The position numbers were made by a program, and so were the translations under genes. A stretch of DNA of 48,599 nucleotides. It comes from a virus. The stretch is from the IMG/VR virus record IMGVR_UViG_3300036861_000290, positions 1 through 48,599 of that record; one strand, written 5' to 3'. This document shows positions 1-48,599 of the stretch, in pieces (within the stretch, counting starts at the first letter, position 1; the number at the start of each line of letters is the position of its first letter). A model generated the notes under the pieces. The model saw only the letters and a list, made by a program, of their open reading frames with translations. It did not search any database and was not told where the DNA came from.

Positions 1-254
1 ATGCCCGTCAGCATGGAGGTGGAGGTGCGTGGTGGAGGTGTGCAGAGGGTGGCACCGATCACCACCCAAGCGGCCGCATCGCGGGACGGGATGTCACACC
101 CCTGCCCGCTCTACGCGGTCAGTCTAGGCACCCAGAGACCTCCATGTTCCAGATTTCGCTCCTCTGTCAACACGACACTTTTCAGCCTGTTTCCGCAGGT
201 CAGCGAGTTACCCCCTGTATGGGTACACCTACCTGTGAGGGACCTGACAGGGGG
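1..254. repeat. terminal direct repeat, left copy
   Basis: Bases 1-254 match 48346-48599 except at base 127 (G here, T at 48472). This shows that the sequence is circular or terminally redundant. The match is 126 bases, one mismatch and 127 bases, roughly twice 127, which would fit a de Bruijn contig opened at a strain variant. It may therefore be an assembly overlap and not a physical terminal repeat. The segment holds no convincing gene. It contains a G-rich stretch of GGAGGTG-like units at 14-50 and promoter-like motif copy A. Confidence 0.95.
204..241 (+). promoter_or_regulatory. conserved promoter-like motif, copy A
   Basis: Reads GAGTT, 3 nt, CCCTGT, 7 nt, CACCTACCTGTGAGGG. It is one of six full copies in the genome, each upstream of a transcription unit and in its direction; this one faces the rightward late operon that starts at 372. 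The CCCCCTGT half (211-218) is answered by ACAGGGGG at 247-254, giving an 8-bp inverted repeat across the site. No standard AT-rich -10 box is present, so the motif may serve a phage-specific factor or be an operator. Confidence 0.7.
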
Positions 255-371
255 TGATCCCGATGCAGACACACAGCATCGGTCGATGCCCGTCGTACCT
301 CTCCTGCACAGGTCCTCCAGCAGTCCCCCCACTCCCGACAGAGCAGACGAGCAGCATCAGAGGGGCGAACG
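255..371 (+). other. leader of the late operon, non-coding
   Basis: No gene is seen between motif A and the start at 372. The segment holds CGATGC (261-266), GCATCG (276-281) and CGATGC (284-289). The middle arm can pair with either outer arm, giving two mutually exclusive hairpins. A Shine-Dalgarno GAGGGG precedes the 372 start. Confidence 0.5.
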
Positions 372-752
372 ATGGCGAGAGTCGCACCGTTCTCTGATCC
401 GGCGAAGGCCCGCGAGGCGGCCGCGAAGTCGCTCGCGTCCAGGGCTGCGAACCGCGAGCTCCAGAAGGCCGATCCGGAGAGGTTCTTCCGTCAGGTCCTC
501 GAGGGCAAGCGGCAGAGACTCATCACACACCTGATCGACGCAGTCGAGGGCCGCGGTATCTTCTCGAACGAGGTCGAGTGCTCGAACTGTGGCCGGACTG
601 TCGAGGTCCCAGGCCTCCCGGCGGCGAGCCGGTTGAGCGCCCTCCAGACCGCCCTGGCGTACTCCGTCGGCAGGCCGAAGGCGGGAGTCTCGATGCTCGA
701 CCGACCGAAGGACCAGGAGACCGAAGAGCCCGAAGGGTTCAGCATCGAATGA
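372..752 (+). CDS. unknown protein, possible small terminase-like DNA-binding protein
   Basis: 126 aa, ATG start with a GAGGGG ribosome site. The N-terminal half is basic and helical; a CSNCG pair sits near residue 72. The stretch around residues 86-100 (leucine- and alanine-rich, then GRPKAG) resembles the 'homologous to LxLALAYxxGKP' helix of small DNA-binding phage proteins that often precede terminase. It is the first gene of the rightward operon and overlaps the next by ATGA. A small-terminase role is inferred only from position and general look; no domain was recognised with certainty. Confidence 0.6.
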   Translation: MARVAPFSDPAKAREAAAKSLASRAANRELQKADPERFFRQVLEGKRQRLITHLIDAVEGRGIFSNEVECSNCGRTVEVPGLPAASRLSALQTALAYSVGRPKAGVSMLDRPKDQETEEPEGFSIE

Positions 753-955
753 CACTCGGGGTCAACCATCCTGGTCTCCAGACGAAACAGTGGACGTGGG
801 ACGAGTGGACGAAGCTCGGCCCGAGCCGGCGGACGGAGGTCCTCATCGAGCTCCGTAAGCGGGCTGTGGACGAGAGAGTCCTCTGCACCATGACCGCTGA
901 CGTAGTCAGGACGTGGTGGAAGGCTCGGCCTAGGGCATACCGAGACGCGGTTTGA
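749..955 (+). CDS. small unknown protein, 68 aa
   Basis: Starts with ATGA overlapping the stop of the gene at 372. Tryptophan-rich (QWTWDEWTKL near the N-terminus, RTWWKARPR near the C-terminus), basic and soluble. Its stop overlaps the TTG start of the next gene, so it is translationally coupled in the pre-terminase cluster. No family recognised. Confidence 0.6.
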   Translation: MTLGVNHPGLQTKQWTWDEWTKLGPSRRTEVLIELRKRAVDERVLCTMTADVVRTWWKARPRAYRDAV

Positions 956-1368
956 GTCGCGAGTCATTCCTCTACTCGCCAGACCTCGCGGCGATCGGGC
1001 GGAAGCTCGGTAGGGAGTTCCCGATGGCTGAGGACGACTGGCGTAGCCATTACGGCCAAGGGCCGGACAAGACCCGCCGGCCCGAGTCCATGAGCCGGCA
1101 GCACAATAAGCGTCGCCGGACGGCGAGGCACGAGGGGCGACTCGTCGGTTGGCGGTACTACCTACGGTACGCGAAACGATACACGAGGAATCCGCTCGAT
1201 GCCCTTCGTCTCAGAGGCCCAGCGCCGGTTCATGTGGAAGAACCATCCCGAGATCGCTCGGCGGTGGGCCCACGAGTACCCCGGTCAGCACGATCTCCCG
1301 AAGCACAAGAGAGGCTCGAGAGTCCATCGCGCGATGCGGAAGCTCTCGAAGCTCCGGAGGCGCCATAG
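952..1368 (+). CDS. unknown basic protein, C-terminal part doubtful
   Basis: TTG start overlapping the previous TGA; 138 aa as an open frame. The first ~82 residues look like real protein (aromatic and basic, ending KRYTRNPLD). From about base 1199 the frame has the Pro/Arg/Ser composition of a non-coding frame, while another frame carries the recognisable gene at 1199-1372. Either the two genes overlap by 170 bases or the true 3' end is altered by a frameshift. Only the N-terminal half should be trusted. Confidence 0.5.
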   Translation: MSRESFLYSPDLAAIGRKLGREFPMAEDDWRSHYGQGPDKTRRPESMSRQHNKRRRTARHEGRLVGWRYYLRYAKRYTRNPLDALRLRGPAPVHVEEPSRDRSAVGPRVPRSARSPEAQERLESPSRDAEALEAPEAP

Positions 1369-1372
1369 ATGA
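1199..1372 (+). CDS. small conserved phage protein (MPF-SEAQRRFMW type), 57 aa
   Basis: ATG start with GAGGA nine bases upstream. The N-terminus MPFVSEAQRRFMW followed by NHPEIARRW is a small-protein signature I recognise from many phage genomes; its function is unknown. The protein is very basic, ending in a lysine/arginine cluster, which would suit nucleic acid binding or packaging. It lies inside the 3' half of the open frame that starts at 952, in another frame, and its TGA overlaps the ATG at 1369. Confidence 0.7.
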   Translation: MPFVSEAQRRFMWKNHPEIARRWAHEYPGQHDLPKHKRGSRVHRAMRKLSKLRRRHR

Positions 1373-1593
1373 TCCTCCCAGACGGCCCCTACAGCATCAA
1401 GTGCGACCGCAAGGGTTGCAAGAAGCGGACGAACTATGCGAGGGCTGGCTGGCTGAGGGTCATGAGCCTGACGGGCACTGACTCGAGAGACTTCTGCTCC
1501 GCAGAATGCCTCGCCGACTGGTCTGCCGCTGAAGCGGCCATGGTCGGCACACAGCCTGTAGAAGAGCCGAATCTTGTAGAGGAGCCGAGATGA
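1369..1593 (+). CDS. small zinc-ribbon protein
   Basis: 74 aa, ATG start overlapping the stop of the previous gene. Cysteines at CDRKGC and FCSAEC form a likely four-Cys zinc site in the first 50 residues, followed by an acidic Glu/Pro tail. It overlaps the next gene by ATGA. Role unknown; protein or nucleic-acid binding is the usual inference for such ribbons. Confidence 0.65.
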   Translation: MILPDGPYSIKCDRKGCKKRTNYARAGWLRVMSLTGTDSRDFCSAECLADWSAAEAAMVGTQPVEEPNLVEEPR

Positions 1594-1877
1594 TCGCCGT
1601 CGGCTTCCCGCTCCCCTACCCTTCTCCCGGCGGCGCCGCTACGGCCGTCGGAGACCACGGCGACGTCGCGGCGTACATCGTCGTCGCTGTCTTCTGGACA
1701 GTCATGCTCTTCCTCGTCTGGCTCGGCAGCCGGGCAAACCCTTCGACTCCTCCCGACGACGGCGGCTGGGACGGTCCGGACGACTTTCCTCCAGACATCC
1801 CGCCCGATCCACGGGAAAAAGACCTCTTCGTCCCGCCTGAGTGGACGAGAGACTACGACCTCGCGGGTGTCCGCTGA
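1590..1877 (+). CDS. small single-pass membrane protein
   Basis: 95 aa. One hydrophobic segment at about residues 27-48 is followed by an acidic, proline-rich cytoplasmic-type tail (many D/P residues). It sits between two zinc-ribbon genes just before the lipoprotein and terminase, with 4-base overlaps, so it is co-translated. Function unknown; an envelope role together with the lipoprotein at 2092 is possible. Confidence 0.6.
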   Translation: MIAVGFPLPYPSPGGAATAVGDHGDVAAYIVVAVFWTVMLFLVWLGSRANPSTPPDDGGWDGPDDFPPDIPPDPREKDLFVPPEWTRDYDLAGVR

Positions 1878-2095
1878 TGCGCGGCTGGCTCTGCGCGAAG
1901 TGCGGCCGATCGTGGGCCCCCGGTGTCCCGAGTTGCGAGCCGTGCAACATCGTCGCCTCCGGCGGCGAGCGGGTCCTCTTCTTCCAGATGCCCGAGCCCG
2001 ATGCGGAGCCGCAGAAGGGCGACGGAGCTCCGACACTCGTCCCGAGACCGCCGGCAGAGAAGCCGAAGCCGCCGGCGCCTCCGGGATTCTTGTGA
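1877..2095 (+). CDS. zinc-ribbon protein with proline-rich tail
   Basis: 72 aa. The ATG at 1877 shares its A with the previous stop (TGATG) and gives MRGWLCAKCGRSW. Two CxxC pairs, CAKC and CEPC, about 12 residues apart, make a zinc ribbon. The last 25 residues are Pro/Lys-rich, like a flexible tether. Overlaps the GTG start of the lipoprotein gene. Function unknown. Confidence 0.65.
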   Translation: MRGWLCAKCGRSWAPGVPSCEPCNIVASGGERVLFFQMPEPDAEPQKGDGAPTLVPRPPAEKPKPPAPPGFL

Positions 2096-2523
2096 GGCTC
2101 ACTCGAGTAATGCTGGCGGTCCTCCTTGTCGTAGGACTGGCCGCCTGTGCTCCGCGGGTCATCGTCGGCGACGGACCGATCGTGAGTCCGAGCGGACTCG
2201 ACCCCTACCAGATCAACCAGGCGATGATCGACTACCGGGCGAAGGCCGTCCTCTTCGTCATGGTGACGCAGGGCAGTACGGCCGCCGACAAGGAGTACCA
2301 GTTCGTCAGGGCCGCCTACCCCGACTGTGAGTTCGAGGTCTTTGTCCAGGAAGGATCGGCAGCGGAGGTCGCGGGAGTCCTCAAGACCGCGAAGTCCATC
2401 TTCCTCCGAGACCACGGCCAGAGCTCGACGACCCTCTTCGGCATGGCTGACCATCCAGAGCCCAAGGTGCACGACCGGCACGTCGTCCTCCTCCTGGCGG
2501 CGGCCTGTGGCGGAGTCCATTGA
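2092..2523 (+). CDS. predicted lipoprotein
   Basis: 143 aa, GTG start in a GTGA overlap; an internal ATG at 2110 would cut the signal peptide short. Residues 1-19 form a lipoprotein signal: basic start, hydrophobic core, and lipobox ending L-A-A-C with Cys19. The rest is a small mixed alpha/beta domain with no family I recognise; a conserved-looking RDHGQSS stretch lies near residue 109. It ends with TTGA overlapping the terminase start. Phage lipoproteins are known as superinfection-exclusion factors; that role is only a possibility here, and its place in a late operon is odd for it. Confidence 0.6.
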   Translation: MRLTRVMLAVLLVVGLAACAPRVIVGDGPIVSPSGLDPYQINQAMIDYRAKAVLFVMVTQGSTAADKEYQFVRAAYPDCEFEVFVQEGSAAEVAGVLKTAKSIFLRDHGQSSTTLFGMADHPEPKVHDRHVVLLLAAACGGVH

Positions 2524-4022
2524 AGACACTCGTCCTCAACGACGGGGCGCAGAGGGGCTTCGTCAACAGCCCTGTCCGTGCGGCCGCTTACATCGGCGGC
2601 GTCGGCAGCGGCAAGACGTTCGCCGGGATCGCACGGGGCCTCAAGTACTCGCAGCAGCCGATGCCCGACGGAGCCTTCGCGGGCCCTCGGGGCTGCATCG
2701 CTGCGGCGAACTACCCGATGATCGACGAGATGGTGATGCCCGTCTTCTTCGAGATCATGGACGAGTCCGGCCTCTGGAAAGTAGACCAGGAGACGAGCTG
2801 GGAGAAGTCCAAACGCAAGGCCCACCTCGTCGCCAACTGCAAGTGCGCCGACCGGCACAAGTGTCGGCACGAGGCGGTCATCATCTTCCGGTCCCTCGAC
2901 CGGCCGAACTGGATGCGAGGCCTCAACCTCTCCTGGTTCTACGTCGACGAGGGCCGTGAAATCTCGCTCAAGGCGTGGAACGTCCTCTGGGGTCGTCTCC
3001 GGCAGATGGGCTATGCCACCGGCGGATGGGTCTGTTCGACGCCGAACGGCTACGACTGGATGTGGCGGGTCTTCCACCCGGAGTCCGACAAGCGGCTCGA
3101 GGGCGCGGCATGGTTCGGCGCCTCGACGATGGACAACGAGCAGCATCTCCCGAAGGAGTACATCCCCTCGCTCTTCGCGATGTACGAGGGAGACTTCCTC
3201 CTCCAGGAGGTCTACGGCCAGTTCGTCGGTGTGACCGAGGGCCGCGTCTTCTTCGCGTTCGACCGCAAGGTCGCGATCATAGAGTCGAAGTACGATCCAA
3301 GCCTCGAGCTCTTCAGCGGATGGGACTTCGGGATCGGCGACCTCAACGTCGTCGTCTTCTTCCAGATCGAGTGGGTCCTCAAGGAACTCCCGCCGGCAGC
3401 AGGCGACATGCTCAAGGAGTGGGTCCCCGTCGTCCACGTCGTCGGCTCGATGGAGGCGTCAGACCGGATCGCGGAGGTCTGGGCCAAGACGTTCTACGAG
3501 TACTGCGACGAGCACTTCGCGGGCGTCCGGCCCGTCCGGAACATCGGAGACCCTGCCGGCCGATCGAGGAACCAGGTCACAGGCACGTCGGTCATCCAGG
3601 ACCTCGACGCCCACGGCGTCACGATCATCCCGGCGCCGAAGACCTCGATCGACAAGAGCATACGAATCCTCAACAACCTCATGGCGGGGAACAGGTTCCT
3701 CGTCGACAAGGAACACGCGATGACGGTCGCGGCGGCCGTCTCGTCGTACCACTGGAAGCTCGACGACGCCGGCAACAAGGCGGGCGACGAGCCGGTCCAC
3801 GACTGGACGAGCCACTACTGCGACGCGATCAGGTATTTCGCGCTCGTCGAACTCGACCTCTTCCCGAGACGGGAGATGAAGCCGCCTCCGGCTCCGTTCC
3901 CCATCGGGACATACGGCCACCTCTTTCGCCAGGTCGTCGCGACGCCCGAGAACTGGCTCGGACATCCGACGAGGAAGCCGCTCGAGTGGCAGCCGGGCCT
4001 CATCCGCCCGAGGGAGACCTAG
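2520..4022 (+). CDS. terL: terminase large subunit
   Basis: 500 aa, TTG start overlapping the previous stop. It is the ATP-driven motor and nuclease that loads DNA into the procapsid through the portal encoded next. The ATPase part shows a Walker A at residues 26-33 (GGVGSGKT) and a Walker B near residue 140 (FYVDEG). The C-terminal RNase H-fold nuclease shows GWDFGIGD near residue 266 and a later acidic/His region (HDWTSHYCDA, near 427). Length is usual for the family. It is followed without a gap by the portal gene (TTG start directly after the TAG). Confidence 0.95.
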   Translation: MKTLVLNDGAQRGFVNSPVRAAAYIGGVGSGKTFAGIARGLKYSQQPMPDGAFAGPRGCIAAANYPMIDEMVMPVFFEIMDESGLWKVDQETSWEKSKRKAHLVANCKCADRHKCRHEAVIIFRSLDRPNWMRGLNLSWFYVDEGREISLKAWNVLWGRLRQMGYATGGWVCSTPNGYDWMWRVFHPESDKRLEGAAWFGASTMDNEQHLPKEYIPSLFAMYEGDFLLQEVYGQFVGVTEGRVFFAFDRKVAIIESKYDPSLELFSGWDFGIGDLNVVVFFQIEWVLKELPPAAGDMLKEWVPVVHVVGSMEASDRIAEVWAKTFYEYCDEHFAGVRPVRNIGDPAGRSRNQVTGTSVIQDLDAHGVTIIPAPKTSIDKSIRILNNLMAGNRFLVDKEHAMTVAAAVSSYHWKLDDAGNKAGDEPVHDWTSHYCDAIRYFALVELDLFPRREMKPPPAPFPIGTYGHLFRQVVATPENWLGHPTRKPLEWQPGLIRPRET

Positions 4023-5996
4023 TTGGAGACGACCTATCGGAAGTACGCCGATGACGAGGCCAAGCTCAAGGTCTACGAGCGGCGCCTCTTCACAGCCGAG
4101 AACGATCTCAAGTCGTGGAAGACCTCTGCCGACGACGCTCTCGACCGATACGAGAACAAGCCCCGCGTCACTCAGCAGACGGGAGACGGCCACACCGTCA
4201 ACGTCCCCGAGGGCCTCTCGATCATCGACTCGATCTATGCCTCGCTGACGGCGACGGAGACCGACATCCTCCTGACGCCCCGAGGCAACACGACCGACGA
4301 CCAGGCCTACGTCGCGTCGACCGCCCTCGCCCAGGAGTGGGAAATCTGCAAGGTCGCCGACCGGACCAACGACGCCGTCAAGGACTCCCTCGTCGTCGGC
4401 ATCGGCTGGGCCAAGGTCGGCTACGAGTTCTTCGAGGACGAGATGGAAGTCCCTCGTCCCGACGACGATATCGTCTCTCAGATCGAGGACCTCCTCGGCC
4501 AGGCGGAAGCGGCCGGCGAAGAGGCTCCCGACTTCGACCAGATCAAGGCCTCCGTCCCTCTGACGGAGACCGAGAAGGTCGTCCTCAGCGACCGGATCGT
4601 CGTCGACTACGTCCCGTGGGACATGGTCCGGTGGGACCCGACGGCCAAGAAAATCCGTGACATCAGATGGGTCGCCCAGGTCTCGCTGATGCACGTCGAG
4701 GACATCAAGTCGAACCCTGTCTGGCGGGCCTATGTCTCCAGGACTCGAGGCGGACTCCGCCGGCTCGACAGCATCAAGGCCGACACCCAGCTCTCGAAGG
4801 AACTCCTCGGTTCGAGTACACCGACGAAGGAAGACGAGCGTCAGACCGTGATCGAGATGCACGACTTCGAGACCGGGACCGTCTGTACCTTCGGCGTCGG
4901 GACGGGCTTCTTCCTCAACGAGACTCCCGGCCTCTTCTCGATGAAGGACGACCTCGAGGACAAGTCGCCGTTCGTCCCGCTCGTCCTCCGTTCGAGCCCG
5001 CGGCGCGTCCGGGGCATCTCTGAGATGGACGTCCTCAAGCCGACGCTCGAGCAGGCAGACCTCTATGAGTCGAAGCTCGCGACCTACCTCGAGCGGATGT
5101 CGCCGAAGGTCATAGCCGAGGCCGGTTCGATCACCGAGTCCGGCAAGGCAGCCATCAAGTCCCAGGAGTACGGCGCCGTCGTCGAGTACAAGCCCGGAAC
5201 GACGAAGCCGGAGGCGTTCGCGCCGCCGGCCCTGATCGCCGAGCAGTACGCGGTCCCCGAGCGTCTCCAGCGGCAGATGCGGGAGTCGACGGGCGTAAAC
5301 GAGCTCCAGCGGGGCCTCTTCCCCGACCGGCGCAGGACTGCGACAGAGACGGCCGAAGTCGTCTCGGCATCCGCGGTCCGGGCGGCCGAGAAGCGGACGC
5401 GGCTCCAGGCGTTCTACATGGCGATCGCCGACCGAATCCTGATCCTGATGCAGACGTTCTACGAGGAGGAGCGGATTACCCAGCTCGTCGACTCCGCTGG
5501 CCCGATCCCCTGGAAGTGGAGCGCACAGGACATCACGGGCGACTACTCGCTCGAGGTCGCGCTCATGCCGAAGGAGTCGAAGACCTGGCAGACCCGGCGC
5601 GACGACTTCCTCGCCTTCCTCAATGTCTTCGGCCAGTTCGCACAGCCGAAGCCGGACGGTTCGACCATCCTCGATCCCGCGGAACTCCTCCGGTACGGCA
5701 TGATGGAGTACGGCATCCCGCGTCGGTGGATCGTCAAGTTCCTCCACCTCCCCGAGGAGCAGCAGCAGCAGATGTTGGCCGCCCAGCAGACCGCGGCCGG
5801 CATGGCGTCGGCCTCGGCCGGCCAGCCCCGGCCAGACATGGTCCCCGGTCCGATGAGCGCGTCGGCCCTCGCGGCCGCGTCGAACCAGGGCGAGATTCCG
5901 CCCGAGGTCCTCATGGCAGCGCAGGGCGGAGGCGTCGGTGGGCCACAGTCGGCCGAAGTCATCTCCGAGAGCGCGGGGGCGACCCCGCTGAGGTAG
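4023..5996 (+). CDS. portal protein
   Basis: 657 aa, TTG start immediately after the terminase stop. It forms the dodecameric ring at the capsid vertex. Evidence: size, position between TerL and scaffold/capsid, an acidic loop region near residues 145-185, a long helical region (residues 340-480) with the Arg/Glu pattern of portal stems, and a Gln-rich C-terminal segment with five glutamines in a row near residue 581. The Ala/Gly/Pro tail is typical of large podovirus-type portals. Confidence 0.85.
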   Translation: METTYRKYADDEAKLKVYERRLFTAENDLKSWKTSADDALDRYENKPRVTQQTGDGHTVNVPEGLSIIDSIYASLTATETDILLTPRGNTTDDQAYVASTALAQEWEICKVADRTNDAVKDSLVVGIGWAKVGYEFFEDEMEVPRPDDDIVSQIEDLLGQAEAAGEEAPDFDQIKASVPLTETEKVVLSDRIVVDYVPWDMVRWDPTAKKIRDIRWVAQVSLMHVEDIKSNPVWRAYVSRTRGGLRRLDSIKADTQLSKELLGSSTPTKEDERQTVIEMHDFETGTVCTFGVGTGFFLNETPGLFSMKDDLEDKSPFVPLVLRSSPRRVRGISEMDVLKPTLEQADLYESKLATYLERMSPKVIAEAGSITESGKAAIKSQEYGAVVEYKPGTTKPEAFAPPALIAEQYAVPERLQRQMRESTGVNELQRGLFPDRRRTATETAEVVSASAVRAAEKRTRLQAFYMAIADRILILMQTFYEEERITQLVDSAGPIPWKWSAQDITGDYSLEVALMPKESKTWQTRRDDFLAFLNVFGQFAQPKPDGSTILDPAELLRYGMMEYGIPRRWIVKFLHLPEEQQQQMLAAQQTAAGMASASAGQPRPDMVPGPMSASALAAASNQGEIPPEVLMAAQGGGVGGPQSAEVISESAGATPLR

Positions 5997-6000
5997 TCCG

Positions 6001-6189
6001 ATGGCGAACTGGATCGCGAAGGCCGTCAAGCACCCCGGATCGTTCACACGGTCCGCGAAACGCGCCGGCATGGGCGTCCAGGCGTACGCACGCAAGGTCA
6101 CAGCGAAGGGCTCGAAGGCGAGCTCGACGACCAAGAGGCGTGCTCGTCTGGCCCAGACCTTCAGGAAACTCGCGACTCTGCGGAAGTAG
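6001..6189 (+). CDS. small basic virion-type protein, 62 aa
   Basis: Starts MANWIAKAVKHPGSF and ends in an Arg/Lys-rich helix (RARLAQTFRKL). The form 'W-I-x-A-x-K-x-P-G-S/A' followed by a basic helix is a small protein I recognise near portal genes of many phages; function unknown. Charge suggests DNA or scaffold contact. TAG stop; the next 388 bases hold only regulatory and RNA elements. Confidence 0.7.
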   Translation: MANWIAKAVKHPGSFTRSAKRAGMGVQAYARKVTAKGSKASSTTKRRARLAQTFRKLATLRK

Positions 6190-6235
6190 AGTCCGCTACG
6201 AGAACCTTACAAAACAACTCGCTGACCAGGGGAAA

Positions 6236-6275
6236 CGAGTTTTCCCCTGTGCGAGTACACCTACCTATGAGGGGG
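6236..6275 (+). promoter_or_regulatory. conserved promoter-like motif, copy B
   Basis: GAGTT, 3 nt, CCCTGT, 7 nt, CACCTACCTATGAGGG: same class as copies A and C. It faces the tRNA, scaffold and capsid genes. It overlaps a perfect 9-bp inverted repeat (6227-6235 with 6241-6249, five-base loop), so the CCCCTG half-site is present in both orientations, as in an operator. Confidence 0.7.
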
Positions 6276-6409
6276 ACAATACCCTCTCCGAGTCCGTCAT
6301 GGACTCGTGCGGGGCCGCGAGGCCCCTGCGTCTGAGCTCCTCCGCGGAGCATCGGCGTCTACGAACGCCACGGCTTTCGCGGGTGTGCCGATCAAACACC
6401 CGCTCTTTT
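6276..6409 (+). ncRNA. candidate structured leader RNA ending at a terminator
   Basis: Between motif B and tRNA-Trp lie five hairpins and no gene: 6290-6306 (6 bp), 6311-6326 (6 bp of GGGGCC/GGCCCC closed by a GCGA tetraloop), 6336-6350 (5 bp), 6354-6369 (5 bp) and the terminator hairpin 6379-6403. The predicted product would be about 130 nt, starting after motif B and ending in the U-run. Such dense folding is unlike the other spacers. Transcription start is inferred. Confidence 0.5.
6379..6409 (+). terminator. intrinsic terminator before tRNA-Trp
   Basis: A perfect 8-bp stem (6379-6386 with 6396-6403), nine-base loop, then TCTTTT. It lies three bases before the tRNA and upstream of scaffold and capsid, so capsid expression from motif B or A requires read-through or antitermination. 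Confidence 0.7.
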
Positions 6410-6412
6410 CAC

Positions 6413-6485
6413 AGGGACGTAGTTCAGCGGTCAGAACGCCCGCCTCCAGAGCGGGATGTCGGGGGTCCGAATCCTTCCGTCCCTG
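6413..6485 (+). tRNA. tRNA-Trp (anticodon CCA)
   Basis: 73 nt with all four arms: acceptor 6413-6419/6478-6484 (7 bp perfect), D-stem GTTC/GAAC, anticodon stem CCCGC/GCGGG with loop CTCCAGA (anticodon CCA at 6446-6448), 5-base variable loop, T-stem with two G-U pairs and loop TCCGAAT; discriminator G at 6485, CCA not encoded. Odd points: A at position 24 pairing U11 (the state produced by the classical UGA-suppressing change in E. coli tRNA-Trp, though some bacteria have A24 naturally), G at 37 where A is usual, and C at 55 where the near-universal base is U/pseudouridine. Confidence 0.9.
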
Positions 6486-6577
6486 CGTTCTACACAAGGG
6501 GCACAACGCCTCGCTCCATCATCTAGCAGCTCCCGAGGCCTCGCGTTCTGCGCGGGGTACAGCAGCAAGGAGACGTC

Positions 6578-7594
6578 ATGGGCGACGGAGTACTCGCGGC
6601 AGCCGTCAAGGAGGCCGCGCTGAAGCAGGGTCTCAAGGAAGAGGGCGATCCAGGCATCGCAGTCGGATCGGTCGGCTCTTCGAGCGACCCAGAAGTCAAA
6701 GCGACCGCCGAGGAGGCGTTCGCTGCGGTACGAGCCAAGCAGGGCGAAGGCACAGCTCCGGCCGAGACCAAGCCCGACGAGACTCGTACGACTCCCGCTG
6801 AGGGAGCGCAACAGGACCAGGGTGCGACGTCCGAGGGCACAGCCACAGACGTCCCGGAGGAGTACTTCGGAATCTCACTCGCTGGACTGTCTGCGGAGGA
6901 CCGCGCGTCTGCAATCGCGGGGTTCAAGGAACGCGACACGTTCATCAACCAGCTCTTGCGGGACAAGGCTTCGGAAAAGCCTGGGGAGACCCAGGCGGCT
7001 CCGGCAGCTCCGTCCAGTGGAGCCGGCGACGAGCAAAAAGAGCTGACCGACGAGGTCCTCGCCAAGGCCCTAGGCCTCGATCTCGAGGACCCGTACGACG
7101 CCAAGATCGCATCGGTCGCAATCCCGCTCGCCCGACAGAACATCGAGCTCAAGTCGGCTGTCGAGGACATCATCTCGGACTCAGACGTCCGGGAGACCCA
7201 GAACTTCTGGGAGACGAGCCTCGACGCACTCGAGAAGCAGTTCGGCGACTTCCCCGTCCCCGAAGGGATGACGAAGGACGACGTCAGACTCCGCGTCTAC
7301 GAGTTCGCAGCCGAGAGCGGCATCGGAGACCCGAGCGCCGCATACTGGAGCATCATGGGACCTGCACGGGCCGACATCCTCAAGGACGTCCAGAAGCGGA
7401 AGGCCGAAGCCCTGACGAACAAGAAGCGGGCGGCCGCCGGAACGACTCGGCCGGCCACGGCCGCTGAAGTCGACGAGGCCAAGATCAAGTCCAAGGACCT
7501 CGGAGACGCCGTCAAGGAGGCTGCCGAGAAGGCGGCCAAGAATCTCGGCATCGACTGGGAAGCTGCTCGTCAGACCGCCATCCACCGTTCGTAG
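6578..7594 (+). CDS. capsid scaffolding protein
   Basis: 338 aa, directly before the capsid gene. It is acidic and almost entirely Ala/Glu/Lys-rich helix with a disordered Thr/Pro/Ala segment (residues 60-95, 130-150) and a basic C-terminal region, as in scaffolds that guide capsid assembly and then leave or are cleaved. No protease gene was recognised nearby. Identity rests on composition and position. Confidence 0.75.
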   Translation: MGDGVLAAAVKEAALKQGLKEEGDPGIAVGSVGSSSDPEVKATAEEAFAAVRAKQGEGTAPAETKPDETRTTPAEGAQQDQGATSEGTATDVPEEYFGISLAGLSAEDRASAIAGFKERDTFINQLLRDKASEKPGETQAAPAAPSSGAGDEQKELTDEVLAKALGLDLEDPYDAKIASVAIPLARQNIELKSAVEDIISDSDVRETQNFWETSLDALEKQFGDFPVPEGMTKDDVRLRVYEFAAESGIGDPSAAYWSIMGPARADILKDVQKRKAEALTNKKRAAAGTTRPATAAEVDEAKIKSKDLGDAVKEAAEKAAKNLGIDWEAARQTAIHRS

Positions 7595-7637
7595 CACCAC
7601 CCGCAGGGGCGCGAGTCCACCAACGAGGTAACCTCAA

Positions 7638-8627
7638 GTGGCTGACAGCACTCCTGCTGGACAACTCGACGAGCTCATCGTGACCACGTTCGACGCGGTC
7701 AAGGGTGTCCTCGCCGACCAGATCACGAACGAGAACCCGCTCCTGGCGGCGCTGAACCTGAGGTCGAAAGTGACTCAGGACGGCGGCCTCCAGATCAGGC
7801 GGCCTGTCTTGTTCGCGTTCAACGACACGGTCGGGTCCTACAAGGGCTACGACCTGATCGACACCACGCCCCAGGACGGCTTCGGGTACGCGGTCTACGA
7901 CTGGAAGCAGTACGCCGGCTCCGTGACCATCTCCGGTCGCGACCTGCGTATCAACTCCGGTTCGCCGCGGATCATCGCCCTGCTCCAGGCCAAGATGGAA
8001 CAGCTCAAGCTGTCCGTCGAGGAGAGCATGGCGGGCATGCTGTGGGCGACGGCGACGACCGAAGGGAACTCGGGGAAGGACTTCCTGTCGATCCCGATGA
8101 TCGTCGGCGACGGCACCACGACCGGCGCCACCGGAAAGACGACCCTCGGAGGGATCGACAACGACTCCGACGGCCAGTCCTGGTGGAGGTCGAAGGTCGT
8201 GGACGGTGTCGACCTGACCACGATCGACGGCGTGCGTACGCTGAACAGCGTTCGCAACTCGCTCAAGATCGTCAAGAGCAAGCCAGACTTCGAGTTCTGT
8301 GACCAGTCGGCGTTCGAGGCCTACGAGGCCCTCGCCGCGCCGAACATCCGGTTCCAGGACCTCAAGATGGCCGACCTCGGATTCGACGTGGTCGCCCACA
8401 AGGGCGCCGAACTCGTCTTCGAGGAGGACTCCCCGTCAGGGAAGTTCTGGTTCATCAACTCGAAGTACCTGGAGTTCGTCCAGCACTCAGACTGCTGGAA
8501 CCTGATGACGGAGTTCGTCCGTCCGGCCAACCAGGACGCCAAGACGGCGCTCGTGCTCTACATGGGCGAGCTCCTGACCAACGTCCGCAGGGCCCACGGC
8601 GTCATCATCAACGTCGTCAGCGCCTAG
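7638..8627 (+). CDS. major capsid protein
   Basis: 329 aa, GTG start (MADSTPAGQ). Size, position after scaffold and sequence pattern fit an HK97-fold capsid protein without a long N-terminal delta domain: an N-terminal helix, a beta-rich centre with TTxQDGF and SGRDLRINSGS, and a C-terminal strand region ending GVIINVVSA. It would form the icosahedral shell. A hairpin directly after the gene may limit downstream transcription so that capsid is made in excess. Confidence 0.85.
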   Translation: MADSTPAGQLDELIVTTFDAVKGVLADQITNENPLLAALNLRSKVTQDGGLQIRRPVLFAFNDTVGSYKGYDLIDTTPQDGFGYAVYDWKQYAGSVTISGRDLRINSGSPRIIALLQAKMEQLKLSVEESMAGMLWATATTEGNSGKDFLSIPMIVGDGTTTGATGKTTLGGIDNDSDGQSWWRSKVVDGVDLTTIDGVRTLNSVRNSLKIVKSKPDFEFCDQSAFEAYEALAAPNIRFQDLKMADLGFDVVAHKGAELVFEEDSPSGKFWFINSKYLEFVQHSDCWNLMTEFVRPANQDAKTALVLYMGELLTNVRRAHGVIINVVSA

Positions 8628-8648
8628 CTGATCGACTGAGCATACGGG

Positions 8649-8680
8649 TCTGGGGGCTGGGCGGACGCCCGGTCCCCAGA
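8649..8680 (+). terminator. hairpin after the capsid gene, attenuator-like
   Basis: Outer stem TCTGGGG/CCCCAGA (8649-8655, 8674-8680) with inner GGGC/GCCC. No U-run follows, so it is more likely an mRNA-stabilising or partly terminating structure than a full terminator. Confidence 0.45.
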
Positions 8681-8701
8681 GCCACTCCAGGAGTCTTCTG
8701 C

Positions 8702-9097
8702 ATGAGAGGACCCATCCCCTCGAGGGACGAAGACCCCGTCATCTCGCACGAGCTCGTGAAGCACGACCGGCCCTCGATGCCTCTCAAGGCAGAGAGCACG
8801 GATCGCGCGATCGCGGACGCGAAGAGGCGGGAGGCCGGCGGCCGAACGCGCCAGTTCATCGACGCCCACCGGCAGCTCGAGGTCTGGACGCCGGCGACGG
8901 CGGTCGAGAACATCGAGCAGATGGGGTTCCACCAGCAGCAGGTCTTCCTGGTCGCCGAAGAGTTCGGCCAGGCGCGTCCAATGATCCTCCGCTCATTCCC
9001 GAAGGCGAGTCCTAGAGTCCGCGCGCTCGCCCTGTCTGTACTGCCCGTCGCGGCCGACAGTGCTGGCGAGAGCCAGCCCAAGCGTACCAAGAGGTAA
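8702..9097 (+). CDS. unknown virion-associated protein
   Basis: 131 aa, ATG start. Soluble, with a basic helical middle (AKRREAGGRTR) and a Gln-rich patch near residue 78. It sits between capsid and the decoration-type genes. The only gene between terminase and holin that ends in TAA rather than TAG. No family recognised; head completion or head-tail connection is possible. Confidence 0.65.
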   Translation: MRGPIPSRDEDPVISHELVKHDRPSMPLKAESTDRAIADAKRREAGGRTRQFIDAHRQLEVWTPATAVENIEQMGFHQQQVFLVAEEFGQARPMILRSFPKASPRVRALALSVLPVAADSAGESQPKRTKR

Positions 9098-9102
9098 CTC
9101 GC

Positions 9103-9534
9103 ATGGCATTCCTCAAGCGACACAAGGAAGGCCTCATCGCCGCCGATCCGACAGTCCTTGGGACCGTCGGTCTCGGAGCTCGCTACGGCAAGGTCAAGCG
9201 CATCTCTGCCCGCAACTGGGCATCTTCGGCCAAGGCCGCCGCCGGCACCGACGCTCTGGAGAAGATCGAGCTTAAGGATGCCGACGGCATCATCTTCTTC
9301 CTCGACGTGGCGGACAGGGACTACAAGACCGCCAGGGTCGACCTCTCTCTGGCCTACGACGACTTGAACACCGGCCTGGGGTTCACCCAGGTAACGGGCA
9401 TCGGGTCGCTCTGGGTCGCGACCGAAGGCCAGGCCATCGAGCCCCCGATCGTCAAGGGTCCGATCACAATCACCATCCGGAACGGCACGACCGCGACGGA
9501 CTGGTTCGAGATCGACCTCTTCGTCGAAATCTAG
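9103..9534 (+). CDS. beta-rich structural protein, paralogue 1 (decoration-type)
   Basis: 143 aa, ATG start. It shares a clear pattern with the gene at 10229: KDAD-(1-2)-IIF(F)LD-ADRDY-TA near the middle and PPIV-PITxT-NGT near the end, finishing with an alternating beta strand (FVEI vs YVEV). Such small beta-rich proteins next to the capsid often stabilise the shell or form short spikes. The pair flanks the gene at 9544, so a duplication is likely. Confidence 0.7.
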   Translation: MAFLKRHKEGLIAADPTVLGTVGLGARYGKVKRISARNWASSAKAAAGTDALEKIELKDADGIIFFLDVADRDYKTARVDLSLAYDDLNTGLGFTQVTGIGSLWVATEGQAIEPPIVKGPITITIRNGTTATDWFEIDLFVEI

Positions 9535-9543
9535 GAGGCGGAC

Positions 9544-10173
9544 ATGCCAACCAGCAAGCGCCTCTACAGCTCCAACTCGACCGATCCGAAGGCCGACCAG
9601 GCCCAGCAGAACCCGAAGCGCGGGCTCCGTGGGAGCATGAACGCCTCTGGCGTCTATGCGACCAAGAAGCTCAAGGGGACTGGCGTAGCTGCGACGACTC
9701 AGGCCGGAGAGACCCTCCGGACCACGGGCGCAGACGGGCTCGGCGGGACTGGGCAGACGAAGCGTCAGAAGCAGGCGATCCTTGACGGGGACGCGATCCC
9801 CGTCGGTTCTGGGATCGTCGCCGCCCTGGCTACGTTCACCGTAGCGACGGGCGCCGGCGCAGCCGGGACCTTCGACGCGACTCCGGCCAACGACGGCGGG
9901 TCTTGCGAGGTCCTCGTCTACAAGCAGAACGCGGCCGATGCGACCGAGGACGGTCCAGACCAGACGGCGGCGGGCGGGCCTCCGGCCGGCGGACACGGCT
10001 TCATGGGAGCCTTCGAGATGCTCGCCGACGGGGCTGCACACAGCGTTGCACTCGGCGCGGCCAACGCGAGCGCTGCAGTCGCCGTCTACGCTCGTCGGAT
10101 CAGCGGGACCTCTCCGAACATCAAGCGGGGTCGATTCTTCGCGACACGACGGACCGTCACGGCACACGCCTAG
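9544..10173 (+). CDS. unknown structural protein, Ala/Gly-rich
   Basis: 209 aa, ATG start; its ribosome site AGGAGG overlaps the TAG of the previous gene. The N-terminal 80 residues are basic and low-complexity; the C-terminal part is Ala/Gly-rich with beta propensity (FTVATGAGAAGTFDATP). It separates the two paralogues at 9103 and 10229. Probably a head or decoration component by position; no family recognised. Confidence 0.65.
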   Translation: MPTSKRLYSSNSTDPKADQAQQNPKRGLRGSMNASGVYATKKLKGTGVAATTQAGETLRTTGADGLGGTGQTKRQKQAILDGDAIPVGSGIVAALATFTVATGAGAAGTFDATPANDGGSCEVLVYKQNAADATEDGPDQTAAGGPPAGGHGFMGAFEMLADGAAHSVALGAANASAAVAVYARRISGTSPNIKRGRFFATRRTVTAHA

Positions 10174-10228
10174 CACGGAAGAGAAGGTGCGTTCCAGCGA
10201 ACCGGTCTCAGCCGGCACGGAGTAAGAC

Positions 10229-10621
10229 ATGGCCTTCAAGAAGCGTTCCAGTCCAGTCACCACAGTCGGCGCAGGCGCCGACTTCAACATCTCCCTCGGA
10301 GCGTCCTTCGGGCGTGTCTGGGGATTCACCGCGAAGGCGACCGGCGACGTCCTCGCCCGCATCCGTCTCAAGGACGCAGACAACCGGATCATCTTCCTCG
10401 ATGCTGCCGACCGGGACTACGTGACGGCGAAACTCGACTTCTCGATCCTCAACGATGACACCGCGACCGGCCTGACGTCCCTCGTCAAGGACGGGACGGG
10501 TGCAGCGGCCGCGGCAGGAGAAGCGGCTCCCCCGCCGATCGTCCGTTCGCCGATCACAGTCACATGGTCGAACGGGACTGCCGGAGACACGCTCGTCGTC
10601 GAACTCTACGTCGAAGTCTAG
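10229..10621 (+). CDS. beta-rich structural protein, paralogue 2 (decoration-type)
   Basis: 130 aa. Homologous to the gene at 9103 through the KDAD...LDAADRDY block and the PPPIV-SPIT-T block. It keeps the MAF-KR start but differs through the rest of its first 45 residues, and has an Ala-rich loop near residue 92. Likely arose by tandem duplication and divergence; role inferred as capsid decoration or stopper. Confidence 0.7.
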   Translation: MAFKKRSSPVTTVGAGADFNISLGASFGRVWGFTAKATGDVLARIRLKDADNRIIFLDAADRDYVTAKLDFSILNDDTATGLTSLVKDGTGAAAAAGEAAPPPIVRSPITVTWSNGTAGDTLVVELYVEV

Positions 10622-10630
10622 GGAGGGGTC

Positions 10631-11125
10631 GTGGCGCTCAAGAAGGCGATCATCACCCTGACCGCCGACTCCGGCGGGACGGCAGAGGTCACGACGAACC
10701 TGAGCGGGGTCCAGACCGTCGGCAGGCTCCGTCCTGCCAAGCTGTCTCGGATCGACCTCGATGACTCCAACCTCCAGGGCGGCAATGCCTCCTACATCTT
10801 GAGCGAAGGCCTCGACGCAGGAGACCTGAATCCGGGGGACGCCCTCGATACGGCGTTCGTCCCCGGCAAAGAGCTCTTCTACGTCTCGGCGTTCAACGGC
10901 CCGGCCTTCAATCCGAAGGGAGTCATGTCGTTCTACCCCTTCTGGAACTCGGCCTCGGACACCGATTCGGGAGACCTCGGAGCAGGTCCAGTCCCCCTGA
11001 CTGGAGACTTCGCGCCTGTCTTCCTAGACCAGCCGACAGTCGTCTCGAAGCTCGAAGGGGCAGCCAGCGGAGACGTCCTCGTCGTCACGGTCTTCTACGA
11101 GACGGCCGGCGACTACCGCTTCTAG
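10631..11125 (+). CDS. beta-rich structural protein, possibly a distant third paralogue
   Basis: 164 aa, GTG start after GGGAGGGG. It begins MALKK, as the paralogues begin MAF-KR/K, and ends GDVLVVTVFYE, like GDTLVVELYVE in the 10229 product, so it may be a diverged member of the same family. Beta-rich, acidic. Followed by a hairpin (11136-11182). Confidence 0.65.
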   Translation: MALKKAIITLTADSGGTAEVTTNLSGVQTVGRLRPAKLSRIDLDDSNLQGGNASYILSEGLDAGDLNPGDALDTAFVPGKELFYVSAFNGPAFNPKGVMSFYPFWNSASDTDSGDLGAGPVPLTGDFAPVFLDQPTVVSKLEGAASGDVLVVTVFYETAGDYRF

Positions 11126-11135
11126 CACACATCCT

Positions 11136-11182
11136 GCCCAGGCCTCGCCCGTCCAGCGTACGCGCTCGGGTGAAGCCTGGGC
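11136..11182 (+). terminator. long hairpin in the 11126-11207 spacer
   Basis: GCCCAGGC (11136-11143) pairs with GCCTGGGC (11175-11182) and the stem continues with TCGCCCG/CGGGTGA inside. A short TTG follows instead of a U-run, so it is a weak terminator or an mRNA processing/stability element. Confidence 0.45.
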
Positions 11183-11207
11183 TTGTCCATAGGAAGGGGC
11201 GACCGAG

Positions 11208-11585
11208 ATGGCGACCTACTGCTACCGCTGCTCGTCGTGTGGCGACACTACTAGCGTCGAAGTCTCCATAGGGAGCGAACTACTGGCTCCCTGGTGTCAG
11301 GACGAGATGCTCGAGATGAGGCGCGACTATCGTGCCGAGGGCGTCGGAATCCAGACGTGGGAGCTCAAGCGAGATCGGGAGGCCGGCGGCCTCTCGAACC
11401 AGGCGAAGCTCTTCCTCCCGGACAACGACGAGTTCGCAGACGAGCACGACCCCGACGGCAAGAAGGGGATGCGTGAGTGGCGCGAGACACACGCGCCGAA
11501 GGCGACGAACAAGAAGCCGTTCTGGCCTGGTGAAGTCGAGAAGAAGGTCCTCGCTGGCTTCGGCGGCAAGGGCTCGAGACCGTAG
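11208..11585 (+). CDS. FmdB-like zinc-ribbon protein
   Basis: 125 aa. Opens MATYCYRCSSCG, the form of the FmdB-type regulatory zinc ribbon, with a further Cys at PWC near residue 29 but no clear partner for it, so the fourth ligand is missing or different. The remainder is charged and contains KKGMREWRE and many Lys/Pro. Small zinc ribbons of this kind occur in phage structural operons with unknown role. Confidence 0.65.
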   Translation: MATYCYRCSSCGDTTSVEVSIGSELLAPWCQDEMLEMRRDYRAEGVGIQTWELKRDREAGGLSNQAKLFLPDNDEFADEHDPDGKKGMREWRETHAPKATNKKPFWPGEVEKKVLAGFGGKGSRP

Positions 11586-11600
11586 GAAGGGGCGAACGAC

Positions 11601-11879
11601 ATGGAGATCACGGTCACAGCAGACAACCACGATCACACGATGGTCCTCAAGGACAACGGGGCGGAGGTCGTCTGCCTCATCGACCTCGATGACGCCGGCA
11701 AGCCGGCCTTCGAGCTCAGGATGCCGGGAGCGGCCCTAAAGCTGCTCGTCGAGCAGGCGGAGCTCAACGCCAAGATGGTCAGGCTCGCGATGGCGATGCA
11801 GCAGGAAGCACAGGCTGCGCTCGCGAGGAGCGGCCTCGTGGTCGCTCAGGCAGACCTCCCCAAGGACCTCAAGGGATAG
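11601..11879 (+). CDS. small unknown protein, helical
   Basis: 92 aa. N-terminal beta part (EITVTADNHDH) and a long C-terminal amphipathic Ala/Met/Gln helix (residues 45-80), suggesting oligomerisation. Between the zinc-ribbon gene and the adaptor gene with TAG stop and AGGAAGG ribosome site. No family recognised. Confidence 0.6.
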   Translation: MEITVTADNHDHTMVLKDNGAEVVCLIDLDDAGKPAFELRMPGAALKLLVEQAELNAKMVRLAMAMQQEAQAALARSGLVVAQADLPKDLKG

Positions 11880-11891
11880 ACCAAGGGACGC

Positions 11892-12641
11892 ATGGACCGA
11901 TTCACGATCAGGACCGAGGTCAGGGACATCGTCGGTGAGACCGTCGAAGACTTCTGGAAAGACACGGAGCTCAACCGATACATCGACGAGGCCCAGTACC
12001 GCTTCTCTCAGGAGGAGCGGTGGTCCTGGCTGATAACTGAGGGGACCGAGACGCTCTTCGGAGGCGGGTCCACGATCGACCTCATCGAGGGCGTCCACCA
12101 GTTCCGGCACATGAGCATCATGCTCAACAAGGTCGGTGAGTCGACGCGGATGTACCTCCCGGTCCGAGTCCAGCCCTCGAAGGGCTTCGAGCTCCGGGCC
12201 CTCTATCCGAATCCGTCGACGTATCCCCAGTGGTACTACGTCACCCATGTCCAGGACTCGAACGACGGCGTCTTCATCGCGACGATCAAGTTCGTCCCCG
12301 AACCGATCGACGACTTCGACGTCCAGTACCAGTACTTCCGGATGCCGGACTCGCTCTCGTCGGACTCGAGCGCGCCGGACTGCCCGATCCAGTTCCACAA
12401 GGCGATCGTCCACTACGCCGCGGGCCTCGCCTGGGAGAAGGAACTCTCCGCGGGTCCGAAGGCCAGCGACCAGTTCCAGCTCTACGGCAAAGTCGTCGAG
12501 CAGGCTCGGATCGAGGAGCGGTCTCAGGCCGACGACGAGGTCCTCGCGTGGGGCTCAGACGAGCCCCAGTACAACAGGGGTCGCTACCCCGGTGGGTGGA
12601 GCGACCCGAGGTGGCTGATCCCTGAGACCCTCGGGCCGTAG
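11892..12641 (+). CDS. head-tail adaptor protein
   Basis: 249 aa. The N-terminal pattern IRTEVRDIVGE...FWKDTELNRYIDEAQYRF is typical of phage adaptor proteins that bind under the portal (helical, one Trp/Leu/Asn-rich helix for packing). The middle is beta-rich with several WYYV/YQYF strands, and a helical HKAIVHYAAGLAW segment follows. Its place after the head genes and before tail fibres fits. Specific family name not certain. Confidence 0.7.
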   Translation: MDRFTIRTEVRDIVGETVEDFWKDTELNRYIDEAQYRFSQEERWSWLITEGTETLFGGGSTIDLIEGVHQFRHMSIMLNKVGESTRMYLPVRVQPSKGFELRALYPNPSTYPQWYYVTHVQDSNDGVFIATIKFVPEPIDDFDVQYQYFRMPDSLSSDSSAPDCPIQFHKAIVHYAAGLAWEKELSAGPKASDQFQLYGKVVEQARIEERSQADDEVLAWGSDEPQYNRGRYPGGWSDPRWLIPETLGP

Positions 12642-12644
12642 CCC

Positions 12645-14120
12645 GTGGCCATCGCGAGGGTCCAGACCGCGACGGCCGTCATCGCGGCCGCGAACTCGAT
12701 CTCTCCGACGTGGGATGTAGCTACCATCGCCGGCAACCTACTCGTCGCGACAGTCAGCCGAGACAACGCAGGCGGTTCACCGATCTCTCCCCCGGCCGGA
12801 TGGACTCGGCTCGGGGCAGACGACAGGACGTCTCTCTACTACATCCTGAACGCAGGGAGTCGGAGCGGGTCTGAGACGTTCACATGGCCCGGCGGCGCTG
12901 GATCGTGTGTCGCCAGGCTGGTCGAGTACAGCGGCCTCGGAGCAGGAGTCACGCTCGACGTCTGGGACGAGGTCTCGACGGGCGGAGTCGGAGGCATGTA
13001 CGCCGGATTCCCCGGCCTCCCGAACGAGGCGGGCGAGCTCTTCGTCGCGACTACGGCATGGGCTCACACGTTCGCTCCCGGTGTCTCTGAAGAGGTCCTC
13101 TACCAACTGACTGAGGTCGGGACGGAGATCAACACCGTCGCGATCTCATTCAACAAGGTAGGCCAGAGGTTCTTCGAGAACACCGCGGGCGGAGACCAGT
13201 CCCCGTTCTGCATGAACATCTGGGACTCGGCCCTCGGCGCCATCGGAAAGATCGCCTGTTTCCGAGCAGGAAGCGGGTCTCGCGCAGTCGGGACTCCTGG
13301 TGGAGCGACTCGGGTACAGACGGCCGTGAGTTCGATGTCCGGGACTTCGACAGGGACCGCGACCTGGCCGGGAGCGACGACTGTCGGGAACCTGCTCGTC
13401 GCCGTCGTCTTCTCGATCTACGGGTCCACGACTGACGATCCGAGTGCTGTCGTAGCGACCCCGAATGATCCGACATGGGTCTCGGCCGGAGGACCGACTC
13501 GTGCTCTCCGGTTCCAGAGTCCGAACTGGCAGGCCCGCGTCATCCAGGTCTTCAGCATCGAGAATGCGGCCTCTCGGAGTGGCGTCGAGACTTTCACGGT
13601 CACAGGCCTCGGCGGGACGGAATCCGTCGGAGTCATGCTGCTCGAGTACAACGGAGTCTCGCTCGGCGGCAAGGTCGACTTCTACACGGACTTCGACAAC
13701 AACCACCAGTTCTCGACGGCGACTGCCGACTCGCACATAGGATCGCCGACGATCAAGGCTTCTGGAGGACCGAACGAGGTCTGGCTGGCGTGCTTCTCAG
13801 GCGGCAACCAGCTCGCGAGTCCGTCGAACGGATTCACGCTCCTGTCCAAGATCACCGGACAGAACAACGTCGGTGTCTACGAGAAGCTCGTCGTCGTCGG
13901 AGCCTCCGACTACGCGCAGACGCGCGTCGTCACTCTGTCTGCGGCCGGGATCGGATTCGCTGCTTCTCTCATCGCATTCGGTGGTTCTATCGTCGTCACT
14001 CCGGGGATCGGGTTCGGACCCCTGCCGCCTCCCTGGTTCATCCAGGAGCTCCCCCACCAGGTCTTCGGGCTCCGGATGCTCGCTGACGACTCAGACGTGA
14101 TCGACGAGGAGTTCTTCTAG
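12645..14120 (+). CDS. tail adhesin with internal duplication
   Basis: 491 aa, GTG start. Two homologous beta-rich units: about residues 4-205 and 223-453. Both show RVQTA..., TW followed by GNLLVA-V, then SRSG-ETFT, and an LVEYSG/LLEYNG block. Such lectin-like units are found on exposed tail or head fibres and suggest host-surface binding. A short Pro-rich linker and an acidic C-terminus (DDSDVIDEEFF) follow. The stop TAG overlaps the GTG of the next gene. Confidence 0.65.
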   Translation: MAIARVQTATAVIAAANSISPTWDVATIAGNLLVATVSRDNAGGSPISPPAGWTRLGADDRTSLYYILNAGSRSGSETFTWPGGAGSCVARLVEYSGLGAGVTLDVWDEVSTGGVGGMYAGFPGLPNEAGELFVATTAWAHTFAPGVSEEVLYQLTEVGTEINTVAISFNKVGQRFFENTAGGDQSPFCMNIWDSALGAIGKIACFRAGSGSRAVGTPGGATRVQTAVSSMSGTSTGTATWPGATTVGNLLVAVVFSIYGSTTDDPSAVVATPNDPTWVSAGGPTRALRFQSPNWQARVIQVFSIENAASRSGVETFTVTGLGGTESVGVMLLEYNGVSLGGKVDFYTDFDNNHQFSTATADSHIGSPTIKASGGPNEVWLACFSGGNQLASPSNGFTLLSKITGQNNVGVYEKLVVVGASDYAQTRVVTLSAAGIGFAASLIAFGGSIVVTPGIGFGPLPPPWFIQELPHQVFGLRMLADDSDVIDEEFF

Positions 14121-14968
14121 TGCCGAACGTAGACGCCGGTCTCCCGGCCAGCATCCCTCCGGCCTCGGCCGGAAAGCCTGCCGTCAGGCGGGCGATCCAG
14201 GCCAACTTCGATCACATCATGGGCCAGCTCCGGGCCGAGTCGGCTCGGTTCAACAGACTCATCAAGTCGGTCCAGGAGATACAGGACGTCCTCCAGGGTG
14301 GCGGAGACCCGACAGCCATCACACTCGCGACCACGGTCGAGGAACTCACGACCCAGGTCACGAAGATCATCCAGGGGCAAGGCATGGGCATCCCCGGCAT
14401 CGACGGCCGAGAGGGTCGTCCAGGGTTCGACGGCCGGCCCGGATCGACAGGAGCGGCCGGCGCGGCCGGCGCCAAGGGCTCGCCGGGGCCTCCGGGGCTC
14501 GACGGCTTCATGGGACGTGATGCCTTCACACCTCCGTTCCCAGGATTCGGTCCTGGGCGCGGCCAGGCCGCAGAGGGCCCGCACTCCCATCCCGGCGCCA
14601 CCATCACAGCAGGGACCACGCTCCTCGACTTCGGGGCCTTCCCCGGAGCATCGGACGCGAAGATCGACGTCTCGTTTCCAGGCATCGTGGCAGGCTCCAT
14701 GCTGCTCGTCAGGATCAACCCGACAGCCACGGCTGACCACACGGCAGACGAACACCTAGTAGAGGAGCTCGAGGTATTCGCCGGAAACATCCAGGCCGGA
14801 GTCGGGTTCACCGTCTACGGCATCCACCGGCCGGCAGTCCAGCCGGGATTCGGAAATGCAGGCATGGCTGCGGGTCTCTTGTCTGGTGTCGGCAGAGGTG
14901 ATCCAACAGTCCACGGTCAAGGGACTCGTGTCTACGGCAAGTGGTCCGTGGCATACGTCGTCTCATAG
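14120..14968 (+). CDS. collagen-like fibre protein
   Basis: 282 aa, GTG start sharing a base with the previous TAG. Residues 1-85: helical, trimerising-type region (NFDHIMGQL...). Residues ~90-135: uninterrupted Gly-X-Y triplets (GIPGIDGREGRPGFDGRPG and onwards), i.e. a collagen-like triple helix. Residues ~155-282: beta-rich tip with HSHPGATI and a C-terminal VYGKWSVAYVV strand. Likely a trimeric fibre for host or surface attachment. Confidence 0.8.
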   Translation: MPNVDAGLPASIPPASAGKPAVRRAIQANFDHIMGQLRAESARFNRLIKSVQEIQDVLQGGGDPTAITLATTVEELTTQVTKIIQGQGMGIPGIDGREGRPGFDGRPGSTGAAGAAGAKGSPGPPGLDGFMGRDAFTPPFPGFGPGRGQAAEGPHSHPGATITAGTTLLDFGAFPGASDAKIDVSFPGIVAGSMLLVRINPTATADHTADEHLVEELEVFAGNIQAGVGFTVYGIHRPAVQPGFGNAGMAAGLLSGVGRGDPTVHGQGTRVYGKWSVAYVVS

Positions 14969-14977
14969 GAGACTCCA

Positions 14978-15658
14978 TTGGGCATCCAGATTCAGGGCAA
15001 CGGCGGCGTCATCGTCGGTGCGGGCGCGGAAGCCTTTGCCGGCCTCCACACACGGATCGTGCCGCTCTCGCATGGGGCCTTCGGACACTACCGGGCCAAC
15101 CACTTCTGCAACCTCGTCAACGCTCAGGCGGCGAACTCGTGGCTCTTCTCGCTCAGGAATACAGGAGCGAACATCATCGTCATCACCCGGCTCGTCGTAA
15201 AGTGGATGACGGCTTCGGCTCACACAGCCATCATCCATGACTCTCTCGACTTCTTCAAGTTGACGGCGTTTACTACGACTCCGACGACTAACACAGTAAC
15301 TCCAGTGGCCTCAAGAAAGCGATCGACGATGGCCGCTGCGCCAGGTAACGTCGACATCCGTGGTCTGACAGTTGCAGGTAACTCTGCCGGGATGACCGGA
15401 TTCGTAGCGACGAAGGACGGCGGATCAGCCGGCCAGGTCCCGATGACCCTTCCCGTGGCCGTCATGGCTGCGACCGAGACCTTGCCTCGCGTCTGGCCGT
15501 CTGTCGATCTTGTCGACGACATCAACGGGACGCACCCGTGGGTCTTCGCCAACAACGAGGGATTTGAGATCGAGAACCGAGTCCTCCTCGGCGCTGCGGC
15601 TGGGTCGACTGTCTACTTCGACCTCTCGTACGCCGAGCTGGCAGCGACCGGATTCTAG
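14978..15658 (+). CDS. virion surface or fibre protein, beta-rich
   Basis: 226 aa, TTG start after TAGGAG. The pattern (short beta N-terminus, HYRANHFCNLVNAQAANSW, long beta region, C-terminal AAAGSTVYFDLSYAE) matches small beta-sandwich phage proteins that occur beside fibres. Paired with the 106-aa gene after it. No specific function recognised. Confidence 0.6.
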   Translation: MGIQIQGNGGVIVGAGAEAFAGLHTRIVPLSHGAFGHYRANHFCNLVNAQAANSWLFSLRNTGANIIVITRLVVKWMTASAHTAIIHDSLDFFKLTAFTTTPTTNTVTPVASRKRSTMAAAPGNVDIRGLTVAGNSAGMTGFVATKDGGSAGQVPMTLPVAVMAATETLPRVWPSVDLVDDINGTHPWVFANNEGFEIENRVLLGAAAGSTVYFDLSYAELAATGF

Positions 15659-15667
15659 GAGAACACG

Positions 15668-15988
15668 ATGCCCAACCCGAAACGAGTCCACGGGCCTGCA
15701 CAGGTCTCGAACGCGGCCGCGACGAAGTACACGGTCCCGACGAACATCAAGGCGGTAATGAGGTATGTCCACCTCTACAACCCGTCTGGTTCGTCGGTCA
15801 ACTTCACGCTGACCATCGGCGCCGACGCGGCCGCCGTCCGGCTCTTCGACGCCTTCCCGGTCCCCGCGGCCGGGCCGTATCCTGTCTGGCTGTACGAGCC
15901 ACTGGTCGCCGGAGAAATCCTCCAGGCCTTCGCAGGCACCAACAACATCCTCGTCCTGACGATCTCGGTCGACGAAGACGCGGCATAG
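15668..15988 (+). CDS. small beta-sandwich virion protein
   Basis: 106 aa. TVPTNIKAVMRYVHLYNPSGS followed by FTLTIG and a C-terminal LTISVDEDAA strand is the recognisable layout of small phage surface proteins ('x-VP-x-T-x-A-x-x-R-x-I/V-H-x-x-N-x-x-G'). Usually near tail fibres; receptor binding or particle surface role inferred. Confidence 0.65.
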   Translation: MPNPKRVHGPAQVSNAAATKYTVPTNIKAVMRYVHLYNPSGSSVNFTLTIGADAAAVRLFDAFPVPAAGPYPVWLYEPLVAGEILQAFAGTNNILVLTISVDEDAA

Positions 15989-15997
15989 GCGGGCCCC

Positions 15998-17971
15998 GTG
16001 ACGACTGTCACGAAGCCGAACGTCCTCGAGGGGACGGACTGGTCCGCCGGCTGGGTCCCGGACATCGAGCCAGCCGCCCAGCCTGACAACGGTCTGCGGG
16101 ACGTCCTCAACCTCCTGCCGCAGCGCGGCTCGAACGTGCTCGTCACGCGGAAAGGGTTCTCGAGGCTCGACCTCGACCCCGGCCTCCCGGCGACACACTG
16201 GGTCCATCAAGTCTTTGCCTTCAACCCGGACGGAGAGTCCCCGCGACTCATTTGCATCCTGACCGACGGCTCTGCGAACGCGAACAACGTCCAGCTATGG
16301 CGGATCGAGCTCGACGAGCAGACGACTTCTCGGATGGACACGGCCGGCAGGACTTGGGCTAACCCGTTCACTGACCACTGGGGCATGGCGATCGGCCGGA
16401 AGTGGTACGGCGGCGTCAACGGCGAAGCGATGTACTCGTGGGACCCGACGGGCAGTGTCTGGGATGCGGATGCCTCGGCCGACTCGACGTGGAAGACGTG
16501 GGTCGATGCAGTCGATGCCGGTGTCACGACTGCGACCCAGTACGGCCGCGACTACGCCTGGAACGGCCGTGAGAAGACGATCTACAACACCAAGGTCTAC
16601 CGGCCGGGCAAGAGCATCCGGTACGACACATGGGAGAACGACCGCCAGCAGTACGCCAGGGGCGAGCGGGTCTCGAGGTTCGCCTCGTGGGGCGGGTCGT
16701 CCTACTGGAAGTCGTTCCGGTGCATCCTGACGCACGTCCCCGACACAGGTAATAGACCCGGTGACGGGACGGCTAACTGGCAATCGTGTTGGTCGAAGGT
16801 CAAGCTCTCGGCTCCGGCCGACTCCGACGGCAACACGGCGAACAACTGGCAGATCGTCGCTGACCAGTCGACGACTGCGGCCAAGACGCAGATCGCGTGC
16901 TGGTTCGGCGAGCGCCTCTGGCTGCGGTACGACGGCAGCGGCAGCGGCTCGAAGACCCGGATGCAGTACTCCGCGACTCTCAAGTTCAAGCGGGGTGCGA
17001 GCATCGCGACGGTCGTCTGGGACCCGACGGACTGGGCCCCGAACATCGACGAAGACGGATCGGGCGGAGGCTGGCTCTCCTTCCACGACTCCGTCTCTCA
17101 CGGGACGATCATGGAGGCCGTCTCCTACGGCCAGTACATGATCGTCTTCAAGCGTCAGTCGACGTGGGTCGTCTCGGGCCAGAGCGAGGAGACGTTCACA
17201 GTCCGCCGGCTCGCCCACGACGTCGGGATGCTCTGCAAGGACGCATTCTGCGAGCTCGACGGAATCGTCTACTTCGCTGACGAGGACGGTCTCAAGATGA
17301 CGGACGGGACCCAGGTCCAGGCCGTCCGGGGCATGGGGAACATCCTCGACTTCTGGAAGACGACTCTGACCTCCATCCTCCAGAGGAAGTTCGCCGCACT
17401 CGAGCGGATCATCTCAGTCTGGGCGTACGACAACTTCGTCTGGGTCAACCTCTACGACACGACCCTCGTCTACGACCCGCTGACCGCGAGCTTCTGGCGG
17501 ACGGACCTCCCGGCCTACGACACCGCGATCACCTACAACGACCAGATCGCCAAGATGTACTTCGTCGCTCCCGACTCCTACGGCAACGGGAATTACGTCT
17601 ACGAGTACGGGACCGACGACGTCGACGACCTCGGAGACAGCGTCCACTCGACGGCCCAGATCGAATGGTCGATGAAGACGGCCTGGTGGACGTTCGGGAC
17701 GATGCACGAACAGCGTCGGATCAGGCGGATGTGGGCGATCGCCAAGGGCGTCTGCAACTACACCGTCAAGGCATTCCGCGACTGGGTCGACACTGACGCC
17801 AAGACGACGTCGAGGTCGAGCTCGACTGAGGACCCCGTCCACCTCGAGGGCGAAGTCTTCGCCGACAGTCACGCCATCAGCTACGAGATCACGGGCGACC
17901 AGGCTCCCGCAGTCTTCACGAGCCTGACCGTCGAGACCGAACCCCGCCGCCGGCGATACCACACACCATAG
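15998..17971 (+). CDS. large tail protein, nozzle or hub type
   Basis: 657 aa, GTG start. Opens with a conserved-type segment (DWSAGW...DNGLRDVLNLLP) and continues as a long series of beta strands rich in Trp/Tyr, as in beta-propeller tail proteins of short-tailed phages where the N-terminus reads 'D-x-x-x-G-L...DA-x-N-hydrophobic'. Probably the main tail protein under the adaptor. Exact family not certain; host binding is less likely given its size and position. Confidence 0.65.
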   Translation: MTTVTKPNVLEGTDWSAGWVPDIEPAAQPDNGLRDVLNLLPQRGSNVLVTRKGFSRLDLDPGLPATHWVHQVFAFNPDGESPRLICILTDGSANANNVQLWRIELDEQTTSRMDTAGRTWANPFTDHWGMAIGRKWYGGVNGEAMYSWDPTGSVWDADASADSTWKTWVDAVDAGVTTATQYGRDYAWNGREKTIYNTKVYRPGKSIRYDTWENDRQQYARGERVSRFASWGGSSYWKSFRCILTHVPDTGNRPGDGTANWQSCWSKVKLSAPADSDGNTANNWQIVADQSTTAAKTQIACWFGERLWLRYDGSGSGSKTRMQYSATLKFKRGASIATVVWDPTDWAPNIDEDGSGGGWLSFHDSVSHGTIMEAVSYGQYMIVFKRQSTWVVSGQSEETFTVRRLAHDVGMLCKDAFCELDGIVYFADEDGLKMTDGTQVQAVRGMGNILDFWKTTLTSILQRKFAALERIISVWAYDNFVWVNLYDTTLVYDPLTASFWRTDLPAYDTAITYNDQIAKMYFVAPDSYGNGNYVYEYGTDDVDDLGDSVHSTAQIEWSMKTAWWTFGTMHEQRRIRRMWAIAKGVCNYTVKAFRDWVDTDAKTTSRSSSTEDPVHLEGEVFADSHAISYEITGDQAPAVFTSLTVETEPRRRRYHTP

Positions 17972-17978
17972 GAGAGAC

Positions 17979-18668
17979 ATGGCCTACACCGTCAACGGAC
18001 CACGCGCAGGGCGATCGACCGGCCGCCAGCGGAACACGCTGGTCAACACGGCCTCGAAGACTCCCCTGCCCGTCGTCAGCCCGCAGTCCGCAGTCGGATA
18101 CGGGGCCCAGGCGGGGCAGACCCAGAACCAGCTCTTCATGCGGCTCGCGCAGTACCGCCGAGGGCTCGGGCAGGTCCAGGCAAAGTTCCGGATGGACAGG
18201 GCGGCCGCCGCAGCGGCGGCCCGCCAGGGAGCGGTCAGCGTCGAGAACCAGGCCCTCGACCGAGGCATCCTCGGTTCGAGCATCCAGGCCGGCCAGATGG
18301 TCGGCGTCCGGGCCGACAAGGCCCAGGCGATCCAGATGGCCGTCCAGGCTCGGAATGAGGGACGCTTCGGGCTCGAGTCCGAGAGGATCGCCGCCTACAA
18401 CGACTACTGGAACAGCTTCTTCCAACAGCAGGCACAGAAACGGGCAGAGCAGGCCACGATGGCGAACGAGGCATTCCTCCGAGACCTCGTCCTCCGACAG
18501 GGAGACGAGTCCGGCGGAGCCGGTGGCGTGGGATCGGCTGCCGCGTCCGCCGCTGCCAACGCGAAGTCCCTCTCGTGGGCGATGAGCATGTTCGGCCCAG
18601 TCCAGACCAAGATCGGTGCCGGAGTCGCGTACCGCGGCGCCCAGGTCAACCCTCGGACGTACTCGTAG
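17979..18668 (+). CDS. internal virion (ejection) protein 1
   Basis: 229 aa, ATG start after AGGAGAG. Almost all helix, rich in Ala, Gln and Arg (RMDRAAAAAAARQ, FFQQQAQKRAEQ), ending with a Gly/Ala hydrophobic stretch. Size, composition and position directly before two further helical proteins match podovirus inner core proteins that are ejected with DNA. No sequence family assigned. Confidence 0.6.
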   Translation: MAYTVNGPRAGRSTGRQRNTLVNTASKTPLPVVSPQSAVGYGAQAGQTQNQLFMRLAQYRRGLGQVQAKFRMDRAAAAAAARQGAVSVENQALDRGILGSSIQAGQMVGVRADKAQAIQMAVQARNEGRFGLESERIAAYNDYWNSFFQQQAQKRAEQATMANEAFLRDLVLRQGDESGGAGGVGSAAASAAANAKSLSWAMSMFGPVQTKIGAGVAYRGAQVNPRTYS

Positions 18669-18685
18669 GGATGTAGGAGCGACAG

Positions 18686-19762
18686 GTGGCGAAGACCAGG
18701 ATCGTCCAGCAGGGTACGGGTGACGCGCTCTCTCGAGCTCGAGCAGCCGTCTCGAAACTCAGGAGTGCGACGGACGCCGACCGCATGGGCGACTTCAACT
18801 TCACACGGAACCAGCAGGCCGCCGTCTTCGCGAACCTGGCGACGACCGGGAAGGGTGCTGCTCGTCAGCTCTCTGCCCAGCAGTCCCAGGTCCTCGGGGC
18901 GATGGCGCGGCTCGCAGGACGGACCGGCGCCGGCGCTCTCCAGAAGACGTACCGCAGCACGCTCGCTGAGTTCGGCGGCATGGGCAAGGTCGCGCGCGCA
19001 GACTTCGGGCCCGCCAGGGCGACGAGCAAGGCCACAGGCATCCTCAACCGGGCGGAGCTCGAGGCGGGAGTCCTGACCGGCCGAGCCGGCACTACGGCCC
19101 TCGAGGCCCAGCGGGCAGGAGCCCGCGAGGCTGCGTCCGGAGCACAGTACGCGCTCGCCTCGGCCCTCCGGTATCGGGCGGGCCAGGACGCACAGCTCAT
19201 CGCGGGCCAGGAGGCCGACATCGCGAAGATGCAGCTCCAGGCCTCACTCGACCTCGACATCTACAAGAAGAAGCTCGACTACCAGCAGCAGGCCGACCAG
19301 AAGACGAACACGAACTTCTCGCTCATCGCGAACACGATCCCGGCCGTCGCGGCCGACTTCGCCCACCTCCTCGGCCGTAACAAGAACGGCGACACGACGC
19401 TGACGGTCACCGATCCGAAGACCGGCGTCAAGTCGGAGGTCCCCTGGACTCGCATCGCAGCCAGAGACGTCCTCATGCAGCAGTACGGGATCATCGACCC
19501 GAACGAGGCCAGGCTCTTCGACCGGGTCACAGTCCTGATGGAGAAGATGGGGATGGACGCGACCGAGGCAGTCCAGCAGGCCGCGAGCGAGCTCTACGGA
19601 GGCACTCCCGGCTACGACACCGGCAAGATGAACGAGCTCTTCGCCTCCGGAGTCCAGTCCCGATCGACAGCGGCCATCACACAGGCGAGGGCCGCGACTC
19701 TGGTCGTGCCGGCTACAGCCGCCCAGAACCGGCAGCAAGGCATCCGGCGTTACGGGGCATAG
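18686..19762 (+). CDS. internal virion (ejection) protein 2
   Basis: 358 aa, GTG start. Ala/Gln/Arg-rich coiled helices throughout (residues 60-215) with a mixed C-terminal region (TVTDPKTGVKSEVPWTRI, then a helical tail). It sits between two other ejection-type genes. Inferred to form part of the internal core; no catalytic motif seen. Confidence 0.6.
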   Translation: MAKTRIVQQGTGDALSRARAAVSKLRSATDADRMGDFNFTRNQQAAVFANLATTGKGAARQLSAQQSQVLGAMARLAGRTGAGALQKTYRSTLAEFGGMGKVARADFGPARATSKATGILNRAELEAGVLTGRAGTTALEAQRAGAREAASGAQYALASALRYRAGQDAQLIAGQEADIAKMQLQASLDLDIYKKKLDYQQQADQKTNTNFSLIANTIPAVAADFAHLLGRNKNGDTTLTVTDPKTGVKSEVPWTRIAARDVLMQQYGIIDPNEARLFDRVTVLMEKMGMDATEAVQQAASELYGGTPGYDTGKMNELFASGVQSRSTAAITQARAATLVVPATAAQNRQQGIRRYGA

Positions 19763-19772
19763 ACAAGCCGTA

Positions 19773-19789
19773 GCGGCGTTCCACGCCGC
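19773..19789 (+). other. hairpin upstream of the 1,873-aa gene
   Basis: GCGGCGT/ACGCCGC with a TCC loop, ten bases before the ribosome site GGAAG. It could influence translation of the long gene. Confidence 0.4.
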
Positions 19790-19809
19790 GAGGCCAATGG
19801 AAGACTTTG

Positions 19810-22800
19810 ATGGCAGACACACTCCCTGGTTCACTCCCTGCTCCGCGCGGCTTCCCTGCTCCCCGTGTCTTCCCGGCGCCGGGCGCTGATCCGACGGCGG
19901 GGAACCCGTATGCGTCTCAGGCTCCGAAGCCCGCGGCAGAGCTCCCCTGGTCTCCGCTCGCTCAGGCAGTCGGAGTCACGGAGCCCTCGACCCAGGACGA
20001 CGCCCTCCGGCAGATTCAGAACGCGATCACGAGGATCGCGACGGTCGATCCGAAACAGGCCGCCGAGCTCGAGTCCAGGTTCTCAGGCGCCCCGAAGGGG
20101 GGAGGGTTCTTCGGAGCCCTCAAGCACCTCGCCGGCGACATCCTGTCCCCCGCCCTCAGCATCGGCGGCAAGGCCCTCGACATCCTCGGTCGGACGTCTC
20201 ACCTCGTCCCCGCTCTCCTCGAACACGGGCCCGTCGGGTTCGTCCACGCCATCACCGGCGAAGACAAGACGAGCTGGGGTGACATCCTCAAGGACAAGGG
20301 CATTCTCCAGGGGCACGACCTCTTCTCGAAGATCGCACGCGGCATCACCGGGTTCGTCGGCGACGTCGCGACGGACCCTCTCACTTATCTGACGCTCGGC
20401 GCCGGGGCAGGCGTCTCCGCCGCGACCCGTGGAGCCCTCGCCGGCGAAGAGATCGCGGTCGCTGCGACGAAGACAGCAGCGGTCAAGGCGTTCGCCGAGA
20501 AGGGCGGAGAGAACTTCGTCCGTAGCGCCCTCCGCTCTCTCTCGAGCCAGGGCGACATCACACAGCTCATCGCCCGACGGGGGAACGACCTGACCGAACG
20601 ACTGATGTCGATAGCCGGCAAGGACATCAGCGAGACCGGCCGGGCCATCCTCGGGGACGCGGCAGACGCATGGGCCCAGGTCTACAACAAGGCCCAGGCC
20701 CGGACACTCGGCTCATGGTTCGCCGGCAACGGCGGCGACATCGTCCTCCAGTCTGGCCGAAAGCTCCTGCCCGCTGAAGGCAAGAGCATCATGGAGGACC
20801 TCATCAGGGCCGGGCAGTTCACGAAGGCCCGCGGTCCTGCGTGGGAGGCCTCGAAGCGTGCAGCGGCCGCCCTCGGCGGGATGCGTGCCAGGTTCGCCAT
20901 CCCGTTCACCAGCTTCCGGTTCATGTCCCCGTTCAACGTGGGGGCAGGCGTCATGGAGCGTTTCGGCGCCGGCGTCCTCGGCCGTTTCTTCACCGGCCAC
21001 GCCGCGGGCCTGGCGATCGACAGGGCCATCCGGGACGGAGACATGGGCGCTGGAGACCTCGCGACCTACCTCCAGCAGGGCTGGAAGGGGCTCCGGGAGT
21101 CGGCCAAGATCGACGAGCACCTCGCGGAGGTCATAGCCGCGGCCAAGCACCGCGGCCCCTGGTTCGCCTCTCCGTACTTCTCGGCCTCGGACGTCGTCGG
21201 CAACTTCACGAAGCAGTTCACCTCTGGCAAGGGCATGGCCCGGATCGGCCTCGGTGGCTACCTGACGAAGAACGCCATCGACGTCGCCAGGGCCCAGAAG
21301 GAACGGCTCGGCCGCGAGGCCCTCTACACGATCACGACGAAGGAAGGCCAGTCGCAGAAGGACAACATCATGCGACGGCTCTATTCGACTTTCGGGTACC
21401 ACCCGAGCGCCCGCGCGGAGGAGAAGCAGCTCAGGAAGCTCGGGCTGGCCGCTGCCGACCGCGACAACACCGTCTCGAAGTACCTCAGCTACTTCCCGGA
21501 GAGTGCCCCCGTCGGCGTCGACGACATCGCGACAGGCAGGCTCGACGAGTGGTTCTGGAGCCGCCCTGACACGGTCGCCGCCCTCGCGCGAGCGGGCCAG
21601 GACGAGGGCCGTCAGGCCGAGGCCCACCTCGCCCAGCAGGCCATCCTCGACGACATGAAGGAGACTGCTCGTCAGGTCCCGGAAGGGTCTGACAGGCGGC
21701 GTCTCCTCGAAGAAATCCGGACCCTGAAGAACCACGGTCGCGACACCGTCCTCCGGCGTGACACGCACATCGGGGACGTCGTCCACGACTGGGACGATGC
21801 CGGAGCCATCACCGAGGGCGACGTCATCAAGTTCACGGGCCCGAACCCGCCGATCAGCGACTTCTGGCTCAATGTCCCGACGGACATGTCGGCCGAGACG
21901 ATCGAGGCCGCCGGCGTCAAGGACCTCAAGCTGTCCCACGGGGACCTCGGGATCGTCGGTGTCCGCGGGACGTCGAAGCGGAGCGCCCGGTCCCTCCGGG
22001 TCGTCACCAACGCCCGCAACATCGTGACCGTCGACATGCGCCAGGGCGTCAAGCCGGAGTCCCTCGGCGAAGTCCTCAACGAGACGGCCCAGCACCAGGC
22101 GTTCCTCAAGGCGGCCGGCGAGGCCAGGGATCAGGTCAAGGAGCTCATCGAGGACGCCCATCCTCTCCTGGCGACCGAGCACCTCGCTGCCGACGCAGAG
22201 CACGAGGCCGTCGCCAACCTCGCGACCCAGGCATGGAAGACGAGGCCCGGCGAGGCTCCCGAGGCCTTCCGGTTCATCTTCGACGACCACCAGGAGATCG
22301 TCGTCCTCGATCCTCGGAAGCTCAAGGTCGTCTCACCAGAAGCGGCTGCCAACGTCGAGGGCCAGGGCTTCTTCCACCGGACGATCGCGCGTAGCATCCG
22401 TGGCCGGCTGACAGGGTCAGGCGTCAGCGCGACGGGCAAGAGCATCTTCGACTCCGCCGGTCAGCTCCGTGCATCGTACGCGAGGCAGACGCGGCACATG
22501 ACGCTCCCGGAGGCCGAGGACTTCGTCCGCGGCGAGCTCCGTAAGGCAGGCCTCGCTGTCAAGGACAGCGAGCCGGTCTTCGAGCACAACCTCCTGACCG
22601 TCCTCGACGACTACCAGTCGTACCTCGGCAGCGCACTCACCAGCCACCTCCTCGGCAACAGCCTCGCTAGGCTCGAGGCCCTCGGCAACCTCGTCCCGTC
22701 GGAGTTCGGGGGCTTCGTCAAGTACGACCCCGTCCGCATCCGTCTGACGAAGGGCCTCGCCAGGGCCCTCGATCGCCAGTCCAGCAAGCTCCAGCAGGTC

Positions 22801-25431
22801 GTAGCGAGGGCAGACCGTGTCCTGGCTCGGGCCTCCGACACTCAGGAGAAGGCCCAGGCTGCGCGAGCCGAACGGACCAGCAGGCTCCTGTCACACATCG
22901 AGGCAGGCCTCAACCTCGACGAAATCCCAGAGAGCAACCTGAGCCGGAACGCCCAGCGTCTCCTCCGGAACGAAGTCGACCTCGGAGAGGCCGTGGCGGC
23001 CGAGAAGGCGACTCTCGTCGACGGCCGTGTCCTCTGGCAGGACCGGATGATCGTGACGAAGACGGCCGTCGAGAAGCTCAAGGCCGCAGGTCTGGACGAC
23101 TCGACAGTCGAGCGGCTCCTTCGTGACGGCGAGGTCTACGTCTCTCCCCAGACGGGCGAGGTCCTGACGAAGAAGGGCATCGCTCGGAAGGGCGGAGTCC
23201 GCGTCTACCATCCAGAGTTCATCCAGGGCGAGATGGCCGCCCTCGACAAGCGGACGGCAGAGCTCGATCGGATCGCCAACGAGGCGTTCCCGGTCCCGAG
23301 GCCTCCGCTCCGGAACAGCATCCCCGGTGCGTGGCAGGAGGACCCGAACGCCGAGCTCGTCCCGATCTCCACCATCGACGAACACGTCGAGACCTTCCCC
23401 CGTGGTCCGGGAGACCTTAGTCCTGAAGGACTACACGCGGGGCACTCGGACGAGTGGTGGGCCGACACAAAGGCCTCGCTCGAGAAGGACGGCCTCGAGA
23501 AGCCCGTCACGCTCTCGAAGTTCGAGGACAAGCTGATCCTCGTCGACGGCAACCACCGTCTCGCCATCGCGAAGTCCCTCGGCTGGACGCACATCCCGGC
23601 CGTCGGGCGGGAGACAAAGGTCACGTCGATCCTAGAGACGCTGACGAACGCGAAGGGGACCGAGACCAAGTGGCTCAAGCCCTCGGACATCGACCCTGTC
23701 TTCCGGCAGACTCCTGGACGAGCAGTCGGTACGGCCTCCAGAGAGGCGGCCCGGACGACCGAGAAGGTCGCGGCCAACTTCGACGAGGCAGTCCGCCGGC
23801 TCGAGAAGCAGACCTCAGAAGACGCGATGCGCGTCGGCCGGATGCGACGTGAAGTCCAGTCGGCCTTCAAGGAGCGGAACCGCCTCCAGGCGGAGTCCCG
23901 CGGACTCGTCGCCGACATCCAGCCTGCGGTCGTCCTCGACGCAAAGAGCGCCGACCACCTCGGATTCCTGCCCGTCCAGGCCCCCGGCCTCAGCGGAATC
24001 TGGGTCCATCCGTACATCGGTGAGGAGATGGCGTGGGCCCTCGGCGGGAAGCCGATCAGCTTCCTCCGGCAGGAGTGGCGGAAGTACGCCCTCGGCCCGT
24101 GGAAGCGGTGGGCGACCTACCGAAACCCCGGCTTCCATGTCCGGAACACGATGGGGATGTGGTTTATGAACATCCTCGGCGGCGTGACTACTGCTGACAT
24201 GGAGAGCGCACACAGGGTCATCATGGGCCACTCGAACTACAAGGGGTACGCGCTCAAGGAGCTGACCCCGGTCGAACGGGCACGCATCGGGATCGACATG
24301 GTCCCCGGTCTCCGTGGCAAGAGGGTGACGTACGGCGACATCGCCGACCTGACGGCAGACATGGGGATCGGCCGAGCGAACTCTGTCGCCGTCCGGTTCG
24401 CTGATGAGGTCGGATCACGAGTCCCTGTCGGCAAGGACGCGCAGAGGCTCCGTCGGCCGTTCCAATGGGTCGACCGGAACCTCCAGAACGTCGGGTCGAC
24501 GACGGAGGAGTGGGGCCGGGTCAGCGCATGGTTCGCCGGCATGGCCTCCAGCAACGGCGACCTGAGCGCAGCCAGGGCGTTCGTTATGATGCGTCACGGC
24601 GACTACGCCGACCTGACGCCGGCGGAGGACTTCATCAAAGACCTCGTCCCGTTCTACAAGTGGATGAGGACATCGCTCCCGTTCCACGTCCGGATGCTCG
24701 CTGCCAACCCTGGCGCGTTCCTCGCGATGACCGACAAGGCGAAGAGCGCGGTCTACACGGCCGAGGGCTTCGACCGGCAACAGTTCGAGAAGTACCAGCC
24801 GAGCTGGATGCACGGCCGTATGTACCTCCCGCTGCCGGGCTCGACGGCCGAGGCCTCGAAGTACGTCCTCGCCGACCTCCCGTACGCGGACGTCTACCGA
24901 GGCTTCAGCGACTACCTCTCGTCCTCGCTGCCCATCGCTCGGAACATCATCGAGTCCTTCGGCATCCACCAGACCGTCTTCACTGGCAGGCCACTCGGGA
25001 CAAAGCTGGTCCCGGTCGCGTCGTGGCTCGACTTCCCAGGCGCCCATCAGTTGATGGCCGCCATGCCCTACGCGCAGACGGGCCCTGACGGCAGAATCTA
25101 CATCCCGGATACCATCGACAACGTCCTCGGCGCGTTCCCGGCCTACGCGCGGTTCCGCAACTGGCTGTCAGAGGACCCGGCACGAGTCGACAACAGGACG
25201 AAGTCGCTCCTCTCGTGGTTCGGTCTCCCGTTCCAGAAGTCGACCGCGACCATGGCCGAGCAGGACTTCTACTGGTCCGAGATCGTACCGGCACTCGAAC
25301 ACATGAAGAGCATGGGCGTCGAGCTCCCGACACTCGCGGAGCTCCACAAGGCCGGACAGGTGACGGCCGACGCCTTCACCTATCCGAGCTTCGACGAGAT
25401 GTTCCCGACTGGCGTCGTAGGAACATCCTAG
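19810..25431 (+). CDS. giant internal virion protein with ParB-like domain
   Basis: 1,873 aa from the ATG at 19810 (GGAAG six bases upstream; a TTG at 19807 is too close to it). N-terminus is Pro/Ala-rich. Most of the chain is helical and soluble. Near residues 1184-1262 lies a ParB/sulfiredoxin-like segment: LVPISTID, a helical part with a D-E-W-W stretch, and VDGNHRLAIAKSLGW, the typical DG-H-R core. Near 1437 the block RNPGFHVRNTMG followed by a hydrophobic stretch resembles domains of phage polyvalent and ejected proteins. Size and position as last virion gene before lysis fit the largest ejection protein of podoviruses, which crosses the envelope. A tape measure is the alternative. Confidence 0.75.
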   Translation: MADTLPGSLPAPRGFPAPRVFPAPGADPTAGNPYASQAPKPAAELPWSPLAQAVGVTEPSTQDDALRQIQNAITRIATVDPKQAAELESRFSGAPKGGGFFGALKHLAGDILSPALSIGGKALDILGRTSHLVPALLEHGPVGFVHAITGEDKTSWGDILKDKGILQGHDLFSKIARGITGFVGDVATDPLTYLTLGAGAGVSAATRGALAGEEIAVAATKTAAVKAFAEKGGENFVRSALRSLSSQGDITQLIARRGNDLTERLMSIAGKDISETGRAILGDAADAWAQVYNKAQARTLGSWFAGNGGDIVLQSGRKLLPAEGKSIMEDLIRAGQFTKARGPAWEASKRAAAALGGMRARFAIPFTSFRFMSPFNVGAGVMERFGAGVLGRFFTGHAAGLAIDRAIRDGDMGAGDLATYLQQGWKGLRESAKIDEHLAEVIAAAKHRGPWFASPYFSASDVVGNFTKQFTSGKGMARIGLGGYLTKNAIDVARAQKERLGREALYTITTKEGQSQKDNIMRRLYSTFGYHPSARAEEKQLRKLGLAAADRDNTVSKYLSYFPESAPVGVDDIATGRLDEWFWSRPDTVAALARAGQDEGRQAEAHLAQQAILDDMKETARQVPEGSDRRRLLEEIRTLKNHGRDTVLRRDTHIGDVVHDWDDAGAITEGDVIKFTGPNPPISDFWLNVPTDMSAETIEAAGVKDLKLSHGDLGIVGVRGTSKRSARSLRVVTNARNIVTVDMRQGVKPESLGEVLNETAQHQAFLKAAGEARDQVKELIEDAHPLLATEHLAADAEHEAVANLATQAWKTRPGEAPEAFRFIFDDHQEIVVLDPRKLKVVSPEAAANVEGQGFFHRTIARSIRGRLTGSGVSATGKSIFDSAGQLRASYARQTRHMTLPEAEDFVRGELRKAGLAVKDSEPVFEHNLLTVLDDYQSYLGSALTSHLLGNSLARLEALGNLVPSEFGGFVKYDPVRIRLTKGLARALDRQSSKLQQVVARADRVLARASDTQEKAQAARAERTSRLLSHIEAGLNLDEIPESNLSRNAQRLLRNEVDLGEAVAAEKATLVDGRVLWQDRMIVTKTAVEKLKAAGLDDSTVERLLRDGEVYVSPQTGEVLTKKGIARKGGVRVYHPEFIQGEMAALDKRTAELDRIANEAFPVPRPPLRNSIPGAWQEDPNAELVPISTIDEHVETFPRGPGDLSPEGLHAGHSDEWWADTKASLEKDGLEKPVTLSKFEDKLILVDGNHRLAIAKSLGWTHIPAVGRETKVTSILETLTNAKGTETKWLKPSDIDPVFRQTPGRAVGTASREAARTTEKVAANFDEAVRRLEKQTSEDAMRVGRMRREVQSAFKERNRLQAESRGLVADIQPAVVLDAKSADHLGFLPVQAPGLSGIWVHPYIGEEMAWALGGKPISFLRQEWRKYALGPWKRWATYRNPGFHVRNTMGMWFMNILGGVTTADMESAHRVIMGHSNYKGYALKELTPVERARIGIDMVPGLRGKRVTYGDIADLTADMGIGRANSVAVRFADEVGSRVPVGKDAQRLRRPFQWVDRNLQNVGSTTEEWGRVSAWFAGMASSNGDLSAARAFVMMRHGDYADLTPAEDFIKDLVPFYKWMRTSLPFHVRMLAANPGAFLAMTDKAKSAVYTAEGFDRQQFEKYQPSWMHGRMYLPLPGSTAEASKYVLADLPYADVYRGFSDYLSSSLPIARNIIESFGIHQTVFTGRPLGTKLVPVASWLDFPGAHQLMAAMPYAQTGPDGRIYIPDTIDNVLGAFPAYARFRNWLSEDPARVDNRTKSLLSWFGLPFQKSTATMAEQDFYWSEIVPALEHMKSMGVELPTLAELHKAGQVTADAFTYPSFDEMFPTGVVGTS

Positions 25432-25443
25432 AGGGGGCACGAC

Positions 25444-26247
25444 ATGGACATCAAAGCCAAACTGAAGACCACGTTCTACGGGGTCCGCTGCAAGTACTCG
25501 CCGCGGCCGCTGAGAGACATCACATGCCTCGTCGTCCACCAAGCACAGGCCTCGAGTGCAGAGTCGACCGCCCGGTTCCTCCACACGAGGCCGGACGGCT
25601 CTGCCCACGCCGCCGTCGACGCGAAGGAGGGCTACCTCCTGGCTGACATGAAGACCCCGACGTGCGGAGTCAAGGACGTCAACCACTGGACGTGGCACAT
25701 CGAGCAGGCCGGCTTCAGTTCGTGGATCAGGTCCTTCTGGCTCTCGCCGACGAACCGCCGAATGATGAAGCGGTGCGCCTACCAGGTCGCGATCCGACTC
25801 CACAGGCTCGGCCTCCCGAACCGTTTCCTGACCACGCGACGGATCAATGCCGGTGCGCGGCGCGGATGGACGACCCACGCAGAACTCTCGAGGTCTCGGG
25901 TCAGTTCCTCGGTCCACACCGACCCCGGTCTCGGGTTCCCCCGGCGCTACTTCGGGCTACTCGTCCGGAGCTACCTCAAGGAGTTCGCTCGGCCGAAGAA
26001 GGCCGCGTCGAAGCCGCCGGCGCCCACCGTCCTACCGATCCCCGAGTCCATGCTCACGGTGCTTGCGGTTCCGGAGCCTTCCGCTCCTGAGTCTCCTCCG
26101 GTGCTCGTCGAGCCCATCCTGGCCCCCATGCCTCCCACACCGGCTCCTGTCGAAGAGCCGCCGTGCGACTGTGGAGGTCCGGAGGCCCGGCCGAGCCTCC
26201 TCTCACGGATCGTCGGCCTCTTCCTACGGGCCTTCCTCGGGAAATAG
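25444..26247 (+). CDS. endolysin, N-acetylmuramoyl-L-alanine amidase
   Basis: 267 aa, ATG start after AGAGGGGG. Residues ~20-170 form an Amidase_2/PGRP-type fold that cuts the MurNAc-L-Ala bond: CLVVHQA (His32), SAHAAVDAKEGYLLAD, a central WTWHIEQAGF, and THAEL...HTDPGLGFP (His145, Asp160). The expected zinc ligands are His32, His145 and Asp160. Residues 185-245 are a Pro-rich linker, and the C-terminus (SLLSRIVGLFLRAFLGK) is a basic amphipathic helix that could bind membranes or aid crossing of the envelope. No cell-wall binding domain is recognised. Followed by two membrane genes. Confidence 0.85.
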   Translation: MDIKAKLKTTFYGVRCKYSPRPLRDITCLVVHQAQASSAESTARFLHTRPDGSAHAAVDAKEGYLLADMKTPTCGVKDVNHWTWHIEQAGFSSWIRSFWLSPTNRRMMKRCAYQVAIRLHRLGLPNRFLTTRRINAGARRGWTTHAELSRSRVSSSVHTDPGLGFPRRYFGLLVRSYLKEFARPKKAASKPPAPTVLPIPESMLTVLAVPEPSAPESPPVLVEPILAPMPPTPAPVEEPPCDCGGPEARPSLLSRIVGLFLRAFLGK

Positions 26248-26248
26248 G

Positions 26249-26551
26249 ATGACAGACCCGACGAGCGTCTCCTGGGCAGACATCACTGTCGGCGTCGCCG
26301 CCGTCCTCGGCCTCATCTACGTCGCACGGACTCTCCGGAGGGTCGTCCAGGACGTCCTCGACTTCATGGCAAACCATCTGTCGGGAGTCACGACGTCGTT
26401 GACGAACCTGACGGTCGCGACGACAAAGATGGCAGACCGAGTCGACACGATGGGCATCGAAGTCCGTGAGGCCAGCAGAGTCGCACACGACGACGCGGTC
26501 GCACACACCCAGGTCATCGTCCAGCAGGCTCCTCCGTCCTCGAGTGGTTAG
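26249..26551 (+). CDS. holin- or spanin-type membrane protein
   Basis: 100 aa, ATG directly after the lysin TAG (TAGGATG). One membrane segment at residues 11-27 is followed by a long amphipathic helix (residues 40-88) and a short Ser/Pro tail. Position after the endolysin and topology fit a one-span lysis protein. It overlaps the next membrane gene by 8 bases. Confidence 0.65.
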   Translation: MTDPTSVSWADITVGVAAVLGLIYVARTLRRVVQDVLDFMANHLSGVTTSLTNLTVATTKMADRVDTMGIEVREASRVAHDDAVAHTQVIVQQAPPSSSG

Positions 26552-26921
26552 CCGGTATCTCTCGTCGGCGAAGTACGCGCCGGCGTATCTGGCTCTGTGG
26601 GGCCTGGCGGCCTCCGCCTCGGTCGTCTCTTACTTCGGCGTCTCCCAACTCATGTGGGCAGCAGAGACGGCCGTCTCATTCTTCGGCCTCGAGACCTTCG
26701 CCCTCTACATGCTCCAGCGGGGCAACACACGCTGGCCTCCCCTGACATTCGCCGTCCGGCGCTACACGCCGCGGTGGCTCGCGTTCTCGCTCCTCTACTC
26801 CCTCGTCGGGTATGAAGTCATCCGAGCTGTCGAGGCCGGCAGGAATCTGATCGCTGCGACACTGATCGGATTCATCGGCTGGCTGACGGCACACTTCGAC
26901 GTCACGTTCGACGAGCAGTAG
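26544..26921 (+). CDS. holin-type protein with several membrane spans
   Basis: 125 aa from the GTG at 26544 (MVSRYLSSAKYAP); longer upstream extensions lie in the frame overlapping the previous gene and are not needed. Three hydrophobic segments: about residues 14-35, 37-60 and 75-115 (two closely spaced). Ends with an acidic tail. Last gene of the rightward operon before the bidirectional terminator. Holin or holin partner by position. Confidence 0.65.
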   Translation: MVSRYLSSAKYAPAYLALWGLAASASVVSYFGVSQLMWAAETAVSFFGLETFALYMLQRGNTRWPPLTFAVRRYTPRWLAFSLLYSLVGYEVIRAVEAGRNLIAATLIGFIGWLTAHFDVTFDEQ

Positions 26922-27004
26922 AAAGGATCGCCCTGATCCTTTACTACTGAGGTCGTAGAGGAAAGGTCTGCTCAGGGTCCCGCCCCTGATCCTGAGACAG
27001 AAGG

Positions 27005-27042
27005 AAGCCCCCGGTCCTCACGGATCGGGGGCTTTCTCTTTT
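27005..27042. terminator. bidirectional terminator between convergent operons
   Basis: A 13-bp stem (27005-27017 with 27022-27034, one G-T pair, TCAC loop) followed by TCTCTTTT on the plus strand; the minus strand has a CT-rich tail. It separates the late rightward operon from the leftward replication operon. The remainder of 26922-27043 holds no gene. Confidence 0.9.
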
Positions 27043-27043
27043 G

Positions 27044-27331
27044 TCATTCTGTCGCTTCTGTGCGTCCTCTTATTGTATGGCCCTCGTGGCAGACTGCGAA
27101 CCATTCGCCGGTCGTCCGGTTCCACCCGGCGCTGTGCCAGTGGTAGCCGGTAGAGGACCCGTACTCCGGCCACCCGTCGATGGTCCGATGGCCGTTGTGC
27201 TCGCCCTCCCCGTTACAGAGGTGACAGGGGAGAGAGGGCCAGGGCCGCGTCCTTGCTCGACTGGATTCCGTAGCACTCGGGCTGACCGCAGCTACACGGC
27301 TTCCGACGGGGGCCCTTCCGCTCGAGCTCAA
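27044..27331 (-). CDS. unknown protein with Cys/His cluster, start uncertain
   Basis: The C-terminal ~58 residues look genuine: CHLCNGEGEHNGH, a Trp/Gly/Tyr-rich middle, then a VCHEGH, suggesting a zinc site. The only start in frame is the TTG at 27331, which overlaps the stop of the gene at 27328. The first ~35 residues then lie out of frame over the better-looking gene at 27213. Either the start is non-canonical near 27215 or a frameshift joins the two. Confidence 0.4.
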   Translation of the reverse strand: MSSSGRAPVGSRVAAVSPSATESSRARTRPWPSLPCHLCNGEGEHNGHRTIDGWPEYGSSTGYHWHSAGWNRTTGEWFAVCHEGHTIRGRTEATE

Positions 27332-27425
27332 TGATCAGGCGATCCAACAAGATCAGCTCCCGCTGGAGCTTGGACCTCTTCCTGTGGAGCTCCTCGATCA
27401 ACAGGTTCCTCTCCGACACTGGCAT
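27213..27425 (-). CDS. coiled-coil protein with Cys motif, 70 aa
   Basis: ATG at 27425. Residues 5-35 form a Leu/Arg/Glu coiled coil (ELHRKRSKLQRELILLDRL); CSCGQPEC follows at about 42-49. The coding look is much better than that of the two frames it overlaps (27328-27858 for 98 bases, 27044-27331 for 119 bases). Function unknown. Confidence 0.55.
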   Translation of the reverse strand: MPVSERNLLIEELHRKRSKLQRELILLDRLIIELERKGPRRKPCSCGQPECYGIQSSKDAALALSPLSPL

Positions 27426-27858
27426 TCGTCGCCTCCTTGTTGCCATCCTTGTCGTCGCCGCTGAGGTGAGCCTGGTACTCAGCGAGCCGCTTCCGGAGCT
27501 CCTCGTCCTTCGCGATCCGCGCCGCGGCGACCTGCTCGAACCGCCGCCTCGACATCCGGCCGAACCGGGTCCGGGCCTTGCCGGCATCGCGCTCATGCCG
27601 CTGACGAACTTTCGAGAGCCGCTCCTTCTGCTCGCCGAGTTCCGCCTTGAAGAGCTTCGAGACTGCTCGTCGGACTGCCCTCCCTTGAGGAGTCACGTCC
27701 AGAGAGTCCTGGAACAAGAGGAGCTTCGTCACGAGACGAGCAGCCTCCTTGCGGTCCTCGCGTGATCCGGCGAGCATGGAGCCCCATGCTGGCTGTGTCT
27801 GGAGCCAGGCCTGAAGGCCTTCGAGGAGTTCGTCGACGGTCTGGTCGTTGTCGCTCAT
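27328..27858 (-). CDS. unknown helical protein
   Basis: 176 aa as an open frame, ATG in a 4-base overlap with the gene at 27855. Acidic N-terminus, basic helical middle (KVRQRHERDAGKARTRFGR). The last 30 residues overlap the gene at 27213 and have a non-coding look, so the native C-terminus is doubtful. Confidence 0.55.
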   Translation of the reverse strand: MSDNDQTVDELLEGLQAWLQTQPAWGSMLAGSREDRKEAARLVTKLLLFQDSLDVTPQGRAVRRAVSKLFKAELGEQKERLSKVRQRHERDAGKARTRFGRMSRRRFEQVAAARIAKDEELRKRLAEYQAHLSGDDKDGNKEATNASVGEEPVDRGAPQEEVQAPAGADLVGSPDH

Positions 27859-28145
27859 CGGATTCCTGCTCTCCGGATCGCTAGGTCTTCGGCGGCCTCT
27901 TCGTTGATCTTGCGTGCGACCTCTCGGAGGTAGAGGCGCCGTACCTCGACCTCGTGGCGAAGAATCTCCGAGTAGGTGTAGGAGTCGTTAGGTCCATAAG
28001 GAATGGCCACAAGCTTCGTCACGAGAGCAGAGTCTCGACCGACGGAGACCTCGACTATCTCTCCGTCTCCTTGAGGGAAGCCGACTTCGATGAAGACGTC
28101 TGTCCAGACTCCGTCGACGGCGCCGCCCCAGTGAGACCTATACAT
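27855..28145 (-). CDS. unknown protein, 96 aa
   Basis: ATG start eight bases inside the previous gene's end. N-terminal half beta-type with aromatic residues (MYRSHWGG), C-terminal half a charged helix (VRRLYLREVARKINEEAAEDL). Ends with TGA overlapping the next ATG. No family recognised. Confidence 0.6.
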   Translation of the reverse strand: MYRSHWGGAVDGVWTDVFIEVGFPQGDGEIVEVSVGRDSALVTKLVAIPYGPNDSYTYSEILRHEVEVRRLYLREVARKINEEAAEDLAIRRAGIR

Positions 28146-28485
28146 CGGCGCACCCTCGGAGCATCGGTTCGTACTTCTTCATCCAGCTCTTCTCGAGGTA
28201 GTCCGCGAAACGTCGAGCTGTCTTTGCGACGGCCTTCGCCTCGATCCGTCGAACCAGGTTCGCCCTGTGGAGCTGGCGCCTGGTCGACGCCTTCGTCTTG
28301 CTCCTCCCGGTCTGTGGAGGGACCGGGTCCCAGAGGACTGGATCGACCAGGACTGTGTGATACGGGTCGTCGTCTGCTCCGCGGGCCAGACGGTCGAGGA
28401 GTGTCGTCCCCGGCCGGCCGCACTCGGTCATAACGAGGCACCTCCGCTTGAACGAGTCGTCGCCGTCCTTGTTGTCGTAGTTCAT
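28138..28485 (-). CDS. unknown basic protein, 115 aa
   Basis: ATG overlapping the TGA of the gene at 28482. Basic C-terminal half (RRIEAKAVAKTARRFADYL) and a central Pro/Asp segment. Part of the densely overlapped leftward operon downstream of the nucleotide kinase. No family recognised. Confidence 0.6.
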   Translation of the reverse strand: MNYDNKDGDDSFKRRCLVMTECGRPGTTLLDRLARGADDDPYHTVLVDPVLWDPVPPQTGRSKTKASTRRQLHRANLVRRIEAKAVAKTARRFADYLEKSWMKKYEPMLRGCADV

Positions 28486-28661
28486 GCCGGCTGTCCGGTC
28501 GCGTGCTGCGTGAGAGACTCAACGGCTGACTCGAGTATCAGTACGACGAGCGGAATGTCGAGCCCCTGAGAGTACGAGACGGCAGTCGGGAACTTCATGC
28601 TGCCGTCAGGCAGCTCCTCACCGTCTCCCAGGATTTCGACAGTGACGAAGACGGAACTCAT
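28482..28661 (-). CDS. small unknown protein, 59 aa
   Basis: ATG at 28661 overlaps the stop of the kinase gene. Two parts: a beta strand pair (SVFVTVEILGDGEELPDG) and a helix (LVVLILESAVESLTQHA). Coupled with its neighbours by ATGA at both ends. Function unknown. Confidence 0.55.
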   Translation of the reverse strand: MSSVFVTVEILGDGEELPDGSMKFPTAVSYSQGLDIPLVVLILESAVESLTQHATGQPA

Positions 28662-29272
28662 GCCTGTCTCTCTCTCCCTTCCATGTAGGTGAAGACCTGG
28701 ATTCCCAGGTCTCTGATCGTCCCGTCGTTGACGAGCTGGAACGCGACGGGCAAGTCTTGGGTCTGTGCTTCGCTCGGGTGGAGCGACGAGAGGCCACTGT
28801 CGTAGCCGGGACGTACGACTCTCCATACCTCGCCGCCCATGTCGACGACGGCCCTGGCCTCGTTCAGGAACCTGACGTCGGGAATGACTGCCCGACACCG
28901 GAAGATTCTGCTGTCGATCTTTCGACGGACGATGTCGACCCATGTGTCTTCGCCGATGATGTCGCGGATGGCCTCGGTCCCGAGCTTCTGGAGGACACGA
29001 CGGACATCGGGCTGTTGCTTCGCGACATCCCAGCCGTAGAGTCGGACGACCTCCGACAGCTTGAGGAACGTGAACTGCGGATCGCTGCCGGACTCGGGTC
29101 CCACGAGCCAGAGGGCCCAGTCGAGCTTGACGTGGGGGTCGATCGCGAGCGCCATCTCCTTGAGCGCGTCCGCGAAGCCGATCCTCTCGTAGTCGTAGAG
29201 ACTCAGGAAGCCGGCGATGGTGTCCTTCCCGTGGCGTGCCCTGCCCGTCAATCCAATGACCCTCGGGAGCAT
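28658..29272 (-). CDS. deoxynucleoside monophosphate kinase
   Basis: 204 aa. ATG at 29272 has GGGAGG five bases upstream, better placed than the TTG at 29275. It resembles T4-type dNMP kinases that phosphorylate dNMPs for phage DNA synthesis. P-loop at residues 10-17 (GRARHGKD), a following helix with GFADALKEMALA as the nucleotide-binding part, and a conserved VIPDVRFLNEA block near residue 132. It follows a 5'-nucleotidase gene with a TGATG overlap, so the two nucleotide enzymes are coupled. Confidence 0.85.
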   Translation of the reverse strand: MLPRVIGLTGRARHGKDTIAGFLSLYDYERIGFADALKEMALAIDPHVKLDWALWLVGPESGSDPQFTFLKLSEVVRLYGWDVAKQQPDVRRVLQKLGTEAIRDIIGEDTWVDIVRRKIDSRIFRCRAVIPDVRFLNEARAVVDMGGEVWRVVRPGYDSGLSSLHPSEAQTQDLPVAFQLVNDGTIRDLGIQVFTYMEGRERQA

Positions 29273-29961
29273 CAAGGCCTCCCCAGGTTGTGACCGCCGA
29301 AGATCACACGGCGGGGGGAGAGGAACTCTCCGGGCTCAGGAGGACTGGGTCGTGTGTCTGGACCCATGCCGTCGATGAACTCGATGAGACCGAGGACGTC
29401 CTCCCACCCGTGGGCCCGCTCGATCTTCCACTTCCCCTTGAAGAGTGGTCCCTGGTTCTCGTTCTCGTCGAACCCTCTGTTCTGTGGTCGATCGAAGAGG
29501 ACCGCGAATCGGTCCGACTCGACAAAGTCGACGCAGTTGGCGACCTTGTCGTCGACGAGGACGGCGGCCTCTGGACACGCCTTGGCCTTCGTCATCTTCT
29601 CCGTCTGTATCAGCGTCACGCGGTTGACCGGCGGACGCCACTTCCCGAGCCAGCGCCAGACCTGGGGCTCCGCCCACTCGGGCTTCGACGTCACGAGCTC
29701 GATGACATGGCCGGCCTGGCGCAGCCGGCGGATGCCGCCGATGGCGCCCTGGACAGGCTGGAAGGTCGCCCAGACCCAGTCCCGCTCCCGCATCCAGCCC
29801 CAGAAACCGCCCTTCCCGAACCCCTCGAATCCCTTGAAGGTCTTCGGGTCGTCCCAGACCTTCGGCAGCGGGAGCTCGACACCGAACTCGAGTCGGACAC
29901 TGTCGACCACACCCTGCTCGAACTCGACGACGACGTCGTCCATGTCTAGGGCGACATGCAT
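29272..29961 (-). CDS. HAD-type 5'(3')-deoxyribonucleotidase
   Basis: 229 aa, ATG at 29961 in a 4-base overlap. HAD motifs: nucleophile DMDD near the start (Asp6, Asp8), motif II in VTSKPEWAE (near residue 95), a Lys following in the TEKMTKAK segment, and LVDDKVANC (acidic pair near 140). This fits the small phage/bacterial 5'-nucleotidase family that acts on (d)NMPs. The C-terminal ~35 residues (Pro-rich) are extra. Coupled with the dNMP kinase, so possibly a nucleotide pool module. Confidence 0.8.
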   Translation of the reverse strand: MHVALDMDDVVVEFEQGVVDSVRLEFGVELPLPKVWDDPKTFKGFEGFGKGGFWGWMRERDWVWATFQPVQGAIGGIRRLRQAGHVIELVTSKPEWAEPQVWRWLGKWRPPVNRVTLIQTEKMTKAKACPEAAVLVDDKVANCVDFVESDRFAVLFDRPQNRGFDENENQGPLFKGKWKIERAHGWEDVLGLIEFIDGMGPDTRPSPPEPGEFLSPRRVIFGGHNLGRP

Positions 29962-30347
29962 CAGTCGGCCCTCATAATCCGGACGGTCCGGCTGTCGATG
30001 CCGTGTTCGACTTCGATGACCGATCCTTCCGGCATGTCTAGCCACTGGACGAGACCGTTCTGGTCTCGGTAGTGGAGCCGATGGCTCCGGGCGTACCAGC
30101 GATCGAGGGGGAACCGGAGGTTGACTTCGATGACGATGGTGACGACCCAGAGAGGACCCCATTCCCGCTTCGGCCCGGTGACAAGACGAGCCTCACGGAC
30201 TGCGTCGTCGAAGTCCTCGGCGCCAATGTGGAGGGTCTTCGTCCGAGGGAAGCTCCCAGATCGAGGCGGCGGCATCCACCTCGTGATCGGAGAGGTGAAG
30301 GCCTTGAGCGGGTAGTCGATCTCTACCTTGACCTCGTAGACGTTCAT
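29961..30347 (-). CDS. unknown beta-rich protein, 128 aa
   Basis: ATG at 30347. Beta-strand rich (VYEVKVEIDYPLKAF, WVVTIVIEVNLRF) with a helical insertion (AEDFDDAVREARL). It overlaps the nucleotidase start by ATGA. No family recognised; DNA or protein binding unknown. Confidence 0.6.
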   Translation of the reverse strand: MNVYEVKVEIDYPLKAFTSPITRWMPPPRSGSFPRTKTLHIGAEDFDDAVREARLVTGPKREWGPLWVVTIVIEVNLRFPLDRWYARSHRLHYRDQNGLVQWLDMPEGSVIEVEHGIDSRTVRIMRAD

Positions 30348-30622
30348 GCCGGCATCCGGAGGCTGCCGTTGGCCACGACGCGGTACGAGTAGAGGCCGAA
30401 TCCGAGGTAGACCTTGGAGACGAGGTGCCCGCCGAACCTCGGCTTCCGGAGGTGGCGGAGCTGGGCGCTGATGGATGCCTCCGGATCGCCAGTGGCTCCG
30501 GCGATCTCTCCGAGTGTCCTCCACTCTCCGTCCGCCATGAGGTCCCAGATGCGGCGGAGCTGCCCGGTCAGGCGGACGTCGTCGCGTACAGGCTGGTAGT
30601 CCGATCCATCGAATCGAGACAT
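30344..30622 (-). CDS. winged-helix DNA-binding protein
   Basis: 92 aa, ATG at 30622. Helix-turn-helix in WRTLGEIAGATGDPEASISAQL (residues 34-55), then basic wing (RHLRKPRFGG). The layout fits small winged-helix regulators (ArsR/MarR-like look), so it may control phage or host transcription, or act at replication forks. Coupled with neighbours by ATGA overlaps. Confidence 0.65.
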   Translation of the reverse strand: MSRFDGSDYQPVRDDVRLTGQLRRIWDLMADGEWRTLGEIAGATGDPEASISAQLRHLRKPRFGGHLVSKVYLGFGLYSYRVVANGSLRMPA

Positions 30623-30870
30623 CACACCATCCTCCGGACTGCCGCAGCCAGATACTCGGTGTGCCTCCGCTGGGCCTCGAGCATCTCTCCCGCGGCTTGC
30701 GCGAGGACATAGACGAAGTCGTCGCACAGAGTCAGCTCGACCTCTTTGTCTGTGTGGCCGTCCTCGAACGTCCTGAACGTCAGCTTGATGCTGCGGCCGG
30801 CGTCGAGGATTTCGCGGGCGTGGTCGTGGATGTCCTGCATGACGAACCGCCGCTTCGCCTTAGACCTCAT
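30622..30870 (-). CDS. unknown protein, 82 aa
   Basis: ATG at 30870, overlapping the small gene 30867-31016. Basic N-terminus (MRSKAKRRF), a central charged region with beta look (IKLTFRTFEDG), and a C-terminal helix. No family recognised. Confidence 0.55.
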   Translation of the reverse strand: MRSKAKRRFVMQDIHDHAREILDAGRSIKLTFRTFEDGHTDKEVELTLCDDFVYVLAQAAGEMLEAQRRHTEYLAAAVRRMV

Positions 30871-31016
30871 GCCGCGTCCTCCTCGTGCTTGTGGGCGTCC
30901 TTGAACGCGCGGATCAAGAGATTCATCTCGCGAAGGTTGGAGACCATGATCGTTATCTCGATGTAGCAGACGCGACACCGCTCCAACCTCGTGATAGACA
31001 GAACCCGTGTGCTCAT
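30867..31016 (-). CDS. tiny Cys-containing protein, 49 aa
   Basis: ATG at 31016 overlaps the stop of the helicase gene (ATGA) and its TGA overlaps the next ATG. It has one CRVC pair followed by a hydrophobic stretch and a charged, acidic end (AHKHEEDAA). Its coding status rests on the perfect overlap pattern and the unused space otherwise left between two genes. Confidence 0.5.
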   Translation of the reverse strand: MSTRVLSITRLERCRVCYIEITIMVSNLREMNLLIRAFKDAHKHEEDAA

Positions 31017-32008
31017 TCGTCCTCCTCCTGCTCGTCGCTCTCGATGTTCTCGAAGCTGTCGTTGACGCCTTGTTCCACTGGCTGCATGAACTGACTCAGA
31101 CCCTTGCTCTTGAGACGGATGCCCTCGAGCTCGAGGTGGACTCCCGGCCGATTCTTGACGAGCTGGAGGTGGGTCGAGTCCTTGTACTTCTTGACCCGCT
31201 CGACCGCGTCCGCGTACTTCTCTGCATCGAACTTCTCGCCGTACCTCGACTCGGCTGCATCCGGGCTCATGTTGCCGAGCCGGTTGAGCGCGAGACGGTA
31301 CGTCGTCAGGATGATGTCCGCCGAGCTCTCTCCGCCGTGCATCAGGCTCTCGGAGCTCAGCGGGAAGCTGCCGTCCCCGCCCTCTTCACGTCCGACGTGA
31401 TGGAGGACGACGACCACGATGTCCTCTTCGCGGGCCCAGACGACCATGTCTTCCATCAGACGAGGGACGCGAGACCCGTCCTTGCCCGAGTACTTGTCTC
31501 GGAAGACGAGGTTCGAGTAGTCGAGGAAGACGATCCTCGGCCGCTCCTCCGACTGGAACTCCGCCACCTCGAGCCACGCACTCAGGTCGTCGAAGTCGGG
31601 GCGCCGGCCCTTCGTCATGCTGAGACGAGCAGCCAGTCGCCGGTACTCGCGGACGACTCTCTTCGTCGACGGGTGGTCCCAGTGGTCCTCGAGGTACTGT
31701 TGTGGCCGCTGGCTGATGACAGAGGCCAGCTTGCCGACGTAGGTCTCGAGCGTCTCGTCGAGTGTCGCCAGGCCCACGGGCATTCCGGCCTGGAGGAGGT
31801 TCGAGACCCAGTTCAACATGATCGCCGTCTTCCTCGTGTGTGGCCTGCCGGCCAGTACTACGAACGTGCCGGGGCTGAACCCGCCTCGATGGAGCATCGA
31901 GTCCAGCCCCGTCCATCCCGTCTTGACCACGGGTCGCGTGTCGGTCGCTCGGGCTTCCCAGGCCGCTACCTGTTCGCCCGCACCGACTCCGTCGAACCCG
32001 TCGGCCAT
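31013..32008 (-). CDS. replicative helicase, DnaB/RecA-type
   Basis: 331 aa. Helicase core of the DnaB/gp4 group that unwinds DNA at the fork. Walker A region GRPHTRKT at residues 54-61 has Arg59 where Gly normally precedes the Lys, Walker B at VFLDY (Asp163), a LHHVGRE segment (DnaB motif III position) and GGESSADIILTTYRLALN with an arginine-finger-type region. No DnaG-contact N-terminal domain is seen; the phage has its own AEP-type primase. Acidic C-terminus (DEQEEDE). First of a coupled gene chain; motif F lies upstream. Confidence 0.85.
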   Translation of the reverse strand: MADGFDGVGAGEQVAAWEARATDTRPVVKTGWTGLDSMLHRGGFSPGTFVVLAGRPHTRKTAIMLNWVSNLLQAGMPVGLATLDETLETYVGKLASVISQRPQQYLEDHWDHPSTKRVVREYRRLAARLSMTKGRRPDFDDLSAWLEVAEFQSEERPRIVFLDYSNLVFRDKYSGKDGSRVPRLMEDMVVWAREEDIVVVVLHHVGREEGGDGSFPLSSESLMHGGESSADIILTTYRLALNRLGNMSPDAAESRYGEKFDAEKYADAVERVKKYKDSTHLQLVKNRPGVHLELEGIRLKSKGLSQFMQPVEQGVNDSFENIESDEQEEDE

Positions 32009-32011
32009 CGG

Positions 32012-32557
32012 CTAGTCCTCGTCCTCGTCGCTGCCCTCGTCTTCGTCCTCGTCCTCATCGGCCGCCTTCTTGGGGGCGACCAGGACCTTCGCGAACTTCC
32101 GGACGAAGGCGTTGCGGTTCTTCGTCGACGCGAGGAACTTGACGTAGTTCTTGCCCGACTGGCCCTCGCGGGCTCCGTACTCCTCGGCGTCGTCGGCCGA
32201 CATGTCGACGACCTCCCCGAGGGTCAGGCCCTTGAACATGCCGCCGTTGAGCTCGAGCTCGCGGGCCTGCTTGACCGTGATCTTCCCGTTGCTCCGCGAT
32301 CCGCTGGACTTCGAGCTCCGGCGCTTCTTAGTGCTCGTCTCGCCGTCGCCCGACCCAGCCTGCTCACGAAACATCTCGTTGTCCGCTTCGACGATCGGGT
32401 CGAGGAGATCGAGCGTCGCAGTGAAGCGAGCGTCGAAGTACTCGTCGGCCTTCGCGGTCGTCTTGAGGACGCCGGCGGTCACGAGTGCGGCCACGATCTC
32501 GGCCGCCCCGTTCGCGGCGGTCTGAGCCGCCGTCGTCTTGTCCTTCTGGAAAGCCAT
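32012..32557 (-). CDS. acidic-tailed protein, ssDNA-binding-like or ExoX-C-like
   Basis: 181 aa, ATG start with GGAGGAAGG ribosome site. N-terminal helical region, a Lys/Ser-rich linker, and a domain around residues 105-145 (GMFKGLTLGEVVDM...YVKFLA) that resembles the DUF3820/ExoX C-terminal module. The last 16 residues are nearly all Asp/Glu, like the acidic tail of SSB proteins that recruits partners. It is located between motif F and the helicase gene, so a replication role is inferred; no OB-fold motif seen. Confidence 0.65.
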   Translation of the reverse strand: MAFQKDKTTAAQTAANGAAEIVAALVTAGVLKTTAKADEYFDARFTATLDLLDPIVEADNEMFREQAGSGDGETSTKKRRSSKSSGSRSNGKITVKQARELELNGGMFKGLTLGEVVDMSADDAEEYGAREGQSGKNYVKFLASTKNRNAFVRKFAKVLVAPKKAADEDEDEDEGSDEDED

Positions 32558-32617
32558 CCTTCCTCCTCTGGAAGCACGCCTCGACGGGCATCCGCCTCCG
32601 GGTCTGTGGGGCCTCAG

Positions 32618-32658
32618 CCCCTCCTACAGGTAGGTGCAACGCACAGGGAGAAACTCAA
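32618..32658 (-). promoter_or_regulatory. conserved promoter-like motif, copy F
   Basis: On the minus strand: TTGAGTT, 3 nt, CCCTGT, 6 nt, CACCTACCTGTAGGAGGG. It faces the acidic protein and helicase genes in the middle of the leftward operon. Its start overlaps the TGA of the metallopeptidase gene. A GGGGC/GCCCC hairpin (32608-32621) lies right at its downstream edge. Confidence 0.7.
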
Positions 32659-32993
32659 CGTGGGTCGTAGGCCAGGTACTCGATGAGCCAGGGATTCTGC
32701 TGGAGGGCCGCCAGGAGCCAGGGAGTCAGACGGTTGACTGCTGCCTCCTCCGCCTTGCTGTACCGGACACCGGCCTTCCGGTGACAGATGTGGAGGAGTT
32801 CGTGGAGGAGTGTGTCTTGCGTTTCTGCGACGGGCCAGCGAGGGTCTATCCTGATCCATCGTCTCGTAGACAGAGAGGGACTCGAATCCCCGAAGGGAAT
32901 CCGTCCGTCGGAAGTCGGCCCCAGGTTTGCGAGGCGGACTCGGACGACTTCATCGTCGAGTCGGAGCTCGGTCTCGATCCGAGGCTTCTTCAC
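32655..32993 (-). CDS. small HExxH metallopeptidase
   Basis: 112 aa from the GTG at 32993 (GTGA overlap with the nuclease stop). HELLH at residues 64-68 is a zinc-protease motif; EEAAVNRL further on (near 82) is where ImmA/IrrE-type proteases have a Glu/Ala/Asn third ligand region. N-terminal beta strands precede it. Peptidases of this look can cleave repressors or host proteins; the target is unknown. Alternatively a SprT-like protein. Confidence 0.7.
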   Translation of the reverse strand: MKKPRIETELRLDDEVVRVRLANLGPTSDGRIPFGDSSPSLSTRRWIRIDPRWPVAETQDTLLHELLHICHRKAGVRYSKAEEAAVNRLTPWLLAALQQNPWLIEYLAYDPR

Positions 32994-33943
32994 GGCTCGA
33001 CTCCGTCCTTGTCCCAGATGAGGCCGTTGGGCCAGCTCTTCGCGACACACTTGAGGTAGCAACGGGGCGGGCCGGGACACTGCCAGCCCGGCGGACCCTC
33101 GAATCCGGGGTACTCCTCGAGTCCCTCCGGCCACTCCGGATAGGCGCCGAGGGCGAGGAGCATCCCCTTGAGACGCGGGCTGAGCTCGTCGAGGACTTCC
33201 TCGTCACTCCAGACATACGGGAGATTCCGCTTCCCCTTCTTCCCGTTCTTGAACGTGACGTCGGTCGGCTTCGTACACTCCATGACCTTCGGCCACTTGT
33301 CAGACAGGTAGACGAGGGCGAGGTGCTCGAAGACCAACGTCCGTGGATCGAACGGCATGTCTCCTTGGACTCCTCCGTCGGGCAGTTCCCACCTCTCCGC
33401 ATGGTTGACGATGTAGCGGTTGAAGTTGACCTGGCGGGTGTGCTCCTTGCGCGGGTACTGGTACGCCGGCGCATCACGGACGACCTTGTAGTCCCAGAGG
33501 GTCGGAGACCCGAGGGTAGTGATGAGGTCAGGCCGGCAAGAGAGCTCGTGTCGGCCTTCGATCTTCGGGACGCGGAGCCGGGCGAAGAATCGGGCCTCCG
33601 CCAGTCCGCCTGGGCGACAGCCACTCTCGAGCGTCCTGTGGACCTGTGTCCCACGGAGGGCGGCGTAGAGGGTGTCGATCGAGAGGACGAAGTCCTCCTT
33701 CCGCTCGATGACCTTCGATCGACCGCAGTCCCCGACGAGCATCGTGACACTGATGTAGTCGCGTTCCTGCCACTCGGAGAGCGCGGCATGGATCGTCTCC
33801 CACGTCCAGGGCGCCCACTTCGGGCCGCCCGGCGGGTCCTCTGCTGTCGAGAGGAGCTCCTCGAGCGACATCCATCGAGGGAGCCGGCCGGGTTCGTCGT
33901 CTTCCCGCTCTGCGTGAGACGGGTCGATGATCCCGACGAGCAT
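32990..33943 (-). CDS. Cas4-like PD-(D/E)XK nuclease
   Basis: 317 aa from the ATG at 33943, which overlaps the previous stop by ATGA. Nuclease core: GTQVHRTLE with His102, RPDLI (Asp139) and LWDYKV (Asp151, Lys153). Cysteines: Cys73 in the N-terminal part and a C-terminal CPGPPRCYLKC cluster (Cys289, 295, 299), the arrangement used for a 4Fe-4S cluster in Cas4/AddB-type exonucleases. Likely a recombination or DNA end-processing nuclease in replication; no CRISPR genes are present. Confidence 0.8.
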   Translation of the reverse strand: MLVGIIDPSHAEREDDEPGRLPRWMSLEELLSTAEDPPGGPKWAPWTWETIHAALSEWQERDYISVTMLVGDCGRSKVIERKEDFVLSIDTLYAALRGTQVHRTLESGCRPGGLAEARFFARLRVPKIEGRHELSCRPDLITTLGSPTLWDYKVVRDAPAYQYPRKEHTRQVNFNRYIVNHAERWELPDGGVQGDMPFDPRTLVFEHLALVYLSDKWPKVMECTKPTDVTFKNGKKGKRNLPYVWSDEEVLDELSPRLKGMLLALGAYPEWPEGLEEYPGFEGPPGWQCPGPPRCYLKCVAKSWPNGLIWDKDGVEP

Positions 33944-34143
33944 CAGTCGTTCCCGTAGAGCGTCGACTGGCGCAAGAGGTTCTGTCTCACCGCCTCGAGA
34001 GCGAGGATCATCCGGAGACTGGCCTGGGCCTCGCCGAATCCGATCTTCGCAGCAGTCGCCTTGATCGCCGGGTTCTCGTAGGCCTGCTCGAATCGGGCCG
34101 CTACGTCCTCGCAGTCGCCGGCGAGGAAATGGAACTTTTCCAT
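33943..34143 (-). CDS. unknown helical protein, 66 aa
   Basis: ATG at 34143. Helical throughout (KIGFGEAQASLRMILALEAVRQ). Acidic N-terminal part, basic centre. Coupled to the nuclease start by ATGA. No family recognised. Confidence 0.55.
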   Translation of the reverse strand: MEKFHFLAGDCEDVAARFEQAYENPAIKATAAKIGFGEAQASLRMILALEAVRQNLLRQSTLYGND

Positions 34144-34382
34144 CAGATGACTTCTCCATTGACCAGCATCGGTCCTGGCGCTGAGTCGGCATAGTGCTCC
34201 ACGTCCTCGACTGCGCGGATCGCGATGCCGTCCTTCTCGATCGTCCGCGCTGATCCTTCCATGTCGAGCTTCGCGAGCAGGACGATCAGGTTGCGACGAG
34301 TCAGCTCGACGAGGATTCGGCGTCGGAACTTGATGCCGCCGACTTCCACCTCTGCGGTTTCCGGATACCCGACGACCTTCAT
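34143..34382 (-). CDS. unknown small beta-type protein, 79 aa
   Basis: ATG at 34382 in a 4-base overlap with the 40-aa gene upstream. Predominantly beta with the KFRRRILVELT strand region and an acidic end. No family recognised. Confidence 0.55.
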   Translation of the reverse strand: MKVVGYPETAEVEVGGIKFRRRILVELTRRNLIVLLAKLDMEGSARTIEKDGIAIRAVEDVEHYADSAPGPMLVNGEVI

Positions 34383-34501
34383 ACTTCCTCCTCTTCGTAC
34401 TCGATGACCTGACAGTCGAGCGTGTCCTCGAGCTCGACGCGGAGGTCGTCCTCTGACTGCGCCTGCTCGAACCTCAGGATGACTGTGATCTCCACGGCCA
34501 T
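34379..34501 (-). CDS. tiny acidic protein, 40 aa
   Basis: ATG at 34501 overlaps the primase TGA. Acidic, ending in a run of glutamates (EYEEEEV). It fills the only space between primase and the 34143 gene and keeps both 4-base overlaps. Confidence 0.5.
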   Translation of the reverse strand: MAVEITVILRFEQAQSEDDLRVELEDTLDCQVIEYEEEEV

Positions 34502-35598
34502 CACTCCCTGCCCCTCTTGGTCCTCAGTCGTCCCTTGGCGTTCTTCAGGTCGTCGTGGAGGAGACTGACGACCTCGTCGGTCCTCTCCCCCATCGTGACT
34601 ACGACGTTCTCGCCCTCCGCTGCGTGACGGAGCTGGCCCGGTCGTGTGTAGAGGCCGGCCGTCCGTTCCCGGATACAGAGCTCGCCACACTGGCGGTCTT
34701 CCGGCAGTAGGTGGCAGAGCGGACCCGATGTCTTCGAGCTCTCGAGGAGCATCTCGAGTTCTCCACCGTCAAGCGGCGGCGAGCACTTCTTGTTGACGTC
34801 GTCGATGACGAGAGACGTGTACTCGTCGTCGACTCCCGCCCTACGGAGCATGGTCGAGAGGTGGAAGAGCTGGATGTTCCTGCTCCCCTCCTCGGCCCCG
34901 TCTGCCTGGATCGCCTCCATGCACGGGAACCTGGTGTCCGAGACTGCTCGTCGCGCGTGCTGTTCCTCCGGGAGCTCTGCGAGGATCGCCTCGAAGTCTT
35001 CGACGGGCATCGGACGAGGGACCTTCTTCGTGAAGTCGTAGAGCCTGCGGGAGACCTGATGGACACCGCCCGGCAGCTTGACGAGGTTGCCGAGGTCTCG
35101 GACTTCGTCTTGCTTCGGGAAGACTTCACACGTCACGCCGGCGACGGCGAGGACTGCACGCCCGAGTCGACGGAGGTCGCGTGCCGGGACGTAGTCGTCG
35201 AGGACGACCCAGACATGCCACCCCTTGCTGCCTGAGAACTCAGTCGACCGCGCAGACAGCGGGACTCCGAACTCTTTGAGGGCCGCGTGGATCGCTCGAC
35301 GGATCGTCTTGTCCTTGTCCATCTCGTCGATGTCGAAGACGAGGGTCCGCGCGATCGTCTCGCTCCCGACCTTGTGTCCGACGTATGTCCCGACCGTCTT
35401 CAGGAGCCCTACGTGTGCTCGCAACACGCTGTCTCCCAGCGGTTTTCGGACTGGCTTCCAGGAGCCGTCCTCCTGCTGGAGTGCGTAGGCGGCGGGATTC
35501 CCGACGAGCTGCCTGAGCTGACGGACCTCGATCCCGACACGGGGCGGGTCCTTCGGCGCCTTCCTGTTGACGAGGCGGCTCTTCTCGGCGGCGTTCAT
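34501..35598 (-). CDS. DNA primase, archaeo-eukaryotic (AEP) type
   Basis: 365 aa from the ATG at 35598; the longer frame upstream is not needed because that ATG overlaps the previous stop. AEP motifs: LVFDID (Asp89, Asp91), FSGSKGWH (Ser and His128), and NLVKLPGGVHQ (residues 171-181). The C-terminal third contains a Cys-rich loop (CHLL...CGELC) of unknown role. The AEP fold synthesises RNA or DNA primers, so with the helicase at 31013 and polymerase at 36986 it completes a self-contained replisome. Confidence 0.85.
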   Translation of the reverse strand: MNAAEKSRLVNRKAPKDPPRVGIEVRQLRQLVGNPAAYALQQEDGSWKPVRKPLGDSVLRAHVGLLKTVGTYVGHKVGSETIARTLVFDIDEMDKDKTIRRAIHAALKEFGVPLSARSTEFSGSKGWHVWVVLDDYVPARDLRRLGRAVLAVAGVTCEVFPKQDEVRDLGNLVKLPGGVHQVSRRLYDFTKKVPRPMPVEDFEAILAELPEEQHARRAVSDTRFPCMEAIQADGAEEGSRNIQLFHLSTMLRRAGVDDEYTSLVIDDVNKKCSPPLDGGELEMLLESSKTSGPLCHLLPEDRQCGELCIRERTAGLYTRPGQLRHAAEGENVVVTMGERTDEVVSLLHDDLKNAKGRLRTKRGRE

Positions 35599-35789
35599 TC
35601 CTGGACCTCGAGGACTCGAGTGATCCGGACTTCGACCCATCGTTGGGCATGACACCCGTCGTCAAGACAGAACTGAGTGAACGATCCATCAGGCTGTCCC
35701 TTGATCGGACCCCACCGATGACGCAGTTCGTAGGTCCTACGAATCCGGCCTTCGCCGCCTTGGCTGACGCGGGCGTCGTCACCTTTCAC
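35595..35789 (-). CDS. small unknown protein, 64 aa
   Basis: GTG start in a GTGA overlap with the tiny membrane gene; its TGA overlaps the primase ATG. N-terminal charged part, C-terminal beta part with FCLDDGCHAQRW; the Cys pair and His could bind zinc. Confidence 0.55.
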   Translation of the reverse strand: MKGDDARVSQGGEGRIRRTYELRHRWGPIKGQPDGSFTQFCLDDGCHAQRWVEVRITRVLEVQE

Positions 35790-35881
35790 GAGAGTCCTGC
35801 CGTCATATGGAGGATGAAGTAGACCGTCCCTGTGAAGAAGAACGAGACGCCTGCGGCCATGAAGAAGTCCTGGAGTCTCAC
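35786..35881 (-). CDS. tiny single-pass membrane protein, 31 aa
   Basis: GTG start and TGA stop both in 4-base overlaps. One hydrophobic helix spans most of the chain (MAAGVSFFFTGTVYFILHM). Without it the spacing between the MazG-like gene and the 35595 gene would be the only gap in the chain. Function unknown. Confidence 0.5.
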   Translation of the reverse strand: MRLQDFFMAAGVSFFFTGTVYFILHMTAGLS

Positions 35882-36198
35882 GAGAGGGCCTCCGCCCACG
35901 CGACGGCGACCGCCGCGACCTGGATCAACTCCTCTCGAATCTGGTCGAGCTTCTCGTGGAGCGGGTAGGTCAGCGGTGTGACCTGTCGAACGAGCGGCGG
36001 GAGGTCAGAGAGGCCGCCCTCGATCATGGCCTTCCCGACTTCTCCGAACTCCTCGCCGAGGATTCCGAGCCACGTTCCGCTGCTCAGGCCGGCCTGGTCA
36101 CCCCACTTCGCGTCCTGCCGGGCGCGCTCACGGATGACGTCCGCGATCGCGTCCGCCTGGGCGTCGGTCCTCATGTCGGGCAGCGTGTAGTTGCTCAC
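35878..36198 (-). CDS. MazG-like nucleotide pyrophosphohydrolase
   Basis: 106 aa. All-helical domain with ILGEEFGEVGKAM (metal-binding Glu pair near residues 49-53) and a second acidic helix REELIQVAAVAVAW. The family removes or adjusts (d)NTP and alarmone levels; in phages it is linked to nucleotide pools or starvation signals. Coupled to the endonuclease VII gene by an overlap. Confidence 0.8.
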   Translation of the reverse strand: MSNYTLPDMRTDAQADAIADVIRERARQDAKWGDQAGLSSGTWLGILGEEFGEVGKAMIEGGLSDLPPLVRQVTPLTYPLHEKLDQIREELIQVAAVAVAWAEALS

Positions 36199-36566
36199 CA
36201 GACTCCGCTCTTCTCCGTGATGACCGCTCGGACGTCGAGCGCATCAGGGTTCTCGTATCGGTAGATGTAGGCAGCCGCACCGAGGAACTTCGCGACCGTC
36301 CCGTACCTCGTCAGGACAAAGTGGTTGCATGTGATGCAGACGATGCCGCGGACGTACTTCCTCCGTTCCTCCGGCGGCATCTTCTTGAACCCTCTGACGT
36401 GTTGGTGGTCGATGACGGTCCACGCCGGCGTACCGTCCTTGCGGAGTGGCGGCTCCCTGCCGCAGACCGCACAGACGCCGCCCTGGACGTCGAACCACTG
36501 GTGTCGCCACCAGTCGATGTCGACCCCGTACTTCTTGAGAGTGCTCGTCGAGGGTTCTCTGACCAT
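36195..36566 (-). CDS. recombination endonuclease VII
   Basis: 123 aa from the ATG at 36566 (GAGG five bases before; GTG at 36569 is too near the ribosome site). Zinc-binding C32/C35 (CAVC) and C77/C80 (CITC) with VIDHQHVRGF between them (Asp53, His54) is the endonuclease VII/HNH-like fold that resolves branched DNA before packaging. The C-terminal helix region (AAAYIYRYENP) is also typical. First gene of the leftward operon. Confidence 0.9.
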   Translation of the reverse strand: MVREPSTSTLKKYGVDIDWWRHQWFDVQGGVCAVCGREPPLRKDGTPAWTVIDHQHVRGFKKMPPEERRKYVRGIVCITCNHFVLTRYGTVAKFLGAAAYIYRYENPDALDVRAVITEKSGVW

Positions 36567-36594
36567 CACTTCCTCTGAGGGACTGTCTCGTCTT

Positions 36595-36633
36595 CCCTCC
36601 TACAGGTAGGTGGCGGACACAGGGCAAAACTCA
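36595..36633 (-). promoter_or_regulatory. conserved promoter-like motif, copy E
   Basis: On the minus strand: GAGTT, 3 nt, CCCTGT, 6 nt, CACCTACCTGTAGGAGGG. It faces the leftward operon beginning with endonuclease VII, about 30 bases from its start codon. Same subclass as D2 and F (6-base spacer, GTAGGAGG end). Confidence 0.7.
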
Positions 36634-36639
36634 GGCCGG

Positions 36640-36677
36640 TGAGTTTGTCCCTGTGCGGCTACACCTACCTGTGAGGG
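36640..36677 (+). promoter_or_regulatory. conserved promoter-like motif, copy C
   Basis: GAGTT, 3 nt, CCCTGT, 7 nt, CACCTACCTGTGAGGG. Belongs to the A/B subclass. It faces the polymerase operon and is only seven bases from motif E in the opposite direction. Confidence 0.7.
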
Positions 36678-36787
36678 AGAAGGGGAGGGGGATGAGGGAG
36701 CTGAGTGAGGAGCGACGGGCAATCAAGGGCCCGGAGCGATAGGCAGCTTGTCTTGAGTTCTCCCCTGTGCGCGGCACATCGGGTCTG

Positions 36788-36825
36788 GGAGTTCCTCCCT
36801 GTGTCGGACACCTACCTGTAGGAGG
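36788..36825 (+). promoter_or_regulatory. conserved promoter-like motif, copy D2
   Basis: GAGTT, 3 nt, CCCTGT, 6 nt, CACCTACCTGTAGGAGG. The terminal AGGAGG also serves as ribosome site for the ATG at 36831, so this copy may give a nearly leaderless or very short 5' end. A partial copy lies 34 bases upstream. Confidence 0.65.
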
Positions 36826-36830
36826 AGGTG

Positions 36831-36989
36831 ATGCGACAAACCATCTGGGTCTGCTCTCGCTGCGGGTCGTGGAACAACGTCCACTGGCTCATGTGTGGAG
36901 GGGGCATTCGAGGCTGGGGATGCGGTCGGCGCCTCGCCAACTGGGCGGCGATCAACATCTACACGACGGCTGCCTGGGGCTGGCAGTGA
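36831..36989 (+). CDS. zinc-ribbon protein, 52 aa
   Basis: ATG directly after AGGAGGTG of motif D2. CSRC near the N-terminus, then a Cys in MCGGG and one in WGCGRR make a four-Cys site. Tryptophan-rich. Its TGA overlaps the GTG of the polymerase gene. Confidence 0.6.
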   Translation: MRQTIWVCSRCGSWNNVHWLMCGGGIRGWGCGRRLANWAAINIYTTAAWGWQ

Positions 36990-39031
36990 AGTCTCCTCTT
37001 GTCATCGACATTGAGTGGGCCGCGAACACTGACGACCGTGTTCTCTCCGTCTCCTGGATGAGCACGAAGCCAGGAGACATGGACAAGGGTCCGCAGTCCG
37101 ACACTCGGATCAATCCGATGCTCGCGGCGGAGCTCGCTGACCCTTGCCGCCCGATCGTCGAGCACACGAAGGCTGACGCCCGCTGGGCCATGATGCACGG
37201 GTTCCCCGTCAACGGCCCCGTCTACGACACACAGGTCATCGCCTGGGTCCTCAACGAGAACCAGCGTCTCTCCCTCGAGAGACTCCACAAGCGGTACGTC
37301 GGCGGCCCGGAGCTCGACAAGCGGCTCCGTCGGTCCGCCGGCATCGTCGTCTTCAAGTGCGACGACGGGACCGAGGTCCTGATCGAGGACGCACCGATCG
37401 ACCAGCTCTCGAAGTACAACCGAGGCGACGTCCAGGGGACGGCAGACCTCTTCAAGAACCTCTGGAGCAGACTCGAGTCGGCGGACTGGCTCGACTACTA
37501 CCTCGACGAGGAGATGCCGTTCACTTCGGTCCTCCTAGACGTCGAGAGTCGTGGCCTCCCGATCGACCTCGAGGCCTCCGAGAAACTCCGCCTCCGACTC
37601 GAGGAACAGCACGAGCGATGGGACCGCGGACTCCACGAGAAGGCGGGCCTGCCGGCGGCGTTCAACCTCAACTCCGGCGACCACATGGCGGCCTTCCTCT
37701 ACTCGAAGGCGTTCGAGCTCAAGGACTCCGTCTCGATGTCGGCGGAGACGAAGGCCCTCCTCAAGGGCATGTCGAAGGAAGAGAAACTCGAGGCGGCCCG
37801 AGAGGGCTGTGTTCCAGAGGGATTCGAGCCCGGAGTCGTCGGCCGTGAGTACATCCACGGCCTCTGGACACTCAAGGGCCGCAGACTCAGACCGACGATG
37901 CGGACGGACAAGGGCGACCGCTGGTCGACGAGCGGACCTGCACTCCGGTCCTCGATCGAGGCGATGACCGACGAGTGGGTCACGGACTACCTCGGGTTCA
38001 AGAGGATCGACAAGCTCCTGACGACGTATCTGCGTAAGTTCCCGAAGATCGCGGTGGAGGTCGGCGCAGGCGAAGGGGGTACTTCGGACCTTGCGCGGCG
38101 GGCCTCCACCAGGATTTTCGGTCGCTTCAACCAGACGGGGACGAAGACAGGCCGGCTCTCGTCGTCAGACCCGAACCTCCAGAACATCCCGGCCCGCGGA
38201 GACCTCGGCAAGGAGGTCCGCTCGCTCTTCAAGGGCGACCTCATCATCGGGGACTTCAGCCAGCTCGAGCCGCGGCTCATGGCCCACTACTCGAACGACC
38301 CGTTCCTCGTCGACGTCTACACGAACGAGAAGGACCTCTACAACGAGATGGCCCACAACGTCTTCGGGACGAGGGTCGACGAGGTCTCGGAAGACGAGAG
38401 AGGGACCATGAAGGTCCTCGTCCTCGCGATGGGCTACGGAGCGATGGGACCCCGCGTCTCCCTCATCCTGACGATCAACGGCTACCCGACCGACGAGGAC
38501 CGTGCCGTCGAGTACCTCTCGATCCTCCGGACGGACATGGTCCCCGTCTTCTTCGACTGGCGCGAGAAGGTCATCACGAAGGTCAAGCGGGTCGGCTACG
38601 TCCAGACGATCGGCGGCCGCCATCGGCGACTCAAGGCGGCGTTCAAGGACCGGAAGAACTGGAAGAACATCGGGTACGGGGAACGCCAGGCCGTCAACGC
38701 GATGATGCAGGGCTCCGCCGGCGACATCGTCCGGCGTGCGATGGTCGAGTGCAGTGTGTTCACGGAGACGGAGGAGCTGCCCGTCTGGCTCCTACTCCAG
38801 GTCCACGACGAGCTCGGCTGGGAACACCGCCTCGACCCGAAGAAGGACCAGGGTGTCATCGACGCCCTCCAGACGATATGCGAGACCGGCCACGGCTTCA
38901 GGCTCCGCGTCCCGCTGAGGTTCGACCCCTACTGGTGCCACACATGGGCGGACAAGGGGACGGGCATCGTCCTCGAGTTGCCTGAAGACGTCGTCGAGGA
39001 GACGACGGACTTCGAGGAGGCGTACGCATGA
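36986..39031 (+). CDS. DNA polymerase, family A, with 3'-5' exonuclease
   Basis: 681 aa from the GTG at 36986 (GTGA overlap). Exonuclease domain residues 1-190: VIDIEW (Asp8, Glu10), EHTKADARWAMMHG and YNRGDV give the DEDDy set, so proofreading looks intact. Polymerase domain: motif A GDFSQLEPR (Asp423), motif B beginning Lys476 (KVLVLAMGYG), motif C QVHDELG (His607, Asp608, Glu609). Phage-type family A polymerase without a 5' nuclease domain. Works with the AEP primase and DnaB-like helicase encoded on the opposite arm. Confidence 0.95.
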   Translation: MKSPLVIDIEWAANTDDRVLSVSWMSTKPGDMDKGPQSDTRINPMLAAELADPCRPIVEHTKADARWAMMHGFPVNGPVYDTQVIAWVLNENQRLSLERLHKRYVGGPELDKRLRRSAGIVVFKCDDGTEVLIEDAPIDQLSKYNRGDVQGTADLFKNLWSRLESADWLDYYLDEEMPFTSVLLDVESRGLPIDLEASEKLRLRLEEQHERWDRGLHEKAGLPAAFNLNSGDHMAAFLYSKAFELKDSVSMSAETKALLKGMSKEEKLEAAREGCVPEGFEPGVVGREYIHGLWTLKGRRLRPTMRTDKGDRWSTSGPALRSSIEAMTDEWVTDYLGFKRIDKLLTTYLRKFPKIAVEVGAGEGGTSDLARRASTRIFGRFNQTGTKTGRLSSSDPNLQNIPARGDLGKEVRSLFKGDLIIGDFSQLEPRLMAHYSNDPFLVDVYTNEKDLYNEMAHNVFGTRVDEVSEDERGTMKVLVLAMGYGAMGPRVSLILTINGYPTDEDRAVEYLSILRTDMVPVFFDWREKVITKVKRVGYVQTIGGRHRRLKAAFKDRKNWKNIGYGERQAVNAMMQGSAGDIVRRAMVECSVFTETEELPVWLLLQVHDELGWEHRLDPKKDQGVIDALQTICETGHGFRLRVPLRFDPYWCHTWADKGTGIVLELPEDVVEETTDFEEAYA

Positions 39032-39120
39032 TCCGATTCATACGAGCCCTGTTCACGATCTTCCGTGAGTTCGGCCGCATGGTGATCGAAGAGGCCGAGG
39101 AGATTCGGAGGTCTCGATGA
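39028..39120 (+). CDS. tiny basic/amphipathic protein, 30 aa
   Basis: ATGA overlaps with both neighbours (polymerase stop, ligase start). Hydrophobic N-terminal helix with Arg (FIRALFTIFREFGRM), acidic middle. Likely a genuine micro-ORF because it keeps both overlaps. Function unknown. Confidence 0.5.
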   Translation: MIRFIRALFTIFREFGRMVIEEAEEIRRSR

Positions 39121-40040
39121 CACTCTCGAGCTACCCGAAGGTCTGGAACCTCGGACACCCCGAGGTCTCGTCTCTCTTCGACGGACCTGTCGTCCTCCAG
39201 GAGAAGGTCGACGGCAGCCAGTTCTCGTTCGGTGTCATCGACGGCCGGCTCCAGATGCGGTCGAAGGGTGCCGACGTCTACGACGAGGCAGAGGGCGGCG
39301 GACTCGCCGAGTCGGGCAAGATGTTCCGGCCGGCGGTCGAGTACATCGTCTCCGTCCGCGGCAGGCTCCGTACCGGGTGGGTTTACAGGGCGGAGTTCTT
39401 CCAGAAGCCGAAGCACAACGCTCTCGCCTACGACAGGGTCCCGCTCAACGGGCTCGTCCTCTACGACGTCGAGGCTTCTCAGCAGAACTTCCTCGGGATC
39501 GAACAGCTCGAGGCCGAGGCACAGGTCCTCGACATCGAGGCGATCCGAACGTTCGCCGAGACGGAGAGCAGCGCCGAGGCGATCCGGGCGCTCCTCGAGG
39601 AGGCGTCGCAGCTCGGCGGTCAGAAGGTCGAGGGCGTCGTCATCAAGGCCTACGGCCGGTACGGCAGGGACGGCAAGACACTGATGGGCAAGTTCGTCAG
39701 CGAGGCCTTCAAGGAGGTCCACCGGAAGGCGTGGGGCGAGTCGAACCCTGGCAACAGCGACGTCATACAACGGATGGTCGACGGCCTCCGGACGCCGGCG
39801 CGGTGGAACAAGGCCGTCATCCATGCGACGGAGCATGGTCTACTCGAGCACTCGCCGCGCGACATCGGCCTCCTGATCCGGATGGTCCAGGAGGACGTCG
39901 TCGACGAAGAGCTGCCCGTCATCACGAAGACCCTCCTCGACTGGGCTCTGCCGAAAGTCCGGCGTGGTGCCGCCGGCGGGATCGCGGAGTGGTACAAGCA
40001 GCGGCTCCTCGACGAGCAGTTCGCAGAACCCGAAGCGTGA
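39117..40040 (+). CDS. RNA ligase (Rnl2-type)
   Basis: 307 aa. Nucleotidyl-transfer motif I EKVDGS with catalytic Lys30, motif III in YRAEFF, motif IV VEGVVIKAY and motif V MGKFVS (Lys near 195). It seals RNA ends through a ligase-AMP intermediate. In phages such enzymes repair tRNAs cut by host anticodon nucleases; no polynucleotide kinase/phosphatase partner is recognised here. It is followed by a coupled small gene. Confidence 0.85.
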   Translation: MTLSSYPKVWNLGHPEVSSLFDGPVVLQEKVDGSQFSFGVIDGRLQMRSKGADVYDEAEGGGLAESGKMFRPAVEYIVSVRGRLRTGWVYRAEFFQKPKHNALAYDRVPLNGLVLYDVEASQQNFLGIEQLEAEAQVLDIEAIRTFAETESSAEAIRALLEEASQLGGQKVEGVVIKAYGRYGRDGKTLMGKFVSEAFKEVHRKAWGESNPGNSDVIQRMVDGLRTPARWNKAVIHATEHGLLEHSPRDIGLLIRMVQEDVVDEELPVITKTLLDWALPKVRRGAAGGIAEWYKQRLLDEQFAEPEA

Positions 40041-40297
40041 TCGTCGCCAAGATCGAGCTCTGGCCGCACGGCAGCGCCGAGGACGCTGAGGTCCTCGGGA
40101 TCGTGATGATCCGGAACATCGGCCATCCTCGGCTCGCCGAACAACCGCCGGTCGATCCGGACCTCTACGAGTACGAGGCGGAGCTCCAGCAGCCGGGCTC
40201 GACGAAGCCAGCTTCCCGAAGGGTCAAGTTGGTCCACTGGCGCCGGCGTGGGTGGGTCCACCTCTTGAGAGAGGCACTCGCCAAGCTCGACCGATGA
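40037..40297 (+). CDS. small conserved phage protein, 86 aa
   Basis: GTG start in a GTGA overlap with the ligase. Pattern VAKIELWPHG...A.VLGIVMI, a YEYEAEL strand and RVKLVHWRRRGWVHLLREAL matches a small beta protein commonly found in actinophage replication regions; its function is unknown to me. Confidence 0.65.
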   Translation: MIVAKIELWPHGSAEDAEVLGIVMIRNIGHPRLAEQPPVDPDLYEYEAELQQPGSTKPASRRVKLVHWRRRGWVHLLREALAKLDR

Positions 40298-40458
40298 AGC
40301 CTGAGAAGAACGTCGAGAAGAGACGAGCGCGGCAGAACCGCTACACGAAGACCGCGGAGTACAGGGCCCAGCACTCCAGGGCCAATCAGAAGTACCGCAT
40401 GACGGCGAAGGGAATGCTCGCCGACATGAGAGTCGGGGCGAAGAGGAGAAAGGCATGA
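40294..40458 (+). CDS. small basic protein, 54 aa
   Basis: ATG at 40294 in an ATGA overlap; the longer upstream frame is not needed. Extremely basic with regular Tyr/Arg spacing (RRARQNRYTKTAEYR). DNA or RNA binding likely. Coupled with the next gene. Confidence 0.55.
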   Translation: MKPEKNVEKRRARQNRYTKTAEYRAQHSRANQKYRMTAKGMLADMRVGAKRRKA

Positions 40459-40655
40459 GATGGACGACAGACATCGAGCGGGCCAGGGCGAAGGCTCTCA
40501 AGACCATTCGCGCTGCGATCCGACTCAAGCACTCCCTCGCTGCCGACGAGGAGATAGCGAAGAAGCTGCCTGAGATCGAGGCTGCGTTCGACAAGGCGGT
40601 CAACGATGGGCGGCCGTTCGAGCTCTCACCCGGATCAGTCTTCGATGCCGAGTAA
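40455..40655 (+). CDS. small unknown protein, 66 aa
   Basis: ATGA overlap at the start. Helical with mixed charge (ERARAKALKTIRAAIRLK). TAA stop, uncommon in this phage, overlapping the next gene's start region. No family recognised. Confidence 0.55.
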   Translation: MRWTTDIERARAKALKTIRAAIRLKHSLAADEEIAKKLPEIEAAFDKAVNDGRPFELSPGSVFDAE

Positions 40656-40830
40656 GTGCCGGTACGTCTGTTGTGCGGAACATCGGGTTCCGTGTGTTGC
40701 AGACGCGAGGGCTGAGTCTAACTTCTGCTCAGCGCATCGCTCAGTGATTCGAGTGATGCCGGTCATTGACTTGGCGAGGCTGGGCCTCTTTGAGATCGCC
40801 ATGCAGGAGGACCTCCGTGAAGAATCCTAA
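40645..40830 (+). CDS. Cys-rich small protein, 61 aa
   Basis: ATG at 40645, 11-base overlap with the previous gene. CRYVCCAEH, PC and FCSAH provide a probable zinc site. Its third codon positions are less GC-rich than those of its neighbours, suggesting a separate origin. Overlaps the nuclease gene start by 14 bases. Confidence 0.5.
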   Translation: MPSKCRYVCCAEHRVPCVADARAESNFCSAHRSVIRVMPVIDLARLGLFEIAMQEDLREES

Positions 40831-41446
40831 GTTTGTAGGACGACCGGCCCGAGTGCTGGCGTTTGACATGGAGTGCCGGCCGGGCGCCTGGTTCGGCGGC
40901 GACTTCGTGACGAAGATTCCGACGGCGATCGGATGGAAGTGGATCGGGACGCGTGGCAAGATCGAGTCCGCGCTCCTCCTCGAGTTGCCGGCGCAGAACA
41001 TGCAGGTCCGAGACGCCCTCGCGATGATGATGGACAGGTTCCTCGAGGAGATGCTCGTCGCCGACGTCGTCGTCGGCCACTACATCAGGGGCTTCGACCT
41101 CCCGCTCCTCAACAACATCCAGATCAGGCTCGGGCGGAGTCCTCTGCCCGATGTCATGGCACAGGACACGAAGCTCGACCTCGCCAAGATTCACGGCATC
41201 TCGAAGAGCCTCGAGAACCTCGGGTCTCTCCTCAGCCTCAGCCACCCGAAGGTCCACATGTCGGCGCCGGACTGGGAGCGAGCATACGAGGGCAACGGAG
41301 GCCTCGACTCACAGAGGAAGCGTGTCGAGGGCGACGTCCGACTCAACATCGTCCTCCGGAAGAAGCTCCTCGAGCTCGGGTTCCTCGGGGCTCCGAAGGC
41401 CTGGACGAGCAGCAGCTCGCAGAGTTCGGGCAGATACCAGGCCTAG
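40817..41446 (+). CDS. RNase H-fold (DEDD) 3'-5' exonuclease
   Basis: 209 aa from the GTG at 40817. ARVLAFDMECRPG supplies the first acidic pair (Asp/Glu near residues 17-19), VVGHYIRGFDLPLL the second region, and EGDVRLNIVLRKKLLEL the final Asp near residue 177. This is a DnaQ-like single-domain nuclease, possibly a proofreading helper or recombination nuclease. The last ~20 residues look low-complexity. Confidence 0.75.
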   Translation: MKNPKFVGRPARVLAFDMECRPGAWFGGDFVTKIPTAIGWKWIGTRGKIESALLLELPAQNMQVRDALAMMMDRFLEEMLVADVVVGHYIRGFDLPLLNNIQIRLGRSPLPDVMAQDTKLDLAKIHGISKSLENLGSLLSLSHPKVHMSAPDWERAYEGNGGLDSQRKRVEGDVRLNIVLRKKLLELGFLGAPKAWTSSSSQSSGRYQA

Positions 41447-41514
41447 GGTACTTCCTTTCCGTTGCAGTCTGTGGCAGAATCCGCTCTCCTGTCTCTGGGA
41501 GGTGAGGGAGCGTG

Positions 41515-41733
41515 ATGGAAGGCTTGGCCGAGGCCCGATGGGTCTCGGACACGGGGGTCCATCCTCTCATTCTCAAGTCGATCGAGGTCTGTCTGCCGAG
41601 GCTCATGGTACACGTCAAGGCATATCCGGGGATGCTGTCAGACGTCGCGTGCATCTCGAGTGCCCTGGCCCGGTGTGAGTGGCTACTCGAGCGGCTCGAC
41701 AGGCTTACGTCTGGAGAGGCGGACTCGCCGTAG
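41515..41733 (+). CDS. unknown protein, 72 aa
   Basis: ATG at 41515 (GTG at 41512 possible). Mixed composition with two Cys and a Trp/Leu-rich C-terminus (CEWLLERLDRL). Its 3' end overlaps the convergent gene at 41683 by 51 bases. Less strong codon bias than the replication genes. Function unknown. Confidence 0.5.
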   Translation: MEGLAEARWVSDTGVHPLILKSIEVCLPRLMVHVKAYPGMLSDVACISSALARCEWLLERLDRLTSGEADSP

Positions 41734-41937
41734 GGAGAGGACGACCTCGACGTTGTCCGATGATCCGTCGAAGGCATCGAGGAGTTCGTCGAGCTCGGCT
41801 CGTGTGAAGGCCCGGTCCATGAGGCCGGGCCTTTTCTTGTGGTAGCGCGTGAGTGCGGCCTCTGCCGCCTCCCGCTCGGCGACACGGTCACGCTTCGCGG
41901 GACGTCCTCCAGGGTGGGGCTTCTTGCCGCAGCTCAC
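41683..41937 (-). CDS. unknown small protein with basic N-terminus, 84 aa
   Basis: GTG start directly after the stop of the gene at 41938, consistent with coupling. N-terminal KKPHPGGRPAKRDR is AT-hook-like (DNA minor-groove binding inferred); residues 20-50 helical and charged (RAELDELLDAF). The plus-strand terminator at 41807 lies within it. Confidence 0.55.
   Translation of the reverse strand: MSCGKKPHPGGRPAKRDRVAEREAAEAALTRYHKKRPGLMDRAFTRAELDELLDAFDGSSDNVEVVLSLRRVRLSRRKPVEPLE
41807..41837 (+). terminator. terminator of the rightward replication operon
   Basis: AAGGCCCGG (41807-41815) pairs with CCGGGCCTT (41825-41833), nine-base loop, then TTCTT. It is placed inside the convergent gene at 41683, which is unusual but common in tightly packed phages. 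Confidence 0.65.
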
Positions 41938-42315
41938 CTACTTGAATCCTCGATTGTTCTGAACGCGTACGGCCTCCCGACAGAGGTCATGTGGGCATTC
42001 CTTGAGCGGTTCGGGGAAGTGCTCGGTCTTGTGGAAGTCGTGGACGGCGGTGTAGAGGGCCCGCGTCGTCCCTGGCGCGATCGGTTTGGCGACGACTGTC
42101 GGATCGCCATGGACATCGGTCGTGGCCCACGGATGGATGAGGTGGTCCCTCCGGTGTCTCATGTCGACGTACCACGGCTGCGCCGTGTCACACGGGAGGA
42201 GGTGGTCCTCCCGCATGTGGACCTGGAGTGCCGTGTACTTCAGTAGCCCGCTAGAGCCGGGGATCGTCTCCCCCTTGACGTCTTTCAATTCGTATTGCAG
42301 CTCGTCTCCCAACAT
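41938..42315 (-). CDS. unknown protein, 125 aa
   Basis: ATG at 42315, ATGA overlap with the sigma-like gene's stop. N-terminal beta part, a His/Asp-rich middle (DMRHRRDHLIHPWATTDVHGD) that could bind metal, and a helical end with a CPHDLC pair. Family not recognised. Confidence 0.6.
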   Translation of the reverse strand: MLGDELQYELKDVKGETIPGSSGLLKYTALQVHMREDHLLPCDTAQPWYVDMRHRRDHLIHPWATTDVHGDPTVVAKPIAPGTTRALYTAVHDFHKTEHFPEPLKECPHDLCREAVRVQNNRGFK

Positions 42316-42872
42316 CAGAAGTCCTCCAGTGTGATGTCGATGTCGTCGGTCCAGTGTTCTCCGCAGACCCGGACGAAGTCCTGACACGCGGTCTCGAGCT
42401 GTCCCTGCATCGACTGGTAGCGGATGCCTCTGCGCTCAGCCATCGCGCGGAGGTCGAGCCGTTCGATGAACCGTTCGGTCAGGATTCGGGCCGAGTCTGG
42501 CTCCATGAGGTCGAGCATCGCGCGGACCCTCGCCGCCTTGTCGACTCGTCTGAGGTCGAGGTGTGCCGGCGGCTCTGTCCCGAGGAATCGGAGCTTGTTC
42601 TGTGCGTGCATCGCGTCGATCGGGTCCTTGTCTTCGACGGGCGGACGCCTGACGCGCCTCGTCCCGCCTGACAGGTCTTCGATGTAGAACACTCTCCGTC
42701 TCCCCGCGAACCACGATGCTTCGCGTTCCTCCTGGATCGCGGTCGAGCGGGCTGCCCTGGCTCGCTCCCTCCGCATCCTCTTCTCGATCTCGGCCCGGCT
42801 TCTGGCCGTGGTGCTTTCAGCAGCCCGGCCTACGGCCGTAGTGGCTTCACCAGCCTTCTTATGCGGCTCCAC
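42315..42872 (-). CDS. sigma-region-4-like HTH protein
   Basis: 185 aa from the GTG at 42872 with AGGAGG in front; the upstream part of the frame overlaps another gene. Residues 1-60 are basic and helical. Residues 115-170 (MLDLMEPDSARILTERF, DLRAMAERRGIRYQSMQGQL) have the form of sigma-70 region 4: helix, turn, recognition helix. Could be a sigma factor fragment, an appropriator of host polymerase or a regulator. Early-type operon. Confidence 0.6.
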   Translation of the reverse strand: MEPHKKAGEATTAVGRAAESTTARSRAEIEKRMRRERARAARSTAIQEEREASWFAGRRRVFYIEDLSGGTRRVRRPPVEDKDPIDAMHAQNKLRFLGTEPPAHLDLRRVDKAARVRAMLDLMEPDSARILTERFIERLDLRAMAERRGIRYQSMQGQLETACQDFVRVCGEHWTDDIDITLEDF

Positions 42873-42873
42873 C

Positions 42874-43047
42874 TCACCTCCTCGACTTTCGACCACGCTT
42901 TCGGTCGAGCTCGGCATTGTGTTTACGATCACTCTCGACGTAGACGACACGGCCACACGACGAGCAGGTCAGTCGGTTCCAGACTTGAGAGAGCGGGCCC
43001 CTACAGGCGCGACACTGAAGGACGAGTCCGGTCGACTGCGTGCTCAA
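42874..43047 (-). CDS. zinc-ribbon protein, 57 aa
   Basis: TTG at 43047 is the only reasonable start in this frame; a 47-base overlap with the next gene makes it uncertain. CRAC and CSSC, 14 residues apart, make a zinc ribbon; basic tail (DRKRGRKSRR). Its stop precedes the GTG of the sigma-like gene by one base. Confidence 0.5.
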   Translation of the reverse strand: MSTQSTGLVLQCRACRGPLSQVWNRLTCSSCGRVVYVESDRKHNAELDRKRGRKSRR

Positions 43048-43189
43048 CGCAGAGGCCCCACCAGCGGCCGATCCAGAGGACGAAGAGTGCCTCCTCCGGG
43101 CATCCGGACGCGGAGCAGAGGCCTCGGGCGACCTTGCTGACAAAACCTAGGTCGTCGGGTGTATAGTCGCGGCGCCACGTCAGTCGCAC
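43001..43189 (-). CDS. small Cys/Trp-containing protein, 62 aa
   Basis: GTG at 43189, with AGGAGG immediately in front. CSASGC and a Cys in WGLCVEHAV form a possible metal site. Overlaps the stop of the membrane gene at 43180 by ten bases. Function unknown. Confidence 0.5.
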   Translation of the reverse strand: MRLTWRRDYTPDDLGFVSKVARGLCSASGCPEEALFVLWIGRWWGLCVEHAVDRTRPSVSRL

Positions 43190-43398
43190 CCCTCCTGTAT
43201 CGGCGAGGGGCGTCCGGAGGACGAGTCCCGACTCATGCGAACGTCGCTTATGGGCGAATCGTCTGTGACCTGGGCTTCTGCGCTCGGGAGGGCCTTGTCC
43301 AGGCGGCCCTCGACCAGGAGTTGCCATAACTCAGGGAGCCTAACACCCCAGTAGAACCCGATGCCGAGAGCGAGGAGGACGTGCCACCAGGGGATCAC
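43180..43398 (-). CDS. small single-pass membrane protein, 72 aa
   Basis: GTG start overlapping the TGA of the HTH gene. Residues 3-20 are hydrophobic (WWHVLLALGIGFYWGV); the rest is polar and acidic. An early membrane protein could alter the host envelope, but there is no direct evidence. Confidence 0.55.
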   Translation of the reverse strand: MIPWWHVLLALGIGFYWGVRLPELWQLLVEGRLDKALPSAEAQVTDDSPISDVRMSRDSSSGRPSPIQEGCD

Positions 43399-43772
43399 AG
43401 GCGCCGCCCCGCGTACGTCTTCCTCGGCGCCTCAGCGCGAGCGAAGACAGAGAAACGGTACTCCGCGAGCCACTCCTGGAACTCCTCGGCGATCCCGCCC
43501 GGCAACTTGAGGCCTCCGCGCCTGTCGGTCGTCTCCGTGATGGCGTGGTCGAGTCTCAACATCTGCTCGTCGCCTGTCGACTGCACACTCACGCCTTCTG
43601 CTCTTTGCCAGAGTTGCTTGACGCGCTGCCTGCTTATGCCCATTGTCTCGGCGATGTCGTCGTCATTGATCTCCCGCTGGACACAGGCCAGCCGCAGGAG
43701 CGCGAGCTCCGGTCGGCGTGTCGAGTGGCCCCATCCCTGGCCTCGTCTGTCCGATCCTATGATCCCTGCCAT
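43395..43772 (-). CDS. small HTH protein, sigma region 4.2-like
   Basis: 125 aa from the ATG at 43772. Residues 36-60 (NDDDIAETMGISRQRVKQL and following WQRAEG) closely follow the sigma-70 region 4.2 form 'I-x-x-x-x-G-V-S-R-x-R-V-x-Q-I-x-x-R-A'. Regions 2 and 3 are missing, so it is not a complete sigma factor. It may redirect host RNA polymerase, or act as a DNA-binding regulator. It lies in the only operon without the conserved motif. Confidence 0.65.
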   Translation of the reverse strand: MAGIIGSDRRGQGWGHSTRRPELALLRLACVQREINDDDIAETMGISRQRVKQLWQRAEGVSVQSTGDEQMLRLDHAITETTDRRGGLKLPGGIAEEFQEWLAEYRFSVFARAEAPRKTYAGRRL

Positions 43773-43818
43773 CAGTTCGGTCTCCTTCCCCCAGCGTACC
43801 CCGCGATCTCCAGGGAAA

Positions 43819-44022
43819 TCAGTGAGCCTTTCGGCGGGGGGTCGGGACCGCCACGTCCTCCTCTCCATCGGCGACGACGACGGCCAGGAGATTCGCTCGT
43901 AGCCCGTGGACAGACAGGACTCGGACGATCCTCGGGTCCGTGTAGCCGAGTTCGGCCGCGCGTGCGAGTGCGGCCGTGCGTGCTTCGGCCTCGGGTCCGT
44001 TGCAGCGGATGGTGATGGTCAC
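43819..44022 (-). CDS. small unknown protein, 67 aa
   Basis: GTG start in a GTGA overlap with the gene at 44019. N-terminal strand (MTITIRCNG) then helix (AAALARAAELGYTDP style) and a second strand region. Resembles a small ribosome- or nucleic-acid-binding fold but no family can be named. 46 bases without a gene follow it. Confidence 0.5.
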   Translation of the reverse strand: MTITIRCNGPEAEARTAALARAAELGYTDPRIVRVLSVHGLRANLLAVVVADGEEDVAVPTPRRKAH

Positions 44023-44276
44023 TCGACGACTTCCCGCGCCCTCGGATCACGGGCGCCCATCCCGCGCTCGTCCATCGGATAGAGGAGCCGCTTGACTTCT
44101 GTCTGACACTCCTCGCACCGGGCGACGACGACGGGCCGGTCTCCGCGCCTACGGAGGGTGACCGTGTTCCCGAGTCGGTGGCCTCCGCGTTTCTGGCACC
44201 GGTGGCGCCGGTATCCGCGGAGGAGAGCCAGCCGCCCCGCGTAGGCCTCCTCCATCAGGTCGTCGACCTCGATCAT
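44019..44276 (-). CDS. zinc-binding basic protein, 85 aa
   Basis: ATG at 44276 with AGGTGAGGAAAGG upstream. Rich in Arg; Cys at RHRC and CEEC plus a nearby His give a possible zinc site. No family recognised. Confidence 0.55.
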   Translation of the reverse strand: MIEVDDLMEEAYAGRLALLRGYRRHRCQKRGGHRLGNTVTLRRRGDRPVVVARCEECQTEVKRLLYPMDERGMGARDPRAREVVE

Positions 44277-44284
44277 GCCTTTCC

Positions 44285-44656
44285 TCACCTCCCCCAGTAG
44301 GTCGTGCCCTCGATCTCGATGGACGTGTAGTCCATCTTGAGCGCGTCGGCCGCGCGCTCCCAGTCGATGTAGTCGACCGGCCAGCCTGTATCGTCTCCGA
44401 CGACGCCGATGTCTATGGCGAAATCTCGCGCATAGTCCTCGAAGTCGTTCTCGGGGATGAGGCTGACGCCGTCGGGCCACTCAGAGAATGCATCCCGGCC
44501 CTCTGTGCAGACGGCCGTCAGCCTGTCGAGCTCTTCGCGCTCGTCGACGTCGCGGTCCTCGACGTCGATGTCCAGGAGTTCATCGAGTCGATCCTCGAGG
44601 CTGCGAGAGTCGATGTAGCCTCCCAGCATGTCGTCCAACGTCTGTGTCCGTGTCAT
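44285..44656 (-). CDS. ArdA-like antirestriction or related phage protein
   Basis: 123 aa from the ATG at 44656. Strongly acidic. The C-terminal half (LIPENDFEDYARDFAIDIG, then YIDWERAADALKMDYTS and YWGR) matches a very common phage protein that resembles the C-terminal half of ArdA, a DNA mimic that blocks type I restriction (ArdA itself has the 'YIDYE-x-x-A-R-D' block). ArdA is longer (about 165 aa), so either a shortened ArdA or a related protein of unknown action. Early-type operon fits anti-defence. Confidence 0.6.
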   Translation of the reverse strand: MTRTQTLDDMLGGYIDSRSLEDRLDELLDIDVEDRDVDEREELDRLTAVCTEGRDAFSEWPDGVSLIPENDFEDYARDFAIDIGVVGDDTGWPVDYIDWERAADALKMDYTSIEIEGTTYWGR

Positions 44657-44838
44657 GCCTCTGTCTCCTCTCTGTCTAGCCACCGCTCGGCGCCACAGTC
44701 CGGACACGGGCAACAGTGGGTGCAGGCGCCCCGGACTCCGGCCTCGTAATCCTCGTGGTCACAGTCCTCGGGCGTGCTCTCGGGCGGCGCGTACCCCGTT
44801 CGCTCCGAGTCGGCCATCACCGGCTGGTCCTCGTTCAT
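44653..44838 (-). CDS. Cys-rich acidic protein, 61 aa
   Basis: ATG at 44838, coupled to the ArdA-like gene by an overlap. CTHCCPCPDC near the C-terminus provides at least four Cys in a compact zinc-binding arrangement. N-terminal half acidic with many Asp/Glu/Pro. Function unknown. Confidence 0.55.
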   Translation of the reverse strand: MNEDQPVMADSERTGYAPPESTPEDCDHEDYEAGVRGACTHCCPCPDCGAERWLDREETEA

Positions 44839-45002
44839 GCCCTTGCCTCCTCCGCGAATGGGCCCTCGGCTACGTCCATTTCCCCCGAACACGACGAGTT
44901 GCCCGAGGCGACATGGACATCGACGGTGACAATCTCACTGTTGGTGGCGACGATAGCCCCGCCATCGACCTCGATCTTCTTACCGCAGTTCTTACAGATC
45001 AT
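44835..45002 (-). CDS. zinc-ribbon protein, 55 aa
   Basis: ATG at 45002 (ATGA overlap). MICKNCGKKIEVDGG is the classical zinc-ribbon start; one further Cys lies at SSCSG. Only three Cys are visible, so the fourth ligand may be His32 in VDVHVASG or absent. Acidic tail. Confidence 0.6.
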   Translation of the reverse strand: MICKNCGKKIEVDGGAIVATNSEIVTVDVHVASGNSSCSGEMDVAEGPFAEEARA

Positions 45003-45226
45003 GCGCTTGCCTCCTCTCCTGTCCGGGGCTCCTGCCCCGTAACGGGTTCTCCTGTCAATGACTCCTCGCACGCGGCGAGGACGATGGCCCTCGCCCACGC
45101 GCGATAGTGGTCTAGGTCGTAGGGGGCGGTGTACCGCCCGCCCTCGTCGTGCATGAGCATCTCGGCCATGTGGTCGACGTCGGCCTCGGCGTCTGTCAAT
45201 GCTCGTCGCTCGGTGTCGGTCAACAT
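44999..45226 (-). CDS. unknown acidic protein, 75 aa
   Basis: ATG at 45226. Helical, His- and Asp-rich centre (AEMLMHDEGGRY, DLDHYRAWARAIV). Typical of small early phage proteins; no family recognised. Coupled on both sides by ATGA. Confidence 0.55.
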   Translation of the reverse strand: MLTDTERRALTDAEADVDHMAEMLMHDEGGRYTAPYDLDHYRAWARAIVLAACEESLTGEPVTGQEPRTGEEASA

Positions 45227-45507
45227 CAGAGGTACTCGATGCTGACGCCGTTGCCCCAGCCGAGGACGTCGTCGAGGGCCCGCTGCCAGCGAGACCAGTC
45301 GTCTGGCCATGCTCCGATCTCGTTCCACTCGGCGACAGCCGCCTTGCAGACGGCGGCGACACGCACCGGGTCCTTCGTCTTGACGGCCCGCGTCAGCGCG
45401 GCCTTCTGCCCCGGAGACACGCGGCGCATCCGGGCGTAGTCGATAGGTCGACGGGCATGGTCGACCTGCTCTTGTCTCGCGCGTGCAGCGTCTAGGATGT
45501 CGCTCAT
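45226..45507 (-). CDS. unknown protein, 93 aa
   Basis: ATG at 45507. Helical with a DYARMRRVSPGQKAALTRAV section and a C-terminal Trp-rich part (WPDDWSRWQRALDDVL). This form occurs in other actinophage-type early regions; function unknown. Confidence 0.6.
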   Translation of the reverse strand: MSDILDAARARQEQVDHARRPIDYARMRRVSPGQKAALTRAVKTKDPVRVAAVCKAAVAEWNEIGAWPDDWSRWQRALDDVLGWGNGVSIEYL

Positions 45508-45508
45508 G

Positions 45509-45625
45509 TCAGTCTTCCTCCTCGTCCTCGTCAGTCCGGAGGATGACGACCTCGTCGGCTAGAACGCCGTCGACGTAGGCCGTCACGTCACCGTTGACGG
45601 GCTCAATGATGACCTCGACGCGCAT
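45509..45625 (-). CDS. tiny acidic beta protein, 38 aa
   Basis: ATG at 45625. Two beta stretches (RVEVIIEPVNGDVTAYVDG) and an acidic end (DEDEEED). The stop is two bases from the next ATG. Short, but well placed in the gene chain. Confidence 0.5.
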   Translation of the reverse strand: MRVEVIIEPVNGDVTAYVDGVLADEVVILRTDEDEEED

Positions 45626-45747
45626 CTCTCTCACTCCCCTATCCTGTCCATTTCCCTCCGAGGTGACTGACACCTCCGGGAGTGGCATCCGGGGGCGGCC
45701 GCTCGGCGCGCGCCGCTCTGCTCGGATGCCCTATCCGCAACGGTCAG
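45626..45747. other. 122-bp spacer without a gene
   Basis: It contains GCATCCG and CGGATGC that can pair around a GC-rich centre (45687-45730), without a U-run. No promoter-like motif of the conserved type is present. Confidence 0.4.
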
Positions 45748-46035
45748 CTATCCCGCGATGTACCCGCGCGCCTTCGCCGCCGTGTAGGCCGTCGTCAACG
45801 CGCAGCCGGTAGCGTGCCCGTCGCCCCACCCGATACTCTGCTCGAGGCTCGAACACCCCTCGCGCATGGCATCGGCCAACGTGTAGCCCGTGACCACCCG
45901 TTCCTCGACTTCGGCCATCTCGGCCTCGAACGGATCGGCCGAGGGCATGGCCTCCGGGTAGGCGCCCGGCCGGACCTCCGGCATGGTCTCGACCTCTGAC
46001 AGGTCGATGACTTCCGTGATCCTTGTCTCATGCAT
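45748..46035 (-). CDS. unknown acidic protein, 95 aa
   Basis: ATG at 46035 in an overlap with the preceding gene. Acidic N-terminal half (VIDLSEVETMPEVR) and a Gly-rich C-terminal half with CSSLEQSIGWGDGHATGC. No family recognised. Confidence 0.55.
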   Translation of the reverse strand: MHETRITEVIDLSEVETMPEVRPGAYPEAMPSADPFEAEMAEVEERVVTGYTLADAMREGCSSLEQSIGWGDGHATGCALTTAYTAAKARGYIAG

Positions 46036-47062
46036 CCTGTTTCACCTCCTCGATAGGATCGTCAGTCGAAAATCTCAAGTCGACGTCCAACGTGTCCAGC
46101 CAGTCGGCGATCTTCTCGCGCGTCCATGCTGGGCCGTCGTTGAGGTGTATTACGATTTCGGGGATCGAGCCTCTGGCCTCATGGACGTCCGGGATTGCGC
46201 ATTCGCACGGGTAGAGGGTTCGCGAAAACCTGAAGTTGGGGATAGCGTCTGCTAGGGCCGTCTGGACCGTGGGCCCGATGAAGTCGGAACCCGAGAGTAT
46301 CTTGTGACCAGGAGTGGGCGCCGGGTTGTACCATCCGGACGTCGCCTTGTATGACGGTGTCTTCGGCCCGTATCCGGCCTCGGCTTCCGGGTGTTCCCCA
46401 TCGCCGACTACCCGGCCCGTAGCGTCGACGTCGACCGGGTCACCGTCCCAGAGGTAAGGGAGGTCCTTTGACCCGTAGTCAGTCTGGCCTTCGCCCCCGC
46501 ACCGGTAGCACGTTGACCAGGTCTTCGGGGCACCCTCTACATTGTGGTAGCCGTTCTGGCCGTGTTCGCAAGGCTGACGCTTGTTTCCACCGAGGCCCTC
46601 GTCCCATGTCCACGGGCCCCCGTAGCAAGTCACGGTGATCCATTCCCCTTTTTCCCCGTGACACGTCCGACACCTCTGGACTTTCGGCGGTGTCTTCAGG
46701 TCCGAGTCATGCCATATCGCCCAGCGCGCGCCGTCCTTGCGCGTGTACTTCGAGTAGACACGGGCCGCGCTGAAGCCATTGATGCGCGCCTTCGTCGTCA
46801 CAGTCTGCCATCCGGCCGCGTATAGAGTCTGCCGCCCGTCGGCGTGATAGGTCACGATGTAGGTACTGTGGAGTCTGACCGCGATCCTCGAGGGCCCCAG
46901 CCGGATCAAACGGGTGTTATTGCAGAGGGGCCGGTCGTGCTTCGTCGGCCCGAGGAATGCGGCGGCCTCCGCGTACCCGGTCCCTGTGAAGCGTTTGGGA
47001 GTCACGATTCGGCCCCCCAACTCAAGGAAGCACCACGAGGTTCCACCACATGTGATTCGCAC
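46028..47062 (-). CDS. phage protein with DnaJ-type Cys repeats, 344 aa
   Basis: GTG start at 47062, adjacent to the TAA before it. N-terminal ~120 residues (LGPSRIAVRLHSTYIVTYHADGRQ, then TTKARINGF) form a small beta domain I recognise as a widespread phage module of unknown role. Residues 130-210 hold Cys pairs, CRTCHGEKG and CYRCGGEGQ, like DnaJ zinc-finger repeats, plus single Cys between. The C-terminal third has mixed beta and acidic content. Codon use is less extreme than in the replication region, suggesting later acquisition. Confidence 0.65.
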   Translation of the reverse strand: MRITCGGTSWCFLELGGRIVTPKRFTGTGYAEAAAFLGPTKHDRPLCNNTRLIRLGPSRIAVRLHSTYIVTYHADGRQTLYAAGWQTVTTKARINGFSAARVYSKYTRKDGARWAIWHDSDLKTPPKVQRCRTCHGEKGEWITVTCYGGPWTWDEGLGGNKRQPCEHGQNGYHNVEGAPKTWSTCYRCGGEGQTDYGSKDLPYLWDGDPVDVDATGRVVGDGEHPEAEAGYGPKTPSYKATSGWYNPAPTPGHKILSGSDFIGPTVQTALADAIPNFRFSRTLYPCECAIPDVHEARGSIPEIVIHLNDGPAWTREKIADWLDTLDVDLRFSTDDPIEEVKQDA

Positions 47063-47114
47063 TTAGGCGTTGTTGTCCTCGTGATGCTTCCATGAGAAGG
47101 TCGGGCCGTGTCCA

Positions 47115-48074
47115 TCACTCGGCCCCCGTCGGATGCTCGTGGGCGTACTCGGCCGCCCATGCCTGCCATTCCTCGGAATCGAACGGGCATATCCTGGTCG
47201 GCTCGATTCCGTAGTGTTCGAGTACCCGGTCGAGGACGGGCGTCTCCGTGGCGCCGTGCAGCAAGTATGCCGAGACTCGTGCGTATCCGGCCTCGGCGGC
47301 CTCGGCGATGTCACACGTCGTCTCGCGCGAGGGGACGGACATTCGGGCCCCGGTGGAGACCTGGCAAGGGTGTTCGATCTCGACGGCCGAGGCCAGGTCG
47401 GCGTCGACGTCCCCCGTGTAACGGAGGAGTACGGTCTGACCGTACCCTCGGCCCTCTGTCCCGTCCTCGACGATGGCGCCGGCGTCCTCGGCGAGGGCGT
47501 GTAGGTCCTCGACGATGGACACGTTGCCGTGGTCACTGATCGTCCATACGCTCGGCCAGAACTGTTCCGCTTCCATCTGCTCGATGACGGCCCATGCGGC
47601 CTCGGCGTCGCTGGAGTACTCGCCGAGGAATCGGCCCTCTACCCGCCCGACCGATGTACGGGCCCCGAGAGGGCCCGACGGGGACAACGTGTAGTCTTCC
47701 GGCTCGGGTTCCTCGGCGGCCTCCTCGGCGGCCTCGGCCTCGATGACGGCCCAATCGGTCTCGAGGTCGGAAGGATCGCCCGGCGTGTACACGCGGCCGT
47801 AGACAAACCCGTGATCATCGGTCGACACGATGGCGCCGCGCATGGTCCGTAGCGCCTCGACGGCCTTGTAGACTTCATCGACCGTGTACCCGTAGCGGTA
47901 GGCCTCGACGATGTCCTCGGCGGGCAGAGGTGCGACCGGGCCACGGAACAGTCCCGACCAGAGGCCGGTCTCGACGTCTCCGGCCTCGGCATTGTGCGCG
48001 CCGTCCATCGTCCGACTCCAGAGTAGGAACGTGGTCGCGCGTTCACCCTCAAACTTGCCCGGTCCTGCTGGCAT
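47115..48074 (-). CDS. unknown acidic protein, 319 aa
   Basis: ATG at 48074 with GGGAGGG upstream; the longer open frame to 48224 overlaps another gene and is not needed. Several repeated-looking blocks (DTDD-HGFVYG and ISDHGN) and a central Ala/Glu-rich acidic linker. A Tyr/Asp/Trp pattern in YSSDAEAAWAVIEQM followed by FWPSVWTISDHGN resembles a small phage domain of unknown function. Possibly a host-takeover protein by position. 52 gene-free bases follow before 47062. Confidence 0.6.
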   Translation of the reverse strand: MPAGPGKFEGERATTFLLWSRTMDGAHNAEAGDVETGLWSGLFRGPVAPLPAEDIVEAYRYGYTVDEVYKAVEALRTMRGAIVSTDDHGFVYGRVYTPGDPSDLETDWAVIEAEAAEEAAEEPEPEDYTLSPSGPLGARTSVGRVEGRFLGEYSSDAEAAWAVIEQMEAEQFWPSVWTISDHGNVSIVEDLHALAEDAGAIVEDGTEGRGYGQTVLLRYTGDVDADLASAVEIEHPCQVSTGARMSVPSRETTCDIAEAAEAGYARVSAYLLHGATETPVLDRVLEHYGIEPTRICPFDSEEWQAWAAEYAHEHPTGAE

Positions 48075-48324
48075 GCTTCCCTCCCTTGTTGGCCTCTTCG
48101 TCCTCGGCGTTCGCCCGCGCGACGGCCCTTGCGTCCTCCGTTCGCGGGCACTCCATCTTGCGGAGTGTGTGTGGATAGCACTCCTCGATGGAGTGCTCAT
48201 GGAACGTGGTGTCCGACCGGTCACAAGTCACCATGTACCGATCATCGGCCTCGGCGCCGTCGGGTACATCGGCCGATAGTCTCGAGTCTTCGTCACCCGT
48301 CATGGTTAAGCTGCTTGACCACAC
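48049..48324 (-). CDS. unknown Cys-containing protein, 91 aa
   Basis: GTG at 48324 has GAAGG nine bases upstream; the ATG at 48303 has no ribosome site. Contains CDRSDTTFH, EECYPH and MECP, a probable metal site, and an acidic/basic C-terminal end (NAEDEEANKGGKH). First gene of the leftward early operon; overlaps the next start by 26 bases. Confidence 0.55.
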   Translation of the reverse strand: MWSSSLTMTGDEDSRLSADVPDGAEADDRYMVTCDRSDTTFHEHSIEECYPHTLRKMECPRTEDARAVARANAEDEEANKGGKHASRTGQV

Positions 48325-48345
48325 GGTAGTCAGCCTTCTTTACCG

Positions 48346-48599
48346 ATGCCCGTCAGCATGGAGGTGGAGGTGCGTGGTGGAGGTGTGCAGAGGGTGGCAC
48401 CGATCACCACCCAAGCGGCCGCATCGCGGGACGGGATGTCACACCCCTGCCCGCTCTACGCGGTCAGTCTATGCACCCAGAGACCTCCATGTTCCAGATT
48501 TCGCTCCTCTGTCAACACGACACTTTTCAGCCTGTTTCCGCAGGTCAGCGAGTTACCCCCTGTATGGGTACACCTACCTGTGAGGGACCTGACAGGGGG
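48346..48599. repeat. terminal direct repeat, right copy
   Basis: Second copy of bases 1-254, with T at 48472 instead of G at 127. In the circular molecule it is the same segment as the left copy. On the minus strand a TTGACA lies at 48515-48510 (170-165 in the left copy) and is the only candidate promoter element seen for the early leftward operon; no good -10 follows. Confidence 0.95.
48549..48586 (+). promoter_or_regulatory. conserved promoter-like motif, copy A (second occurrence)
   Basis: Identical to bases 204-241 because it lies in the terminal repeat; it counts as one site in the circular genome. Confidence 0.7.

Follow-up and report, generated by a model that had tools for sequence, protein, structure and literature searches.

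The repeated elements in the virus record analysed here (48,599 bases, G+C 64.6%; hereafter the window) very probably act as promoters of a kind shared across the phage family, in which a virus-specific box would be followed, 10-12 bases downstream, by a bacterial-type -10 box. A small regulator encoded by the virus probably activates them. Related uncultured phages of about ten lineages (terminases 41-60% identical) carry their own version of the element at equivalent places, usually ahead of the terminase operon (place A) and between the portal and the scaffold/capsid genes (place B). As an explanation of the whole, we consider it reasonably probable, though well short of assured, that the element serves as a middle/late promoter belonging to the phage itself, used by host RNA polymerase together with a phage factor.

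Positions 1-254 of the window are repeated at 48346-48599. Because the record ends form this 254-nt direct repeat, the genome is probably complete, circular or circularly assembled, at ~48.3 kb. The gene map resolves four blocks:

372 to ~27,765, rightward: late block (terminase, portal, capsid, tail, endolysin)
~36,569 to 27,328, leftward: replication block (endonuclease VII-like, primase, helicase, nucleotide kinase)
36,831 to 41,733, rightward: DNA polymerase block (DNA polymerase, RNA ligase)
41683..48224, minus strand: element-less block, presumed early, mostly proteins of no known function (gene map, weight matrix)

The phage family is remote from cultured viruses, with no isolate above ~32% identity in the proteins compared. 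A terminase search of 84,980 bacterial and archaeal genomes pointed to no host: the best matches were distant (22-28% identity, apart from one short segment at 35%), and no closely related prophage was found.

The element consists of two blocks: GAGTT-N3-CCCTGT (block 1) and CACCTACCTGT with a purine tract (block 2). A search of the window for GAGTT-N3-CCCTGT-N(5-9)-CACCTACCTGT returned six exact matches, at 205 (+), 32626-32656 (-), 36602-36632 (-), 36641 (+), 36789 (+) and 48550 (+), compared to an expectation of 0.00 from 100 shuffles. The match at 48550 is copy A repeated in the terminal repeat; the true set in the window comprises five exact copies and a sixth, at 6237 (+), with a single mismatch (CCTAT). 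A two-block weight matrix scored these six at 43-46 bits, far above all other sites (the best unrelated one reached ~10 bits), and each copy was re-found at 38-44 bits when it was left out of the matrix. The copies, together with one half copy and the putative -10 positions discussed below, are as follows:

Copy A, 205..241, plus strand: 7-base spacer; exact match and weight matrix; counterpart of the relatives' element at place A; precedes the late (terminase/portal) unit, in which gene calls begin at 372
Putative -10 counterpart of copy A (TACCTGT), 230-236, plus strand
Copy B, 6237..6273, plus strand: 7-base spacer, one mismatch; weight matrix; counterpart of the relatives' element at place B; lies past the portal gene (4023-5996) and ahead of tRNA-Trp with the gene at 6578, which is upstream of the major capsid gene
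Putative -10 counterpart of copy B, 6262-6268, plus strand
Copy C, 36641..36677, plus strand: 7-base spacer; exact match and weight matrix; heads the rightward DNA polymerase unit, back to back with copy E
Half copy D1, 36755..36768, plus strand: upstream block only, read from the sequence; GAGTTCTCCCCTGT is kept, and CACATCGGGT stands where CACCTACCTGT is expected, so that the downstream (-10) block is unmatched
Copy D2, 36789..36825, plus strand: 6-base spacer; exact match and weight matrix; abuts GGAGGAGGTGATG of a 52-codon gene (36831-36989) that precedes DNA polymerase
Copy E, 36596..36632, minus strand: 6-base spacer; exact match and weight matrix; heads the leftward replication unit, whose first gene is endonuclease VII-like (36195-36569)
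Copy F, 32620..32656, minus strand: 6-base spacer; exact match and weight matrix; lies in the gap ahead of a leftward gene (32012-32557) and a DnaB-like helicase gene (31013-32008)

These results bear out the initial annotation of six full copies and one partial copy; its sites were correct, and its coordinates ran one base early by including the base before GAGTT. Every copy faces a gene block in its reading direction, as had been reported, and each of the first three blocks has at least one copy at its start, with B and F internal. The single exception named earlier also holds: the leftward unit from 48224 to 41683 has no site by weight matrix (best minus-strand score 2.5 bits). A scan for a sigma-70 promoter consensus ahead of this unit found none. 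The two proposed subclasses are likewise real, a 7-base spacer pairing with GTGAGGG (A, B, C) and a 6-base spacer with GTAGGAGG (D2, E, F). Such one-base sliding of block 1 against block 2 suits two separate protein contacts. Past the element, leaders would measure ~60 bases for F, ~130 for A and >300 for B (tRNA-Trp included); that of D2 would be only a few bases if transcription starts just past block 2.

A search of IMG/VR found no exact match to the motif elsewhere. Relatives were collected by a terminase search of IMG/VR, which gave 30 contigs at 42-60% identity, with a few more added by profile. A DNA polymerase query found relatives as an alignment and none as a single sequence. In the first 30 terminase relatives the literal motif, with mismatches allowed, occurred only at background level. 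Non-coding DNA at place A was then compared with that at place B within each contig, with 100 shuffles as the reference. A shared element outscored all 100 shuffles in four cases (L013, L003/L004, L014/L015 and L079). In G005, self-comparison (E=1e-8) placed the element at both A and B with a third copy downstream; in the related pair G001/G004 it was located by motif at both places and seen at late positions only; and G002 and G003 carry it ahead of terminase and as a divergent pair. About ten relatives yielded no common element in the A-versus-B comparison. Significant pairs in L006, L009 and L011 proved to be tRNA genes, and a search for repeated 10-mers in the relatives' intergenic DNA returned mostly codon-like noise, where gapped self-comparison succeeded. 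Ahead of the corresponding genes, then, the relatives tested lack the motif as first written, an absence that the initial annotation had named as a refuting outcome; several divergent relatives nevertheless have in its stead a phage-specific counterpart of the same layout.

The spacing within that layout is near-fixed. Four lineages (G001/G004, G002, L014 and L025) have in common GGTTG-N11/12-TANNNGTAGRG, the N12 form occurring at place A of G001/G004; one N11 copy of G002 has a single mismatch. Among 22 less redundant records, exact GGTTG-Nn-TANNNGTAGNG was matched five times at n=11 and once at n=12, and the remaining spacings between 5 and 20 gave no match; the shuffled-sequence expectation for the N11 pattern had a mean of 0.033. 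With one mismatch allowed at a spacing of 11, there were 10 matches compared to 0 for the reversed pattern. The elements of L003, L013 and G003 were located by their own repeats and are not independent evidence for this pattern. Further upstream, TGACC lies exactly 22 bases before GGTTG in 7 of 14 of the relatives' elements and 23 bases upstream in copy B of the window (background 0.0015 per position).

The downstream half reads TATAAG, TATGAG, TACTAG, TACCTG or TAATAG across the elements, and in the relatives it is recognisable as a -10 region. Place B of L014 has TACCTGTAGAGGG, nearly identical to TACCTGTAGGAGG in the window, while the upstream part of G004 at place A, GAGTTTTTGGTTG, aligns with GAGTT-N3-CCCTGT. 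Given the relatives' -10-like halves and the alignment to G004, we infer that TACCTGT occupies the -10 position in the window and that GAGTT-N3-CCCTGT, located at about -37 to -24, corresponds to the phage-specific box. The distance between the two blocks shifts by one base pair in both groups (N10/N11 in the window, N11/N12 in G001/G004), as expected of a two-part contact. Several observations count against the promoter reading: TACCTG is a poor -10 hexamer, the CCCTGT of the window differs from the GGTTG of its relatives, about ten relatives yielded no common A/B element, and G001/G004 show theirs at late positions only. The earlier remark that there is no standard -10 box is literally correct, yet TACCTGT aligns with TATAAG, TATGAG and TACTAG in the relatives.

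The initial annotation had left open a promoter or an operator, and the promoter half of that statement gains support. If the element were a repressor operator repeated at phage promoters, like the stoperators and operators of temperate phages, several identical sites per genome and the back-to-back arrangement of C and E would be natural. A pure operator is nevertheless less likely because the -10-like box, the purine tract and the near-fixed spacing are all conserved. In addition, every site points the same way as the gene that follows it, the scanned proteins included no recognisable integrase or repressor, and the genome search described above gave no close prophage relative. We regard the operator reading as highly improbable.

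Nearly as little weight can be given to a promoter for a phage-encoded RNA polymerase, whether of the T7 kind or of the N4 kind, which uses a hairpin promoter. Such an enzyme would account for a start region that is conserved and G-rich like that of T7-type promoters, and a 4-bp spacer dyad can form in 6 of the 7 window copies (half copy counted), two of them using a G-T pair. The same dyad is not seen in the relatives' elements, one-base shifts in spacing are ill suited to the rigid contact of a single-subunit enzyme, and no T7-type RNA polymerase domain (PF00940) was detected in the window or the other records searched, although the T7 control was found at 1e-109. The 1874-aa virion protein likewise gave no polymerase match. 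The N4-type hairpin was dropped on the combined loss of dyad and polymerase.

A small sigma-region-4-like protein is encoded in the window and in most relatives whose contigs extend into the replication genes. Pfam Sigma70_r4 was matched above the cut-off in six records (G001-G005 and G008), by one open frame in each; profile search added a related protein in G014, and the match in G013 was very weak. The corresponding gene in the window is:

42315..42956, minus strand: candidate recognition factor with a C-terminal sigma-region-4-like helix-turn-helix; start codon provisional (hhalign, profile search, AlphaFold2, Foldseek)

Its product was found by a profile search in which the window sequence was itself part of the profile, and a Pfam scan of this protein alone gave no recognition. 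Alignment to the relatives' proteins with hhalign gave a probability of 77 over the shared region. AlphaFold2 models the C-terminal helix-turn-helix with confidence (pLDDT ~90) and the rest poorly (mean pLDDT 65, pTM 0.37); Foldseek returned ECF sigma L as best match (E=2.2e-3) and isolated region-4 domains at TM 0.66-0.77. None of these three lines would be conclusive alone. A sigma-like match at 43395-43868 (-) had been our first choice, but the proteins of the relatives align better with 42315-42956. The region-4 gene belongs to a unit with no detected element in the window, G001, G002 and G004, near the far end of that unit in the window; G003 is the exception, where the match is a short frame immediately following an element. 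This exception, the very weak G013 match and the lack of Pfam recognition of the window protein count against the proposed factor. From the co-occurrence we infer that the region-4-like protein is the leading candidate for the factor that recognises the element, which the initial annotation could only call unknown.

Two further explanations were weighed. The main rival, which we hold to be unlikely, is a promoter with a Q-like or GafYZ-like loading site, at which an anti-termination protein would board polymerase in the spacer and read through terminators. Lambda Q binds in the -35/-10 spacer, and the box here is located in that spacer too; the late unit spans ~27 kb with few promoters; and the region-4 proteins of G001 and G004 match Phage_antitermQ below the cut-off (1e-4 and 4e-5), the G001 protein also matching a Q-like PHROG (9e-6). 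The sigma-region-4 match is the better one, however, conservation ends near the presumed start with no downstream pause element seen, and the element stands on replication units as well as on the late unit.

The second, also unlikely in our estimate, is a promoter for a host alternative sigma factor, with the sequence differences from phage to phage reflecting different hosts. The two-part layout, the one-base flexibility and the host-like -10 would agree with it, hosts may differ between these phages, and no complete phage sigma factor was found: Sigma70_r2 (region 2) had no match in ten records in which controls were positive. Against it, 10-12 bases between the proximal box and the -10 are too short for a usual -35/-10 pair, and most element-carrying genomes have a phage gene with a -35-binding domain.

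Under the explanation we favour, a phage promoter read by host RNA polymerase with a phage factor, TACCTGT and the purine tract would form the -10/start region, through which the host enzyme would read the element, and GAGTT-N3-CCCTGT (~-37 to -24) would replace the host -35 as the binding site of the factor. Transcription would begin with the element-less leftward unit, at a host-type promoter, and the factor would be a product of that unit, most likely the protein of 42315-42956. It would in turn activate the units for replication (C, D2, E, F) and structure (A, B). A more specific version, possible but doubtful, is a split sigma used across a widespread family of uncultured phages: a phage protein consisting essentially of a region-4 domain would replace region 4 of the host factor and bind the box only 10-12 bp from the -10, host region 2 would open the -10, and in each phage the protein would have diverged in step with its box.

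These results provide this family of uncultured phages with a promoter class and its probable regulator. Since each phage has its own box and candidate factor, the two can be matched, which could yield mutually independent promoter/activator pairs; such pairs could also test how far a region-4 domain can move from its normal distance to the -10. Novelty was gauged against the open-licence papers and annotated isolates searched, and no description of this promoter class was found in open-licence papers.

Several known systems offer comparisons. T7-type promoters, too, are repeated, phage-specific and G-rich at the start, but the element here has two blocks at variable spacing with a host-like -10 in relatives, and no gene for a cognate single-subunit polymerase was detected. 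Relative to the sigma-70 family, region 4 is present (by Pfam in six relatives' records; in the window by profile comparison and fold only) and region 2 was not found in the ten records. Among the late regulators of Gram-positive phages (RinA/ArpU/Ltr), Ltr of phi13 has been proposed to act through four direct repeats ahead of a single late promoter, whereas here a single box near the -10 recurs at several units, including replication units; general Pfam and PHROG scans matched no RinA/ArpU family. The GafY/GafZ system of the Caulobacter gene transfer agent pairs a phage-derived activator with sigma-70 polymerase at many scattered promoters with poor -35 sequences (PMC11150451), but GafY binds far upstream and needs IHF, whereas the conserved box here adjoins the -10.

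T4 middle promoters, which depend on the MotA box and on sigma appropriation by AsiA/MotA, have a layout like the one proposed here: the phage's own box stands in for the -35, at a distance of 12+/-1 bp from the host -10 further downstream (PMC2988021). For this distance the relatives have N11/N12, and the window has N11 and N10 (counted from CCTGT), at or just below the edge of that range. At the position of the host -10, the relatives read TATAAG/TATGAG and the window only TACCTG(T). Because the box sequence differs, CCCTGT or GGTTG here compared to TGCTTtA in T4, we do not class the element as a T4-type MotA promoter. It further departs from T4 in standing on the late structural unit too, and in a candidate factor whose only predicted domain, in the window, is sigma-region-4-like.

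In the related uncultured phage records L003, L013, L014, L025 and G002, a second box, TGACC, lies exactly 22 bases upstream of the GGTTG box of the repeated promoter-like element, and in the window's copy B of that element it lies 23 bases upstream of CCTGT, the counterpart of GGTTG. TGACC was observed at late positions alone, upstream of the terminase gene or between the portal and scaffold/capsid genes. The portal-to-scaffold gap also holds a tRNA-Trp gene in several phages of the group (the window, L003, L006, L009 and L011), and L009 carries 16 tRNA genes within 8.3 kb. Elsewhere in the window, a half copy of the element may be a relic or an additional binding site.

Window 6413-6486: tRNA-Trp gene, directly downstream of element B
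L003 10487-10560: tRNA-Trp gene, directly downstream of element B
Window 36755-36768: half copy, upstream block only, 34 bases ahead of copy D2

Two window proteins gave faint domain signals: a sub-threshold match to sigma region 4 in the small protein at 43395-43868, and a weak ParB-like stretch at residues 1213-1284 of the 1874-residue protein, for which no relatives were found among annotated phages.

Window 19807-25431: 1874-aa protein, structural block
Window 43395-43868, minus strand: second small helix-turn-helix protein, in the unit that lacks the element

The window's termini form a direct repeat, 1-254 matching 48346-48599 at all but one base, where position 127 has G and position 48472 has T. 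Though classed as linear, the record is probably a complete genome.

Other repeats occupy non-coding DNA in the relatives. L043 (G005) contains a long hairpin, GCTCGTCGGGGAGCCC...GGGCTCCCCTGCGAGC, in four near-identical copies at 2071, 2455, 3086 and 4242, all in non-coding gaps. GCTGCAGATGGTGAAACGCTGCAG is repeated in non-coding regions around 42,400 and 39,440 in G001 and G004, and palindromes centred on CCTAGG recur in these same regions, both features being common to the two related genomes.
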